From positions 1 through 53,272 of IMG/VR virus record IMGVR_UViG_3300048837_000676: a stretch of 53,272 nucleotides of DNA; one strand, 5' to 3'. Below are positions 1 to 53,272 of the stretch, piece by piece. Below the pieces are notes generated by a model. The model was not told the origin of the DNA. It made no database searches and saw only the letters and a list, made by a program, of their open reading frames with translations. Origin of the DNA: a virus. The position numbers were made by a program, and so were the translations under genes. Each line of letters starts with the position of its first letter. Position 1 is the stretch's first letter.

Positions 1-3000
1 TCGGTGGAGACCGTTTTCTGCTGTTCGGCATCCAAGCTAGCAAACCAGTCGCTGCTGGCTGGCGCAGTGGCAAAGCCCTTCGCCCATGCCGCCACGGCTT
101 CGCGAGTCTTCGTCAGGGTGGGGGGGAGCTTCTGCCCTGTCCGCTTGGCGAACTCGGCCCGCCATGCCTTGTTGTCGGGGTAAAGCATTTCCGTCATCGC
201 ATCCACGTCACCAGCCTCGTAGGCTTTGTCGAACATGTCGCGGCTCTTCTGCGGCAACCCGTCGAAAGTAGGCGTGGCTTTGGCAGTCGGAACCGGTTTT
301 TTAGCCACATCTGGGGCGGACGGGCCGTACCGCTCGATGTACTTGTCAATCCCTTCGCTTGTCGGGACAACCTTCCATCCCTTGCCCCCATGTACTTTGA
401 CGACCTGCATCAACGAACCGTTCTTGCTGTCCTTCACGGCTTTGTCCGCATCTCGCCGCAGGGAGAACCTCGCATTGCCCTGCATCAAGGTGTCGCCGAA
501 TTTCAGCCGCCATGCGTTCCGTTCTTCCGGAGTCATCGCCAATAGTACCGTGGCTTGGTCGAGGCGTTCTTTGGCCTTCTGCTCGGCGGCGGACTTCTCG
601 ATAGCTCTCCTTTCGGCAATCTGCTTCTGGTATTTCTGTGAAGCGTTCTTCGCTTGGTCAACCACGCGCTGAATGTCTTCCGGCCAGATACTGGCGTTGG
701 CGATTCGCTGAAGCCAATCCGCAGCGGCAAAGTCTTCGAGCGGTAGTCTCTTGACTGTCTCTCTCGCCTGCTCTTTTAGCACGACGGAGCGGACAGTAGC
801 CAGTAAAATTTCGACAGCATTGTCTCTGCTCATGCCGGTGTAAGACTTGGACTCCTGCTGCATGGCGGCGATTTCCGCCTCGGTCGCGCCAAGCTCTTTG
901 CCCCGCCTGTCGATTTCGGCGTCAACCAGCTCTTGCGTTTGTGCCCAGGTCAGTTCGCCAAGTCTTTCTCTGGCTTTGGCCGCAACAATGGGGTTCCCGT
1001 CTTCAATGTCGTCTTCCGCCCAGGCTTGCCGCATCGTCTTGGCAAGCTCTTTCGTCTTGGCGTAAATCGCATACGATTCCTCGGATAGCTTTCGTGCCTT
1101 GCGCTCCGCTTGTTCCTGCGCTTTCGTACCTTGCTGTTTCTTGTCTGCGGCGTCATCGGCTTCTCGCGCTGCGACCGCTGCGGTGTCGCGAGCGATTTCC
1201 GCATCCCTCCATTCGGCATCCATCTTTTCACGTTCCGGAGTCCCCTTGCGAGGAGTCTTCCGATCAATGGTCTGCTGCTTCTTGACAGGTTCTGCTTTTG
1301 GCGAACTCGACTCTTTGGCTCTGGCGGGCGGAGGGACCAACGGTTTTTCGCCTCGGGGAACAATCCTCGAAGCCTGTATTACCTGGTGTTCTGCTTCCCC
1401 TAGCCTGCGCATCAACCGTTCGCGCCATCCCAGCACGGCATTGGCCATTCTCTCGATCTCGGCAATTCGGTCCTGCGCATCGGCAACCGCTTCTGCCGCT
1501 TGTTTTCGCTGGGGACTGTCAAAGCCATGCTTGTACTCGGCATCTTCCTCTTGCAACACCAGCTTGTCAACAGTGCTCCTTTGGTCGTCCAGTAGATTGG
1601 CAAGCCGAAGAATTTGCGGGACAAGCGACTTCGGGAGGCTGTCCAAATTCTCTACATCATTCCGCGAATGCCAAATATCCTTGGCGATTTCCCCCACCGC
1701 GCCCTGCGGCTCGCTCTCGAATGTTTCGCCGCGCTCAATCTCGCCTTCAAGCTGGTCGATCCGCTTGCGGATTGACTGCATCACGCGAGTCCAGCTTGTG
1801 CGGGTCGTCGCAGCTTTGATTTCCTGCTCCAGCCGCTGGAACGGGTCGCGCATCTCAGGCACATCCCTGGGTGCGGATTCAACTGCCGCCTCGCCTGGTT
1901 CGGGAGTCGTCCAAGGGGCTTGGTTGGCTGCGCCAGGTGCAAGTTTCGCGGCAGGATCGAGATCGGGGTACTCGGCAAGGACTTCGGCAGGGACCAAGTA
2001 GCCCTTTTGAATGGCATCGCGGACCACATCGCGATGCTGCTTGGCCGTTTGCACATAGACGAGACCCTTGTGGTCGGGATGCTCCGCCTCGCGGACCACG
2101 CCAGCATTCACCAAGTCACTGTTCTCCCGCAACCAGTTTCGGACAGTCAGGTTGTGGTTATCCATCGCGGCGGGCATGTCGGCTACGCGCCTATTGCGGG
2201 TGTCCTGCGCCTCCCCCATTGCCTTTTCGAGCTTGGCGAGTTCGTCCTGCGCTTTCTTGATGGCCTCGACGGAATTTGCCTTGGAAAGCTGGTCCCGGGC
2301 CTTGCCCATTCGCTGACGGATGCTTGCGATGGTTTCATCTACGGCAGAAGTCCCGCCGCTGAACGCCAGTCCCGGCATGGATTCGAGCCGCTTTGCCAGC
2401 CAGTCGCTGTATTGGCCTTGAGTCATGGCCCATAGGCGCGGCGTTTCCGGCTTGCCGTTCGTCGGCGTTGTCGCCGCCAACCCGGATTCCTTCGCCCCTT
2501 CCGGCTCCTGCCCTAATTTCGCATCGTCGCCAGATTTCGCTCGGTACACATCGTCCCAAGGGGGAAGCATGTCGAGAACCGCCTGCGCCTTGGCCCGGTA
2601 ATCTTCCTCGCTGAAATAGGTGCCGATGGCTGGCCGGTCAATGCCGGCTCTCTCGGCATGGGTGAAAATGCTTTGCATCGCGCTCTCGAACTTGCGTTTG
2701 CGCTTGTCCGAAAAACGCCCCGTATCCGGGTCGCCGAGAATATCCTGCACGGCCATGTGGAGCCGATACGCAGACTCGATCCCCCTTTTGGTTTTCGGCA
2801 TGGCAACGCGGCCGCTGCGGCCAGAATCTTCAGCCGTTTCCTCCGGTAGCCGTCTATATTTCTCCGCCTCCGCCCAGTCGAGAAGCCAGCCTTTTGTCTT
2901 GCTCCACGTTGGGGGCAGCTTCTTCTTCGTAACCCGCTCGAAATAGGCGCGAGCCTCCTTGTTGTCGGGCTTGAGCATCGTGCCCAACGCCTTAGCGTCG

Positions 3001-6000
3001 AGTGCCTGAATAGCCTGGGCAACTGTGACAGGCGCGACCCCGGCAAGCGTGGCAGGCGCGGCGCTAGCTGGCTTCGCTGGGATGCTGGCGGGTGCCTGAC
3101 CAGAGCTTTGCATCCCTAACTCGTCGAGTACCTTTCGCGCCTCGTCCCGGCTTACATCCTCCATGTCGGCGGGAGCACCCGGCATGTCCTGGGCGCCTGC
3201 CCACCATGCCCGCATGTAGGGCTTCGCTTTTTCGCCAAAGGCGTCGAACACATCTCGGGCAAAATCCGCGAATCGCCGGATTCCACTCTCCACGTACAGC
3301 CCCGTCAACTCGATCCCGTCCGCCATCAGCGTCGGGTCCGGCATCACCGAGTTCAGCGCGTTCAGCTTCCCGCGAATCCGCGCCTTCAGTTCTTCCGCCC
3401 GCGCCTGCTTCTCCGCCGATAGGTTGGCCAGCGTCCCGGCCTGTTCGACCTTGGGCTTGCCTTCGACGGCCTGAGATTTCGCTGGTTCCGTCTTGGAATC
3501 GGCGGTTTTTGTGTGCTTGGTTCTATCGTTGACCACAGCCCCACGGCTAGGCTCGGTGGAAAATGCCCATGCTCGAAATTCATCCACCGTCATGGGGGTG
3601 ATCGACTGCGCCCCTTTCCACCCCTTTTCGTAATTTGCCAGGTACGCCGACTCCGCAGCCTTGACGCTGCCCCATCCGAACATCGCCTTGTGCTCGTCGA
3701 ACGTTCCGGTCGCCGGATCGATCTGGTTCACCACATGGACCGCATCCCCTTCCGGCTTTGCCGGATTCACGAACACGTCGATATGGTCTTTGTCCTTGCC
3801 CACCGTACCGCGAATGTAGCCATAGTGATGCTTCATCACAGTACGCCAGCGGCGCCCGTCTCTGCTCCGCCCGCTCCGGACGCTTCCGGCTGGATTTTCA
3901 ACGGAGATGTCCATTCCGTGGACTTCGGCATGCCCCATCTCGTAGTTGCCGGCCTTCTTCTGCGCTTCGGTCGGTTCCGGCTTGTCGTTGGCCGGGGAAG
4001 TTGCCGCTTCATTGGCCATTTGGGCCACTTCGGAAGCCTTACGCTTCACCCGGTCCTTGCGGTTCTTCGCCTTGCGGGCCAGCACGGCGACGATTTCCCG
4101 GACCTTGCCCGCGTCGCCCGTCCCGAGGGCCTGCTCCAGTTGCCGGTACGCCCCCGCGTTCCGGTCGGCGAACTCCTGCGGCAACCCGTCGGTCGCCGTC
4201 TTGAGACGGTCAAGCTCGCGGTCGATGTTCGCCTGCACAGCCGCCGCTTGCTCGGGCTGTATGGCTGGCGCAACAGTTAAAGAATCCTGAACAGTTGCTA
4301 CGCCAACAACCGGCGCGGAGTCCGCAGCAGTTGCCGCCTGCTCCCGCTGCTGTTGCTCACGCACTCGCGCCGCCTCGGCGTCCCGCATAGCCCGCCCGGC
4401 CCGCGCCTCCGCCTGCCGCTCGGCAAGTTCCAGCCGTTCCTGCTCGCCCCGTTGCTCCGCCTCGAACTCGGCCCGAAGCTCGTCCTGCGTGGGCTCGCCG
4501 GGAAAGGGCTGGCTGTAGTCCGGATCTTCCTGCTGCTGGAGAAGATCGACCGCCATGCCGGATTCCAGCGGGGAACGCGCCTGCGCGGCCGCCCCTTGCA
4601 CTTCGGCGGGTGCATCCGCACCATCAAAGGGGGTGCCGTCCTGCGCCGCCTGCGGGGCTCCAGCGGGCTCCTGCTGCCCATCCTGCGCACTTCCTTCCCC
4701 CTCCGCCTGCCGCGCCTGCTCCCGCGCCTGCTCCGCCTGTTCGATGGCCGCGTCGATCTCGGCTTCCGGAACGTCCATTTTTCGCATGACATGCCGGGTC
4801 ACTTCCTTCTGGTCCTTGTCGGGGATCAGCTCCTCGACAGCCTTGGCCAGAGCTTCCGGCAAGTCTTCGTCGGCAATCTTGCTGTGGTCCACGCCGAGCG
4901 CCGTCAGCCCGTCGCGCAGCTTTCGCCGCTCGCGAACCAGATGCGGCAGGCTGGCTCCCCACTGCCCGCCGCGCATCAGGATCATGCCGGCCGCCATGTC
5001 CGGAACGGATTTGATGAATTCCGCCGTCGTTTCGGAAAGCCGACCACCGAGCCCCAGCCCGCTGTCCCGGAACTCGTATTCCAAGTCGAAGATCGCATTC
5101 ACTGCCGCCTCAAGACCTTCCTCCACCACGATTTCATCGAAGAGGTTGCCGAACCCGGTCGCATTGTTGAGAGCCCGCATGGACGGACGCAATCCGACGG
5201 GGACAGCCCCCTTCGCGGACTCGGCAATCCGTTTCACGGCTTCGGGCGCAAGCCGGTTGAATCCCGCCGCCCCGGCCCGGCGAATGACCTCGCCCACCTT
5301 GTCCCCGATCAACTTCTCGATGTAGTAGGTGGCAGTCGCGCCGAACAGCGCCTTTGCCGCCGCCTCGGCCCGCCCGACCGGCTCACGGACGGTCTCCAGG
5401 CTTTTGCCGTCCTCGCCGAGCAGCACACGCGGTGCCCTGGCGGACGCATAGCGCATCCCGGCCTCCATCGGGAGAAACGCGCCCTTGCCCAGGGCGATCT
5501 GTCCCATGTAGCCCACCATCCCGGTTGCCCCGCGAACCATGCGGTCCGCCGTCCCAAGCCCGTAGCCTTCCGTCCATCCGGGGTTTCGCTCCTCGGCTTC
5601 GCGCTCGAAGCTCTGGCTGGTGCGGAGATGCTTTCGGCTTTCCCGGTACAGCAAGCGGCGCAGGGCCTCCTTGTCGCCTTTGTTCCGCCAGATGTCCTCC
5701 CACACTCGGGAATCGTTGGTGAAATGCTGCAACGACATGTGGAGTCCGGCCAGACTCATGTCCTCGGTGGACTCCCACCCGTTTTCGTCGGCTCCGTATT
5801 TCGACGCGGCCGCATCCTTCCACATCTTCGCCCATCGGGCGGAGGGGCTTGCCAGCGTCCAGGCGCTGTAGACCGGCGCATTCTTCACGCCAGCCGTTTC
5901 GCTGTATCGGGTGGCGTATTCCCCGAACCACATCGGCGAACGTTTTGCCTCCGGTGCTACGGCGGTAGGCTGATTTCCGAGAATCTCGGCGGCGAGAGAA

Positions 6001-6101
6001 GCCGCGACGGCACGGGAATTCCCCGGCGCATGGCGGGCGTCGTGCTCGGCGGGGATGGCGGGGGGAACGGTTCCGGCGGATTCGGGCATGGGAATCGGCA
6101 T
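1..6101 (-). CDS. Giant phage polyvalent protein, N-terminal 2,033 residues (runs off left edge)
   Basis: An uninterrupted minus-strand frame starts at ATG 6101 (MPIPMPESAG) and is still open at base 1. Residues 1-400 look like an internal virion protein, with alternating helical and glycine-rich parts. Residues about 480-640 are Q/E/A-rich and probably coiled coil. Residues about 720-843 carry the pattern of the inorganic-pyrophosphatase-like domain of polyvalent proteins: VENPAGS, then HHYGYIRGT, then DHIDVFVNP, then GTFDEHK, then YEKGWKG. Residues about 890-965 match a common polyvalent-associated helical module (AEELKARIRGKL...FADFARDVF...YMRAWW). A motif PDNKxxR...KLPPTxxKT occurs near residues 1043 and 1973. 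Polyvalent proteins are known as very long phage or conjugative-element proteins thought to enter the host with the DNA. Exact domain names need a profile search. It is the last gene of the late operon. Joining the window ends continues this frame into the piece at 44230-53272. Confidence 0.85.
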   Translation of the reverse strand, partial: MPIPMPESAGTVPPAIPAEHDARHAPGNSRAVAASLAAEILGNQPTAVAPEAKRSPMWFGEYATRYSETAGVKNAPVYSAWTLASPSARWAKMWKDAAASKYGADENGWESTEDMSLAGLHMSLQHFTNDSRVWEDIWRNKGDKEALRRLLYRESRKHLRTSQSFEREAEERNPGWTEGYGLGTADRMVRGATGMVGYMGQIALGKGAFLPMEAGMRYASARAPRVLLGEDGKSLETVREPVGRAEAAAKALFGATATYYIEKLIGDKVGEVIRRAGAAGFNRLAPEAVKRIAESAKGAVPVGLRPSMRALNNATGFGNLFDEIVVEEGLEAAVNAIFDLEYEFRDSGLGLGGRLSETTAEFIKSVPDMAAGMILMRGGQWGASLPHLVRERRKLRDGLTALGVDHSKIADEDLPEALAKAVEELIPDKDQKEVTRHVMRKMDVPEAEIDAAIEQAEQAREQARQAEGEGSAQDGQQEPAGAPQAAQDGTPFDGADAPAEVQGAAAQARSPLESGMAVDLLQQQEDPDYSQPFPGEPTQDELRAEFEAEQRGEQERLELAERQAEARAGRAMRDAEAARVREQQQREQAATAADSAPVVGVATVQDSLTVAPAIQPEQAAAVQANIDRELDRLKTATDGLPQEFADRNAGAYRQLEQALGTGDAGKVREIVAVLARKAKNRKDRVKRKASEVAQMANEAATSPANDKPEPTEAQKKAGNYEMGHAEVHGMDISVENPAGSVRSGRSRDGRRWRTVMKHHYGYIRGTVGKDKDHIDVFVNPAKPEGDAVHVVNQIDPATGTFDEHKAMFGWGSVKAAESAYLANYEKGWKGAQSITPMTVDEFRAWAFSTEPSRGAVVNDRTKHTKTADSKTEPAKSQAVEGKPKVEQAGTLANLSAEKQARAEELKARIRGKLNALNSVMPDPTLMADGIELTGLYVESGIRRFADFARDVFDAFGEKAKPYMRAWWAGAQDMPGAPADMEDVSRDEARKVLDELGMQSSGQAPASIPAKPASAAPATLAGVAPVTVAQAIQALDAKALGTMLKPDNKEARAYFERVTKKKLPPTWSKTKGWLLDWAEAEKYRRLPEETAEDSGRSGRVAMPKTKRGIESAYRLHMAVQDILGDPDTGRFSDKRKRKFESAMQSIFTHAERAGIDRPAIGTYFSEEDYRAKAQAVLDMLPPWDDVYRAKSGDDAKLGQEPEGAKESGLAATTPTNGKPETPRLWAMTQGQYSDWLAKRLESMPGLAFSGGTSAVDETIASIRQRMGKARDQLSKANSVEAIKKAQDELAKLEKAMGEAQDTRNRRVADMPAAMDNHNLTVRNWLRENSDLVNAGVVREAEHPDHKGLVYVQTAKQHRDVVRDAIQKGYLVPAEVLAEYPDLDPAAKLAPGAANQAPWTTPEPGEAAVESAPRDVPEMRDPFQRLEQEIKAATTRTSWTRVMQSIRKRIDQLEGEIERGETFESEPQGAVGEIAKDIWHSRNDVENLDSLPKSLVPQILRLANLLDDQRSTVDKLVLQEEDAEYKHGFDSPQRKQAAEAVADAQDRIAEIERMANAVLGWRERLMRRLGEAEHQVIQASRIVPRGEKPLVPPPARAKESSSPKAEPVKKQQTIDRKTPRKGTPEREKMDAEWRDAEIARDTAAVAAREADDAADKKQQGTKAQEQAERKARKLSEESYAIYAKTKELAKTMRQAWAEDDIEDGNPIVAAKARERLGELTWAQTQELVDAEIDRRGKELGATEAEIAAMQQESKSYTGMSRDNAVEILLATVRSVVLKEQARETVKRLPLEDFAAADWLQRIANASIWPEDIQRVVDQAKNASQKYQKQIAERRAIEKSAAEQKAKERLDQATVLLAMTPEERNAWRLKFGDTLMQGNARFSLRRDADKAVKDSKNGSLMQVVKVHGGKGWKVVPTSEGIDKYIERYGPSAPDVAKKPVPTAKATPTFDGLPQKSRDMFDKAYEAGDVDAMTEMLYPDNKAWRAEFAKRTGQKLPPTLTKTREAVAAWAKGFATAPASSDWFASLDAEQQKTVST

Positions 6102-6130
6102 ATCGGCACCTCGAACAAGGGTGAGGAATT

Positions 6131-7945
6131 CTAGCGGAAAGACTCTTGCATCGGCAAACGGAAACGCTGCGGCTGAGGTTCGGCGCGGGATGCGAATCTG
6201 CGTTTCAGTTCCTCCATGATTTTTTCGGCGTTCCCGTCGTCGGATTCGAGACGCTCGGCTATCCGCCCTTTTTCCTTGTCGGTCAGGCGCGGCCAAAACT
6301 CCTTGAACAAAACGGCAGCATCCGCGACGAATTCATCTCTCGTCTTTCCCGTTTTCTTCACCTTTCCGCCCGCTTGCGTCTTCCCGCCCGCTTGCCGTTC
6401 CAGTTCCTCGATCAGTTCGTCAATGGTCGTCTCGCCTTTGGCCAGCGCATCGGCCACCTTCTGCCGCTGGGCGGCGGTCATGTTCGGCCAGTACGGCTTG
6501 AGGTCGGCATCGGGCGGCTGCATGTCGGCAGTCTCCACCGCCTGCTCCTTGCCAAGCGGGCTCTTGCCGCCCGCGTCTTTCGTCCCGCCCTGCGCCTTGC
6601 GGATGACGGTCTGGACCTGCCCGAGCCGTTTTTCGTATTCAGACACCACGCCTTGCAGGCGCTTGGCCTCAGCGGCGAGGTCTTTGTCTACCCGACCGAA
6701 CCAGCCCTTGCTTTCCTCCACGGCACGTTCCGCCGACGCAAGGTCGGCCTTGGCGCTGTCCAGCAGCGCGGCCAGCGTGTGGCCCGTCGCCGCATAGGCG
6801 GCATCGGCATCGGGCAGGCCGCGCTCCAGGAAGTAGTTCACGCTGTCGGCGTAGAGCGTCCCGGCGGTGGTCATGCCGCCGTCCTCGCCGACCAGTTCGC
6901 CGACCTTGAACCCGCCTGGCGTCCGGGCCGTCATGCCCAGGTACGCGCCAACCTGATCCTTTGTCATGTTGCCGGTGGTCCCCGCCCGCGCCGCGCCACG
7001 ACTGCCGCCTTCCGTTTGCAGAGCCTCCCCGCCGCTCTGGAATTTTCGGGGATCGACCGGTTGGCCGGACGCTTCCGCCGCCTGCATCATCGCCTGCCAG
7101 CGGGGAAGGCGCGGGTTCTCGCGCTGCACGTCGGCCAGCGCGGCCCTGAAGAACGGATCGGCGGCAAATTCGCCAACCGCTTCCTCGACCTGCCGCAGCA
7201 TCGTCGAGTCGCGCAGATAGTCGGCCTGCGTTTGCAGCCCTCTCGCCCGCGCCGATTCCTCGCGCTCGATCAAAGCCCGTTCCTCTTCGCGCCTGCGCCG
7301 CTCAAGCTCGTACCGCCGGTCCTCGCCGCGCACACCGCCGCCGAGAGGCGAACGGGGCTCGCCGGAAAAACCGCTGCCCAGCAGCCTTCGCCGTCCGGTG
7401 CCCTGCGCAACGAGCCTCCCACCCTGCAACGTTCGCCGCCCGGTTTCCGGGCTCGTTCCGGTTTCCCATTCCCGGTCTTGCCTGCGCCAGTCCCACGCTT
7501 CGTTCCGGCGTTCGGCATCGGTCGCGTCCCGCTCCATGTCGAACCGGCCACGCTCAAGACCAAATCGCCCTTGCTCCATGCGCAAGCCATGCGCCTGCTC
7601 GTCCATTCGGAGACCCTTCCGGGCCATTCGCTGGCTGAAGTTCTGCGCCCGGTTCTGCAAGGCGATCTGCGCCCACTGCCGAAGAGCGGCGTCGCGCTGG
7701 AGAGCATAGCTCGCGTTCTGTTCCTGCCCGACCGCATAGCCACGCTCACGCGCCGCCGATTCGCCCGCAATGGAGTCGCGGGCCATCGTTGCCCGCGTAC
7801 CCGCGAAACGCCCGCTGTTGGGATTGATGCCCATGCGGGAAAGCCCACGGGACATTTCGCCGCCCGCCCGGTCGTAGGAGGCCCGCACAGTTGCCCCGGC
7901 GCGGTTCGCATAGCTCTCGGGGCTGGGAAGTCTGAATCTGGTCAT
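6131..7945 (-). CDS. Putative internal virion protein with RFRLP motifs at both ends
   Basis: This 604-aa protein starts at ATG 7945, 7 nt after AGGAGA-like Shine-Dalgarno bases; the longer frame upstream overlaps the preceding gene and is not used. The first half is highly charged, with Arg/Glu/Gln-rich repeats (LERGRFDMERD and similar), probably long helices. The second half contains several short helical blocks with P.LT-type repeats (PYWPNMTAAQRQKVADAL and FWPRLTDKEKGRIAERL). The sequence RFRLPxxES appears at residues 3-11 and again within the last 11 residues. It sits directly before the giant gene, at the end of the structural operon, as internal or ejected core proteins do in podoviruses. 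I do not recognise a named family, so the function is inferred from position only. Confidence 0.75.
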   Translation of the reverse strand: MTRFRLPSPESYANRAGATVRASYDRAGGEMSRGLSRMGINPNSGRFAGTRATMARDSIAGESAARERGYAVGQEQNASYALQRDAALRQWAQIALQNRAQNFSQRMARKGLRMDEQAHGLRMEQGRFGLERGRFDMERDATDAERRNEAWDWRRQDREWETGTSPETGRRTLQGGRLVAQGTGRRRLLGSGFSGEPRSPLGGGVRGEDRRYELERRRREEERALIEREESARARGLQTQADYLRDSTMLRQVEEAVGEFAADPFFRAALADVQRENPRLPRWQAMMQAAEASGQPVDPRKFQSGGEALQTEGGSRGAARAGTTGNMTKDQVGAYLGMTARTPGGFKVGELVGEDGGMTTAGTLYADSVNYFLERGLPDADAAYAATGHTLAALLDSAKADLASAERAVEESKGWFGRVDKDLAAEAKRLQGVVSEYEKRLGQVQTVIRKAQGGTKDAGGKSPLGKEQAVETADMQPPDADLKPYWPNMTAAQRQKVADALAKGETTIDELIEELERQAGGKTQAGGKVKKTGKTRDEFVADAAVLFKEFWPRLTDKEKGRIAERLESDDGNAEKIMEELKRRFASRAEPQPQRFRLPMQESFR

Positions 7946-7947
7946 TG

Positions 7948-8223
7948 TCACATCTCCTTTTCTTCGACCTTCTGCACCAACCCCTGACACCTCGCGCACA
8001 CCCCAGGATTCACCGGCATCGCGGGAAAACCGCCCTTCCTGCACCACCACTGCCGTCTTTTATGGCACTTCCGGCAGGACGTGACGGCCCGGTCTCCGCA
8101 CGGCCCCGGCCTCACCGCCAGCCGAAAAATCCGTCGCCCGATCCGCCGGTAGCCAGCCAGGGTTTCCGGCCCGCTGTCGTCGGTGAACACAATGGTTCCA
8201 TCTGAATGTTCCCGCGCATTCAT
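7948..8223 (-). CDS. Small zinc-ribbon-like protein
   Basis: A 91-aa protein. ATG 8223 overlaps the stop of the upstream gene as ATGA, so it is probably translationally coupled; an in-frame start 24 nt upstream is less likely. The C-terminal half has CxxC (SCRKCHKR), a lone Cys after WW, and a second CxxC (VCARCQGL), which can coordinate one zinc ion. The stop codon sits inside the ribosome-binding region of the 604-aa protein gene. Function is unknown; similar tiny zinc proteins are common between virion genes. Confidence 0.7.
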   Translation of the reverse strand: MNAREHSDGTIVFTDDSGPETLAGYRRIGRRIFRLAVRPGPCGDRAVTSCRKCHKRRQWWCRKGGFPAMPVNPGVCARCQGLVQKVEEKEM

Positions 8224-9200
8224 AGATAGACGAAATCCCAATCGCATAGATAGAAAAAGCTGGCGAGCTGAAATCCAAGGCTGACACCCACATAGCCGGA
8301 AGGAAGAGTCGAGCTTGGCCAGGACGACGGGGCACCTGAATACCCGGAATACGTTTCCGCCGGCGCGTAGTTATCGTTGCCAGCGTCCACATAGGCTCCT
8401 GCAACTTTGCAGTAGACACCAGCCGACAGACCGCTGACCCCGTGGCCGGACCAATCTCGTTGCTGGACTCCGAAGCCGCCAGCCGTATTGGTCGCCACCG
8501 CAGGCTTGGCCCATAGCGAGATGGTTCGTCCGTTCCTTGTGTCCACCGACGCACCGCTGGTGGGCTGAATCAAACATGGCATGCAGGCGTATGCTGACGC
8601 CCGGTTGTTGAGGTAATAGTAGACATGGGTATGCACTCCGTAGGTTGCGCCTCCGCCATTCGCAAAGTTGTCTTTGGCCGACTGAATGGCATCGTCCATA
8701 GTCTGATCTGGCACGTTGTCGTCCTGTCCGCCCTTCGCATACCCAAGGGCCAGGCCCATATACGTAGGCAAATTCGGCAGAGTTGACCGCGCGAATTTCA
8801 CCACTTCCACAAACAGCTCATCCTCGTCCGCCACTTCAACAGTCTTGCCAGACCCAACCACGCCAAAATAGTTGGCGCTCCTGGTTGTGACCGGAGTGGC
8901 AGTTCCCCCACCATTCCAGTCGCGGTCCAGAATCCAATATTGATTCGCGCAGAAATTGTTGGCGAACGCGCAAAGCTCCGCCAGCGTGTAGTACGGACCG
9001 GTGTACGGGTCGATCAACTCACCGCTGGGGCGGTTTGCCGCTTTCTGGCGTTCGTAGATAGCCTCCATCAGCGACACGTCATTGACCGGATCTTCCCCGC
9101 AGCAGCACTCCTGCGCAGCAGCAAGCCCGTTGAAGATCAGCCCTCCGCCCGCGTTGCGGTACAAATTCCCCGTCACCGGGTTGCGCAGCAGACCGCCCAT
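8220..9200 (-). CDS. Putative virion or fibre-associated protein
   Basis: A 326-aa protein. ATG 9200 follows GGAGGG with good spacing and lies 1 nt after the upstream stop, so longer frames are rejected. The N-terminus (MGGLLRNPVTGNLYRN) is glycine-rich and is followed by CCCGED, then a region rich in Tyr, Asn and Trp (GPYYTLAEL, YYYLNNRAS). The C-terminal third is Gly/Ser/Tyr-rich (YAPAETYSGYSGAP), as in beta-rich surface proteins. Several cysteines are present (CACMPC-like and CCCG). I do not recognise the family. It lies between a repeat-containing fibre-type protein and the internal protein genes, so a virion surface or tail role is an inference. Confidence 0.7.
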   Translation of the reverse strand: MGGLLRNPVTGNLYRNAGGGLIFNGLAAAQECCCGEDPVNDVSLMEAIYERQKAANRPSGELIDPYTGPYYTLAELCAFANNFCANQYWILDRDWNGGGTATPVTTRSANYFGVVGSGKTVEVADEDELFVEVVKFARSTLPNLPTYMGLALGYAKGGQDDNVPDQTMDDAIQSAKDNFANGGGATYGVHTHVYYYLNNRASAYACMPCLIQPTSGASVDTRNGRTISLWAKPAVATNTAGGFGVQQRDWSGHGVSGLSAGVYCKVAGAYVDAGNDNYAPAETYSGYSGAPSSWPSSTLPSGYVGVSLGFQLASFFYLCDWDFVYL

Positions 9201-9201
9201 G

Positions 9202-10068
9202 CTACACCCCCTCCGGACATTCGAAGTCTTCGGCACCGGCAAACGTCGTCCACCCGGATTCCGTGCCCGGATCGACAACCTTCACCGTCCGGGTCTTGTA
9301 TTGCAGCGCCCCCGTCGTTGCGTCCTGTCCCACCGCCGTCACCACAGTCACCGTCGTGAAGGAGGGCACACTCGGGATGCTGATGCCATTGATTGCCTCC
9401 CGCACTGCCTGCTCGCTCGGCACGTTGGCGTCCGAACCGGGACTCCCTACCGTCGTCACCACGTAAGGCACACTCGGAATCGCCGCCCGCACTGCCTGCT
9501 CGGTTGGAATCGCCGAGGCGCTGCCCGGCGCGCCCACCGCCGTCACCACATCCCACAGCCCCGGAGTCCCCGCCGCATGGCCGGCCAACTGATCGGCGTT
9601 CTCGTTGTACCCCCCCACATCGATCCCGTTCCATCGCACAAGTAGCGTTCCGGGGTCTTCACCTGCTTCCACCTTGATGAAAGCCCCGTCTCCAGTCAGC
9701 TTGTCGGCAAGATAGCCGGGGTTTTCGTCAGACGACGAGATGCCGACCCGCTCGTCGGTCGAAGCCCCGCCGCCTGCTGAACCACCGGAAGACCTAATTT
9801 CCAGCGTGTCGCCAGCCACGCGGACTTCCACTCCGTTGCGCCCGCGAACGCGCCGGAACCCCAATTTGTCGCGCACCAGGCCGGCGAACACATCCGCGCC
9901 GTCGCCGATGTTCACGCCGTCGGCACTTCCATCGATGGCTGTCGCCCCCGCGGATTCCAGATACCGGAGCACCTGCACAATCGCGTCCAGGATGCGGCGA
10001 ATCTCGAAATCGCGCACGGTGTTGGTCGAGGGGATGGAACGCACCCGTTCCGGCATGACTCTAGCCAT
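9202..10068 (-). CDS. Tail-fibre-type protein with EQAVRxAI repeats
   Basis: A 288-aa protein. The start chosen is ATG 10068 (MARVMPERVR), which overlaps the end of the nozzle-like gene by 8 nt. Residues 1-80 look like an adaptor (TVRDFEIRRILDAIVQVLRYL, then a Gly/Asp-rich stretch). The second half has two tandem units of the form V..VG.PGS....P.EQAVR.AI...PSVP, a motif frequent in phage fibre and baseplate-associated proteins. A Thr/Val-rich C-terminus ends in CPEGV. It probably forms an elongated beta-rich or trimeric appendage. The family role is inferred from the repeats and neighbours, not from a named domain. Confidence 0.75.
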   Translation of the reverse strand: MARVMPERVRSIPSTNTVRDFEIRRILDAIVQVLRYLESAGATAIDGSADGVNIGDGADVFAGLVRDKLGFRRVRGRNGVEVRVAGDTLEIRSSGGSAGGGASTDERVGISSSDENPGYLADKLTGDGAFIKVEAGEDPGTLLVRWNGIDVGGYNENADQLAGHAAGTPGLWDVVTAVGAPGSASAIPTEQAVRAAIPSVPYVVTTVGSPGSDANVPSEQAVREAINGISIPSVPSFTTVTVVTAVGQDATTGALQYKTRTVKVVDPGTESGWTTFAGAEDFECPEGV

Positions 10069-12526
10069 TGCGCACCTCCGCCATGCTGGAAGCCGCCGCG
10101 ATTTCGTAGACGGTCGCCGTAGATTCCACTTCGAGGCTCCAACGCAGACAGCGCCCGTGGACCGGGATTTTCCGCGCCTGCCCGTCGGTCGGCACATAGG
10201 TGCCCCGTAGCAGTCCGTCGCCGTATAGCCGCAAACGAACGGCCCCGCCGTAGGCGGATGCGCGGACCTGCGCAACCACCCACCGGGCCGGGCGGGGCAG
10301 CACAAACTCCCGGCTGCGCCAGACCAGCGAACGGGCCGTTCCGTTGTCGGGACTCCAGATAACAAGGTCGCCCGCCGCGTCGATGGCATACAGGCTGTCT
10401 GTCTCGTCGTCCCGGTACAGCGCCGTGATTCCCGTGTCGTCCGCCGTCGTGGCCGTGTTCGCGCCCTCGCCGAAGTCGAGCAAAAGCGCCCCTTCCGAGT
10501 GAAAGCCGACATACGCGCCGTCCTGGCCAGCCGCAAGCAGGCTGGCGGGCGTGATGCCATTCCAAGTAGGCGCGTCGAAAAGCCCTTTCGTCGCCACGCT
10601 GGCCCCTCCGCCCAGAAAGGCACTGAGACCGTCAGGGCCGGGGGAGAGGACTAGACTCCTCACCTGCGCGACGCCGCGCTTTGCAAGTGCCCTTTCGTCG
10701 TGCATGATCTGTGTCTGAGTCATGTACTGCGGCTCGGACCCGGACAGCAGCCACGGGGTCTTCTCCGTCAGGACGAAAAGCTCGTTGCCGCTTGCCTTGA
10801 TCGCAACAATCTCATCATGGAACGCGAAGCGGTAGCCTTCCGGCCATGCCTCCGGGCGATAGGCAAGGGAAATCCATACCTCGCGCCCCTTGAACGCGGC
10901 GAAGTAGCCGCCGGGCAGACGGCATAGCCCCGCCAGAGCATCGTCAGGCGGCAGCACGTCGGGTTCCAACACTTCACCGAGAAGCTCGTATGACTTTTCC
11001 GCCAGGGCGTATTCCCAGGTCAGCACACCGTTGTCGGCAGCGGCGGACCCCTTCACGGATGCGTTGATCGTAGCCGATTGCGACGGATCGTCAACCGGCA
11101 CGTCGGCGACAAAACGCCAGTCGCCCGCGCCGTCCGTCTGGTATACCCGCTTGGTGACGATTCCTCGGTCTGCCCCGCCGGTCGGGAGTTGCACCGGCAT
11201 CCACACTTTGCCGACTTCGCCGTCCTCCACGACCAGTTCGCCGCTTGCTTCGCCGACCGGTCCCTCTTCTCCCCATTCGGTCACATAGGCGTAGCAGTAG
11301 CGAGGAAACGCCTTGTCGTTATTGGAGAAGCTCCCTTCCAGGGTGATCGTCGCGTTGAACTTGATCGTGATGGCATATCCGCCTTCCGGGCTGAGCGGGT
11401 CGAGAAGCTGGGCCTTTTGCCATACGGTGTTCACCGTCATGGTGGGGGAGACGCGGACACCGCTATCTTTTTTGGCAATCTCCGTGTCCGCGTCGTCGTG
11501 ATCGGTACCATTCGCCAAGTCCTCCTCCCACATCGGATAGTTGATGGAGTTGAACACCTTGTTGTAGGCGAACGACTGCACCCGGTTGCAGTAGACCCAT
11601 TTCGGCCCCCCATCGCAGTCCGTGCAATGCACCTTGACCACGAACCGGTATTCCTGCCCGGAAACGAGGCTCGACGAACTAAATGTGGCACTTGCTGTGA
11701 TTTTTCGTCCGTCCCGTTCCCATGCCGAAAAGCTGGTTCCGGCCGCCGAGGGGGCAGCGCCCGCCGTTTCGACGTACCATTTAATGTCGTCGAACGCAAG
11801 CTGCGGCGCAGCCTCGACAAGCGGTGCTCTGTCGGGCTTGGGAATGGCGAGGTCAAAGGTCTTTGTCGTCCCGGCGTCGTACCCGCGCACCTTTGGTTTC
11901 CCGTCCCCGGTCCAGTAGATGCGGCTGTACTGGTCGGAAGCTACGGAGCTGCGGACCACATCGACATCATTCGCCCAGGTCAGCCAGCTTTCCTTGGCGG
12001 CGTTGTCCAGCGTGGCCGCAGCAACCAGCCCGTTCAGCCAGGATGCCCCGCTGATGTCCGCGCCGGAGTCCGGGGCGGAAAGCGCCGTCACTTCGCCATT
12101 GCACCAGAAAATGAACTTGTTCGTCGCCCATTCCACCCGCTCGATACCCTCTGTCTCCTCCCGCAGCTTCGTCTGGATCGCGACGGCGATTCCTGCCATG
12201 TCCGTTGCGGCGGAGAAGGTGGGAGCGATGCTGTATTCGGTCCCGTCGATGGAAATCTTGAAGCCGGGATTCGTCAGCGCCTTCCACGCCGAAACCGTCG
12301 TGCTGCCCGCCGTCCCGCACGTCAGTTTATGCTCGTCGTACTCCCAGCGGTACAGCCCCTTATGGCCAACCGCGCCAAGCTCGGACACTACGCTGTTCCG
12401 CCGCAGAGGAACCAGCTTGCCGGACGACAATCGGCAATTCCGCGCCGTCTGCGCCATATGGTCGGCAAGCGCTTCCGGGTCAACGGCCGGGGCGATTCCG
12501 CCGAATCTGTCCAGAGCGATGTGCAA
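10061..12526 (-). CDS. Putative podovirus tail nozzle/tubular protein
   Basis: An 821-aa protein starting at TTG 12526, about 10 nt after GGAGG; no better ATG is near. The N-terminus (RFGGIAPAV...AQTARNCRLSSGKLVPLR) is a signature seen in large podovirus tail proteins placed after the adaptor genes. The middle holds fibronectin-like sequence (YAYVTEWGEEGPVGEAS) and the C-terminal 350 residues hold repeated beta blades (GYFAAFKGREVWIS, NELFVLTEKTPWLLSG, DSLYAIDAAGDLVIW), suggesting a propeller. This resembles the layout of T7 gp12-like nozzles, although direct homology is not shown. It follows two short connector-type genes, which supports a tail-tube or nozzle role at the portal vertex. Confidence 0.7.
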   Translation of the reverse strand: MHIALDRFGGIAPAVDPEALADHMAQTARNCRLSSGKLVPLRRNSVVSELGAVGHKGLYRWEYDEHKLTCGTAGSTTVSAWKALTNPGFKISIDGTEYSIAPTFSAATDMAGIAVAIQTKLREETEGIERVEWATNKFIFWCNGEVTALSAPDSGADISGASWLNGLVAAATLDNAAKESWLTWANDVDVVRSSVASDQYSRIYWTGDGKPKVRGYDAGTTKTFDLAIPKPDRAPLVEAAPQLAFDDIKWYVETAGAAPSAAGTSFSAWERDGRKITASATFSSSSLVSGQEYRFVVKVHCTDCDGGPKWVYCNRVQSFAYNKVFNSINYPMWEEDLANGTDHDDADTEIAKKDSGVRVSPTMTVNTVWQKAQLLDPLSPEGGYAITIKFNATITLEGSFSNNDKAFPRYCYAYVTEWGEEGPVGEASGELVVEDGEVGKVWMPVQLPTGGADRGIVTKRVYQTDGAGDWRFVADVPVDDPSQSATINASVKGSAAADNGVLTWEYALAEKSYELLGEVLEPDVLPPDDALAGLCRLPGGYFAAFKGREVWISLAYRPEAWPEGYRFAFHDEIVAIKASGNELFVLTEKTPWLLSGSEPQYMTQTQIMHDERALAKRGVAQVRSLVLSPGPDGLSAFLGGGASVATKGLFDAPTWNGITPASLLAAGQDGAYVGFHSEGALLLDFGEGANTATTADDTGITALYRDDETDSLYAIDAAGDLVIWSPDNGTARSLVWRSREFVLPRPARWVVAQVRASAYGGAVRLRLYGDGLLRGTYVPTDGQARKIPVHGRCLRWSLEVESTATVYEIAAASSMAEVRNG

Positions 12527-12528
12527 GG

Positions 12529-12870
12529 CTAGGTCGCCTCCATGTAGCGTCGGAAATGCGATGCCGAAAGACCGGCGTTGTGCTCATCGTCCGCGTCAAG
12601 CTCGAAAACCCGATGCGCCAGATAGTGGGCAAGCGGCTCCAGGTAGGCATATCCGACCGGAAGATCGGCAGACGCGACGGTTGCCGAAATCAAGCGGGAG
12701 AAGGTGGCAACGGACCCGTCGTCGGCAAGGCGCAGCGCAGGACGGCGGGAAAGCACGTCCTCGATGCCGTCGTTCAGGAACCCGACCATGACGGCGACAG
12801 GGTTCCGCTTCGTGCTCTCGGTGTCCTGCACCATGCTCCAGGCGCGGTCAATGACTTCCTGTCCGGTCAT
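12529..12870 (-). CDS. Short adaptor-like phage protein
   Basis: A 113-aa protein whose ATG 12870 overlaps the previous stop (ATGA). The sequence opens with MTGQEVIDRAWSMVQD, contains FLNDGIEDVLSRRP, a beta-rich middle and an HYLAHRVFELDADDE helix. This resembles the small adaptor proteins (DUF6682-like) that podoviruses place between portal and nozzle, but it is short for them. It sits between a one-helix membrane protein and the nozzle candidate. It could be a head-completion or tail-connector protein; the family assignment is tentative. Confidence 0.65.
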   Translation of the reverse strand: MTGQEVIDRAWSMVQDTESTKRNPVAVMVGFLNDGIEDVLSRRPALRLADDGSVATFSRLISATVASADLPVGYAYLEPLAHYLAHRVFELDADDEHNAGLSASHFRRYMEAT

Positions 12871-13115
12871 GGTTTGACGACCTCCCTGATTTTCTGCACG
12901 ACGCCCAGCCCGAACAGCCCGACGAGAAACGCGACGGCGAGAGTGATGAACGCTATGAGCCCAGCCTTCCTGCCGCTCTTCCAGGTGTTGGCAAGGTCTT
13001 TCAACTGCGCAACCATCTCATGGTCGAGGCCGAGGACGCAGTGGGACTCCCCGCTTGTCGCCGCTATCTTCGCGGCCAGCCGTTCGACGATTTGATCCAT
13101 TTCGCGTTCGGTCAC
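12867..13115 (-). CDS. One-helix membrane protein, holin candidate
   Basis: An 82-aa protein. GTG 13115 is preferred because GGAG lies 7 nt before it; the first ATG is five codons later. Residues 1-50 are polar and helical (DQIVERLAAKIAAT, HEMVAQLKDLANTWKSGRK). Residues 51-73 form one clear transmembrane segment (AGLIAFITLAVAFLVGLFGLGVV), followed by a short basic tail. This layout of an N-terminal coiled coil plus a C-terminal membrane anchor resembles XhlA-type proteins and small holins. No endolysin neighbour is present, so the lysis role is only a candidate. An alternative is a membrane anchor or inhibitor. Confidence 0.65.
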   Translation of the reverse strand: MTEREMDQIVERLAAKIAATSGESHCVLGLDHEMVAQLKDLANTWKSGRKAGLIAFITLAVAFLVGLFGLGVVQKIREVVKP

Positions 13116-13125
13116 GTCTCTTCTC

Positions 13126-13716
13126 CTACAAGTAGAAGGACGAATGCTGAACCCGGACATCTCCGGACCTTCGCCCCGTCAGCAGTTCGACTTTCGCCTC
13201 GAACACCCCTTGCCGGTAGCGTTCGAGAGCAAGAACCGCCCCGCTCGGGTCGTACCAAGGCACCGGATCGCGGCTGCTTTCCGGATTGAGCTTGAGCCCA
13301 GCCACCGCACGGCTGGAAATCGATTCCCCGAACCGAACCAGAAGCCAGTCGGGCAAGTCGTCGCAGGATACGGAAGGAAGGTAGACGACGGTCGCCACCA
13401 AGGATGTGCCGCCGACCCATTCCGGATCGAAGACAAGAACACCGTCAGTCTGGAACGACCAGCGGGATTCAGGAACAGTCGCCCCGTCGATCTCGACCGA
13501 AACAACGTGCCGAATTGTGGCGTTGCCATACTCCGGAACCAGTGCGTATTCTGTCTGTCCTGCCACCATCGCCACCGCGTCAATCGCCTCGCGCCAGCAG
13601 CCCGTGTCAAGGCAGAACTCTCGGGCCGCAAGCCGGAGAGCCTGCAACACCGCGTTGTCTGGACAGCGCGGAAGCTGCACCAGAGGAAGAAGTGTTTCGA
13701 TGGTGGCGGTGCCCAT
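13126..13716 (-). CDS. Head-tail connector/adaptor-like protein
   Basis: A 196-aa protein starting at ATG 13716 behind GAGGAA. It has a helical N-terminus (DNAVLQALRLAAREFCLDTGCWRE), then a beta-rich middle with EYALVPEYGNATIRHVVSVEIDG and WSFQTDGVLVFDP. The C-terminal helix pair includes WLLVRFGESISSRAVAGL and RYRQGVFEAKVEL. The pattern of helices, then a beta insertion giving a predicted value, then a closing helical part matches podovirus connector or adaptor proteins (gp6/gp11-like). Its place after the capsid genes and before the nozzle candidate agrees with this. Confidence 0.7.
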   Translation of the reverse strand: MGTATIETLLPLVQLPRCPDNAVLQALRLAAREFCLDTGCWREAIDAVAMVAGQTEYALVPEYGNATIRHVVSVEIDGATVPESRWSFQTDGVLVFDPEWVGGTSLVATVVYLPSVSCDDLPDWLLVRFGESISSRAVAGLKLNPESSRDPVPWYDPSGAVLALERYRQGVFEAKVELLTGRRSGDVRVQHSSFYL

Positions 13717-13720
13717 GACG

Positions 13721-14260
13721 CTATTCCTCGGGCTGGCCCTGCACCGTCAGGCAGAGTTCCACCAGTTCGGGCTTGCCCATCCTGCCGGGGATTTTCGCGG
13801 CGCGGTCGAAGGCGCGAATCTGATTCCCGATCTCGGTCCTCGTCATCCCTTCAAGCTGCTCGCGGTTCATCCGCTTCGGTTCCGGCTGGAACGCGATGGG
13901 CTCTTCCATTTCGGGAGGAACGACGGTCAGGTCGGCCACGGCATCCGGCATGGGGGGAATGGGGTATTCCTGCGGGCCTCCCGGTTCGGGCATGGCATGC
14001 GCCACGGGAGCCACCACACCTCCCGCGACGGCGAGCATCTGGCGCAGTTTGGCGTTCTCCTCGATCAGACTGCGCTCCCGCTGCGACAGAGTAGACACGT
14101 CGAGGTCGCGGACCACGGCACGGTCGAGCTGGATTTCCCGCCGCCCGTCGTCATGCACCGTCAGCCAACCCGGGTGCATCTCCGGCATGGCGTCGAGAAC
14201 CGGCGTCCAGGTGAAAATCGATCCGTCCTTGCGCTGCACGATTCGCACTTTGTTCGGCAT
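13721..14260 (-). CDS. Hypothetical structural-operon protein with SAP-like C-terminus
   Basis: A 179-aa protein starting at ATG 14260. The N-terminus is a small beta unit (VRIVQRKDGSIFTWTPVLDAMPEMHPGW), then a short coiled coil (LSQRERSLIEENAKLRQML). A Pro/Glu-rich linker occupies residues about 85-130. The C-terminal 50 residues (LEGMTRTEIGNQIRAFDRAA...MGKPELVELCL) look like a SAP/Rho-N-type helix-extended-loop-helix, which can bind nucleic acid. It lies between the capsid decoration-like gene and the connector gene. The function is unknown. Confidence 0.65.
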   Translation of the reverse strand: MPNKVRIVQRKDGSIFTWTPVLDAMPEMHPGWLTVHDDGRREIQLDRAVVRDLDVSTLSQRERSLIEENAKLRQMLAVAGGVVAPVAHAMPEPGGPQEYPIPPMPDAVADLTVVPPEMEEPIAFQPEPKRMNREQLEGMTRTEIGNQIRAFDRAAKIPGRMGKPELVELCLTVQGQPEE

Positions 14261-14281
14261 CTTCTTGGTTCCTTCTGTTGA

Positions 14282-14313
14282 GGCGGGCCGGGTTCAGGTG
14301 TCCCCGGCCCGCC
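14282..14313 (-). promoter_or_regulatory. GC-rich intergenic hairpin
   Basis: An 11-bp perfect inverted repeat (GGCGGGCCGGG / CCCGGCCCGCC) with a 10-nt loop lies in the 81-bp gap between two structural genes. No U tract follows on the minus strand, so it is not a standard intrinsic terminator; mRNA processing or stability control is possible. The minus-strand core CCGGGGAC resembles hairpins at 27335-27358 and near 29320 and 29690. Confidence 0.55.
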
Positions 14314-14341
14314 GATGTTGTTGCCGTCTGCGGCGATGCCG

Positions 14342-14800
14342 TTAGCGGCAGTCCACGCACTCGATGATGAAGTCGATCACGGCGGCGTCGGCGGCGTTGT
14401 TGAACAGCGCCCCGATGTAGGCCGTGGCGGCGGCGTAGAACTTGCCCTCCGCGTAGGCGATGGTGGTCGTGTTTTCGGCGAGCTGGGCGCGGGTGAAGAC
14501 GACGGCCTGGGCATTGCCGTTCAGACCGTCGTGGTAGCCGTCTTTGTCCACCTCGGCGTCGTTGGCGATGGCGTGGTCGCCCACGTCAAGGGTGAGGGTG
14601 CCGCCCTCGGCGGTGCGGACGTTGACGATCACCTGTTTGACGAACGTGTTAGCCGGGACGTTCATCAGCTTCACAACGTCGGCCTGCGCCACGTTGTTCG
14701 CCGAGCAGTCCACGGTGCGTTTGACGACGAACGTCTTGCCACCGTCCTGGTGGTTGAGGGCATTGCCGTCGCCGATCATGGCAAATTCTTTCACGGACAT
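14342..14800 (-). CDS. Capsid decoration / auxiliary head-like protein
   Basis: A 152-aa protein starting at ATG 14800 after AGGAGTACATCCG. It is beta-rich, with VVKLMNVPANTFVKQVIVNV and GTLTLDVGDHAI, then AYAEGKFYAAATAYIGALF, ending in a Cys pair (IECVDCR). Proteins with VPANTFV...VTVDVGD-type cores often follow the major capsid gene in podoviruses and are interpreted as decoration or auxiliary head proteins. Its position immediately after the capsid gene supports this; the exact role is inferred. Confidence 0.65.
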   Translation of the reverse strand: MSVKEFAMIGDGNALNHQDGGKTFVVKRTVDCSANNVAQADVVKLMNVPANTFVKQVIVNVRTAEGGTLTLDVGDHAIANDAEVDKDGYHDGLNGNAQAVVFTRAQLAENTTTIAYAEGKFYAAATAYIGALFNNAADAAVIDFIIECVDCR

Positions 14801-14837
14801 CGGATGTACTCCTGTGTTCGGTGTGGTTTTCTTGGAC

Positions 14838-14864
14838 AGGCCGGGGGAACGACTCCCCCGGCCT
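14838..14864 (-). promoter_or_regulatory. Hairpin after the major capsid gene
   Basis: An 11-bp perfect inverted repeat (AGGCCGGGGGA / TCCCCCGGCCT) with a 5-nt loop is placed 12 nt after the capsid stop. No U tract follows. A strong hairpin here could protect the 3' end of capsid mRNA or cause partial termination. Confidence 0.55.
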
Positions 14865-14875
14865 TCCGTTCCGCG

Positions 14876-15799
14876 TCAGCCCTTGCGGATGTAGGGGGTT
14901 CCCAGAGCCCCGGGCTTCTGCACTTTGTCGCCGTAGACCTGGAGCGACCGCACGATCTCGCCGAAGTCGTCCGGGTTCTTGAGCGTCTCGGTCATCATCA
15001 TCTGGCTGGCGAACGCAATGGCCATCTTGTGGCCGAACATGGCGTTCGTGGCCGAATAGGCACCGTCGGCAACCACGGAGAGGTTGTTGGTGCGGAACAC
15101 CTCGAACCGGTCGATCATGCCCAGCCTGCCGTTGCGCAGCAGACTCTTGCCGTCGCCGGTCATGCTGGCGTCCTTGAGGTCCGATTTCTTGAGCAAGCCG
15201 CAGGCCCAGGACGGCAACGCCACCCAGCGTTCCTCGTCGGGCACGTTCTGCTCGTCGAGCACCACGCCCCAGTCGATGATGTTGTCGATGATGTTGTCCT
15301 TGGTCAGCGCCAGGGGGCTGCCGGACGCGCCGAGGTTGAAGTCACCGCTCACCTTGCCGGCCGTCGCGCCCTTGTTGTGGGCGTCCGCCTCGGCATAGAC
15401 CCGCCCGAGCACGTCGGTGTCGATGGCGACTTTCTGCTTCATGGAGGCGTGTTCAGCCCACTTTTGCACGTAGGGGATGTCGATCTGCTTCTTGTCCACG
15501 GCATTGATGCCGACGCCCCAATACTTGCCCTTGTCGATCACCAGATCGATGAAGCCGCCCTCGGGGGTCTGGTACTGGAGCTTCTGCCCCTTCACGTAGT
15601 CGCGGGACACGATCTCGGGAAGGGTCCGAATGCGGAGCGTGTCGCCGAACTTCTGGAGTTCGTCTTCATGCTCGGTCGTCGCGATGGCCCCGAAGATCGT
15701 GGCCGCGTAGAATTCCACCAGAAGCAAGGTGGCGAAGAGAAGAGGGATGTAGGTGCCCGAGTGATTCGGGTGTCCGGTTGCGGTAGGATAGCCAGGCAT
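14876..15799 (-). CDS. Major capsid protein
   Basis: A 307-aa protein starting at ATG 15799 behind GGAG. Features typical of podovirus HK97-fold capsid proteins are visible: an N-terminal helix (LLFATLLLVEFYAATIF), an early E-loop-like segment (GDTLRIRTLPEIVSRDYVKGQKLQYQ), DKGKYWGVGINAVD, a long helix region, RWVALPSWACGLLKKSDLKDA, and a C-terminal strand with MFGHKMAIAFASQMMMTE. It follows the scaffold gene by 40 bp and is preceded by portal and terminase genes, the usual head-module order. I see no extra domain, and the length is usual for the family. Confidence 0.88.
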   Translation of the reverse strand: MPGYPTATGHPNHSGTYIPLLFATLLLVEFYAATIFGAIATTEHEDELQKFGDTLRIRTLPEIVSRDYVKGQKLQYQTPEGGFIDLVIDKGKYWGVGINAVDKKQIDIPYVQKWAEHASMKQKVAIDTDVLGRVYAEADAHNKGATAGKVSGDFNLGASGSPLALTKDNIIDNIIDWGVVLDEQNVPDEERWVALPSWACGLLKKSDLKDASMTGDGKSLLRNGRLGMIDRFEVFRTNNLSVVADGAYSATNAMFGHKMAIAFASQMMMTETLKNPDDFGEIVRSLQVYGDKVQKPGALGTPYIRKG

Positions 15800-15839
15800 T
15801 TGCCGACTCCTTCAATTTGGAGGACGCCCCGGGGAGGCG

Positions 15840-16865
15840 CTACACGAAGGAGGGGGCACCCGCCCCCGCCCCGTCGTTGGGCTTCGCGACGCGCCCCTGC
15901 TGATAGGCGTCCATGAGTTCTTGTTTCCGTTTCACGGCTTCCGTCGGGCTCATGCCGCCCGAAGTAAGCCCCTGCATCTTTTTGGTCCAGTCCTCGAAGC
16001 TCATCGTGGCACCGGCGGCAGGCGCGTCGTGGACGCTGCGACCCGACGGCATCACCTGGCTTTCGACGGAAGGAGCCTTCTTTTTCCCGTCCGGGAATTC
16101 CCCGAGGAAGCGCTGGAACAGCCGCGCCACCCTGGCCGAATCGAATGTGCGGTAGGCGTCCTGGAGAAGCGACTCGAATGTCGTCCCTGTCAACGGCTCG
16201 ACTCCGCCGAGGAACTCGTCGAATTCCTTGCTGGAGTTGATCTGCTCCCATTCGGGAACCAGAGCGGACAACTCGGTGTAGAAAGCCCTGCGGGACTGGT
16301 CTTCCAGTCTGCCCTCGACTTGCTCGATTCTGTCCTGCGCGGGACTCCTGGACCCTTGCAGCGCCCGTTGCAGAGCGATCTGCTGCTTCCAGTAGTCCAC
16401 GCCGAATTCTTCGATCAGGTCGGGCTTGACCAGGCGCTTCACCTCGTCGTCGCCGACGATGTTGGCGTCCTGATCCATGCCGGGTTGCCGGGGCTGAATC
16501 TGCGTCGCGCCGTCCGGATGCCTGACGCGCAGAGCGTCAAGCTCCGCCGTTGCCCGTCGCAGTGAGTCGCGGAGCAGCCCGACTTCGGCGCGAAGCCGCC
16601 CCGTCTCGCTGACGTACTTGCCGTTGATGACATCGAACTTGTGCTTCCAGTCCTCGCTGCGGGGAGCCTGATCGGGATTCCCCTGCTGCCGCGCCTTTTC
16701 CTCCGGCTGCGGCTGCGGTCCTGCCTGTCTGTTCGCGGGCGGCTGGTCGTGGTTGCCGGGTTCGGCATGGTTCTGCGGCTGGGCCTTGTCCGGCTCCTGC
16801 GCATGTTCCTGCTGAGCGGCGTTCACCTTGTCCAACTGCGCCTGCAATGCGGTAGGGAGACTCAT
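15840..16865 (-). CDS. Capsid scaffolding protein
   Basis: A 341-aa acidic, Gln/Pro-rich and mostly helical protein whose ATG overlaps the previous stop (ATGA at 16862-16865). The N-terminal 80 residues are low complexity (HAEPGNHDQPPANRQAGPQP). A central coiled coil follows (LRAEVGLLRDSLRRATAEL). The C-terminal 60 residues contain MSFEDWTKKMQ and TEAVKRKQELMDAYQQGR, a helix-turn-helix-like end as in scaffolds that bind the capsid shell. Composition and position directly before the major capsid gene identify it; no enzyme motif is present. Confidence 0.85.
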   Translation of the reverse strand: MSLPTALQAQLDKVNAAQQEHAQEPDKAQPQNHAEPGNHDQPPANRQAGPQPQPEEKARQQGNPDQAPRSEDWKHKFDVINGKYVSETGRLRAEVGLLRDSLRRATAELDALRVRHPDGATQIQPRQPGMDQDANIVGDDEVKRLVKPDLIEEFGVDYWKQQIALQRALQGSRSPAQDRIEQVEGRLEDQSRRAFYTELSALVPEWEQINSSKEFDEFLGGVEPLTGTTFESLLQDAYRTFDSARVARLFQRFLGEFPDGKKKAPSVESQVMPSGRSVHDAPAAGATMSFEDWTKKMQGLTSGGMSPTEAVKRKQELMDAYQQGRVAKPNDGAGAGAPSFV

Positions 16866-17194
16866 TGTCCTGCACCTCTGTTTGTGAGCCCTTTCGGGTG
16901 TTCACCTATGGCGGAAGTGCCGGAGCCGCCGGTTTGCGGTCTTCCGTCCGCCATGACACTCGTGTTCAATCCGCCCCGGACGATACCCGGAGCGGACTCA
17001 ATCATATCCACCAGCTCACGCAGCAGGGCCGCTTCGGCGCGTGCCTCCGCCATCATATGAGCGTCAGCCACGTTCAGCAGGTAGTGAATCGCATCGTCGG
17101 TAGCCAGCTTCAGCCACTCGACAAACACCCCGAAGTCATGCTCGCTGGACAGTCGGGCAATGGCGCGGACGGCTTCCATGTCGGGAGATGTCAT
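16862..17194 (-). CDS. Hypothetical head-module protein
   Basis: A 110-aa protein. ATG 17194 is chosen because GGGGAGG is correctly spaced, while the longer frame runs into the upstream gene. The first 75 residues are amphipathic helices (VRAIARLSSEHDFGVFVEWLKLATDDAIHYLL) and the C-terminus is Gly-rich and polar. It overlaps both neighbours by 4 bp, so it is coupled within the portal-scaffold unit. Small proteins at this place in podoviruses can be head assembly factors, but no family is recognised. Confidence 0.7.
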   Translation of the reverse strand: MTSPDMEAVRAIARLSSEHDFGVFVEWLKLATDDAIHYLLNVADAHMMAEARAEAALLRELVDMIESAPGIVRGGLNTSVMADGRPQTGGSGTSAIGEHPKGLTNRGAGQ

Positions 17195-17382
17195 TTCCAC
17201 CTCCCCGCAAGAATGCGGGCGGCGATGCCGACCCGACGCCAAAAAGGGAGCTTGCACACCGTTGCCTTGATCGCGGACTCGACCTGCGTCCCGACTCTGA
17301 GAGCTTCGCGGAAAACCCGGCTGCCCTCCTTAGCGGTCATTCTGCCCTGATCCCGCGCTATGCTTCGTTCCAGGCTACCCAT
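17191..17382 (-). CDS. Small basic protein between portal and scaffold genes
   Basis: A 63-aa protein from ATG 17382, overlapping the portal gene by 8 nt and the next gene by 4 nt (ATGA). It is rich in Arg/Lys and Ala, with a helix (GSRVFREALRVGTQVESAIKA) and a basic amphipathic end (FWRRVGIAARILAGRWK). Tight overlaps on both sides argue that it is real. The function is unknown; membrane or nucleic-acid contact is possible from its charge. Confidence 0.6.
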   Translation of the reverse strand: MGSLERSIARDQGRMTAKEGSRVFREALRVGTQVESAIKATVCKLPFWRRVGIAARILAGRWK

Positions 17383-19324
17383 TCTGCTCCCCTTCCGTTG
17401 ACGGATCGGACACGACGACTTGCTGTGCCAACTGCTCTTCGACTCTGCGGCGAAGCTCTTCCTCGCTCGGAATGATTTTCTCGACCGGGATGTCCAGTCC
17501 CTTCGCCACTTCGCGTAGCAGAGTGGCCCGGCCCTGCATGCCGATGATTTGCAGGTCGGTCGGATTGTTCGTCATGGCCAGGAACTCCTGGCGGCGAATC
17601 TGCACCTGCTCGCGCACCAGAATGGCAAGCGCCCCGCGAGGGACCACTTGCACGTCGCCCTTGAGCGAATCGTCTTCGATATGAACCATGTTCCAGGTAT
17701 ACAACCGCTCGATGGCCGGTCGGAGAACGTCCCGGTCCAGATTCTTGATGACCCGTTTGATTCCGCGAGCCGCCGCGTTCATCAGCATGGACAGACCGCT
17801 GGCCGTCTGCCCGGCACCGCCCAGGTTCTCGTTCCCGTAGACGTACCGAGGAATCAGGGTGCGGTCGTCCGACTTTTTCTCATAGTAGTCGGAAATGGCA
17901 ATCAGCTCCGCCGAATTGCTAGACGGCTGGAAGAAGCGGACCGGCTCGTTCTGCTGCGTCTTGGTGCCACGAAACAGCCAAACCTTCCACGGATACAACC
18001 GATTCACCGTCGGCACATGCTCAGGGGGAACCGCGTCCAGGTCCACGGCGACCTGCGGGCCGGAAGAGATGGCGAGATTGTTCAGCAGGTTCCGCTGCGC
18101 CCCGTTCACGCCCTCCTGGCAGTCCTCCATCTTCTCGGGAATGCTTTTCAGCCCCCACAGGGAGTTCTTGTTGCGGATGAACGACGACACGTAGTACGGG
18201 CGGCGTCCAAGCGGGTCTGGATTCAAAATCGCCTTCACGACTTGATTGCCGACCAGAATGCAGTTCACCTCGTGATACTGGTAGGGGTCGGAAATATCAT
18301 CCATACCCCATTCCGCCAGCATGGAGCCCGGCACATTTCCCCAAAACTCGATGACCCGGATCGTTGCATCCGGCATGCCGTTGTTGTGGATAGTCAGCCG
18401 ATTCTCAAGCGCCGCCTTCTCGGCTTCGCCCGACACCATCGGGTACATGGTCGCTGGCGCGTAGGCAAGAACCGCCTCGATGGCTTGCTTGTTCCATCCC
18501 GGAACGTCGCGCATCTCCGAGAGGTTGCGCCGGTCGAGGTCGATCACTTCGCACACGTAGGACTCGTTTACGTGCCGAGCATTCGGGCCAGGGTAGAACG
18601 AGAACGGATCAACGCAGCTCCATGTGGGGATGATTTCGTCCGTCACATCGACTTTCCCGTCTCGCCACGCCAACCGTTTCTTGCGCAGAAGAACCGGCCC
18701 CTTGAGTACCGCCGACGGATAGGTGCCGAGGTCGCTGATGAACTCGGTCAGAGCTTCGAATAGTCCGCCCTCCGCCGTCTGGTCCTCCATCTTGCGAACC
18801 ATGCGCTCGCATGTCTTCTTCGCCTCGTCGTACATCTGGCGCAGCGTTTCGTCGTAGAGGTCTTCTGCGAACGCCATCACCTCTTCGGGCGACACGTTGG
18901 GTTGCCCCTGGAACTGAGCGACAGTCGCCTCGACTACGGTTTCCGCGTTCCCTGAAGGCAGGGAAGGTATCGGGGTCGGCTGCGCGTCCCACGGACGGTC
19001 GCCAACCGGAGCGAAGACATCCTCAAGCCACGCCTCGAACGCTTCGCACTTGGTTTCCGTGATGTTGAAAAAAAGGGAGCTTCCACCCTTTGCCTGAATT
19101 GCGGCCAGCTTACCCTCGTCGTACTTCCCTGACTTTGCCCGCCGCGAACGCAGAAGCCGGTCCGTCACCCCTGTCGTCTGGCGGTGCATCTCGGCGTCCT
19201 GGAACGCCTTGGCCACGTATGCGGCAAGAGATGTGACAACTGGCGACTGCCGTTGCTGGTCAGCTTGGTCGAGCGCCTCGCGCTCTTCCGCCTCAAGCTG
19301 TGAATTGGGCTTGACCGTCAGCAT
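17375..19324 (-). CDS. Portal protein
   Basis: A 649-aa protein. ATG 19324 (MLTVKPNSQL) is preferred over a TTG 48 nt upstream, though the Shine-Dalgarno is weak. Portal-like features of P22/T7-type podoviruses are visible: a helical N-terminus, the clip/wing pattern PSAVLKGPVLLRKKRLAWRDGKVDV...SCVDPFSFYPGPNARHVNES, then GMDDISDPYQYHEVNCILVGNQVVKAILNPDPLGRRPYYVSSF. A Gln/Glu-rich C-terminal tail forms the barrel-type end. The length is within the family range. It is separated from the large terminase by a 155-bp gap holding a possible promoter and hairpin, and is followed by scaffold and capsid genes. Confidence 0.85.
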   Translation of the reverse strand: MLTVKPNSQLEAEEREALDQADQQRQSPVVTSLAAYVAKAFQDAEMHRQTTGVTDRLLRSRRAKSGKYDEGKLAAIQAKGGSSLFFNITETKCEAFEAWLEDVFAPVGDRPWDAQPTPIPSLPSGNAETVVEATVAQFQGQPNVSPEEVMAFAEDLYDETLRQMYDEAKKTCERMVRKMEDQTAEGGLFEALTEFISDLGTYPSAVLKGPVLLRKKRLAWRDGKVDVTDEIIPTWSCVDPFSFYPGPNARHVNESYVCEVIDLDRRNLSEMRDVPGWNKQAIEAVLAYAPATMYPMVSGEAEKAALENRLTIHNNGMPDATIRVIEFWGNVPGSMLAEWGMDDISDPYQYHEVNCILVGNQVVKAILNPDPLGRRPYYVSSFIRNKNSLWGLKSIPEKMEDCQEGVNGAQRNLLNNLAISSGPQVAVDLDAVPPEHVPTVNRLYPWKVWLFRGTKTQQNEPVRFFQPSSNSAELIAISDYYEKKSDDRTLIPRYVYGNENLGGAGQTASGLSMLMNAAARGIKRVIKNLDRDVLRPAIERLYTWNMVHIEDDSLKGDVQVVPRGALAILVREQVQIRRQEFLAMTNNPTDLQIIGMQGRATLLREVAKGLDIPVEKIIPSEEELRRRVEEQLAQQVVVSDPSTEGEQNG

Positions 19325-19345
19325 GTCGTGTCCCGGAAAGAAAGA

Positions 19346-19380
19346 GGGCGTAGCTGGGAGTGGGCTGCCCAACTACGCCC
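19346..19380 (-). terminator. Hairpin in portal leader, terminator or attenuator
   Basis: An 8-bp inverted repeat (GGGCGTAG / CTACGCCC) encloses a nested GGG/CCC stem. On the minus strand it is followed by the U-rich run TCTTTCTTTCC. It lies between a candidate promoter and the portal start, so it could attenuate that transcript or terminate read-through from the large terminase gene. Confidence 0.5.
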
Positions 19381-19433
19381 GAACCAAGGAGACCCGCCCG
19401 CCACGCACCGCGCAATGCCTGCCGGACACCACT

Positions 19434-19462
19434 ACTTTACAGGGAACCCAAGAAGGTTACAA
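19434..19462 (-). promoter_or_regulatory. Candidate sigma70-type promoter for portal-capsid genes
   Basis: The minus strand has TTGTAA (19462-19457), a spacer of exactly 17 nt, and TAAAGT (19439-19434). Each hexamer matches four of six consensus positions. The element lies in one of the few late-operon gaps above 100 bp, 110 bp before the portal start. Nothing else gene-like is seen in 19325-19479. Confidence 0.45.
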
Positions 19463-19479
19463 GCGAACCCTCCAAGGTT

Positions 19480-20928
19480 TTACACCATTCCGGCCCAGGA
19501 GGCAGACGGAACGGGAGGAGAAACTGCCGGAACGTGTGCATGCATCGTGTCCACCAGCATGACAAGGTATTGCAACGCATCGTGCGGATGGCTGAACTTG
19601 TTCTTGCTCGGGACATCCCGGTAACGCTCTTCTCCGGACACCTGCACACGCTCGAAGCGATAGCCGCCAAGGAACCCGCGCCGCAGCATTTTGCACGACG
19701 GGTCGAGCAGGAATGCGGGTTTGCCGTCAACCATGCGCGTGAGCCGGTCAATTACCGCCTGCCGTCGCGGCAGGAAGTCGTTCGTAGGCGCGGCCCGAGT
19801 CGGGATGCCGAGCATCTCCAGTTGCCCGAGGCATGTAAGCTCGTCTGCCTGGCTCGCCTGATTGCCCGCCGGATCGCCTCCGGAAACCAACGGCACATTC
19901 GGAAAAAGCGCCGCAAGGGTGGGCTTGACAACATCCGTCGCGAACTGTTTGACGCCGCCACGCTGACATACCATTTCGCGAAGAATGCGCAGTTGACCGT
20001 CTGGAGCGAGTTGCCCGACGATGCAGGAAGGAGTGAGCCCGAAGTCCCAGCCAAGAAAAATCGGCCGGCCTCGAAATAGTCCGAGTGGCGTCGGCGACAC
20101 ATGGACAGCATCGTTGTACACCCCGCCGAACACCGGCTTGCCGTCGAACACCGTGCCGTAGCGTCCGCAGCAGTGAACCGCTATCCATTCCGGGTCCGCT
20201 CCTTCCGTCAGCCGCAGCCAATACTGATAGCCCAATGGCTGGTTCTGCACATTTTCCGCACCGGGATTGGCCTCGTAGCCAATGATCTTGCCATTGTCGT
20301 TCAGAACTTGCACCAGTGCGCCTGGCTGCTTGAAGAACTGCCACCCATCCGGTTTCACATCCTCCGCCAGGCGGTACCACCAGTGATCGTCGTCGGGCGG
20401 ATTGGTGTCCATGATGAGACCGGTCCAAGTGATTTCATCGCAGTCGCGTTTCGACGGATACCTGCCCGTCCGCGACAGCGCCGCCTGCGCAATGGTCTTG
20501 TCAATCTCCCTCGCTTCGTTGATCCACGCCCCGGTAAGCTCCAGCGATAGCAGCTTTTTCACGTCTCTTGGCTTGTCAAGGGCGAGAAAGTACACCTGCA
20601 TGTCCATCCTGGTGCCGTCGGGAAGCGGCGTAGCCATGCGCCCGTCGATTGGTGCACCGTAGGTGATCGGGCAAACCTGCTCCGGTACCCACTCCTTCCA
20701 TGTGTTGATCGTGGTAGATTTGAGTTCGGGATAGGTTTGACGAATCACGGCCCAGCGAGTCCGCCGGACCCCGTATTTGTCCGGTGCCTGCCGCATCGCC
20801 CGTGACAGAATCTCCACGCAGCATGCAACCGATTTGCCGGACCCAATCGGCCCCATCACCCCGCGAACCGAGGCTTCCGACTGATGGAACCTCGCCAACG
20901 TTGGTTCCGCCTTGTAGGTGATGTTCAC
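19480..20928 (-). CDS. terL: Terminase large subunit
   Basis: A 482-aa DNA-packaging motor. Start GTG 20928 overlaps the preceding stop (GTGA) and follows AGGA; longer frames read into the upstream gene. The ATPase part has Walker A GPIGSGKS at residues 26-33, Walker B-like LTGAWINEA at 131-139 with catalytic Glu138, and a coupling motif DTNPPDD near 174-180. The RNase-H-like nuclease part has acidic residues in FLGWDFGL (Asp295), DPAGNQ (Asp352) and PHDALQYL (Asp450). These are the expected metal-binding positions of headful-type terminases. The length is usual. The small subunit gene is about 5.4 kb upstream instead of adjacent. Confidence 0.93.
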   Translation of the reverse strand: MNITYKAEPTLARFHQSEASVRGVMGPIGSGKSVACCVEILSRAMRQAPDKYGVRRTRWAVIRQTYPELKSTTINTWKEWVPEQVCPITYGAPIDGRMATPLPDGTRMDMQVYFLALDKPRDVKKLLSLELTGAWINEAREIDKTIAQAALSRTGRYPSKRDCDEITWTGLIMDTNPPDDDHWWYRLAEDVKPDGWQFFKQPGALVQVLNDNGKIIGYEANPGAENVQNQPLGYQYWLRLTEGADPEWIAVHCCGRYGTVFDGKPVFGGVYNDAVHVSPTPLGLFRGRPIFLGWDFGLTPSCIVGQLAPDGQLRILREMVCQRGGVKQFATDVVKPTLAALFPNVPLVSGGDPAGNQASQADELTCLGQLEMLGIPTRAAPTNDFLPRRQAVIDRLTRMVDGKPAFLLDPSCKMLRRGFLGGYRFERVQVSGEERYRDVPSKNKFSHPHDALQYLVMLVDTMHAHVPAVSPPVPSASWAGMV

Positions 20929-21341
20929 GCCGTCGTCCTGTGAGTCCAGTGCCTCGACGAGCCAACCGCAAGCGCCAGCCAGGCCGCGCCGAGCCAAAGC
21001 ATGGTGAGCGTCCAGCGGATGGCCTTGCCGGACACCAGCCCATGCCAGAATCCGCAACCGAAGCGCATTTTGGCCACCCGGTAGGTGTTTGCGAGGAACC
21101 GGCGATTCGCGGCGCGGCGGGCCTTTGCGTCTCCGCCAACATGGAAATCGATGTCATGAGGGCGGCTGGCCGGCTTGAGGAACGGCAGTAGATCGAACAG
21201 CCAGCGAATAAAGCGGGGCCACGACTCCGGCCCCACGCCGTTGAGGATATTCGACCGTTCGGCTGGAGTGAACTCATGCCAATGCGGGCCAGCGTCCAGC
21301 CAGTACCCGTCGATGTAAGTCAGCTTCGGCTTAGTCTTCAC
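20925..21341 (-). CDS. PLA2-like (NGxGP...HDxxF) phage protein with C-terminal membrane helix
   Basis: A 138-aa protein. GTG 21341 is chosen because GGAGGG lies 8 nt upstream; it overlaps the previous gene by 11 nt. The motif order NGVGPESW ... SRPHDIDFHVGG ... ANRRFLANTYRV resembles small phage proteins with NGCGP followed by a His-Asp dyad, a PLA2-like active-site pattern. The Cys normally seen in NGCGP is Val here, and the usual Tyr after the dyad is Phe. Residues about 115-135 are hydrophobic (WTLTMLWLGAAWLALAV), a likely membrane anchor. Gene context and topology suggest membrane or envelope action during lysis or entry, but activity is not established. Confidence 0.65.
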   Translation of the reverse strand: MKTKPKLTYIDGYWLDAGPHWHEFTPAERSNILNGVGPESWPRFIRWLFDLLPFLKPASRPHDIDFHVGGDAKARRAANRRFLANTYRVAKMRFGCGFWHGLVSGKAIRWTLTMLWLGAAWLALAVGSSRHWTHRTTA

Positions 21342-21756
21342 TGCGGCATCCCTCCAGCAAGGCCAACACCTGGTCGATGGTCGCGCCCTTGGCCTGCGCG
21401 AAGGCGGAGATGCCAGACATGAACTCGTCATCATCCGACGCCAGCACGTTCGCGTTGTCCCAATCGAAGCGGAGATCGTTGGCGTCCAGAAAGGCCAGGA
21501 AGTCCGCCAGCCAGCCCTGCGCACGGAGCATCCGCCCTACCTTGAGCTTGCTGTACTGGACCACGGGAGGAGGGAACCACGGCGCCATCTCTTCCGCCGT
21601 CGCCTCGCGGACCTGCCCGCTGTCCAGCACGGGACAGGACAGCGATCCCACATCCAACCACGCCCGCAAGTCGGCGCAGACATGGACGCCCTCGCCGGGC
21701 TGGTAGTCGTAGCCGGGGGCGGTCAAGCGTCCGTCGATAATGCGGAATCCGTACAT
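21331..21756 (-). CDS. Putative fibre-associated / fibre-assembly protein
   Basis: A 141-aa protein starting at ATG 21756 behind GGAG. The N-terminus (MYGFRIIDGRLTAPGYDYQPG) is a small beta unit and the middle carries AEEMAPWFPPPVVQYSKLKVGRMLRAQGWL. The second half is helical with FDWDNANVLASDDDEFMSGISAFA. Short proteins with a Y.KL.....L...G....F..FL pattern directly after fibre genes are often chaperones or fibre-tip accessories. The role is inferred from position and this pattern only. Confidence 0.65.
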   Translation of the reverse strand: MYGFRIIDGRLTAPGYDYQPGEGVHVCADLRAWLDVGSLSCPVLDSGQVREATAEEMAPWFPPPVVQYSKLKVGRMLRAQGWLADFLAFLDANDLRFDWDNANVLASDDDEFMSGISAFAQAKGATIDQVLALLEGCRSED

Positions 21757-21758
21757 GG

Positions 21759-22505
21759 CTATACTCCAAACCGGTGGCGGGTTGACTCGTAGAGATAGCG
21801 CCGGGCACCAGCGGCTGTAGTTCCTGCTACAACGCAAGCGTCGTCTATGCTGCCCTGGAAAAAGCCGGAAAGATTGCCGTTGCCCGACTCCGCTCCAATG
21901 CCGGTGCGCAAGCCGTCGGCACCGCTTACAAACAACGACCCGGCGGTGAAGTTTCCGGTTACTTCCGTTGCGTTCACGCGGGCGACGTAGGTTCCTCCCG
22001 CAGCGTTTACCGACGCCAGCACAAAGGCCCATGCGTCTTGCGGAATGGTCAAACCCGTAGACAGCTCGCGAAAACCACTGCTATTGGTCACAATGACGCG
22101 AACAATCAAGTTTGCGCCATCTGCAACCAACGCGCCGCCGCCCCGATTTGTGCCTCCCCCAGAAGTAAAATCGCGGTCCCAACACAGTATGCCAGCGCCG
22201 GTTACGCTGGCCGCGCGGCGCACCCACGCGAACATTGTCACGCCGGGCAACCCGTGCAAACCCATTACTCCGCCTACGCCCGTAATGTAGCGAGGCGATC
22301 CGACCCATGACGTCGTGCCGGGAAAAACGGCTCCTGCTGGTGCGACGCTGGCCCCGCCGCCCGCCGCGTAGGACAATCCGGACTGCCACGGCGAGCAATC
22401 GAGCCAGCTTCCGCCCGCAGGAACGCGAGGATGGTAGAGAGTAGACAGGCATAGCCGCACGTCGCGGGGGTTGGCTACGTCGAAAACTGGGTGCAGGCTA
22501 GGCAA
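21759..22505 (-). CDS. LamG/ConA-like lectin-fold surface protein
   Basis: A 248-aa protein. TTG 22505 is the best start: GGGGAGG lies 6 nt before it and it overlaps the preceding stop by 8 nt. An upstream ATG would need a 47-nt overlap. The sequence has the features of a laminin-G/concanavalin-like jelly roll: GLPGVTMFAWVRRAA, AGILCWDRDF, an IPQDAWAFVLASVNAAGGTYVARVNA strand pair, and FFQGSIDDACVVAG near the end. Such domains bind sugars or act as adhesion modules in phage receptor-binding proteins. It follows another fibre-type protein and probably sits at the virion surface. Confidence 0.7.
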   Translation of the reverse strand: MPSLHPVFDVANPRDVRLCLSTLYHPRVPAGGSWLDCSPWQSGLSYAAGGGASVAPAGAVFPGTTSWVGSPRYITGVGGVMGLHGLPGVTMFAWVRRAASVTGAGILCWDRDFTSGGGTNRGGGALVADGANLIVRVIVTNSSGFRELSTGLTIPQDAWAFVLASVNAAGGTYVARVNATEVTGNFTAGSLFVSGADGLRTGIGAESGNGNLSGFFQGSIDDACVVAGTTAAGARRYLYESTRHRFGV

Positions 22506-23406
22506 GGGCCACCTCCCCGCCGTGCAGGACGGCGCTGGTGGCATAGGTGCCGGGGTCGAGTGCCGAACGGTACACCTCCACCCGGCAGTGGTCTCCGGCG
22601 GCGAGGATGCCGGATAGCGTAATGGTCGCGCTGTCGGCTTGCGGGTCTCCGTTGTCTTCGTCGAGGGTGCTGGTGAGCGTAGTTTCGGCGACTACCCACG
22701 CGGGCGCGGTGCCGTCGCTCCACTTGTAGATGCGGATTTTCCAGAGGACTGTTTTCGACCCCGCATTGCCGCCCGCCCAATCGGATTTGCCGACTAACAC
22801 CCGAACGACTAGCGAAACCGCCCCGGATGCAATGCGCAAGTCATCGACGGCCAGGAAGGCATACGCGCCGGATTCGGCAGCGGCACGGACCACGCGGCAC
22901 GCTAGCGCATAGTTGGGTGCCAACGGGACGGCGGCGGCGACGGCCAAGGTTTCTCCCGTCCACGCGCCAGCGCCAGCGTAGTTGCCCGCCAACGTCGCGA
23001 GGGTGAAATAGTCGGTTCCGGCGGTGCCGAGGACAGCGGACACATACCACGCTGTACTGCCGTTGTACCACAGATAGAGCGTGCCGTCCTGCGAGATGTA
23101 AGCGGCTTGGCTGTTGTACTCGCCTATGCAACGCCAGACGCAGTTTGCGCTGGTGTCGGTGGTCGCTCCCGTCGAAAGCAGCGCGTCGATCCCCTGGTAG
23201 GAAAATTCGCGGGTCGGGAAGCCGGAGCCAAACGGCCCTACCACAGTGCCAGCAGGCAAACGGGCGTACAACCCATCCGCCTTGGCATACATTTCGAGGA
23301 TGCCAGAACCGGGAGCCGTGGGGTCCGTGGACAGCATGGCCAGACTGACGGGAGCATCGCCAAGCTGTGCAACGCTCCCGCTTGACAGTATGAGCGGTCT
23401 TGGCAT
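22498..23406 (-). CDS. Putative tail fibre / receptor-binding protein
   Basis: A 302-aa protein from ATG 23406 behind AAGGA. The N-terminal 60 residues (SVAQLGDAPVSLAMLSTDPTAPGSGILEMYAKADGLYARLPAG) resemble the virion-attachment part of fibre-like proteins. The rest is beta-rich and Gly/Ala/Ser/Thr-rich, with DGTLYLWYNGSTAWYVSAVLG and a C-terminal carbohydrate-binding-like domain (WKIRIYKWSDGTAPAWVVAETTLTS). It is flanked by other surface-protein candidates in one cluster between the terminase subunits. Receptor binding is an inference. Confidence 0.7.
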   Translation of the reverse strand: MPRPLILSSGSVAQLGDAPVSLAMLSTDPTAPGSGILEMYAKADGLYARLPAGTVVGPFGSGFPTREFSYQGIDALLSTGATTDTSANCVWRCIGEYNSQAAYISQDGTLYLWYNGSTAWYVSAVLGTAGTDYFTLATLAGNYAGAGAWTGETLAVAAAVPLAPNYALACRVVRAAAESGAYAFLAVDDLRIASGAVSLVVRVLVGKSDWAGGNAGSKTVLWKIRIYKWSDGTAPAWVVAETTLTSTLDEDNGDPQADSATITLSGILAAGDHCRVEVYRSALDPGTYATSAVLHGGEVALA

Positions 23407-23430
23407 ATCGCAGTATCCTTGCCGAACCGA

Positions 23431-23943
23431 CTACGCGAGGATGATCGGGTCCGACGGATTGAAGTTGATGGCGGTTGCGCTGGACGAGACGCCGAGTCGT
23501 TGCACGATGTTGCCGGTTGCGCTCGGGGCGGTCTCGGTTGTCGCACCGGGAGTCGTCGCGAGATACTGGACGGTGCCGACAGTCATGCCGGTGCGGTGGC
23601 TGTTGGTCGTCCCGATGGGGTAGATGGTCGCATTTGCCGCACTTTCGACCGCAGCCAGAACAAACCCGTGGGCTGGCTTGTTGGTGGTCGCGTCCGCCTT
23701 GCGGCATTTGACCGTCGTGTCGTCGTTGTAGAGGTTGACGAAATCCCCGTCGGCGATTGCCTCGGAAGCGGGAACGACGATTGTGTCGGCCCCAACTCCC
23801 GCGGGCATCATGCTGGACGCGAGCAGACCGGACGCATCGAGAGCCGGAATCTTCCCGGCATCGCTAGCTCCGGCGGAAGTCTGAATCGCCGCCACTTCCT
23901 GGAGGTTGCCGCCGCTGTGCGAAAGATACTTGTTTCCTGCCAT
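23431..23943 (-). CDS. Small virion surface or fibre protein
   Basis: A 170-aa protein from ATG 23943 after AGGAG. The N-terminus (MAGNKYLSHSGGNLQEVAAIQTSAG) and the segment GKIPALDASGLLASSMMPAG are common in short fibre or appendage proteins. A beta-rich centre includes ADGDFVNLYNDDTTVKCRKADATTNKPAHGFVLA. The end is Ser/Thr/Ala-rich. It has no enzyme motif and lies in the fibre cluster. It may be a decoration or fibre-base subunit. Confidence 0.65.
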   Translation of the reverse strand: MAGNKYLSHSGGNLQEVAAIQTSAGASDAGKIPALDASGLLASSMMPAGVGADTIVVPASEAIADGDFVNLYNDDTTVKCRKADATTNKPAHGFVLAAVESAANATIYPIGTTNSHRTGMTVGTVQYLATTPGATTETAPSATGNIVQRLGVSSSATAINFNPSDPIILA

Positions 23944-23959
23944 TTTTGGAACTCCTGTG

Positions 23960-24766
23960 CTATGCGAGGGTGATCGTGCGTTGGATACGGATTGCGATTT
24001 TGGTTGCCGAGATTGCCTGTGCGACGGGCGCGGACACGCCAGAACTCGGAGCCGTCTCCGTCAGGACTCCGTTCACACCGGCGTAGAGGATGGCGTTCGG
24101 AGTCCAAGACCATGAAGAATCAATCATGATTCCCTCGGTCTGAATCGTGAGGTCCGCCCCGGTCACTGCTGCGCCGGCCGTAATTCCAAGCGGCGGGACG
24201 GTTGCGCTGGCGGAAAGGTAGTAGTTGCCTTGGTGATCGACTACGCGCCCTCCTCCGATCTCACCGGGCGACTCAACCGTGCATCTGGCAGGACCGGAGT
24301 TGTTGACGAGCGCATCCACTTCGGCATCGGTGTAGGTGTTCTCGTCGGGGTTGACCGGGGGCGTGTCTGCGGGCCTGTATGCCTGGTTGCCCAGCAGTGC
24401 CGCGCCTCCCGCCACGTCTACCCCCATCGGGCCATAGACCAGATCGTCAAGGCCCCATTGCAACGGGAGCCAGTCGGCGGAGCCGATCAGATTCCGCAGG
24501 GCGGGAATGGACAGGTCTAGCGCGACGGTCCCGGACCTCTCCCCCATCACGGCGACAGGCCAGTGTCCGACGGCATCCGCCCCAAGCTCGCCTACCCGCT
24601 TGGCCGTCAGCCGGTAGGTGTGCCCGTCCTCGAAAGTCCAATCCTCGTCGGCTGCAATGACGACCGCCACGGCAAACACGTTGCCTACGGACATCGGGCC
24701 TCCCGACCAAACCAGTGTCCGGGCGGAGGGCGTGACGGTGAGGGTTCTGGATTCGGGAGTTGCCAT
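23960..24766 (-). CDS. Putative baseplate/fibre adaptor protein
   Basis: A 268-aa protein. ATG 24766 (MATPESRTLT) is chosen; the longer frame overlaps the preceding gene. The N-terminal 120 residues are beta-rich (VFAVAVVIAADEDWTFEDGHTYRLTAKRVG) and end near WLPLQWGLDDLVYG. A linker PADTPPVNPDENTYTDAEVDALVNN is typical of fibre proteins joining an attachment domain to a shaft. The C-terminal part (GNYYLSASATVPPLGITAGAAV) is beta-structured and Gly/Ala/Thr-rich. It is part of the surface-protein cluster; the family is not recognised. Confidence 0.65.
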   Translation of the reverse strand: MATPESRTLTVTPSARTLVWSGGPMSVGNVFAVAVVIAADEDWTFEDGHTYRLTAKRVGELGADAVGHWPVAVMGERSGTVALDLSIPALRNLIGSADWLPLQWGLDDLVYGPMGVDVAGGAALLGNQAYRPADTPPVNPDENTYTDAEVDALVNNSGPARCTVESPGEIGGGRVVDHQGNYYLSASATVPPLGITAGAAVTGADLTIQTEGIMIDSSWSWTPNAILYAGVNGVLTETAPSSGVSAPVAQAISATKIAIRIQRTITLA

Positions 24767-24774
24767 TGTCGTCC

Positions 24775-25014
24775 CTACTCGTCGAGAGCCGTGTAGGTGT
24801 AGGTGGCGTAGTCTGCGGCCACCAGCTTGCGCCCCGTCACGATCTTGCCGCCGACAACCGGGTAGGCATTGCTGCCAACCGAGTCGGTCTTGACGATGCT
24901 CCATGCGGCCTCGGCCAGGGGAGTGCCGATTGCCGCCTCGCAGGTGTACGTCCCGGCGGTATCTCCTTCGGCCACGACGTACACCTTTTTACGGACTGGT
25001 GCCAGTGTGCTCAT
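24775..25014 (-). CDS. Small beta-rich virion-operon protein
   Basis: A 79-aa protein. ATG 25014 (MSTLAPVRKK) follows GGAG; the longer frame would read through the tRNA-like element and is rejected. It is a compact beta protein (KVYVVAEGDTAGTYTCEAAI, VGGKIVTGRKLVAADYATYTYTALDE) with one Cys. It lies between the tRNA-like element and the fibre-type genes. No family recognised. Confidence 0.65.
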   Translation of the reverse strand: MSTLAPVRKKVYVVAEGDTAGTYTCEAAIGTPLAEAAWSIVKTDSVGSNAYPVVGGKIVTGRKLVAADYATYTYTALDE

Positions 25015-25030
25015 TGTGCCATGCTCCGAA

Positions 25031-25098
25031 TAGCGGGGGATGGAGTCGAACCACCTCAGCCAGATCATGGGCCTGGCCAGGCTCCGAGCCGCCCCGCG
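25031..25098 (-). tRNA. tRNA-like element, CAT anticodon, degenerate
   Basis: A 68-nt element fills the only 89-bp gap in this part of the late operon. Acceptor CGCGGGG pairs with CCCCGCT except for a C-U mismatch at 1-72. The T arm is canonical (GGTGG, loop TTCGACT, CCATC). The anticodon arm is CCAGG / TCTGG with loop CCCATGA, giving anticodon CAT at 25067-25069. The D arm is reduced (GGC, five-base loop, GCC), and position 33 is C, not U. No CCA is encoded. It may be a divergent Met/Ile2-type tRNA, a pseudo-tRNA or a tRNA mimic. Confidence 0.5.
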
Positions 25099-25103
25099 GT
25101 GGT

Positions 25104-25778
25104 CTAGTAGTCGCCGAGGTTGATCCAGTGGACAGTGACGGTGCCGCTCACCAGGGACTCGCCATTGCCGGTGGTCACATCGCCAGCGTCGATCATGACG
25201 TTGAGGTGCATGTCCTTGGCGGTGGTCGTGCCGTCGAACTGCGCCGAAGCGGCGAGTGCCCCCTTTGCCGTGCCGACGCCCGCGACCATCGGGTCTGTGA
25301 TCGCGGTGGTCGGGAGCAGGTCGGCCAGGGTGGAGGTGAGGGACGCAACGGCGTTGGCGGCGACGGTGCCGAGGGCGAGATCGCCACTGCCCGTGTCGCC
25401 CACGTTGGCCGACCCCGAGACATCAACCACGAGGTCCGCAACCACGCCGAGGACGAGGATACGCCCGGCGGGGAAGTCGAGCAGCTTGGCGGTGCCCCAG
25501 CCGGAGCTGTCTTCGGTTTTGCGGGTGATGGTGACGGCCAGCTCGTCGAGGGTGATGACGGTCTTGTTCGCGCCGCCGAAGGTGGTTGCAGCCGCGACAC
25601 CGGTGCCAGCCGCCTCGCCACTGGGGGCCAGCCCCGCCAGCATGTTGAGTTCGGCGGCGGAAGCCGTCAGCAGGGTGCCGGGAGTCCCGTTCTCGGGATC
25701 ACCCCCGAGATGCAGGGCCTTGATGTGCCCTTCGCGGATTTTGGTCTTGCCGAGGGAGATGTTTTCGCGGAATGCCAT
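25104..25778 (-). CDS. Virion-associated protein of late operon
   Basis: A 224-aa protein from ATG 25778 behind AGGAG. The N-terminus (MAFRENISLGKTKIREGHIK) leads into GGDPENGTPGTLLTASAAELNML, a segment frequent near the base of phage surface proteins. The remainder is beta- and Gly/Ala-rich (LLDFPAGRILVLGVVADLVVDVSGSANVGDTGSGDLALGTVAAN) and ends in TVTVHWINLGDY. It is the first large structural-type gene after the small terminase and the lipoprotein. Head fibre, decoration or fibre base are all possible. Confidence 0.65.
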   Translation of the reverse strand: MAFRENISLGKTKIREGHIKALHLGGDPENGTPGTLLTASAAELNMLAGLAPSGEAAGTGVAAATTFGGANKTVITLDELAVTITRKTEDSSGWGTAKLLDFPAGRILVLGVVADLVVDVSGSANVGDTGSGDLALGTVAANAVASLTSTLADLLPTTAITDPMVAGVGTAKGALAASAQFDGTTTAKDMHLNVMIDAGDVTTGNGESLVSGTVTVHWINLGDY

Positions 25779-25849
25779 CGTCGTACTCCTGTGCTCTGAG
25801 CCTATGTTTGCCCTGCCCGCCACCCGGCGGGTCGGAGCGGGAAACTGTC

Positions 25850-26320
25850 TTACGGATTCGTCGTCGAAGCGGCCTGCCGCGTTTGGTCGAGTGCGTCCAG
25901 CACGGTAGCCGCATCCTGCGCCTCGCGTTCGAGTCGCTCAAACACATCCCTGGGCTCCTGGGAAGGCTCCTGCCGGGCTTCTTCGCCTTCCCCCATACCT
26001 ACTGCCAGAACGGACTCGTCGCTGTCCTGGGGCGATTCTGCGGGTTTGATGGCAACGGCCTGTGGCCTGTCCATCGTCTGCGTCTGATTCGCGCCCTGCT
26101 GATAGGCGGCGTTCGCGGCTACAGCCGGGTTGAGGATATCGAGCCCGACCGGCTTTGCCGTCACGCCCACCTGGGCGTTGTTGACGATGATGACTGGGCC
26201 GTGTCCGCCTTCGCCCCTAAACTCCAGCGTGATGCGGGACTCGGGAGGGCTGGTCATGTTCTGCGTGGTGGAAGCGCAGCCGGCGACGAAAGCCAAGCAG
26301 ATCGCGAACAGGTTCTTCAT
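25850..26320 (-). CDS. Lipoprotein, possible o-spanin-like lysis protein
   Basis: A 156-aa protein whose ATG overlaps the small terminase stop (ATGA at 26317-26320). The N-terminus is a classical lipoprotein signal: MKN, hydrophobic LFAICLAF, then VAGC with lipidated Cys15. The mature part is polar and low complexity, rich in Gln, Glu and Pro, with a helical C-terminus (VFERLEREAQDAATVLDALDQTRQ). In Gram-negative phages, lipoproteins can be outer-membrane spanin subunits or superinfection-exclusion proteins. I see no overlapping Rz-like partner, so the lysis role is only a candidate. Confidence 0.7.
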   Translation of the reverse strand: MKNLFAICLAFVAGCASTTQNMTSPPESRITLEFRGEGGHGPVIIVNNAQVGVTAKPVGLDILNPAVAANAAYQQGANQTQTMDRPQAVAIKPAESPQDSDESVLAVGMGEGEEARQEPSQEPRDVFERLEREAQDAATVLDALDQTRQAASTTNP

Positions 26321-26829
26321 TTCGCACCGTCCTTTTCGCCGTCCATGTGCAGGTTGAACACCACGCCGCCGAGGTCGTGCTTCTCTGGCTCGTTCCAGCC
26401 GTTCATTTTGGCGAGCACCTCAATAGCCCGGATCGGGTCGCGGAGCTTGACGCTGATCCGCTGCCCAGCCTCGGTATCCGCCAGTTGGACCGCCTCCAGG
26501 TCCGAGCGGGCCTTCGAGATCGCGGCCAAGTCGAACGTTCCGTCCGGTCGGAGATAGCGAGCCAACTCGCCCCTGGCCACCGATGCGAGGATGGCGATTG
26601 CCTCTTCGCGCTTGAGGCAGGCCCGGTCCGCCGCCCTGGCAGTCAACTCCTCGACGTAGGCGGCGACGTGCGGCAACTGGAACAGCTCCCACGCTCTCCT
26701 GCCGACGACGGTAGACTCCTTGGCTACGTTGTAGGCGCTTCGGTATGCGTCGGTCTTAGTCGCTCCGGCGACGAGGGCGTGAGCCGCCTTCGCCTGCTTC
26801 TCTGTCAGCTTTTTGTTTGTCCGGGGCAT
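26317..26829 (-). CDS. terS: Terminase small subunit
   Basis: A 170-aa protein from ATG 26829 after GGCGGTGAAG. The first 65 residues match the Terminase_2 pattern: KLTEKQAKAAHALVAGATKTDAYRSAYNV, then VGRRAWELFQLPHVAAYVEEL, a helix-turn-helix DNA-recognition part. A helical oligomerisation part (KREEAIAILASVARGELARYLRPDGTFDLAAI) and KLRDPIRAIEVLAKMNGWNEPEKHD follow. It recognises phage DNA and delivers it to the large subunit. It is the first gene of the late operon, directly after the promoter/operator and terminator region, and is separated from terL by the fibre cluster. Confidence 0.85.
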   Translation of the reverse strand: MPRTNKKLTEKQAKAAHALVAGATKTDAYRSAYNVAKESTVVGRRAWELFQLPHVAAYVEELTARAADRACLKREEAIAILASVARGELARYLRPDGTFDLAAISKARSDLEAVQLADTEAGQRISVKLRDPIRAIEVLAKMNGWNEPEKHDLGGVVFNLHMDGEKDGAK

Positions 26830-26864
26830 GACTTCACCGCCTAATGGCTGGGAGTGACTAACAC

Positions 26865-26903
26865 ACTGTAGCACACCTTGCAAACCTTGAAAAGTTTTTT
26901 CAA
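26865..26903 (-). promoter_or_regulatory. Late-operon promoter with palindromic operator
   Basis: The minus strand carries TTTTCA (26893-26888), a 17-nt spacer and TACAGT (26870-26865), each matching four of six sigma70 positions, 36 bp before terS. A perfect palindrome TTGAAAAGTTTTTTCAA (26887-26903; 7-bp arms, 3-bp centre) covers the -35 element. A regulator binding there would block or activate late transcription. Candidates are the phage HTH proteins, but the pairing is not shown. Confidence 0.55.
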
Positions 26904-26926
26904 ACGTCTGCGGGGGCGTGTGGCAC

Positions 26927-26963
26927 AAAAAAAAGAGTCACCGAAATGGTTTCGATGGCTCTT
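26927..26963 (-). terminator. Intrinsic terminator between early and late operons
   Basis: A 14-bp stem with one wobble and one mismatch and a 3-nt loop occupies 26933-26963. On the minus strand it is followed by eight U residues. It sits just after the HTH gene at 26983 and before the late promoter, so it ends leftward early transcription. Confidence 0.75.
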
Positions 26964-26982
26964 GCTCATTTCTCGATCCGCC

Positions 26983-27180
26983 CTATCCGGCGGGTTTTTC
27001 ATGCCCCGTCAAGTACGCCGCCAGCGCCAGCAGCTCCCCGGCGCGGACGGTCGCCTGCCCGGCCAGCCGCTTTTCCACGCTGGATAGGGACAGACCGAGT
27101 GCGGCGGCGATTTCCGGCTGGGTCTTGCCGAGCTTCTTGGCGCGGCGGATGAGGCGTTGGAAGGTCACTGTGTCGTTCAC
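26983..27180 (-). CDS. Small XRE-like HTH protein, paralogue A
   Basis: A 65-aa protein starting at GTG 27180, 8 nt after AAGGA. It has one helix-turn-helix: TQPEIAAALGLSLSSVEKRLAGQA, with a short N-terminal helix (FQRLIRRAKKLG) and a C-terminal helix (RAGELLALAAYL). It is clearly paralogous to the 62-aa protein at 29108-29296 over its whole length. It lies at the very end of the early operon, beside the terminator and the late-promoter palindrome, so control of the late promoter is plausible but not shown. Confidence 0.75.
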   Translation of the reverse strand: MNDTVTFQRLIRRAKKLGKTQPEIAAALGLSLSSVEKRLAGQATVRAGELLALAAYLTGHEKPAG

Positions 27181-27204
27181 TGGTCATTTCCTTTGGTCTG
27201 GGTG

Positions 27205-27321
27205 TCATTTCGATTCGCGGGGCAACTGGCGGCCCACGAAGGAGGTCGCAACGATAGCGGCGGGCCACGCCTCCGTGGATCGGATGGCGGCGTTACCTCT
27301 GTGTTCTGCGGCGGCTCCCAT
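27205..27321 (-). CDS. Small ORF, truncated paralogue of the 107-aa protein at 29339
   Basis: A 38-aa reading frame from ATG 27321 behind GGAG. Its C-terminal half (EAWPAAIVATSFVGRQLPRES) closely matches the last 30 residues of the 107-aa protein at 29339-29662 (EAWSAAVIATTYVGRQLPRE). Both are followed by a paralogous HTH gene, so this is the shortened member of a duplicated two-gene cassette. The function is unknown. Confidence 0.55.
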   Translation of the reverse strand: MGAAAEHRGNAAIRSTEAWPAAIVATSFVGRQLPRESK

Positions 27322-27334
27322 GTCCTGTCTCCTT

Positions 27335-27358
27335 GGGCCGGGTGGCGGTCCCCGGCCC
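27335..27358 (-). promoter_or_regulatory. GC-rich leader hairpin, member of a repeated family
   Basis: An 8-bp perfect inverted repeat (GGGCCGGG / CCCGGCCC) with an 8-nt loop ends about 10 nt before the Shine-Dalgarno of the 38-aa ORF. Very similar sequences precede the HTH gene at 29108 and the gene at 29339. It may control translation or processing of these regulator transcripts. Confidence 0.5.
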
Positions 27359-27369
27359 GGTGGGGGTGG

Positions 27370-27669
27370 CTAGCGGGCGAGGATTTCGTCCAGCCGTTCG
27401 CGGGCGCTGCCTTTGGTGCTCTGCGCGATGTACTCGATGCGCTGGATGTCCGACGGGTCGTCGGCAAGGCCCATCAGCACGGCGGCGCGGGTGGCGACGG
27501 AAGCGGCGCGCCATTCGCGAGCGTGCCAGTAATCGGAGAGGTTACCTTCGCGCCACACGTCAGCGGCAGGGTCGTACTGGACTACCTGGTACTGCCCGTT
27601 AAACGGGCGAATCAAGACTTCGGTTGCGGCCTGCTTGAGTGCGGCGGTTTTGGCGGTCTTGGTGGTCAT
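27370..27669 (-). CDS. Hypothetical early protein
   Basis: A 99-aa protein from ATG 27669 behind GGAG. A Lys/Ala-rich N-terminus (MTTKTAKTAALKQAATEV) is followed by a small beta part (IRPFNGQYQVVQYDPAADVWREG) and helices (HAREWRAASVATRAAVLMGL, IQRIEYIAQSTKGSARERLDEIL). No domain recognised. It lies in the regulatory block between the two HTH cassettes. Confidence 0.65.
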   Translation of the reverse strand: MTTKTAKTAALKQAATEVLIRPFNGQYQVVQYDPAADVWREGNLSDYWHAREWRAASVATRAAVLMGLADDPSDIQRIEYIAQSTKGSARERLDEILAR

Positions 27670-27696
27670 TGTTCGGCTCCTTGGTTGGGGGGAATC

Positions 27697-28170
27697 CTAT
27701 ACCAGGCAAAAAAAGCCGCCGGTGGTCGTCTCTGATTCCACTGTCACGGCTAGCCGCCGGTGACGGCACTCTCCGCTGTCTTCCGCTTCCACCATCCGCC
27801 AGCGGTCGGCAATCACCGGCGGAAGCGCTTCGATTTCCCGCGCCGTGAGCAGACGGACGGACAGGTCGTCCGCTTCCTCCATGTCGGCCCCTGTTTGTCC
27901 GTGCAACACCACGGCGGGTATGCTCTCGATCACTCCGTCCGCTTGCAACGCTTCCAGGGCTTCGCGCCGGGTCGTGTGCTTTGTCGGGTTGTCGGCAGTC
28001 CCGTTGCACTGCCGGTGGGTAACTACCCAGCGGGGCCGAGACGTGCTGCTATCTGTCTCGCGCGTCACGTAGCTTTCTACCGGCCAATCGGTCCCCATTA
28101 TTTTCTGCCATCCGATGAGCAGGGTGTCCACTTTTTTACGCTGTGCTGTGTTTTTTGTCGCGTTCATCAT
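27697..28170 (-). CDS. Hypothetical protein under the first leader module
   Basis: A 157-aa protein; ATG 28170, preceded by AAGG, is chosen over a longer frame reading through the leader hairpin. The N-terminus is basic (MMNATKNTAQRKKVDTLLIGWQKIMG). The middle looks like a small beta-alpha domain (WVVTHRQCNGTADNPTKHTTRREALEALQADG, then VVLHGQTGADMEEADDL). The C-terminus is HRRLAVTVESETTTGGFFCLV. No family recognised. It is the first gene after the promoter/leader at 28189-28260. Confidence 0.65.
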   Translation of the reverse strand: MMNATKNTAQRKKVDTLLIGWQKIMGTDWPVESYVTRETDSSTSRPRWVVTHRQCNGTADNPTKHTTRREALEALQADGVIESIPAVVLHGQTGADMEEADDLSVRLLTAREIEALPPVIADRWRMVEAEDSGECRHRRLAVTVESETTTGGFFCLV

Positions 28171-28188
28171 CTTTGCCCTTGTTCTGTC

Positions 28189-28260
28189 GGCGGGAACCTT
28201 TCCCGTCAACACCACTAATATGCCATAGATTTTACGGTATGCAAGCTAAAAGCCGTAAAA
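28189..28260 (-). promoter_or_regulatory. Promoter/leader module A: dyad, -35/-10 and GGCGGGAA hairpin
   Basis: On the minus strand TTGCAT (28244-28239) and TATTAG (28220-28215) are 18 nt apart. An 8-bp inverted repeat TTTTACGG / CCGTAAAA (28230-28237, 28253-28260) flanks the -35 element. In the transcribed leader, GACGGGAA / TTCCCGCC (28189-28207, 3-nt loop) forms a hairpin before the ribosome-binding site. The same set of elements recurs at 29952-30030. Confidence 0.6.
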
Positions 28261-28271
28261 AGTACGGTTTT

Positions 28272-28664
28272 TTATCCAAGTTCCTCGACCTGCAAAAAAA
28301 TACCGGGGGTGTCCGACCAGAACTTTTCGACCACCGAGCTGACCACCTGGGCGTCGTCCAACCAGTATCCGGCGTCGGTCATGCAGTCGTGCAGCAGCTT
28401 GGTCAGGTTGTCCACGTCGGGCTTGGTCTCTTTCCATTCCCCGTGCCGATGCTTGCCGGTCGCCGGGAATAGCCACTTCGCCACGCACCGCACAGGTCCT
28501 GTCGCCGGGGCTTCGGGTCTGTGCCGCCCTAGGTGCGCCATCAGCTTCGCCCTGGCATCCTTGAGGGCCGGGGGCTCGAAGAATACCGGCTTGCCTTTGG
28601 CTACGCGCACCTGCTTCTCCTGGTGCGTGGTCGTCGGCGGTTCCATCGCGAGGAAGACTTGCAT
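28272..28664 (-). CDS. rusA: RusA-family Holliday junction resolvase
   Basis: A 130-aa endonuclease that cleaves four-way DNA junctions, used in phage recombination and clean-up before packaging. ATG 28664 follows GGGAGAA and overlaps the previous stop. The catalytic pattern is clear: KPDVDNLTKLLHDCMTDAGYWLDDAQV, with Asp83, Asp85 and Asp104 at the positions of the three conserved metal-binding aspartates, and Lys89 nearby. Length is normal for the family. It lies downstream of the repeat array and a tiny gene, and ends the second regulatory sub-block. Confidence 0.9.
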   Translation of the reverse strand: MQVFLAMEPPTTTHQEKQVRVAKGKPVFFEPPALKDARAKLMAHLGRHRPEAPATGPVRCVAKWLFPATGKHRHGEWKETKPDVDNLTKLLHDCMTDAGYWLDDAQVVSSVVEKFWSDTPGIFLQVEELG

Positions 28665-28777
28665 CAGACATTTCTCCCGTCGAACCGGTCTTCGGTCCGG
28701 TTGTAGCCGACATGGACGGACACACCGTCCAGCCGTCCAGCCGGGTGAACCACTTTGCGATACACGGTCCATGTCAT
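28664..28777 (-). CDS. Tiny conserved-looking protein upstream of rusA
   Basis: A 37-aa frame from ATG 28777 after GGAAGA, whose TGA overlaps the rusA ATG by one base. The sequence (MTWTVYRKVVHPAGRLDGVS...) is a plausible small beta unit. The longer frame upstream runs through the repeat array and is rejected. The overlap suggests translational coupling to rusA. Function unknown. Confidence 0.5.
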   Translation of the reverse strand: MTWTVYRKVVHPAGRLDGVSVHVGYNRTEDRFDGRNV

Positions 28778-28919
28778 ATTCTTCCGTCGCTCCCTGTTTT
28801 GAGAAATGCCGGGATGTCCTTGGCCTTGCGGGTCAGGGGTGGCCGCTATAAGAGGCCGGGGTAGGTTTCGGCGAGCTTGTGAGCCGGAACCCCCCCTTAT
28901 CCGCAAGGACTTGACCGAA
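28778..28919 (-). other. Non-coding stretch before the repeat array
   Basis: I see no credible gene here. It contains runs of C and G (CCCCCC near 28890) and a TATAAGAGGCCGG segment, but no convincing promoter pair. It forms the 5' side of the leader of the rusA unit. Confidence 0.4.
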
Positions 28920-29070
28920 GGGAAAAAGATACTATCTCGTAAGAGATAGTAGTTTTCCTTCCCTCGGGAAAAAGCTAGTACGGTTTTCCCTTCCCTCTGT
29001 TTCGCGAGGGAAAAAGCTAGTATTTTCTTCCCTTTCCCTTGGGAAATTGGGAAAAAGCTAGTGTTTTCCC
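28920..29070 (-). repeat. Array of four GGGAAAAAG repeats (iteron-like)
   Basis: GGGAAAAAG begins at 28920, 28966, 29008 and 29049, spacings 46, 42 and 41 bp, close to four helical turns. Copies 2-4 share GGGAAAAAGCTAGT. Each copy is followed by a complementary TTTTCC(C) or TTCCC, so each is also an inverted repeat. Copy 1 encloses a perfect ACTATCTC-GTAA-GAGATAGT palindrome. Partial copies follow to about 29118 (GGGAAAACACCTATTTTCCC at 29098-29117). The array adjoins the stop of the HTH gene at 29108. It could be a replication origin, an operator cluster or RNA hairpins. Confidence 0.7.
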
Positions 29071-29107
29071 TTCCCTGGCTAGTGATATGGAAAAATTGGG
29101 AAAACAC

Positions 29108-29296
29108 CTATTTTCCCTCCCGTTCGAGGATAGCGGCGAGGGCGATGATCTCCCCCTCGCGGACGGGTGCGTCGCCTGACAGCCGCTTCTGGACGCTGGA
29201 CTTCGAGAGGCCCAGGCGGTCGGCAATGGCCTGCTGATTCAGGCCCTGCCGCTTCGCGATCCGGCAGAGACGGGTAAACTCTCTAATGGTGTTCAT
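29108..29296 (-). CDS. Small XRE-like HTH protein, paralogue B
   Basis: A 62-aa protein from ATG 29296. The helix-turn-helix is LNQQAIADRLGLSKSSVQKRLSGDA; the flanking helices (FTRLCRIAKRQG, REGEIIALAAILE) align end to end with the paralogue at 26983-27180. It borders the repeat array, which is its most obvious candidate binding site. The protein is hardly more than the DNA-binding domain, so it probably works as a dimer. It could be a replication initiator-like or Cro-like regulator. Confidence 0.75.
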   Translation of the reverse strand: MNTIREFTRLCRIAKRQGLNQQAIADRLGLSKSSVQKRLSGDAPVREGEIIALAAILEREGK

Positions 29297-29338
29297 GTGC
29301 GTGTCTCGTGGTTGGGTCGGGTGGCAGTCCCCGGCTCG

Positions 29339-29662
29339 TTATGCGTGTGACGCTTCTCGGGGAAGTTGGCGACCGACATAGGTCGTGGCAATGACTGCGG
29401 CAGACCACGCCTCGGAAAAAAACCGATCACCCCACTTCGAGAGCAGGGCGTAACGACGGAACGAATCAGGCACGGCACACTGGTAGGGACCGAGCGTAAC
29501 GATCCCACCGCGCGGGTGCTTCCAGGACAGAACAGTCCCCTCGGAAATTACTTGCGCCCAAAGCCGTGTGCGCTCGTCTAGGGTATTGGCGCGGGCTTTT
29601 GCTTCATCGGCGAGCATGTTAATCAAAACGGCACTAGTGCGAGAGTATGCAGCGTGCCCCAT
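29339..29662 (-). CDS. Hypothetical protein of HTH cassette B
   Basis: A 107-aa protein from ATG 29662 behind AAGGA. It opens with MGHAAYSRTSAVLINMLADEAKARA, a helical part, then TVLSWKHPRGGIVTLGPYQ and ends EAWSAAVIATTYVGRQLPRE. The C-terminal 30 residues are shared with the 38-aa ORF at 27205-27321. Each copy precedes a paralogous HTH gene and each has a GC-rich hairpin in its leader, so it is the full-length member of a duplicated cassette. No known domain. Confidence 0.65.
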   Translation of the reverse strand: MGHAAYSRTSAVLINMLADEAKARANTLDERTRLWAQVISEGTVLSWKHPRGGIVTLGPYQCAVPDSFRRYALLSKWGDRFFSEAWSAAVIATTYVGRQLPREASHA

Positions 29663-29715
29663 GTTTGTTATCCTTGGCTGGCTGGCCGGTGGCTGTCCCG
29701 GCCCGGTCTAGATGA

Positions 29716-29931
29716 CTAACGGTCGGACTTGGCGACGACTTGCAGCCCATGCACTTTGACGGTCCATCCGTTGCACCGGCTGGACTGGTATCCGCCACGG
29801 TTGGGTTCCTGCATCAATGCCCCCATGAGGGCGGTATCGATGTCGCTCAGGTCGCTGCCAGTGGCATCGATTACTTCAGCGGCGTGGAACTCGCGGCCTT
29901 CGGGGATTTGAAACTTGACGGTCTTTTTCAT
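29716..29931 (-). CDS. Small hypothetical protein under leader module B
   Basis: A 71-aa protein. ATG 29931 (MKKTVKFQIPEG) follows AAGGA; the longer frame reads through the leader hairpin. It has a beta start (VKFQIPEGREF), helix (DIDTALMGALMQ) and beta end (GWTVKVHGLQVVAKSD). No domain recognised. Its own promoter/leader suggests separate regulation from the long early operon. Confidence 0.65.
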   Translation of the reverse strand: MKKTVKFQIPEGREFHAAEVIDATGSDLSDIDTALMGALMQEPNRGGYQSSRCNGWTVKVHGLQVVAKSDR

Positions 29932-29951
29932 CGTCGTTTTCCTTAGTTGTC

Positions 29952-30030
29952 GGCGGGAACCATTCCCGCCTACAACCAACAAAATAGCGTAAATATTATG
30001 CAATGCAAGCGAGAAAGCGGAATATTTACG
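29952..30030 (-). promoter_or_regulatory. Promoter/leader module B: 10-bp dyad, -35/-10 and GGCGGGAA hairpin
   Basis: On the minus strand TTGCAT (30008-30003) and TATTTT (29986-29981) are 16 nt apart. A perfect 10-bp inverted repeat CGTAAATATT / AATATTTACG (29988-29997, 30021-30030) brackets the promoter core. The leader has a perfect hairpin GGCGGGAA / TTCCCGCC (29952-29970, 3-nt loop). The arrangement copies module A at 28189-28260. A T9 tract follows the dyad on the plus strand (30031-30039). Confidence 0.65.
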
Positions 30031-30071
30031 TTTTTTTTTCCCGCCATTTTGGCACCCTACTCGGGGCGTGC

Positions 30072-30287
30072 TTACATGCCTTCCGTGTGTCCGCTGCGGA
30101 CATTCCTCCACCCCTTTCCTGGAATCCCATCCCCCATCTTCCTCTCGTACGCCTCCCGTTCATCCCACGCATTGTGAATGCAGACCGGCTCCCAACAGCC
30201 TGCATCCATCTCCACCACCGGATTACACGGGCACTCCGGAGTCGCGTCGTGGGGCTTGGCGTCGTTGGCCGGGATTACATGTATCAT
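30072..30287 (-). CDS. Small conserved phage protein (HNAWDxRE type)
   Basis: A 71-aa protein; ATG 30287 overlaps the preceding TGA by one base. The sequence pattern MIHVIPANDAKPHD...CPCNPVVE...CIHNAWDERE is that of a small protein found in many tailed phages: an ND.K.H segment, a C.C pair, then a His-Asn-x-x-Asp-x-Arg-Glu motif. The function of that family is not established to my knowledge. It is the last gene of the long early operon before the second leader module. Confidence 0.7.
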   Translation of the reverse strand: MIHVIPANDAKPHDATPECPCNPVVEMDAGCWEPVCIHNAWDEREAYERKMGDGIPGKGWRNVRSGHTEGM

Positions 30288-30577
30288 CAGCGGCTCCAGT
30301 CGATCAGGCCAAGCGCATCGAGAGCACTGCGCAGGGCGGCGGCGTTGTAGATGGTGACTTTCCGGTCAGAGTCGCACGACACCCACGCGGAAAGCTCCCG
30401 CAGTCCGCGCCCGAAGGCAATGGCGCACCCGGGAGGGCCACCATTCGACGATGGGCGGTGTGATGCATCGTCCGGAAACACCAGACGAATCAGCGTGTGG
30501 TAGGAGATGCCGCTCCTGTAGTGCCTCAGAATTCGGCGCGCGGTCTTGGATGGCGGACGGTAGTCGGACTCGGGCAT
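30287..30577 (-). CDS. Hypothetical protein, HTH-like
   Basis: A 96-aa protein from ATG 30577 (MPESDYRPPSK). The N-terminal part KTARRILRHYRSGISYHTLIRLVFPDDASHR has a helix-turn-helix look. The second part is FGRGLRELSAWVSCDSDRKVTIYNAAALRSALDALGLIDW. It probably binds nucleic acid, but the assignment is weak. It overlaps the next gene by 1 nt. Confidence 0.6.
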   Translation of the reverse strand: MPESDYRPPSKTARRILRHYRSGISYHTLIRLVFPDDASHRPSSNGGPPGCAIAFGRGLRELSAWVSCDSDRKVTIYNAAALRSALDALGLIDWSR

Positions 30578-30581
30578 TGGT

Positions 30582-30827
30582 TCATTCCTCTCTGCTGGTG
30601 GACTCGAACAGCGGCAACCCCGCGACGGACTTGTCCACCGGGCGCACGTCTGCCATCTGCCGGTTGACCTCGCTGCACCAAATCCGGTACGGGTGATAGG
30701 CCCGCTCGCCCCACGGGTAGGCGTCCCGCAGCGCCCGCCGGATTTCCTTCTCCGGTTCGCCCTTGTGTTCGGCAATCACCCGGTAGATGATTGGCTTTGC
30801 TTTGTCTCGCCATGTCATGTGTCTCAT
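30582..30827 (-). CDS. Hypothetical early protein
   Basis: An 81-aa protein. ATG 30827 follows GGAGG and overlaps the upstream stop as ATGA. It is basic and helical: MTWRDKAKPIIYRVIAEHKGEPEKEIRRALRDAYPWGERAYHPYRIW. The segment GEPEKEIRRALRDAYPWG.....YRIW recurs in small phage accessory proteins, but no function is known to me. Confidence 0.65.
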   Translation of the reverse strand: MRHMTWRDKAKPIIYRVIAEHKGEPEKEIRRALRDAYPWGERAYHPYRIWCSEVNRQMADVRPVDKSVAGLPLFESTSREE

Positions 30828-31072
30828 TCGGTTTCCCTCCCGGTGATGGACGCCACGGTCAGCTCGTGGGCCTTGGCCTGGCAATCGTGGCACATGGCGT
30901 TTTCGGGGGCCGTGGCGTAGTAGGGGTTGGCGTAGGGATCGAAGGCGGGCTCGCGGTAGTGCCAGCGCTGGCCGCAGAGGGTCAGCCCGCCGCGCCGGGC
31001 CTCGCCGTCGCAGAGGTGGACGGGGCCGCCCGGCTCGATCCGGACCTCGAAGAATCGGCGGTAGCGGTTCAT
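30824..31072 (-). CDS. Small zinc-binding protein
   Basis: An 82-aa protein from ATG 31072 (ATGA overlap). Potential zinc ligands are His/Cys in VHLCDGEARRGGLTLCGQRWHY and CxxC in AMCHDCQAKA. Such short proteins with spaced Cys are frequent in phage early regions and may act as regulators or host-protein binders. No family recognised. Confidence 0.65.
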   Translation of the reverse strand: MNRYRRFFEVRIEPGGPVHLCDGEARRGGLTLCGQRWHYREPAFDPYANPYYATAPENAMCHDCQAKAHELTVASITGRETE

Positions 31073-31227
31073 GGCCGTGCCCCCTTCCGCTCGACCTGCG
31101 CGGTCAACTCGGCGATCTGCCGTTCGAGCTCGCGCTGCTGCTCGCGGGCGGCCTCGATGTCCCGGTCCAGTTGCCGGATTCCGTTCCGCAGGATCGCAAT
31201 TCTCGTCTTGGCTTGCTCCTTGGTCAT
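31069..31227 (-). CDS. Short coiled-coil protein
   Basis: A 52-aa frame from ATG 31227, coupled to the next gene by an ATGA overlap. It is almost entirely one amphipathic helix: MTKEQAKTRIAILRNGIRQL then DRDIEAAREQQRELERQIAE, a likely coiled coil. It fills a gap that would otherwise be about 250 bp. Function unknown. Confidence 0.6.
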   Translation of the reverse strand: MTKEQAKTRIAILRNGIRQLDRDIEAAREQQRELERQIAELTAQVERKGARP

Positions 31228-31230
31228 CGC

Positions 31231-31323
31231 TCAGCCCTCGCCGTGGCAGCTCGCCGCCTCAAAGTCCGGGCATCCCGGCTGGTCTGCTTCCACCGGCCTG
31301 CATGTGATGTAGCCGTCCATCAT
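31231..31323 (-). CDS. Very short Cys-containing ORF
   Basis: A 30-aa frame from ATG 31323 after GGGAG, overlapping the PAPS-reductase-like stop by 4 bp (ATGA) and ending 3 nt before the next start. It contains three Cys residues (ITCRPV, GCPDFE, SCHGEG). The perfect gene-to-gene spacing argues for translation, but it is too short to judge further. Confidence 0.4.
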   Translation of the reverse strand: MMDGYITCRPVEADQPGCPDFEAASCHGEG

Positions 31324-32231
31324 TCGTCTCCCTTCCGCGCCGGGGCGGCGTCGTCTTCGTTATCGTCCGCAAAAAGGAACTCGCCTTGGCATTGCAAACC
31401 ATCGTCGCGCCTCGCCCCGGAGAGCCACCATTCCCACATTGCATCCCCGCTGGCGAATGCGGCGGAGTACCGAGGCTTGCCGTCATTGCGCGGGACATCG
31501 TGCCACCGTTCCCAGAAGCGCACAATAGCCCGCTTCCACAGCGCCCGGTATCGCGGCCAGCGGTCAAACTCTCTGGCAACGCTATTTGGCCCTCCCATCG
31601 GGCATCCGACACATCCAAGCCGAGCAAATCCCTGGTCGTAAAGCTCGCAATATGGCAGCATCCGCTGGCGGATGAACTGCCAAACGTCTTCGTCCGTCCA
31701 GTAGCAGATCGGGCAGACAATGCCGCCGCCCCTTCGGTTAGGCACGTAGGTCCGCCACAGCTTGGCGCGGCGCGAGCTCTCGGCAACCCGAATCCCGATC
31801 AGCTTCATCCAGCCCCTGCCGCCGCCCTCTTTGAATTCCTCGCAGCACCACCGCGCGAGCCTCGTTGGTGGCCCGTTGCTTCGCCGCGCCAGGCGAGCAA
31901 AGAAGCTAATGGGTTGCCTAACCCACTCCACATCCGGATGCTCGCGCTTGATGAAGCGCACAAGCTCCGGCGGGTCAATCGTGGTGACGCTGTAGGCGGC
32001 GTGGTATTTCACGCCCGCCATCTTGGCAAGCTCCAGCATCACACACGAATCCTTGCCGCCGGAAAACGCCAGCCAAAACCCGGCAGGATTCAGCGACAGC
32101 GCCATCGGCTCGTAGGCTCGGAGCGTGTCTATGGCCGTCTGGATTTTGGCCTCCAGCGGCAACGCCATAGCCTCGGCTACCATGTCGGCTTCGGTCTTTT
32201 CGTATCCCGGCAAAAGCATCTGGCTGGCCAT
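31320..32231 (-). CDS. PAPS-reductase / adenine-nucleotide alpha-hydrolase family protein
   Basis: A 303-aa protein. ATG 32231 is chosen; a GTG one codon upstream is also possible. The PP-loop FSGGKDS (residues 57-62) and following helix CVMLELAKMAG mark the PAPS reductase/ATP pyrophosphatase fold. Family-like features include YSVTTIDPPELVRFIKREHPDVEW, WCCEEFK, ICYWTDEDVWQFIR and GCVGCPMGG, whose cysteines could bind an Fe-S cluster or zinc. In bacteria the fold serves sulfate reduction, tRNA thiolation and DNA phosphorothioation (DndC). Phage members are widespread but of unclear role. It is embedded in the accessory block, not beside known modification genes. Confidence 0.8.
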   Translation of the reverse strand: MASQMLLPGYEKTEADMVAEAMALPLEAKIQTAIDTLRAYEPMALSLNPAGFWLAFSGGKDSCVMLELAKMAGVKYHAAYSVTTIDPPELVRFIKREHPDVEWVRQPISFFARLARRSNGPPTRLARWCCEEFKEGGGRGWMKLIGIRVAESSRRAKLWRTYVPNRRGGGIVCPICYWTDEDVWQFIRQRMLPYCELYDQGFARLGCVGCPMGGPNSVAREFDRWPRYRALWKRAIVRFWERWHDVPRNDGKPRYSAAFASGDAMWEWWLSGARRDDGLQCQGEFLFADDNEDDAAPARKGDE

Positions 32232-32809
32232 CACTCGCCCCCCTTCCGCGCCGTGGCGGCGAGGGCAGCTTGAGCCCTGCTGGCCATCCCGTTCCAGTCC
32301 GGCTGACCTATGTTACCTGGCCGCTGTTTGGCGGCAAAAAACGCAAGCGGCTCCAAAACCTCCCGCAGCGCCTCGACCTGCTCCGCCAACTGGCGTGGGG
32401 AAAGGCCCGTCTTCTCGAATATGTTACTCGCTTCGTTGGCGATCATTGTACGTTTGCGGGCCAAATTCTCCCTGTCCTTCACAGCGTACGCGGGACCAAT
32501 ACGATCCAGCCTGTCCGCAATTTCATCGTCGATGCGGTACAGATGAATCTCAAAGGGTCCGCCATCAATGTCGCTCCCGCGTATGACATAAGGATGAACG
32601 TTCTCGCCCTTCCGCCAGATGTTTTCTCGGGTGATCGACAGAGCGCCCTTGGTGATTGTCGCGAGACAATCATACAGGTCATCCTGCCACAGTCCATGCG
32701 TCCACACCTCCGCCGCCTCCCCCAAGTCGGAGCTTTGTTTGATTGCGTGGGCAAGCAGAAAGGCTGTTTCATCGTCAAGATTGTGCTTTTTCCATGGAAA
32801 CCACTTCAT
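32231..32809 (-). CDS. Hypothetical protein with C-terminal TGLSPxxLAxQV motif
   Basis: A 192-aa protein from ATG 32809 behind GGAGG. The main part (KWFPWKKHNLDDETAFLLAHAIKQSSDLGEAAEVWTHGLW) is alpha/beta with many charged residues. Near residue 145 is FEKTGLSPRQLAEQVEALREVLEPL, a short helical motif shared with the neighbouring 101-aa protein. No enzyme signature seen. Confidence 0.65.
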   Translation of the reverse strand: MKWFPWKKHNLDDETAFLLAHAIKQSSDLGEAAEVWTHGLWQDDLYDCLATITKGALSITRENIWRKGENVHPYVIRGSDIDGGPFEIHLYRIDDEIADRLDRIGPAYAVKDRENLARKRTMIANEASNIFEKTGLSPRQLAEQVEALREVLEPLAFFAAKQRPGNIGQPDWNGMASRAQAALAATARKGGE

Positions 32810-32810
32810 C

Positions 32811-33116
32811 TCACACCTCCAGTGCTTTGCACAGATCAGCAGCCAGACCGGGTAATCCACCAACTGCGCAGCGATGCGCCGCGTCCGCAATCACCGTGCG
32901 TAGGCGCTCGACCTGCGCCGCCAACTCGTGCGGGGACAGGCCGGTCGTGCGTGTCACGTTTTCTGCCTCCGCCAGCAGTCTCGCGGTTTCTTCGTGCCCA
33001 CAGGTGGCCACGCAAGCGCGAAACATTGAGCCGTCGGCCACTCCCCACACCCTTGCGGAAGTGTACCAGTTGGCTCGCCACGGGCCTGCTGGCAGTTTGC
33101 TCATATCAATGCCCAT
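32811..33116 (-). CDS. Hypothetical Ead/Ea22-like accessory protein
   Basis: A 101-aa protein from ATG 33116. The N-terminal half (LPAGPWRANWYTSARVWGVADGSMFRACV) resembles short phage proteins that begin with a Trp-rich beta sheet and end in a coiled coil. A helix ARLLAEAENV is followed by TGLSPHELAAQVERLRTVI, the motif also found in the preceding-strand neighbour at 32231-32809. A regulatory or host-interaction role is possible; the family label is tentative. Confidence 0.6.
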   Translation of the reverse strand: MGIDMSKLPAGPWRANWYTSARVWGVADGSMFRACVATCGHEETARLLAEAENVTRTTGLSPHELAAQVERLRTVIADAAHRCAVGGLPGLAADLCKALEV

Positions 33117-33119
33117 CGA

Positions 33120-33206
33120 TCACCCCTCGCTTTCTTCGTCGTCACCGTTCGGCCATACGAGGTTGTCAATCCACAGAATCACAGCGACCAGTGCCTTGCG
33201 CCACAT
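33120..33206 (-). CDS. Tiny single-helix membrane protein, copy 1
   Basis: A 28-aa frame from ATG 33206 behind GGAGG. MWRKALVAVILWIDNLVW forms one short transmembrane helix, followed by an acidic tail (NGDDEESEG). Its start region (33196-33217) is identical over 22 nt to that of the 58-aa membrane protein at 33564-33740, so it is probably a shortened duplicate. Confidence 0.5.
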   Translation of the reverse strand: MWRKALVAVILWIDNLVWPNGDDEESEG

Positions 33207-33207
33207 G

Positions 33208-33564
33208 TCACGCCTCCTTCCGCGCCGGGGCGTCGTCCGGAACTCGCATTCCAAAATGAAGCTGGGCGCAGACGCGGCAGAACCACACGCCGCAGTAGAG
33301 ACAGCGATAAGCGCGTACGAGGTACAGCCTGACCCCGCAACTGCCACAGGACACGGTGAGCGTTTGGCTTCCCGGCTGTTCGGAAATATCGGCCAACTGG
33401 CCGCGCATCCTGGCCCTAGCCAAAGCCCGCTCTTCGTCGCTGGCGTTGCTCTCGTATTTTGGCAGGTGTTGCAGTTCAGCCGAACGCTTGGCAGCGGTGG
33501 CGTCTGATTCCTCCACCGGAGGCAGATATGGCATGGTGTCGAGGGATACAAACTGTGCGTCCAT
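33208..33564 (-). CDS. Double zinc-ribbon protein
   Basis: A 118-aa protein from ATG 33564, one base overlapping the previous stop, with GGAGG 7 nt upstream. The first 60 residues are polar. Residues about 72-100 contain CGSCGVRLYL, YRCLYCGVWFCRVC, four CxxC-type pairs or near-pairs giving a treble-clef or zinc-ribbon fold. It lies between the two related membrane micro-genes. It may be an adaptor for nucleic acids or host proteins; no named family. Confidence 0.7.
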   Translation of the reverse strand: MDAQFVSLDTMPYLPPVEESDATAAKRSAELQHLPKYESNASDEERALARARMRGQLADISEQPGSQTLTVSCGSCGVRLYLVRAYRCLYCGVWFCRVCAQLHFGMRVPDDAPARKEA

Positions 33565-33740
33565 CACTCCGCCTCCTTAAGTTCGCCGTCGGCGTCCCGG
33601 TGCGCCCAGTCCGTCACGGCCCCGGCTGCGCGGGAAACCTGTTCGTCCGCCCACTCCGTCGCCATCGCGACGAAATAGAGCAGTCCGGATAGCACCAGTA
33701 GCAAAATCGCCAGCGGCCAAAATATGAAGTTGCGCCACAT
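33564..33740 (-). CDS. Small single-helix membrane protein, copy 2
   Basis: A 58-aa protein from ATG 33740 behind GGAGG. MWRNFIFWPLAILLLVLSGLLYFVAMA is a clear transmembrane segment, followed by an acidic cytoplasmic-type tail (DADGELKEAE). Shares start context with the 28-aa protein at 33120-33206. Possible superinfection-exclusion, holin-like or scaffold role; nothing decisive is visible. Confidence 0.6.
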   Translation of the reverse strand: MWRNFIFWPLAILLLVLSGLLYFVAMATEWADEQVSRAAGAVTDWAHRDADGELKEAE

Positions 33741-33741
33741 G

Positions 33742-34770
33742 TCACGCCTCCAATCTGTTGACCAGCTTCGCCAGCGCCCGGTGCGCATCCCGCTCGCGGG
33801 CCAGCTCGGCGCGGGCATCGCGCTCGTCGCTGCACGTGTCGGCGTAGGCCTTTTCCCATGCTTCGGCTTGCTCCCGCGCCTCGTCCCGCTCTTCGACCAA
33901 CTCGGCCAGTTCAGCAACGGCGGTTTCCGCGTCAGCCCGCGCCTTGTCCCGCTCGCCCATGACCCGCTCCAGGTCTTGCCGCAGCGCCTCCTGCCCGGTG
34001 CGGTAGTCCGCGATCTGCTGGTGCAAATTGCCTTCGCGCCCTTTCGCCCAAGTAAGTTCCTCACGCAATTTGTGCAGTTCGGTTTCGTAGACTTCGCATT
34101 GCTGGAGTCTTCCGGCAGACTCCAACTGCGCGTCCTCAATCTGCTGGCGGAGTTTGGCGCACTCCGCGCAGTCGCCCGGTTGGTCCGGCAAGATGATTCC
34201 CTTCCCCGGCCCGAAGGTGTTCGTGGCGGTCGGGACGGGGACGCACTTGGGCACACTCACGCCGTTGCCACACCGTATGCATTTCGTCTCGCATCCCGCC
34301 ATCCATGGCCCGAAGGTGTTCGTGGCGGTCGGGACGGGGACGCACTTGGGCACACTCACGCCGTTGCCACACCGTATGCATTTCGTCTCGCATCCCGCCA
34401 TCCATTCGTGCGGCCGAAGGTGTAGGCAGTCTTGGAACTGGCAGGATTCGCCATGCTCGCACCGCATCATCTTCGCGGGCTTGGCTGGCTCGGCGGCGAT
34501 GGGGACGCATTTGGCGTCGGGCTGGCCGAACGGAGCGCACGAGGTGGCGCAGCATCGCTCCTGCTCGTGGTCCTCCACATGCGTACAGCCGCCCGCCTCC
34601 TTGCACACGTCCGCCCTGTTGCAGCGGACCATGACAGGCTTGCCGTGGTCGATCAGGTCTTCGGCGGTGGAAATGTCCGCGCCATCGATCGGCACCGCGA
34701 CACCGTGGTAGCCGCAGCGCCGGCACGGCTGGCCGGCGGCGGTGAACGACTTGCACTTGGGGCATCTCAT
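33742..34770 (-). CDS. Cys-rich zinc-binding coiled-coil protein with 33-aa tandem duplication
   Basis: A 342-aa protein from ATG 34770 (MRCPKCKSFTAAG) behind GGAG. Residues 1-60 hold CPKCK and CRRCG ribbons. Many further Cys/His pairs follow up to about residue 200, including RCNRADVCKEAGGC, RCCATSC and repeated MAGCETKCIRCGNG. A 33-residue unit occurs twice in exact tandem. From about residue 205 to the end the protein is a long charged coiled coil (EELTWAKGREGNLHQQIADY onwards). It may be a multi-zinc scaffold; no enzymatic domain is seen. Confidence 0.7.
   Translation of the reverse strand: MRCPKCKSFTAAGQPCRRCGYHGVAVPIDGADISTAEDLIDHGKPVMVRCNRADVCKEAGGCTHVEDHEQERCCATSCAPFGQPDAKCVPIAAEPAKPAKMMRCEHGESCQFQDCLHLRPHEWMAGCETKCIRCGNGVSVPKCVPVPTATNTFGPWMAGCETKCIRCGNGVSVPKCVPVPTATNTFGPGKGIILPDQPGDCAECAKLRQQIEDAQLESAGRLQQCEVYETELHKLREELTWAKGREGNLHQQIADYRTGQEALRQDLERVMGERDKARADAETAVAELAELVEERDEAREQAEAWEKAYADTCSDERDARAELARERDAHRALAKLVNRLEA
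34208..34405 (-). repeat. Exact 99-bp tandem duplication
   Basis: Bases 34208-34306 and 34307-34405 are identical over 99 bp, in frame within the Cys-rich protein gene, adding one 33-residue unit. No drift between copies suggests a recent event or a copy-number-variable site. Confidence 0.9.
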
Positions 34771-34781
34771 TGGTCTGTCTC

Positions 34782-35003
34782 CTAAATGGTTTCCAGGTCC
34801 GCGCCAAAGCACGGCACCCGCCGCCCCTGGCTGTCCACAATCAGCAGGTCGCCGTCGCCGTCTTCGGTATGGTCCGGCACGATCTCGGCAATCACGCCGA
34901 TACGGCCCGCCAGACGGTGAGGGGGCTTGCTCCGGGTGATCCTTACCCGCATGCCGAGGCGGTAGACGGGGTTGAGGGACGTGTCGCAGGTGGGGTCGCT
35001 CAT
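34782..35003 (-). CDS. Small KOW-like beta protein
   Basis: A 73-aa protein; ATG 35003 overlaps the primase-helicase stop as ATGA. After a short N-terminus, YRLGMRVRITRSKPPHRLAGRIGVIAEIVPDHTEDGDGDLLIVDSQG looks like an SH3/KOW-type barrel. Such domains bind nucleic acid or act as small scaffolds. Coupling to the primase-helicase gene suggests a replication-linked role, but this is an inference. Confidence 0.65.
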   Translation of the reverse strand: MSDPTCDTSLNPVYRLGMRVRITRSKPPHRLAGRIGVIAEIVPDHTEDGDGDLLIVDSQGRRVPCFGADLETI

Positions 35004-37231
35004 CGATCGGTCTCCGTGCTCAATCTCGACACCTTGCCATCCTTCACTTCGAGCCCCTTGCTGGCCCTGACCTGGTTGCGGACCGTCTTCTCGGTGCACC
35101 CCAGGTATTCGGCCAGCTCAGCGACGGCAGGGTTTCCGTCGATGGAGCAGGCTGCGAATGCCGCTTCTATGGCCCCGGCCTTCTCTTTTCGGCGTTCCGC
35201 GACGCTGCGTTGCTTCTCCTTCGCCGCAGCCATCCAGGGAGGTTCCTCCCCGTCCGCTTTGGCGTCTGCCAGCAGTCCCCACGAATCCTCGACGTGCAGT
35301 GGCCACCGGAAGAAGATTCGACGGGGAGAGAACGGCGCGAATTCGCGGACGGTCCCCTCTATCCGCCAACCTGTGGCCTTGTCCGCCGCCTCCCACGCCT
35401 GCGTCCTCGAAGCCCGCATGGCGTCTCCCATCCCTTCCCGCTCCCCCCATCGTGCCAGGGATTCGGCCACCAGCGCATCGTCCTGCGGGCATTTGTCGCG
35501 CCAGTCGGGGCGGCAGACATCGTAGGCGCGTTCCATCGCCGCACACTCCCACCGGTTGTGTATCTGCTTGCGCCGGTCTCCGTCGATCTGGAGTTCGATC
35601 ATGTCGAGGATCGCATCGGGGTCGCGGGCGAACACACCAGAGCCGGAAGACCGGTCGCGGCTCGCCTTCTGCCCCTGCGCCCCCTTGCTGTGATGGTGGC
35701 AGTAGATGGTAGCCGCCCCGAGGGCGAGGCAAATCTTGTCGAACTGGTTGCAGAACCGGGCCATTTCCTCGGCGGAGTTCTCGTCGCCTGTGAGCACCTT
35801 GTAGATGGGGTCGATCACCACGGCCTGATAGTGCTTCTTCTGCGCCCGGCGGATGAGCTTCGGAGCCAGCTTGTCGAGGGTCGTGGCGTTGCCCCGCAAC
35901 TGCCACACGTCCAGCATGTCGGGCGTCTTCTGCTTTCCCATCTCACGGTAGATCGACCAGTAGCGATGGATGCAGCTCATCTTGTCCAGTTCCAGGTTTA
36001 CGTAGAGCACCCGGCCCTGGCGGACGCGCCAGCCAAACCAATCCCCCCCCTCGGCCATCGCGATGCAGAGTTGCAGCAGTGCGTAGGACTTGCCCGCCTT
36101 CGACGGCCCGGACAACAGCATCTTGTGCCCTTCGCGCAGGACACCGGAGATGATTTCGGGGGCGAGGGGCGGTTCTTCCTGGCCGAATTCGAGTTCCGCG
36201 ATGTCGGGTAGGTTGTCTTTCAGGTCTTCGATCCACTCCTGCCACTCTTTCCATGAGCCCTTGCCCATGTTCGTCCCGGCCAGGAACTGCTTCCGCCCGT
36301 TCCGCATGATTCCCGGCATCCGGGACAGCCGCGACGGATTCCGGTTCTGGCGGTCCAACTGGATGCCGTTCCGTTGGCAGACCTCGTAGAGAAAGTCCAC
36401 CCGCTTGCGGTATTCCGCGTAGTCGTCCGCATCCACCCGCACAATGGCATGCAGGCTCTTGCCGCCGGAATGCACCAGCGCGGCCACCGGCAATTCCAGT
36501 TCCTTCACCAGCGCCATCTGCTTGGCGACCGGGATTTCGTCCGACTCGATCAGCGCGTAGCGGTAGCTCGTCACATTCTCGTCGCGCACTCCCTTGCCGT
36601 CCACGGGGTTGAACCGAATCCACGCCCCCACCTCCGGGTTGCAGTCGCCGATCACGGCCCCGATGTCTCCGCCGCAGCCCTGGAGCGCTTCGAGGAGCTG
36701 CCCGGCCGTCCGGTCCCAGCATCCCTTCTTCGGCAGGTGTCTGCCGTCCTTGTCCTCCCAGCTCTCCGTCACGTAGCCGACGTGTTCGTCGCTCTGAAAC
36801 AGGGTGGACAGATAGGTGGACAGGTCGCGGACGGGGTTCCATCCGTCTCCCGGCTCCTGAATCTCCTCGTCCTGCACCCATTCCTGGCGCACCACGGCCA
36901 GCCCGTCCCCCCCGTGCCCGCCGCCGATCTCGTCGTCCCATTCCAGTTCCCGGTCCGGGACGGTTTGGCGTTCCTTGGGCGGACGCCAGCCCTGCGCCTT
37001 GGCAAGCGCGACCAGTGTTCCCGCAGTGACCGGCTTGGCAGACCCGCGAAACCCGTCCCATTTCCGCCAACATTCGCCGGTCTTGTACCTGGCATGGTCT
37101 CGACGGCTCCACTGATCCCAATCCGCCGCCGTGGCCCCCGCATGCTGAAGGGCCATGCCGACCTGTAGCCATTCCTCGTAGGTAAGCATGGCGGGGTCGA
37201 TATGGTCAAGGATTTCAATCGCGTCGCTCAC
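35000..37231 (-). CDS. Primase-helicase (PriCT-2 / AEP-like / RepA-type ATPase)
   Basis: A 743-aa replication protein. Residues 8-62 match the PriCT-2-like module (DPAMLTYEEWLQVGMALQH, WDQWSRRDHARYKTGECWRKWDGF). Residues about 220-310 have primase-polymerase-like signs: YRYALIESDE, HSGGKSLHAIVRVDA (254-268), LDRQNRNPSRLSRMPG. A RecA/RepA-like ATPase follows with Walker A GPSKAGKS at 375-382 and Walker B VVIDPIYKVL, plus YCHHHSKG and SGSGVFARDPDA typical of AAA_25 helicases. The last 60 residues form a winged-helix-like end (VAELAEYLGCTEKTVRNQVRASKG). It probably synthesises primers and unwinds DNA at the origin. The start overlaps the helicase stop by 4 bp. Confidence 0.85.
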   Translation of the reverse strand: MSDAIEILDHIDPAMLTYEEWLQVGMALQHAGATAADWDQWSRRDHARYKTGECWRKWDGFRGSAKPVTAGTLVALAKAQGWRPPKERQTVPDRELEWDDEIGGGHGGDGLAVVRQEWVQDEEIQEPGDGWNPVRDLSTYLSTLFQSDEHVGYVTESWEDKDGRHLPKKGCWDRTAGQLLEALQGCGGDIGAVIGDCNPEVGAWIRFNPVDGKGVRDENVTSYRYALIESDEIPVAKQMALVKELELPVAALVHSGGKSLHAIVRVDADDYAEYRKRVDFLYEVCQRNGIQLDRQNRNPSRLSRMPGIMRNGRKQFLAGTNMGKGSWKEWQEWIEDLKDNLPDIAELEFGQEEPPLAPEIISGVLREGHKMLLSGPSKAGKSYALLQLCIAMAEGGDWFGWRVRQGRVLYVNLELDKMSCIHRYWSIYREMGKQKTPDMLDVWQLRGNATTLDKLAPKLIRRAQKKHYQAVVIDPIYKVLTGDENSAEEMARFCNQFDKICLALGAATIYCHHHSKGAQGQKASRDRSSGSGVFARDPDAILDMIELQIDGDRRKQIHNRWECAAMERAYDVCRPDWRDKCPQDDALVAESLARWGEREGMGDAMRASRTQAWEAADKATGWRIEGTVREFAPFSPRRIFFRWPLHVEDSWGLLADAKADGEEPPWMAAAKEKQRSVAERRKEKAGAIEAAFAACSIDGNPAVAELAEYLGCTEKTVRNQVRASKGLEVKDGKVSRLSTETDR

Positions 37232-38853
37232 AGTTCACCCCCGTTTGCTTGGGCATGCGGTTTGAATGTCTTCGGGTCGAGGTCCGCCGGAACGTGCCAG
37301 CGGTTCGCCGCGATCCGGTCGATCAGGGCGCGGGCCGAATTAAATTCCCATGTGCCAACGTCGCGGAAGCCAACCCGTTCCAGAAATCGGATTTGCTTCG
37401 GCGTGGTCAGTCCCTCGATGCGTCGTTTGTCCAGCCGGTCTAGCATTTTCTCCGCCTTCCCGGCGTTCCCCACCTCGTCGGGCAAAATGCCAAGCCGTTC
37501 GAGGGAGGCCCGCTGCGCGTCGGTCGGCGGTCCCATCTCCCAGCCGAACGCGGGCACATAGTTCACCAAGTCTTCGGCGTGGATGCTCATCTCGAACTGG
37601 AGGGGATCGACGAGCTTCTTCTTCCGGTTCCGCATTTCGGCCAGCCGTTTGGCGAGAGCCTCTTCGCGCTCCGCGATGCAGTCTCCCTCCGCCTTCTTCT
37701 CCGCCTCTTCCAGATCGACCGCCATGCCGGATTCGGCCTCGATGTTCGCCGTCATCTTTTTGGCGACTTCGGCGTCCTCCGCGATCAGGCAGGCCGGGCG
37801 ACAGAGTTCGTGCTTCTCGCTGTTCCAGAGAAAATCCAACAGGAGCAGGTGGTCTTTGCCCGTCTCCGGCGAAAGCCGTGTCCCCCGCCCCACCATCTGG
37901 CAGTACAGGCTGCGGACCTTGGTAGGGCGCAGGCAGACGATGCAGTCTACGGCTGGCTCGTCCCAGCCCTCGGTGAGCAGCATCGAGTTGCATAGCACAT
38001 TGGTCCTGCCGTTGTGGAAGTCGCGCAGGACTTCCGCTCTGTCCTTGCTGTCCCCGTTGACTTCGCCGGCTTTGAACCCGCGAGCCAGCAGCAGGTCGCG
38101 CATCTTCTGGCTGGTCGCCACCAGAGGCAGGAACACCACGGTCTTCCGCCCCCGGCAGTGCTCGGCCATCTCGTTGGCAATCAGGTGCAGATACGGGTCC
38201 AGCGCGGTGCCCAGGCCGCCGACGGCAAAGTCTCCGCCAGTCATCGCCACCCCCGTCAGGTCGAGTTTCAGCGGGATGGTCATGGCCTTGATCGGAGTGA
38301 GATAGCCGTCCCGGATAGCCTTCGGCAAAGTGTACTCGTAGGCGAGACTGTCGAAATACTGCCCCAGGTTGCGCATGTCGCCCCGGTCGGGCGTGGCCGT
38401 CACCCCGAGCACCTTCGCTTCGGCGAAATGCCCCAGAACCCGCTGGTAGCTGTCGGCCAGCGCGTGGTGGGCCTCGTCCACGATAATGTGTGAGAAGTGG
38501 GCATGGCCGAATTGGGCAAGCCGAGTCGGCCTCATCATCGTCTGTACACTGCCTACCGTGATCCGGAACCACTCGATCAGGCAGCTAAGCTCGGCCTTCT
38601 CGACGGAGCACCCGAGCCCCGTCGCCTTGGCCATCTTGTCCGCCGCCTGCTGAAGCAGTTCCTCGCGGTGGGCCAGGATCAACACCCGCCCGCCGCCGCG
38701 AACCAAATCCTCTGCCAGCTTGCAGAAGACGATGGTTTTGCCGCAGCCGGTCGGCAGGACCAGCAGCGTTCGCCTTACGTCCGGCTTCGCCCACTCTCGG
38801 TGGATCGCGCTCCGCGCCTCGTCCTGGTATGGTCTAAGTTGCATATTGCCCAT
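37228..38853 (-). CDS. SF2 DEAH-type DNA helicase
   Basis: A 541-aa helicase. ATG 38853 or ATG 38844 could be the start; the Shine-Dalgarno is poorly spaced for both. Superfamily-2 motifs are in order: Q-like RPYQDEA, motif I PTGCGKT, Ia LAHREELLQQ, GSVQTM, DEAH box VDEAHHA, III VTATPDRGD, IV VFLPLVATSQ, V TNVLCNSMLLTEGWDEP, VI QMVGRGTR. A C-terminal 170-residue extension (AEREEALAKRLAEMRNRKKKL ... FLERVGFRDVG) is coiled coil then helical. Such phage helicases (DEXDc-HELICc, UvsW-like) act in replication restart or recombination. It neighbours the primase-helicase. Confidence 0.88.
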   Translation of the reverse strand: MGNMQLRPYQDEARSAIHREWAKPDVRRTLLVLPTGCGKTIVFCKLAEDLVRGGGRVLILAHREELLQQAADKMAKATGLGCSVEKAELSCLIEWFRITVGSVQTMMRPTRLAQFGHAHFSHIIVDEAHHALADSYQRVLGHFAEAKVLGVTATPDRGDMRNLGQYFDSLAYEYTLPKAIRDGYLTPIKAMTIPLKLDLTGVAMTGGDFAVGGLGTALDPYLHLIANEMAEHCRGRKTVVFLPLVATSQKMRDLLLARGFKAGEVNGDSKDRAEVLRDFHNGRTNVLCNSMLLTEGWDEPAVDCIVCLRPTKVRSLYCQMVGRGTRLSPETGKDHLLLLDFLWNSEKHELCRPACLIAEDAEVAKKMTANIEAESGMAVDLEEAEKKAEGDCIAEREEALAKRLAEMRNRKKKLVDPLQFEMSIHAEDLVNYVPAFGWEMGPPTDAQRASLERLGILPDEVGNAGKAEKMLDRLDKRRIEGLTTPKQIRFLERVGFRDVGTWEFNSARALIDRIAANRWHVPADLDPKTFKPHAQANGGEL

Positions 38854-39071
38854 AGTCTCCGTAGGTCGTTTTGCAGGGCTCCGTATCTAGCCCTCGGTCC
38901 TGTCCGCCCGCGGCTGGCGTCCTCTTGCAGGGACTCCAGCCAACGCGCCGGGTCGGCATAGGTGTTCCAGCATTCCTGCCCGTTGTGCCCTCGCCCCAGG
39001 CGAACCCGGTACGGCCCCGGCGGCAAGTCCGCCGGGGCCAGCGACAAGACCCATTGGAACAGGTCAACCAC
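38775..39071 (-). CDS. Hypothetical protein overlapping helicase start
   Basis: A 98-aa frame from GTG 39071, starting directly after the DUF669 stop. The N-terminal 75 residues look protein-like (LFQWVLSLAPADLPPGPYRVRLGRGHNGQECWNTYADPARWLESL). The last 26 residues overlap the helicase gene in another frame (79 bp) and are Arg-rich, so the true end is suspicious; a frameshift or a dual-coding region are options. Without this gene there would be a gap of about 220 bp. Confidence 0.5.
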   Translation of the reverse strand: MVDLFQWVLSLAPADLPPGPYRVRLGRGHNGQECWNTYADPARWLESLQEDASRGRTGPRARYGALQNDLRRLWAICNLDHTRTRRGARSTESGRSRT

Positions 39072-39524
39072 CTAGAAAGCACCCTCTTTCCAGCCGGAAG
39101 CGGCGGTCTTCGGCGGCTTGCCCGCGTCGCTGGGGTCAAGAAAGCGCTTGATCTCGGTATACTTCTCGCCGTTGTACTCGCGGATGCCGGTCTTGCAGCG
39201 CCCCGTCGCACCGGGCACCGTGTTCCAGTCCATGCGCAGCGCCTCGCCGTGCTTCCGCGCGCCGATGCTGCGGAAGAACTCGCACAGCAGCCCCTCGGTC
39301 TTGCTGTGCAGGTAGAGGCGGTGCTTGGTGAAGGCCGTGCCGTGCTCGCCGCCGTCGATCTCGATGGAGAGGACAGCCATGTTGCAGGGGGGGAGCTTCT
39401 CGGACCCGGCGAACCGGCCCCGCTCGAAGCCCTTCACCTTGAAGTCGTAGTCTCCGACGGGAAGGACAACGAAGTCCTCGCCGTCGTTCTGGATCGTCTC
39501 GTTCCAACCGTATTCGCGTTCCAT
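39072..39524 (-). CDS. DUF669 single-strand-binding-like protein
   Basis: A 150-aa protein whose ATG directly follows the stop of the Sak4-like gene. The pattern YGWNETIQNDGEDFVVLPVGDYDFKVKGFERGRFAGSEKLPPCNMAVLSIEID is characteristic of DUF669, a phage family commonly next to recombination genes and considered single-strand-DNA-binding-like. A second half carries HRLYLHSKTEGLLCEFFRSIG and GRCKTGIREYNGEKYTEIKRFL. Likely partner of the RecA-like ATPase next to it. Confidence 0.82.
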   Translation of the reverse strand: MEREYGWNETIQNDGEDFVVLPVGDYDFKVKGFERGRFAGSEKLPPCNMAVLSIEIDGGEHGTAFTKHRLYLHSKTEGLLCEFFRSIGARKHGEALRMDWNTVPGATGRCKTGIREYNGEKYTEIKRFLDPSDAGKPPKTAASGWKEGAF

Positions 39525-40646
39525 CTACTTGGTCTCCTTCATGCGCTTGATCGCGGAGTGGACCTGATCCCACGCGGCGATCAGGACTCCGTTTACGAAG
39601 TTCTCGTCGTACACGCCGATGGGCGTGTTCTCGGGGTAGTAGCCCTTGCTGGCGACCACTCGCCGAATGTCCTCCTCCTGCACCCCGTGCATGGTCATCA
39701 GATCGAAGAGCTTGGGCGAGAATGCGTCGGGCTGGGTATGCGCGACCCGCGTCCCCGTCGCCTCGGGCTCCGGAGCGGGCTCCTGGATGGCCTTGCGCTC
39801 AACGGCATCCGCCGGATCGGGCATCGCCTCCTCGGGTATCGGCTTCGGCGCGGCTTCCCGTTTCGGGTCATTCTGCCCGTCCGGCTCTTCGCTCTGCTTG
39901 CAGGCCGTGCCCGGCTGAGTCTTCTTGTGCTCGACTGAGCCGCCCGCCCCGCCGAAGCACCCCGCCACGGCGGCGAAGGAGAAGGGGAGAACGTCGTCCA
40001 GTCCGTGCCGGTTCTTCGCATCCCAACAAGCGTGATGACTGGTGTACATCACCCGCTTGCCGCCCTGCGCCTTCTTCTTCCCGTCGATCTCCACGACGAC
40101 GGTCTGGTAGTTGGCGAAGAGCACCATGTCCGCCCATTCCTTGAGAAGCGGAGCGCACTTCTTCGAGAGCTTCAGCTCCCAGCGGTCGTACTGGCCGGCC
40201 TCGTCCGGCTGCTCGAACTTCCGCATGGCCGCATGGGCCAGGACCACCACATGCCGACCGCTTTCCGCGATGTCGGCCAGGTAGTTCAACATCTTCCCCC
40301 ACTTCTCGGCCAGGTACGTGAACCCCTTGCCGTAGCCGAAGTCCTCGATGCCGCCCTTCTGCGAAGCGGCGCAGAGGTCTTCGATGCAGAGTTGCTCCGC
40401 CCAATCGGCGGTGTCGATGACCAGCGTCCGGTAGTCGGTCTCCCGGAACATCCGCACCTGCTGGCCGAACATCGCCCAGCTAGTGGGGCGGGGGAACCGC
40501 GCCACATCGAGCTGCGCCGTGCTCCCCTCGGTGTCGATGAACAACGGCTCGGGGAACTGGCTGGCGAAGGTGCTCTTGCCGATCCCCTCCGGCCCGTACA
40601 CCACAACCCGCTGGGCCTTCTGCTGTTTGCCCGTGATGATCTCCAT
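39525..40646 (-). CDS. Sak4-like RecA-family ATPase (AAA_24)
   Basis: A 373-aa protein. ATG 40646 (MEIITGKQQK) is chosen; the upstream extension is a low-complexity frame over other genes. Walker A GPEGIGKST is at residues 18-26, followed by PEPLFIDTEGST. Walker B is YRTLVIDTADW, then HVVVLAHAAMRKFE and DRWELKLSKKCAPLLKEWADMVLFANY, all typical of the phage AAA_24/Sak4 ATPase. Sak4 proteins assist homologous recombination with a phage single-strand-binding protein. A Pro/Glu-rich linker and a 70-residue helical C-terminus (SPKLFDLMTMHGVQEEDIRRVVASKGYY) are added. Gene order Sak4 - DUF669 supports a recombination pair. Confidence 0.85.
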   Translation of the reverse strand: MEIITGKQQKAQRVVVYGPEGIGKSTFASQFPEPLFIDTEGSTAQLDVARFPRPTSWAMFGQQVRMFRETDYRTLVIDTADWAEQLCIEDLCAASQKGGIEDFGYGKGFTYLAEKWGKMLNYLADIAESGRHVVVLAHAAMRKFEQPDEAGQYDRWELKLSKKCAPLLKEWADMVLFANYQTVVVEIDGKKKAQGGKRVMYTSHHACWDAKNRHGLDDVLPFSFAAVAGCFGGAGGSVEHKKTQPGTACKQSEEPDGQNDPKREAAPKPIPEEAMPDPADAVERKAIQEPAPEPEATGTRVAHTQPDAFSPKLFDLMTMHGVQEEDIRRVVASKGYYPENTPIGVYDENFVNGVLIAAWDQVHSAIKRMKETK

Positions 40647-40648
40647 GA

Positions 40649-40903
40649 CTACTTGTCCTTTCTGAACATGTTCGCGATGATCTGTTTTTTGATTTCCGTC
40701 ACCAGTTCGGGCGGCGGAAGGGAATTCGTCGGCTGTCCGTTCGCCTTGCGCAGTTCCTGGATCAGCACCTCGGCCTGGGGCAGGGGAATCCCCTTCTGCT
40801 CCAGAAACCGTTTGAGGTCTTCGGCCTTGGTGTTCCAGGTGCCCACCGCCAGCCATGCCGCCTCCTGGTCGATCCGCTGCGCCAGCATCTGTAGAGTCGT
40901 CAT
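40649..40903 (-). CDS. Small hypothetical recombination-operon protein
   Basis: An 84-aa protein from ATG 40903. Helical: MTTLQMLAQRIDQEAAWLAVGTW, TKAEDLKRFLEQKGIPL, AEVLIQELRKANG, and a Lys-rich end (EIKKQIIANMFRKDK). It sits between the RecF/SbcC-like ATPase and the Sak4-like gene. A small co-factor role is possible; no family recognised. Confidence 0.6.
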   Translation of the reverse strand: MTTLQMLAQRIDQEAAWLAVGTWNTKAEDLKRFLEQKGIPLPQAEVLIQELRKANGQPTNSLPPPELVTEIKKQIIANMFRKDK

Positions 40904-40905
40904 GG

Positions 40906-42192
40906 CTAGAAGCTCCCCGGCACGAACTTGGGCTTGGCGTCGGGCGCGGTGAGCGTCCCGGTCCCGTCCTCGATGATGATCGAGCACTCGTCACCAGTGC
41001 TCACCCGGGTCGCGATGGCCTGCAAGCCCTCGGACTCCAGCCAGTCGCCAAACTGGCGCAGGCTCCGCAGGTCCATCTGCTCCAGCTTGTCCAGCAGCAC
41101 AAAGCCGCAGTCCGGGTTCAGACGGCGCACGATGGCCGTCGCCACCTGCAACTGCTCCGCCCCGCTCATGCCGTCCCAGGGCTGGCCCCGGTAGAAGAGA
41201 GCGCCTTCCGCCACCGACAGGCCCGGCATCGGCAGGTCCGCGCCGTCCAGCAGAGCCGTCTTCTCCCGGCGGGTCTCGTCCAGCCTGGCGGTCAGTTCGT
41301 CGTACTGCTTCCGGTGGCTGGCGGCGTCCTCGATGGCCTTGGCTTTGTCCAGGTTGGCCCGTACCTTGGCGTTCGTCTCGTCGATCTCCGCCAGCCGCTG
41401 CTCGATTTCCGCCGTGCTGGCGTCCTCCAGTTCGCTGGCCGACTTGCTGGCCGTCTCGTAGTCGGCGGCGATCACCGCCTGCCGTTTCTCGGCTTCGGCC
41501 AGCCGACCACGCAGGGAAGCCACTTCGCCGTCGATGGCCTTCAAGTCCATCGCCAGCCGGTCCACCCGCTGCCGCTTCCTCTGGTTTTCACCGTTGCGGG
41601 CCAGAATCTCCTGCTGCTCGCGGATCAGTTCCGCCGCAGTGACCGGCACGTACGGGGCGTCCGCGAAGGCGGGAAGCTCGTCCGCGAACTTCTGCTTGCG
41701 GTCGGCAATCTGTCCGGTCGCGTGGCGCTCGCTGTAGATGCGCTGCTCCGCCTGCTCAAGCCGGGCCAGTTCCTCGCCCACCCCGATCACCTGGAGCAGC
41801 GTTTCCGCCTTCTCCCGCGCCGAGGCGTTCAGAAACTTCGGCAGGTCCAGGGCGAACTGGTGGACAAAGGCGTCCAGCAGCTTCTGCCCGCCCCGGTTCC
41901 CCTGCGGGTCCGTCACCTTGAGGGCGCAGTTCTTGCCCTTTCGCTCCACCACGATGCCGTTCGAGAGCGTCACCTTGATCTCGGGGGGAACCAGCGAGCC
42001 GTCCCGCTCCGCCTTGCTCGGGCGGTAGCGCTCGCCGCCGAGGGCGTAGGCAATGGCGTCAAGGACGCTCGTCTTCCCCTCGCCGTTCGCCCCGCCGATC
42101 ACCGTCAGAGCCTGCCCGGTGCAGTCCAGCCGGACGGCCTTGACCCTCTTGAGATTCTCCACTTCAAGCGCATTGATCTTCACGTTGCCCAC
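40906..42192 (-). CDS. Small RecF/SbcC/Rad50-type ABC ATPase
   Basis: A 428-aa protein. GTG 42192 follows AAGGAG by 8 nt. N-terminal Walker A GGANGEGKTSVLDAIAYALGG (residues 33-53) is typical of SMC/RecN/RecF proteins. A long coiled coil spans residues about 140-310 (LARLEQAEQRIYSERHATGQ, EVASLRGRLAEAEKRQAVI). The C-terminal ATPase half has signature MSGAEQLQVATAIVR and Walker B GFVLLDKLEQMD. It is much shorter than SbcC and lacks a zinc hook. No SbcD-type nuclease gene is adjacent. It probably acts in recombination or repair with the Sak4-like protein. Confidence 0.85.
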   Translation of the reverse strand: MGNVKINALEVENLKRVKAVRLDCTGQALTVIGGANGEGKTSVLDAIAYALGGERYRPSKAERDGSLVPPEIKVTLSNGIVVERKGKNCALKVTDPQGNRGGQKLLDAFVHQFALDLPKFLNASAREKAETLLQVIGVGEELARLEQAEQRIYSERHATGQIADRKQKFADELPAFADAPYVPVTAAELIREQQEILARNGENQRKRQRVDRLAMDLKAIDGEVASLRGRLAEAEKRQAVIAADYETASKSASELEDASTAEIEQRLAEIDETNAKVRANLDKAKAIEDAASHRKQYDELTARLDETRREKTALLDGADLPMPGLSVAEGALFYRGQPWDGMSGAEQLQVATAIVRRLNPDCGFVLLDKLEQMDLRSLRQFGDWLESEGLQAIATRVSTGDECSIIIEDGTGTLTAPDAKPKFVPGSF

Positions 42193-42222
42193 CGTCGTTT
42201 CTCCTTGTGTTGGTCGTCTTGC

Positions 42223-42498
42223 CTAGTCCAGTTCGGCGTCGCACTCGTCGCAGAACGGATCATCCTCCGCGCAGTCCGCGCAGTGGACTGCCCCGCATTT
42301 GGGGCACAGCCGCATGTCTTCCAGCCCGGTCCGTTCGCCGCAGCGGACGCACACATACCGCTCGTCGCTCTTGGCCTTCTTCATGTCCTCGTCCTTTTCC
42401 ATGTTTGTCGCGGCCCCGCATACCGGGCACGGCCCGGCGGTGTCGTCGCCGAGTACCACCGTGCGGCATCGGGGGCAGTTGTGCAGCTTGCAGGTCAT
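42223..42498 (-). CDS. Multi-zinc-ribbon protein
   Basis: A 91-aa protein; ATG 42498 overlaps the previous stop (ATGA). It contains six CxxC pairs: NCPRCR, PCPVCG, VCVRCG, LCPKCG, CADC and FCDEC, enough for three zinc sites. A Lys/Asp-rich linker separates the first two. Rubredoxin/zinc-ribbon type domains often bind nucleic acid. No named family. Confidence 0.72.
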   Translation of the reverse strand: MTCKLHNCPRCRTVVLGDDTAGPCPVCGAATNMEKDEDMKKAKSDERYVCVRCGERTGLEDMRLCPKCGAVHCADCAEDDPFCDECDAELD

Positions 42499-42797
42499 CG
42501 CTCCGTCATCTCCCGGATTGCCTCCAGCGGGATGCGGTAGTCCCGCCCCAGCCGCTTGCCGGGCAATCGACCGTCGGCCACCATCCGGCGAACGGTGTAG
42601 ATGCTGGTGGCCAGCAGGTCGGCAGCTTCGCGGACAGTCACCATCCGGCAACCGGAGGCCGCTTCCTCGCGTCCGCCCGGCTCGTAGGTCCGGAGAGCCG
42701 CCACCAGCCCCGTCGGCGAGATGCCGGGGACGTGAGGTTCCAGCAAGGCATGGATGGCCGTCAGGGAAGCGGCGGGGATGGGTGTGGCGATTTTCAT
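42495..42797 (-). CDS. AlpA/excisionase-like HTH protein
   Basis: A 100-aa protein from ATG 42797 (MKIATPIPAAS), coupled upstream by an ATGA overlap. The C-terminal part VTVREAADLLATSIYTVRRMVADGRLPGKRLGRDYRIPLEAI is the MerR/excisionase-type winged helix (HTH_17) with RIP before the final helix. Such proteins are transcription regulators or recombination directionality factors. No integrase is present, so regulation of the early operon is more likely. Confidence 0.78.
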   Translation of the reverse strand: MKIATPIPAASLTAIHALLEPHVPGISPTGLVAALRTYEPGGREEAASGCRMVTVREAADLLATSIYTVRRMVADGRLPGKRLGRDYRIPLEAIREMTER

Positions 42798-43018
42798 TCC
42801 CCGAACCCCCGGCAGAGAAACCAGACGGCGGCGGTTACGAGCGCAGTAGCGGCGCAACAGGCCAGAAGCGCGACGGCCTGCCTGCATCCGTCGGTGTGCA
42901 GGCGGACTTGCCGCGACCGCCATGCGACCGCATCGGGCGACATTCCCGCCGCCCGCCGTTTTGCCTGGGGTCCGCTGTAGATGCGGAGCTTGCCAAATTT
43001 GCGGCTATTCAAGCGCAT
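42794..43018 (-). CDS. Small membrane protein with basic N-terminus
   Basis: A 74-aa protein from ATG 43018. The first 45 residues are very basic (MRLNSRKFGKLRIYSGPQAK, RRAAG, WRSRQVR). Residues about 48-70 form a transmembrane helix (AVALLACCAATALVTAAVWFLC). It overlaps the HTH gene by 4 bp. Function unknown. Confidence 0.6.
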   Translation of the reverse strand: MRLNSRKFGKLRIYSGPQAKRRAAGMSPDAVAWRSRQVRLHTDGCRQAVALLACCAATALVTAAVWFLCRGFGE

Positions 43019-43020
43019 GG

Positions 43021-43542
43021 TCAGCCCTCCATGCCGACTCGGGCGGAGGCCCGGTCGAGGTCCGCGATCACCTTGTCCACGCTTGTGCGGGCCAGCCGCT
43101 GCTGGCGGTCGGTGTCCGCCTCACCGTCCTCACCGTCCTCGCCGTCCTCTAGCGCGGAGCCGATGGGCTCGGGAAGCGGGCTCTCCGCCCATGCCGTCGT
43201 CAGCAGGGTGTTCTCAGCCAGCATCCGGGCCGGGCGGATGAAACCGCGCGACAGATGCTCTCCGATGGTCGTCAGGACCATCCGCAGGTGTTTGATCTCG
43301 TCGATCAAGCCCCGCTCGGTGACGGGGTGGATGCGCCGCTCCTGGGCGATCTCCCACAGGTTGAGCAGTCCGCCCCGGTGCTCGCCGTTCAGGCTGGTCG
43401 CCTGCCACAGCGTCGAGGTCTGGCAGGCCGAGCAGGCCAGTCGCTCGATGCCGCGCTTGCGGTCGCTGATCCAGTGGACCTGCCCCCCGCAGCGGCAGGC
43501 CTGCGACGATTTCGTCAGGACTTGGTTCTCGGTGGTTGCCAT
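43021..43542 (-). CDS. Hypothetical early protein with zinc ribbon
   Basis: A 173-aa protein from ATG 43542. Residues 14-42 have CRCGG and CSACQT, a single zinc ribbon near the N-terminus. The middle is helical (GLLNLWEIAQERRIHPVTERGLIDEIKHLRMVLTTIGEHL) and the end has an acidic DGEDGEDGE run followed by VDKVIADLDRASARVG. Second gene of the early operon. It could be a regulator; no known family. Confidence 0.65.
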   Translation of the reverse strand: MATTENQVLTKSSQACRCGGQVHWISDRKRGIERLACSACQTSTLWQATSLNGEHRGGLLNLWEIAQERRIHPVTERGLIDEIKHLRMVLTTIGEHLSRGFIRPARMLAENTLLTTAWAESPLPEPIGSALEDGEDGEDGEADTDRQQRLARTSVDKVIADLDRASARVGMEG

Positions 43543-43560
43543 GCGCGTGGCTCCTTATTC

Positions 43561-43578
43561 CACAGAAGTCTACCGAAG
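43561..43578 (-). repeat. 18-bp motif, copy 1 (end of RHH gene)
   Basis: CACAGAAGTCTACCGAAG covers the stop codon of the ribbon-helix-helix gene. It matches the motif at 43795-43812 at 16 of 18 bases, so the gene is bracketed by two copies. Confidence 0.65.
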
Positions 43579-43746
43579 TTCAGATGCGTACTTTTGGGGG
43601 AGGTACTCAAGCAGAGCCTTCTCCACGATTCGGCGGCGAGGGATGTCCGTCGCTTTGTTCACCCTGTCGATCAAGGCCCGAACTTCGGGGCCGACTTCGA
43701 CTATCCGGCTTTCCGCTTGGCTCTTGTAGGTTTTTCGCTTCGTCAT
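43570..43746 (-). CDS. Ribbon-helix-helix (Arc/CopG-like) DNA-binding protein
   Basis: A 58-aa protein from ATG 43746 (MTKRKTYKSQ), first gene of the early operon. The sequence AESRIVEVGPEVRALIDRVNKATDIPRRRIVEKALLEYL fits the RHH fold: one short strand, then two helices. Upstream in-frame sequence is promoter DNA. It probably represses its own operon through the 18-bp motif found before and at the end of the gene, but binding is inferred. Confidence 0.75.
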   Translation of the reverse strand: MTKRKTYKSQAESRIVEVGPEVRALIDRVNKATDIPRRRIVEKALLEYLPQKYASELR

Positions 43747-43794
43747 GGTGGTCTCCTGTTGCTGGTGTGATTTGTGCCTACGCTGAGAAAGTAA

Positions 43795-43812
43795 CACAGA
43801 AGTTTTCCGAAG
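43795..43812 (-). promoter_or_regulatory. 18-bp motif, copy 2 (early-operon promoter region)
   Basis: CACAGAAGTTTTCCGAAG lies 49 bp before the RHH start, inside the divergent intergenic region. With copy 1 it forms a likely operator pair for an auto-regulator. Confidence 0.55.
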
Positions 43813-43813
43813 C

Positions 43814-43845
43814 AAACCAAAGAACACAATATTTTTCTTTGGTTT
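43814..43845. promoter_or_regulatory. Divergent operator: 11-bp perfect inverted repeat
   Basis: AAACCAAAGAA and TTCTTTGGTTT are perfect inverted repeats with a 10-bp AT-rich centre, midway between the leftward early operon and the rightward XRE gene. On the plus strand TTGGTT (43840-43845) and TATGGT (43863-43868), 17 nt apart, form a possible weak promoter for the XRE gene, so the operator overlaps its -35. This is a typical layout for a genetic switch. Confidence 0.65.
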
Positions 43846-43891
43846 ACTTTTGATCTTGGTGTATGGTGGTGTTGCATCGGGAGTTACAGCC

Positions 43892-44233
43892 ATGAAAAAA
43901 CCTACTCCGGAAATCCGCAGAGCAATCGATTTGTGCATGGTGGATCGCGGGTTGACCGCTCGCGAGCTTGCCTCAATGGTTGGCGTCGCAGAGAGCTCCA
44001 TGTCAAGTTGGCGGTCGGGGAAGCAGAACATAGCGAATCCCCACTGGGCCAAACTCCGAGAGATTCTCGCTCCCTATCTGGATTCGCCCACGCCGGGGAG
44101 TTCCCCTAGCGCCGTGTCTCCCGGCGACGTGTCCGGATTCTCGACCGTTCCCGTGATCTGGATTGCCCGCGCCGCCGACTACGAAGCCTGCCTTCAGTCG
44201 GTCACGATAACAACCACATCGCCGTCAGGCTAG
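43892..44233 (+). CDS. XRE-type repressor-like regulator (the only plus-strand gene)
   Basis: A 113-aa protein from ATG 43892 (MKKPTPEIRRAI) behind a GGGAG sequence. The helix-turn-helix is LTARELASMVGVAESSMSSWRSGKQNI, followed by NPHWAKLREILAPYL. The C-terminal 45 residues are not a LexA/CI protease; they form a short beta part (FSTVPVIWIARAADYEACLQSVTIT). It is divergent from the early operon and convergent with the giant gene; the two stop codons overlap in the tetranucleotide CTAG (44230-44233). It could maintain lysogeny, set the early/late switch or give immunity. Confidence 0.82.
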   Translation: MKKPTPEIRRAIDLCMVDRGLTARELASMVGVAESSMSSWRSGKQNIANPHWAKLREILAPYLDSPTPGSSPSAVSPGDVSGFSTVPVIWIARAADYEACLQSVTITTTSPSG

Positions 44234-47200
44234 AACGACCGGGCCAGTCCCCTTCCGGTGCCGCTTTGGAAGGACCGGCGCAGACTCTTGCCGGTCCCGG
44301 CCCTGCGTTCTTCCTCTGGAATGAAGCCGATCTCGCCAGGATCGTCCCGTTCCGCCAGCCCGGCCCGAATCCTCTCCCGTCGTTCGATGGTCTCCATTCG
44401 CTTGAGCTGGGTCTTGATGCTGGCCTCGGTCACGAACGAGACATTGCCGTGTGCGCTGGCTCGCACTCTGGCGTTGTAGAGTTCCACGTCCAGCAGAATC
44501 TTGGCCCATTCACCCTTGCCGCCGCCGGACAGCTTCCACCGCCGCATCCTGGTGTATAGCTCTGTCCGCTCGTCGCGGTACGCGCCCTCCGCCTGTCGGT
44601 CCTTCCATTGACGCTCTCGCTTCGCGGAGATTTCCGCCGGGTTGAATGCAAGGCTACGCAGGAACGCATCGTACCAGCTCGCCCGCAGACGTTCATCCCC
44701 GTAGTAGAGTGGTTGATTGGTGTGTGTGGTCACTCCCTCGGTTGCCTCGCGCAGTCCGCGCATCGGGCCTTGTAGCATTCGAGGGGCTAGCCGCTCCGCC
44801 CCTTTGTAGAGGTCGCCGCGAAGAATGTCGCCGAAGCCGTATCGGGCATCCTCGAACAGGGAATAGGGGGCTCCCAGCAGGTCTTTGAGATTCGTCGGGA
44901 TGTCGGTGATTCCAATGGCCAGCGAGCCCTTGAGGTTTACGCCGAGCATGCCGGGAACCCCCATGCGGGGGATTCGCCCGAAATAGTCGCCGAATTCCTC
45001 TTCGGCCCATCGGTAGAACGCCTCTTCCGGGTCGTCAGGGGGGGGCTGTCCAAAGGCGGCGAACAGCGCCTTCGCCATCAAAGCGAAGGCCGGGGTCGCA
45101 ATCATGGCCGCCCCGCCACCGAAGACAGCGGGCGAAAGCATCATGTAGGCAAAGGCTTTGGCGCTCGCCGCCCGGTCGTCGCCGAACAGGGCGTCGTAGC
45201 CCATCTCGCTCATAGTCTGGAGGTAGGTATGCGAGAAAGTCTTGTACATGTAGAAGCTGCGGGCAGTCTGCGCTCCGACGGACGGGCCGCGCGCCCATGC
45301 CGGGAGATTGACCTTTCCGTAGACGCCGTGCGCCTTGTCGCTGATCTCCTTGGCCTGTTGCAGCGCCGCATCCTGCTCGACGCCCTGCGCCCGCAGGCCG
45401 TAGTACGTGGCCGCAATCGTGCTGGCCCGGTTGATTCGTTCGGTGACACTGAACGGTAGCAGCGCTTTCTCGATCAGCCATCCCCAAGCGCCACGCGCCT
45501 TGCCCTGCAACACGCCGACGGCCTCCCGGTTCATCAAGGCGTCGTCCCAGCCGCGCTTGGAAATCTCGTCGAACAACCATGCGTCCTCGCCGGCCAGCCC
45601 TTCACCCTTGCCCCATCGGGCATGCGAGTAGTGCTTCCCGTAGTTGGTCGCCCCTCTGGTCAGCAGCCCGGCGGCGCGAGCCAGCGGGATTTTGCCGTAG
45701 TGGAGCATGGCGGCGGGGACCGTCGTCCCGAGCGCCGTCATGTTGACCAGCGCCGGGGCGATGCCGGACAGGTGCTTGATGGAGGCGACGCCTTTGACCA
45801 TGCCGAAGACCCGCTCGCTGGATTCTTCATTGCGAAGCATGTCGCGCATGAAGGCGGTGCCTTCCCGATATGCTTCCGGCTGGGTGGCCGAGTCGATTCG
45901 CCGCTTGTCCACTTCCGCGCTGTACGCTTTCCACACATCCTGCATGGCTTCCGGGTCGCTCCGGTCGATCTGGTTTGCCAGAATGTAGCCGTCGCGGAAT
46001 TCCGCCCAGCCGATGTCGGTGCCCGTGATCTGGCGCATCATGTCCCGCGCCATCATTCGCTTGGCGACTCCGCCCGCAGTCGCGTGGCCCGCCATAGCCA
46101 GCGCACGGAGAGCGTCGCGTTCGTAGCCGACGCGAACCTCGTCCCCGGTAGCCTGCCGTCGCCCGATTCGCCGGGACAGACTGCCTCGGCTCTGAATCAT
46201 GCCCGCAAGCTGTTTCACGAACGTGTTGGCGAAGGCTTGGGTAAGCTCGACTTCCCCGAACTGGTGCGCTGTCATGGCTTTGGCAAGTTGTCCTTCCAAC
46301 CCCTGTTTTGGATTGGCGAAATGCCAGACGTTGCCGGTGTCGGTCTGGCCGTCGTCGTAGAACCGGCCTCCGAAGTCCTTGAAAATCGCCGCCCAGGTGC
46401 CTCGTTGCGGAGCGTCGATTACCAGATGCCGTTCGGTCGTGCCGTCCTTTCGCGTGTAGGTGACTCGCGCCGCCGTCATGCCGAAGCCTTCCAGCGTGGC
46501 TTTCGCCCCGATCTTCTCCATCCGCTGCACGGCGTTGGCCACTGCATCGTTGAGCGCCACCAGATTCATGTCGAGGAAAGCCGCTTCGCTCGGGGTTTCG
46601 CTCAGAGACAAGCGGGCCGAGTAGCCCTGCTTTTCGAGGCTGGCCCGCCGCGCCCGCCGACTCAGCGGATTGTCGAACGCCTCCGTGATGGGCTGCTCGC
46701 CGTCCTTGTCCGCGTGGAGTAGATAGCGCCCGGTGCGAATGCGCGGCATGTAATATCCCCGGCGGTCGCCCATTTCCCGGATCGCTTCGAACAGGTCGAT
46801 AGTCCCGCCGTGCCCGTCGTCCATTTCCGGCATCGGCAGACCAAGTTCGTCCATCTTGGCTTTCAGTTCCTCGGCTTCACCCCGGATCATGTAGTACATC
46901 CGGTCGGCGATTTCCCGGTACTTGGACACTGCGAAAGCGGCGTCCTTCGAGAAACCGTCCGCCAGCAGGTCTTTGGACTCCAGCAGGCGGGCGTGTTGCC
47001 ATGCCGCCGCCTCGGTGTCATGCCGCGCAACCTCGTTGCCACCCGGGTTGATGACCGCCCAGGATTCCGAATCCGTCTGGCGGGCCGAGTAGCCCTTGGC
47101 GTCCATGTCGCGCTGCACAAGGTACTCGTTTGCCCGCTCCCATTCCTTGGGATTCCGGCGACCAAATTCGCGAATCAGCGCCAGGTCGCCTTCGCCTGTG

Positions 47201-50200
47201 CCAAAGATTTGCTCGCCCAGCCGGTGTTTGTTGTCGTTGTGCCCAAGCGCCGTGTCGAACATGCGCCGGAGAGCGGGGACTTTGGCGGCATAGTGCGAAA
47301 TGGTACGAAACACCGTGTCGAGGGGGGAGAGGTCAGGACGGGCATTCGAGTCTTTCACCCGGTTGTCGAAGAACCTTCCAAGCCAACTGATGCCTTCGCC
47401 CACCGCTACACGCCACGACTTCTCCGCTTCGGGTTCGGCCAAGCGGTAGTCGTAATCGCCGTCCTGTCCAGGAGATTTGACAGAATGCCACCACTGGTAT
47501 ACCTTGTTTCTAGCGAGGCCATCTTGCGTAACCCCCCGGTTTGTTACCGGGTCAGGTCCGGCAAGGTGGCCTTTCTCTATGATGCCCATCCAAGTGATGT
47601 TGTGATCGTGGTAGCGGTCGAAGACTTCCAGCCCTTCCTTCAACTCGAAGGTGGTCAACTGCATATAGACTTCCTGCCCGTTGATGGAAGCCTTAACCGC
47701 GTAGGTGTGCCACATTTTGATGTTGGCATACTTTTTGGGGTCTTTCTCCTGTTCGGAATAGATGTGCATTGCCTGTTCGAGCATGGCAGGCAGTCCGGGA
47801 ATTGCCCGCATGATGCGCGGGTCGGCACTGTGCGACGCTGGCTTTCCAAACTGGCCTAGGCGGAAAACGAATCGTCTCCCGTCCCGGCGGTTCACCACTG
47901 CGTTTTGCACTTCGCCGTGCCGTTCCACCAGCTTGGCGTACTCCCTACTGCCAATCTCTATCAGTCGGCTTCTGTCCCCCTCTTCCCCGAAGGCCGAAGT
48001 GTCCACCACTACTGGCGGCATGGTCCGGACCGCCTCCCGCTTCTCCCAATCGCTCATCGCGTCGGAGCGCCGGAACGTCACCTGCTCTGCGTTTGCCGAA
48101 TCCCGCGTCGTGCTCCGCTTCGCATATTCGCCAGCGAGAAGCCGGTCGTAGAAGTCCAGCAGCTTATCCGCGTCGCGGGCAGTCCCCAGGAACGAGCGGA
48201 GCCGACGGAGCAAGCGAGCCACGAATTGACGAGCCTTGCCGACAATCCCCCGGCCATCGCGGGCGTACTGGATAATGCCCTCGGCCCGCGCCTCCGCGTC
48301 CGGCATGGCATTGCGCAGGCCGGCCAGTTCGTCCGGCGTGAGGAACAGGTCTTCCGCCCGGTGGACGGCTTCGTGCAGAACCGTGCTTTCAGGGTCGCCC
48401 TTGCCGGTGGAAATCTCCGCCCAGCCGTCGCGGTAGCGCCCCATTGCCTCCCGCCCGTCCGGAGTCAGGATGTTGTCGCGAAGAGTCAGCCATTCGTCGC
48501 CGAACAGCCGCTTGCCCAGGGCAAGAAGCCGCGCCTTGTCGGCAGGGCCGAGGGATTGCGAAACGTCCTGGAAGCTGATGCCTTCCCCCGTGCGGTACAA
48601 CTCCACGCCCCGGTCGGTCTCGCGGGTCTTGATGGTGGAAACCAGTTTGTCGAAAAGGGCGTTTGTCGCTTGCCGTTCTTCCCCGAACGGTGCCCACGCG
48701 GATTCCGCCTCTTCCTCCGCTGCGCGGGTAAGGTACGAGTTGCGGATGTCGATCTCAGCCAAACGGTCCCCGACGAAGGCGTTGAATGCACGGGCGAACA
48801 TTTCCGGGGAGGTAGCCCAGTAGCTCTTCCCCCCCTTCAGCCCGTCCATCTCCTGGGAACTCTTCAGGTATTTAGAATCGGTAAGCGCCGGTTCGTGGGT
48901 CTTTTGGTGCGCAGCGGAATCGGAGATGTACAGAAGGTGGTTCAGGTTCCCCTGCAACCCGTCAATCTGCTGTTTGCTGTACTTCTCTCTCTTGGCGTTG
49001 CCAGCTTGGTAGAGGTCGCGCATCTGCTGGACGACAGGAGATAGGGTATGGGAAACGTTGCGCCCGTTGACCACCGTCTGCCCTGCGCCCCCAACGTCCA
49101 GAGTGCGGACTTTGTTCGCCAGCTTGTCAAATGCCTCGCCGTAGGTGGTAGTCCCACCGTCTCCGTCGGGGACCTGCTGGGATTCGTCCATACCCTGCAT
49201 GAAGTCGCGGCGGATGCTGGCCAGCCAGCTTTCCATGTTCTTCCGCCCCTTGTCCATGTTGGCTTGGTGCTTGGCGGTCAAATCTTCCGGCGTCATGGGC
49301 CGCTGGCGCATCGCTGTGACCAAGTCCCTGAAGATGGCGACGATTTCCGGGCGCAGCCCGGAGAATGCCGCAGTCCGGTAGTGGGATGTCATAAAGGGGT
49401 CGCCGCCCCGATCAAGGCCACCTTGGCGGGCGAAGTAGTGATCCAACCCGTGCGCCCACTCATGCGCCAGCGCCCCTGCCCCTGCCGTGCGGGTAAGGTT
49501 GATCTCGTTCACGCCAGGCACGAAGTGGGCTGCGTAGACTCCGCTACCTTGGGCACCAAACGCGAGGCCAAGTAGACCGTTCAACGACATTGCCTGCGGT
49601 GGTACTCCCATGACGGCGGCAAGGTCCATGAACGAGTCGTAGGCATGGTTCAGGTGCAACTGGCGCTCGGCTTCGTTGGTGTTGCCGTGCATCCAGTTCC
49701 CGAAGTTGACGCCTTTGAACCCGAACGTGGTCTGAAGCATCTCGCTGGTGGCGTCCACGCCATCGGGACGGCGAGAAACACCAAAGCGGCTGGCTTGCGC
49801 CACGGCCATCCCCTCTTCCGCTATACGGGTCTTTCCCTTCGGTGCCGTTGCTCCCTTTGCGGCGGCAGACGCATCGGCTTCGGTATCGTGGACGCTCACT
49901 TTTTGCCCGGACTTGTTTAGGAGGACGTATTTCCCCTCCATCTCTGCGCGGGCCTTGTCCACCTCTGCTATCACTTTCGGGTCGGTGACTGACGTTGCGT
50001 CGCTGATGATTACGCTGGAGATGGACCGAGCGCTCGCTCCTCCGCCATCGATTGCGAACCGCACACTGACCATAGGTATGCTGGCCCCTCCTGGTTTGGC
50101 CCGATTCCAAGTAAACGGTGCCGCAACCAGCTTGTCTACCAGCATGATCTTGTAGCCACGACGCTGCCAGGCTTCCGTTTTCGCGGGCCAGCCAAGACCA

Positions 50201-53200
50201 ATTTCCTTGCTGGCTCGGATGGCTTCGTCCATCCCCGGCTGAAGGGAGGAAATGAACTTGTTCCCTCCGAGAATCATCACTTCCTCGCGCCGGGTTCTCC
50301 ACCCATCCGGGTAAACGGCCCCCAGCGGGCGCACCACGTTGGAGGTTTCAGACATGAGAGACGAGACAGAAAACGGCCCGGCCTGTAGGCGGCGTTCGGC
50401 ACGGGTTCCCAAATCGCGGACGAATGCCTCCCCGCGTCCGTCGGTAGCCCACTCGTTGATGGCCTGCATGACCCGGTTCACGCCTTCGATGTACTGCTGC
50501 AACTGAGCGTCGGTCGGAGCGCCGCTGGTTGCGGGCTTGGCCGCGATGCCGTCGTATGCCTGTTTCACCATGTGCGCGAGAACGGGATTCATCCCGTCCC
50601 CAACCATTCCCTCGTAGTCAGGCTTCGGAGACACTTTCTGCTTGGTCGTTTCGCGGACACGCAGCGCGGTTTCCTTGCCTTCGAGGTCCGCCCACTTGAC
50701 ACCCGTGATAATTCGGTTGCGCTTGTTGTAGACGAGTTCGGTCCCCACGTCGGAGGTGCGGGACTCATTTACCCGCTTCGCCTCTTCCCTGGCTGCGGCC
50801 TGCTTCTCGATGGAGTCGTTGAACTTCTTCGCTTCGTCTCGTGCTTGGCGGGAGACGCTCTTTCGATGTTCCTTCACGTCCGCGATAGACACAAACCGCT
50901 GCATGTTGCCCCACTCCACCCACAGTTCTTCCCCCGATTTCTCGGGATGCACGGATAGAACGTCGAAAGCCGTTTCCCCGGCAGCAAGGTCAACGACCAC
51001 CACGTCGTTTACATGAATCTCGCTCAGAGGCACACCGTCCTGCGTGGTCAGCACGGCGACCACGGGCGCGACACTTCGCTCCGGAAGTTGCAGCGCCACC
51101 ATGTAGTTCTGCACCTCTTCATACTGCGCGGGGTCCAGCCGACCGAAGGTTTCTCCGGGATAGGCATTGGTGGCGTCGTTCAGCATTCTCAAGGTTGCCA
51201 CCCGAGCGGCGTTGTGCGCCATTCGTTGCTGTTCCTGGACGCTGCCATTGCGGGCACGGTCCGGTTCGGTAAGGCGAAGTTCCGGACGGGGGGGCATTGC
51301 TCCCGATGGCTTGGCTTTTTCTTCGGGTTGCGCTTCTTTCACTCGCACCGGAGCCATGCGAACATCTTCGGCGTTGACTCGGGTTGCGCCTGGGCCGGGT
51401 TCGGAACCGGGCAGGGATACGTTGAACAACCGCCCCTGATTTTGTGCACTCCGGATTTCGTAGGGACGCCATGCGTACTGCTTCCGCCCGATCTGTGTCC
51501 TGACGACAGCGGGAACGCCGTACAACGCGCCTTGCACTTCCGGCGAGTCCATGTCCAGCCCCACAATTGCTTCCTCGGCGGAGACGTACCCAGCGGGGAT
51601 TTCGCCGCTGGTGGCGTCCGCCGTCGCTTTGACTGCCTGCGGAGCGGTGGGGGCTTCCGCTCCCGTCAGACGCTTGATGCTTTGCGCTTCCTGTGCGCTG
51701 GGCTGGAATTCACCGAAGTATTCGACGAATGTGGTGGCACTGTCATTAGTCCCGATTCGGTTGCCTCCATCCGTTTGCCGGGTGATGTAGCCGTGCTTGC
51801 CATCGGCAAACTGCCGGGCTTCGCGCAAGGTGTCGAACATGCGGGTTTCAGAAGTTCTACCCACATTGGCCTGCTCGGTCCAGTTGACAAACCACGCCAG
51901 TTTTTCTCCCTTGGCGGGGATGGTGGGTACAATCGGTGGCTCCCAAACGTTTTTGTCATATCCCCATTGCGTCCACCCAATTTCGCGAAGGCGCGACTCA
52001 ACTGCCGTTCTGTTTTCAGCAGGGGCATAGGTCTTTTCCCCCCTGTTATCTTTGGGGAACCGCCAATCGCGAAGCGTGATGCTCCCTACTCCTTGTCGAA
52101 CGGCATCGTCTACGTCTGACGGGACAGCATGAAATAGGTTGATCCTCCCAATGGACTTGCCGGGAGACCCTTCCGGTCTCGTTTGAATTTCCAGCCCAGA
52201 TTTAGACTCAGGCGCGGGCTTTGCCGCTTCCGGCAGCGTCTCCGGCGTATAGTGGGAAGGCTCTCCGTTCGCAAAGTGCCGACGCCCAGAAGACGCATGG
52301 ATTTCGTCGGGGTCGTAGGGTGATGGGTCCGAAACTCGATCAAACCCGTTTGCCACATAGCCACGAACGTCTTCCACATCCGTCCCGTCAACACGGGCCA
52401 AATCCCCGTCCCGGTTCTGAGCAAAAAATGAGAAGGAAAGCGGCCTGCCGGTTTTTCCGTAATTCAAGTTGGCCGCCGCTTTGCGACTTTCAACTGGCGT
52501 TTCAGCGGCGCGAACGATCCTCTGCTCCCGACCTTCTTCACGGTTCTTGGTTTTTGCCGCAAAGGCATAGGCTTGATCCAGCCATTCCTTTTCCTTCTTT
52601 GGCGTAACCATCTTTGTTAGCCCAAGTGCGGTATGCAGGTGTTCGCGCCCATAGACGCGAACACGGCCCTTTGCATCGGCAACGTACCAGGCATGGACGA
52701 TTGCTCGGCCGCATTCGGCGCATGGCATAGCCCGATCCCAGTCGCTAACCATCGCTGCCTTCAACCCCCCGTCCGCGCTGTCTTTTTCGCCTTCGCGACG
52801 AACATGGACGTGGGCCAACAACTGCGATCCGTTTTTTCCGTCAATACCGGTTCCAAACACATCCACAACGTCGGTGGAGCGGTTGGCTGTAGGGAAGTAG
52901 ACCACCCCTTTGCGGTGGACTTCCTGGCTCGCCGGTTCCTGTACTACTGGCTTTGCCGCGTTTAGGAGAGAACGCATTGTGTCGTCGATCAAAGGGTCGG
53001 CCGTTCCCTCGTCCCGTTGCCACATTGTGTCACCGGGGCGTTTCGCGTTGTGATTGCGCACCCACTCCCGCGCCAATTCCTTCGCGGCGGCGGCGGCTTC
53101 CTGTGGCGACTTTCCCCGGTTGACCTTGGAAAGCATCTCGCGAAGCACGTCCGCTTTGATTGATTCGTCAAACCTGGCCGGGCCGACAGGGAGAGTCCCG

Positions 53201-53272
53201 CCTGGCTCTGCAAGTTTGCGATCACGGTTGAAGTATGTTTCCTCCTCTGCTCTGATTCGACGCATCTCGGTG
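44230..53272 (-). CDS. Giant phage polyvalent protein, C-terminal part (open at right edge)
   Basis: An open frame enters at the right edge and ends at the TAG at 44230. Numbering from the first Met (53265), 3,011 residues follow; codons ACC and GAG precede it in frame. CxxC at 182-185 with nearby His191/209/211 suggests a zinc site. Residues about 1183-1277 match the LPD1-like polyvalent domain: GFKGVNFGNWM, SLNGLLGLAFGAQG, INLTRTAGAGALAHEWAHGL, with HEWAH at 1268. A second metallopeptidase-type motif VLHEAVHRAED starts near 1630. Residues about 1785-1900 (RRDGRRFVFRLGQFG, WHTYAVKASINGQEVYMQL, FDRYHDHNITW) resemble a BECR-fold nuclease. Hydrophobic stretches at about 2490-2520 and 2700-2740 could insert in membranes. 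The end resembles PLxRFG-type phage proteins. Joined to 1-6101, it gives 5,045 residues. Confidence 0.85.
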   Translation of the reverse strand, partial: TEMRRIRAEEETYFNRDRKLAEPGGTLPVGPARFDESIKADVLREMLSKVNRGKSPQEAAAAAKELAREWVRNHNAKRPGDTMWQRDEGTADPLIDDTMRSLLNAAKPVVQEPASQEVHRKGVVYFPTANRSTDVVDVFGTGIDGKNGSQLLAHVHVRREGEKDSADGGLKAAMVSDWDRAMPCAECGRAIVHAWYVADAKGRVRVYGREHLHTALGLTKMVTPKKEKEWLDQAYAFAAKTKNREEGREQRIVRAAETPVESRKAAANLNYGKTGRPLSFSFFAQNRDGDLARVDGTDVEDVRGYVANGFDRVSDPSPYDPDEIHASSGRRHFANGEPSHYTPETLPEAAKPAPESKSGLEIQTRPEGSPGKSIGRINLFHAVPSDVDDAVRQGVGSITLRDWRFPKDNRGEKTYAPAENRTAVESRLREIGWTQWGYDKNVWEPPIVPTIPAKGEKLAWFVNWTEQANVGRTSETRMFDTLREARQFADGKHGYITRQTDGGNRIGTNDSATTFVEYFGEFQPSAQEAQSIKRLTGAEAPTAPQAVKATADATSGEIPAGYVSAEEAIVGLDMDSPEVQGALYGVPAVVRTQIGRKQYAWRPYEIRSAQNQGRLFNVSLPGSEPGPGATRVNAEDVRMAPVRVKEAQPEEKAKPSGAMPPRPELRLTEPDRARNGSVQEQQRMAHNAARVATLRMLNDATNAYPGETFGRLDPAQYEEVQNYMVALQLPERSVAPVVAVLTTQDGVPLSEIHVNDVVVVDLAAGETAFDVLSVHPEKSGEELWVEWGNMQRFVSIADVKEHRKSVSRQARDEAKKFNDSIEKQAAAREEAKRVNESRTSDVGTELVYNKRNRIITGVKWADLEGKETALRVRETTKQKVSPKPDYEGMVGDGMNPVLAHMVKQAYDGIAAKPATSGAPTDAQLQQYIEGVNRVMQAINEWATDGRGEAFVRDLGTRAERRLQAGPFSVSSLMSETSNVVRPLGAVYPDGWRTRREEVMILGGNKFISSLQPGMDEAIRASKEIGLGWPAKTEAWQRRGYKIMLVDKLVAAPFTWNRAKPGGASIPMVSVRFAIDGGGASARSISSVIISDATSVTDPKVIAEVDKARAEMEGKYVLLNKSGQKVSVHDTEADASAAAKGATAPKGKTRIAEEGMAVAQASRFGVSRRPDGVDATSEMLQTTFGFKGVNFGNWMHGNTNEAERQLHLNHAYDSFMDLAAVMGVPPQAMSLNGLLGLAFGAQGSGVYAAHFVPGVNEINLTRTAGAGALAHEWAHGLDHYFARQGGLDRGGDPFMTSHYRTAAFSGLRPEIVAIFRDLVTAMRQRPMTPEDLTAKHQANMDKGRKNMESWLASIRRDFMQGMDESQQVPDGDGGTTTYGEAFDKLANKVRTLDVGGAGQTVVNGRNVSHTLSPVVQQMRDLYQAGNAKREKYSKQQIDGLQGNLNHLLYISDSAAHQKTHEPALTDSKYLKSSQEMDGLKGGKSYWATSPEMFARAFNAFVGDRLAEIDIRNSYLTRAAEEEAESAWAPFGEERQATNALFDKLVSTIKTRETDRGVELYRTGEGISFQDVSQSLGPADKARLLALGKRLFGDEWLTLRDNILTPDGREAMGRYRDGWAEISTGKGDPESTVLHEAVHRAEDLFLTPDELAGLRNAMPDAEARAEGIIQYARDGRGIVGKARQFVARLLRRLRSFLGTARDADKLLDFYDRLLAGEYAKRSTTRDSANAEQVTFRRSDAMSDWEKREAVRTMPPVVVDTSAFGEEGDRSRLIEIGSREYAKLVERHGEVQNAVVNRRDGRRFVFRLGQFGKPASHSADPRIMRAIPGLPAMLEQAMHIYSEQEKDPKKYANIKMWHTYAVKASINGQEVYMQLTTFELKEGLEVFDRYHDHNITWMGIIEKGHLAGPDPVTNRGVTQDGLARNKVYQWWHSVKSPGQDGDYDYRLAEPEAEKSWRVAVGEGISWLGRFFDNRVKDSNARPDLSPLDTVFRTISHYAAKVPALRRMFDTALGHNDNKHRLGEQIFGTGEGDLALIREFGRRNPKEWERANEYLVQRDMDAKGYSARQTDSESWAVINPGGNEVARHDTEAAAWQHARLLESKDLLADGFSKDAAFAVSKYREIADRMYYMIRGEAEELKAKMDELGLPMPEMDDGHGGTIDLFEAIREMGDRRGYYMPRIRTGRYLLHADKDGEQPITEAFDNPLSRRARRASLEKQGYSARLSLSETPSEAAFLDMNLVALNDAVANAVQRMEKIGAKATLEGFGMTAARVTYTRKDGTTERHLVIDAPQRGTWAAIFKDFGGRFYDDGQTDTGNVWHFANPKQGLEGQLAKAMTAHQFGEVELTQAFANTFVKQLAGMIQSRGSLSRRIGRRQATGDEVRVGYERDALRALAMAGHATAGGVAKRMMARDMMRQITGTDIGWAEFRDGYILANQIDRSDPEAMQDVWKAYSAEVDKRRIDSATQPEAYREGTAFMRDMLRNEESSERVFGMVKGVASIKHLSGIAPALVNMTALGTTVPAAMLHYGKIPLARAAGLLTRGATNYGKHYSHARWGKGEGLAGEDAWLFDEISKRGWDDALMNREAVGVLQGKARGAWGWLIEKALLPFSVTERINRASTIAATYYGLRAQGVEQDAALQQAKEISDKAHGVYGKVNLPAWARGPSVGAQTARSFYMYKTFSHTYLQTMSEMGYDALFGDDRAASAKAFAYMMLSPAVFGGGAAMIATPAFALMAKALFAAFGQPPPDDPEEAFYRWAEEEFGDYFGRIPRMGVPGMLGVNLKGSLAIGITDIPTNLKDLLGAPYSLFEDARYGFGDILRGDLYKGAERLAPRMLQGPMRGLREATEGVTTHTNQPLYYGDERLRASWYDAFLRSLAFNPAEISAKRERQWKDRQAEGAYRDERTELYTRMRRWKLSGGGKGEWAKILLDVELYNARVRASAHGNVSFVTEASIKTQLKRMETIERRERIRAGLAERDDPGEIGFIPEEERRAGTGKSLRRSFQSGTGRGLARSF

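Follow-up and report, generated by a model that had tools for sequence, protein, structure and literature searches.

A phage genome record probably cut inside a single giant polyvalent-protein gene

We analysed the whole of virus record IMGVR_UViG_3300048837_000676, 53,272 bases, as a single stretch (the window). With a probability that we put at roughly 0.88, its sequence represents a complete or near-complete tailed-phage genome whose circular map was cut by assembly inside its largest gene. The frames at the two edges would then encode the N-terminal and the C-terminal portion of one giant polyvalent protein, the last of the virion operon, and this protein measures about 5,045 aa provided that no sequence has been lost at the junction. 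We also think it likely that the two ends meet directly, although we hold this part less firmly and as a matter of judgement rather than computation. The single gene is well supported, and the exact values of 53,266 bp and 5,045 residues are less so because the junction is unconserved and unspanned by homologues. At the level of sequence, the strongest support for the join is the homology of both halves to single open reading frames (ORFs); gene continuity in relatives, gene order and domains make up the directly observed part of the explanation. The features on which the argument draws are listed below.

1-6, no strand: terminal overlap TCGGTG, left copy, from the sequence
1-6101, minus strand: 5′ half of the giant gene (joined residues 1-2033), start ATG at 6101; ORF open to the left edge
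6131-7945, minus strand: probable virion protein, directly upstream of the giant gene (weak match to PHROG 8003, virion structural protein; N-terminus kept upstream of the giant gene in relatives)
10061-12526, minus strand: internal virion protein (PHROG 511, 3.4e-94; homologues upstream of the giant ORF in relatives)
14876-15799, minus strand: major capsid protein (PHROG 267, 6.4e-43)
17375-19324, minus strand: portal / head-tail adaptor (PHROG 332, 1.1e-48; PHROG 1216, portal; IMG/VR relatives 61-70% identical)
19480-21057, minus strand: terminase large subunit, start codon uncertain (PHROG 2, 3.5e-11 for 19480-20796)
26317-26829, minus strand: terminase small subunit, first gene of the late operon (PHROG 51, 3.2e-19)
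43850-44233, plus strand: convergent probable HTH regulator (PHROG 4, 2e-5; HTH_3 below cut-off)
44230-53272, minus strand: 3′ half of the giant gene (joined residues about 2033-5045), stop TAG at 44230; ORF open to the right edge
53267-53272, no strand: terminal overlap TCGGTG, right copy, from the sequence

Record ends and the in-phase join

The hexamer TCGGTG at positions 1-6 recurs at 53267-53272 and is the sole terminal overlap of the record; the original prediction had pointed to these identical ends, and we found none longer. Minus-strand frames are open at both edges (3-6296 on the left, 44230-53271 on the right). When the 6 bp are collapsed, the edge frames fall in phase and read ...TCC ACC GAG ATG CGT.... 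Recomputing the joined frame, from ATG 6101 to the stop at 44230, gave the 15,138 nt and 5,046 codons that had been predicted, encoding 5,045 aa. In the 3 kb around the join this frame contains 0 stops, compared with 14-28 in each of the other five.

An end overlap of at least 6 bases arises by chance with a probability of 0.00068 (0.07%), as estimated from random sub-fragments of the same sequence. Given the long minus-strand coding bias, the chance of an in-phase join is about 1/3; we therefore rejected frame agreement alone as proof of the join. We likewise rejected the 6-bp overlap as an assembler k-mer trace, since three relatives overlap at their ends by 127, 97 and 45 bp. The TCGGTG overlap is notable by its rarity, yet it is no assembly signature, and the longer overlaps of the relatives indicate that circular maps occur in the group.

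Searches centred on the junction itself were negative in the collections covered. An exact 26-bp junction pattern found no spanning record in viral_contigs, where three single-protein scans (right half, left 999 aa and junction-side right 657 aa) also found no junction-spanning close relatives. Protein searches of the phages collection returned no homologue aligned across the junction (one match, E 0.2), and the left half as a protein query against genome_contigs gave no match. The junction thus sits in an unconserved stretch with no homologues detectable in searches of viral_contigs and the phages collection. A 50-residue unit (ML.PDNK..R..F...T..KLPPT..KT) occurs twice in the giant protein, at 3-650 (-) and 2403-3200 (-), with 46% identity (E 1e-9); its second copy ends just short of the junction.

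Both halves in single genes of relatives

Left and right halves were used as separate queries. Both matched one and the same ORF, in order: the left half around and after its InPase domain, the right half at the C-terminal part. Four named phages carry both halves in one ORF: Mwe-JY07 (4,985 aa), POI1126 (4,841 aa), Atu_ph08 (4,877 aa) and PEp14 (4,914 aa). The order of the halves is the same in Skulduggery, with a weak left match (6e-4). Stop-free ORFs with both halves are also present in the IMG/VR relatives G006 (4,368 aa), G007 (4,641 aa) and G010 (3,375 aa), and a further relative, G008 (4,690 aa), matches both halves (left 2.1e-12) with one stop listed within the span of the right match. 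An ORF of the same 3,375 aa as in G010 lies in a 2.4-Mb contig of Desulfospira joergensenii DSM 10085 and, because it stands in a contig of that size, is no permutation artefact. The expectation that relatives would have one gene rather than two separate ones is therefore borne out by these uninterrupted ORFs, and by upstream neighbours that lie beside the right-half homologue. The one exception is PBC5, whose annotation shows two ORFs in tandem (2,185 and 2,849 aa), a split that may be genuine or stem from a sequencing frameshift.

Gene order bears on the same point. The neighbours of the left half and the right half itself lie at opposite ends of the linear window, and are therefore adjacent only if the map closes. 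In five lineages (L177/L185, L178, L179, L186 and L184/L188), homologues of the genes at 10061-12526 and/or 6131-7945 are located upstream of the ORF homologous to the right half, at most a few kb away. The late operon of the window runs on one strand in the order terminase small subunit, terminase large subunit, portal, major capsid, virion proteins, internal virion protein and giant gene. Its predicted course from 26829 through the origin to 44230, against a convergent regulator, holds as a gene order, with a weak match for the regulator; the stops of the regulator and the giant gene overlap as CTAG (44230-44233). As bait, the internal virion protein gene (10061-12526) gave no match, and the portal relatives are on 8-12 kb contigs that end before the giant gene.

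Could the ends instead belong to two different giant genes on a linear fragment, or to a chimeric contig, with frame and overlap agreeing by chance? The overlap is just 6 bp, and the minus-strand coding bias would yield an in-phase join in about a third of cases. Nevertheless, we consider this very improbable, since several relatives have a single ORF whose N-terminal part matches the left half and whose C-terminal part matches the right, and since gene neighbours stand side by side as on the closed map. A less remote concern, though still an unlikely one, is that circle and single gene are as we propose but that sequence is missing between the ends. Gene and genome would then be longer, and the gap could hold a helicase/methylase core. 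G006 and G007 have methylase and/or helicase domains in the zone of the join, 6 bp is no assembler k-mer length, unlike the overlaps of the relatives, and several relatives' records are 56-60 kb. On the other hand, chance would seldom produce a 6-bp overlap that is also in phase (0.0007 x 1/3), the core is wholly absent from G001, G002 and G010, and 5,045 aa already exceeds the giant proteins of all relatives measured. The exact length of the gene is without a template, because the closest relatives of the right half are shorter giants that lack InPase (2,543-3,068 aa). Of the original claim of a circular 53,266-bp genome with a 5,045-residue gene, homology and synteny uphold the closure of the map with both ends in one giant gene; the exact length, which depends on a 6-bp overlap in an unconserved stretch, stands on less secure ground.

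A map that closes within one giant gene has a precedent in the isolated phage Itty13 (NC_070969.1). Its ends share no overlap; once joined, they yield a single 4,756-codon frame on the minus strand that runs from 12337 across the origin. The giant gene of Itty13 spans 1-12337 and 59885-61818 of that record. Its deposited annotation contains an end fragment only, plus gp01-gp03 called on the opposite strand inside the giant gene. Giant genes of this type, and records cut within them, are already known, and the present case adds a further record of this sort rather than a new kind of system. Its interest is twofold: homology and synteny can reveal closure in a contig that has hardly any terminal repeat, and a giant gene split by the record origin, as happened with Itty13, can be taken for two.

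Domains and relatives of the giant protein

The 5′ half contains an InPase domain at residues 712-845 (Pfam PF18823, 179.7 bits against a cut-off of 26.8), and PHROG 10089 (DarB-like) matches this half around the InPase region. The 3′ half carries LPD1 (57.7 bits) and LPD3 (32.4 bits; Pfam cut-off 27 each), has two HExxH motifs at joined residues 3302 and 3665, and ends in a C-terminal PLxRFG / tail-700 domain (NCBIfam NF032893, 114.1 bits against a curated cut-off of 100). From this multi-domain make-up (InPase, LPD1, LPD3, HExxH, PLxRFG) we class the product of the gene among the phage large polyvalent proteins described by Iyer et al. 2017 (PMC5512222). Several domains of the enzymatic and LPD types, unrelated to one another, stand on the two halves joined by homology. 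The gene also adjoins the late virion genes, as the last after terminase, portal, capsid and internal virion protein, and phage polyvalent proteins sit near virion genes (PMC5512222). DarB, by comparison, combines helicase and methylase in one chain, and domains of this kind are present in G006 and G007. Neither half of the window's protein has a Pfam match to a helicase or methylase domain, so filing it as DarB is unwarranted despite the match to PHROG 10089.

The closest named parallels are giant genes of Bcep22-like and related phages, described as 'DarB-like antirestriction': JC1 gp69 (4,515 aa), PEp14, POI1126 gp30, Mwe-JY07 and Itty13. The virion gene order of Bcep22-like phages (Lessievirus and kin), ending in a giant gene, is also that of the window, and in PEp14, POI1126, Mwe-JY07 and JC1, as here, one giant gene closes the virion operon. 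Homology to this group covers the InPase region and/or the C-terminus, in the same order, but C-terminal identity is only about 24-27%, and the window's protein differs from DarB in having no detectable helicase/methylase. The 3′ neighbours differ as well, with a convergent regulator in the window and lysis genes in PEp14. At the nucleotide level, a megablast search of the phages collection with bases 1-25000 of the window found no match, to Bcep22-like phages or to any other. The JC1 genome is circularly permuted (PMC9144972), and pac-type headful packaging has been predicted for Parlo (PMC6606913).

The prophage-like giant gene of D. joergensenii DSM 10085 resembles that of the window in combining InPase, an LPD1 region and a PLxRFG-type C-terminus in one ORF, in which helicase/methylase were likewise not found. 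It is shorter by about 1,670 aa, and it carries MuF_C and RadC, neither of which appears in the window's protein. The best C-terminal match, 50% over about 1,040 aa, is to an ORF of 2,880 aa on the Verrucomicrobia UBA6056 contig (L186/G013). Homologues of virion genes lie upstream of the giant ORF in this contig and in the Lentisphaerae contig L185, as they do in the window; the giants of UBA6056 and Lentisphaerae (L185, L190) are, however, shorter ORFs without an InPase match. These closest giant-gene relatives among the genome contigs come from Verrucomicrobia and Lentisphaerae assemblies, which is a hint at the host, with binning errors possible.

How such a protein might act is suggested by analogy. 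The JC1 giant protein was found in purified virions by mass spectrometry, with 51 unique peptides (PMC9144972), and by the precedent of gp69 the protein of the window may be carried inside the virion and enter the host together with the DNA. MPTase domains have been proposed to process phage polyvalent proteins (PMC5512222). In the same way, one of the HExxH metallopeptidase-like modules may cut the giant protein into pieces, and pieces such as the InPase domain could act on host nucleotides or pyrophosphate early in infection. The PLxRFG C-terminal part would serve virion association. Only tentatively, and with more doubt than belief, we suggest that the 5,045-aa protein has lost the DarB helicase/methylase core and is a self-processing, injected polyprotein built around InPase and metallopeptidase-like modules, with its nearest giant-gene relatives in Verrucomicrobiota and Lentisphaerae assemblies. 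The gene extends the phage polyvalent proteins by an example that lacks a helicase/methylase core.

Other genes of the window

Among the ORFs scanned, none was recognisable as an endolysin, holin, spanin or integrase gene, and tRNA and Rfam scans found nothing. A membrane-like ORF and a coiled-coil ORF at 33564-34254 (-) may be lysis genes. On the same strand, 35000-42192 (-) forms a replication/recombination block that encodes a DNA primase, a DEAD/SNF2-type helicase, a Sak4-like annealing protein and an SbcC/SMC-like ATPase, and the gene order of this block recurs in L089 and L072. Finally, 31320-32231 (-) contains a phosphoadenosine phosphosulfate reductase-like gene (PF01507, 80.6 bits), and JC1 likewise encodes one (PMC9144972).
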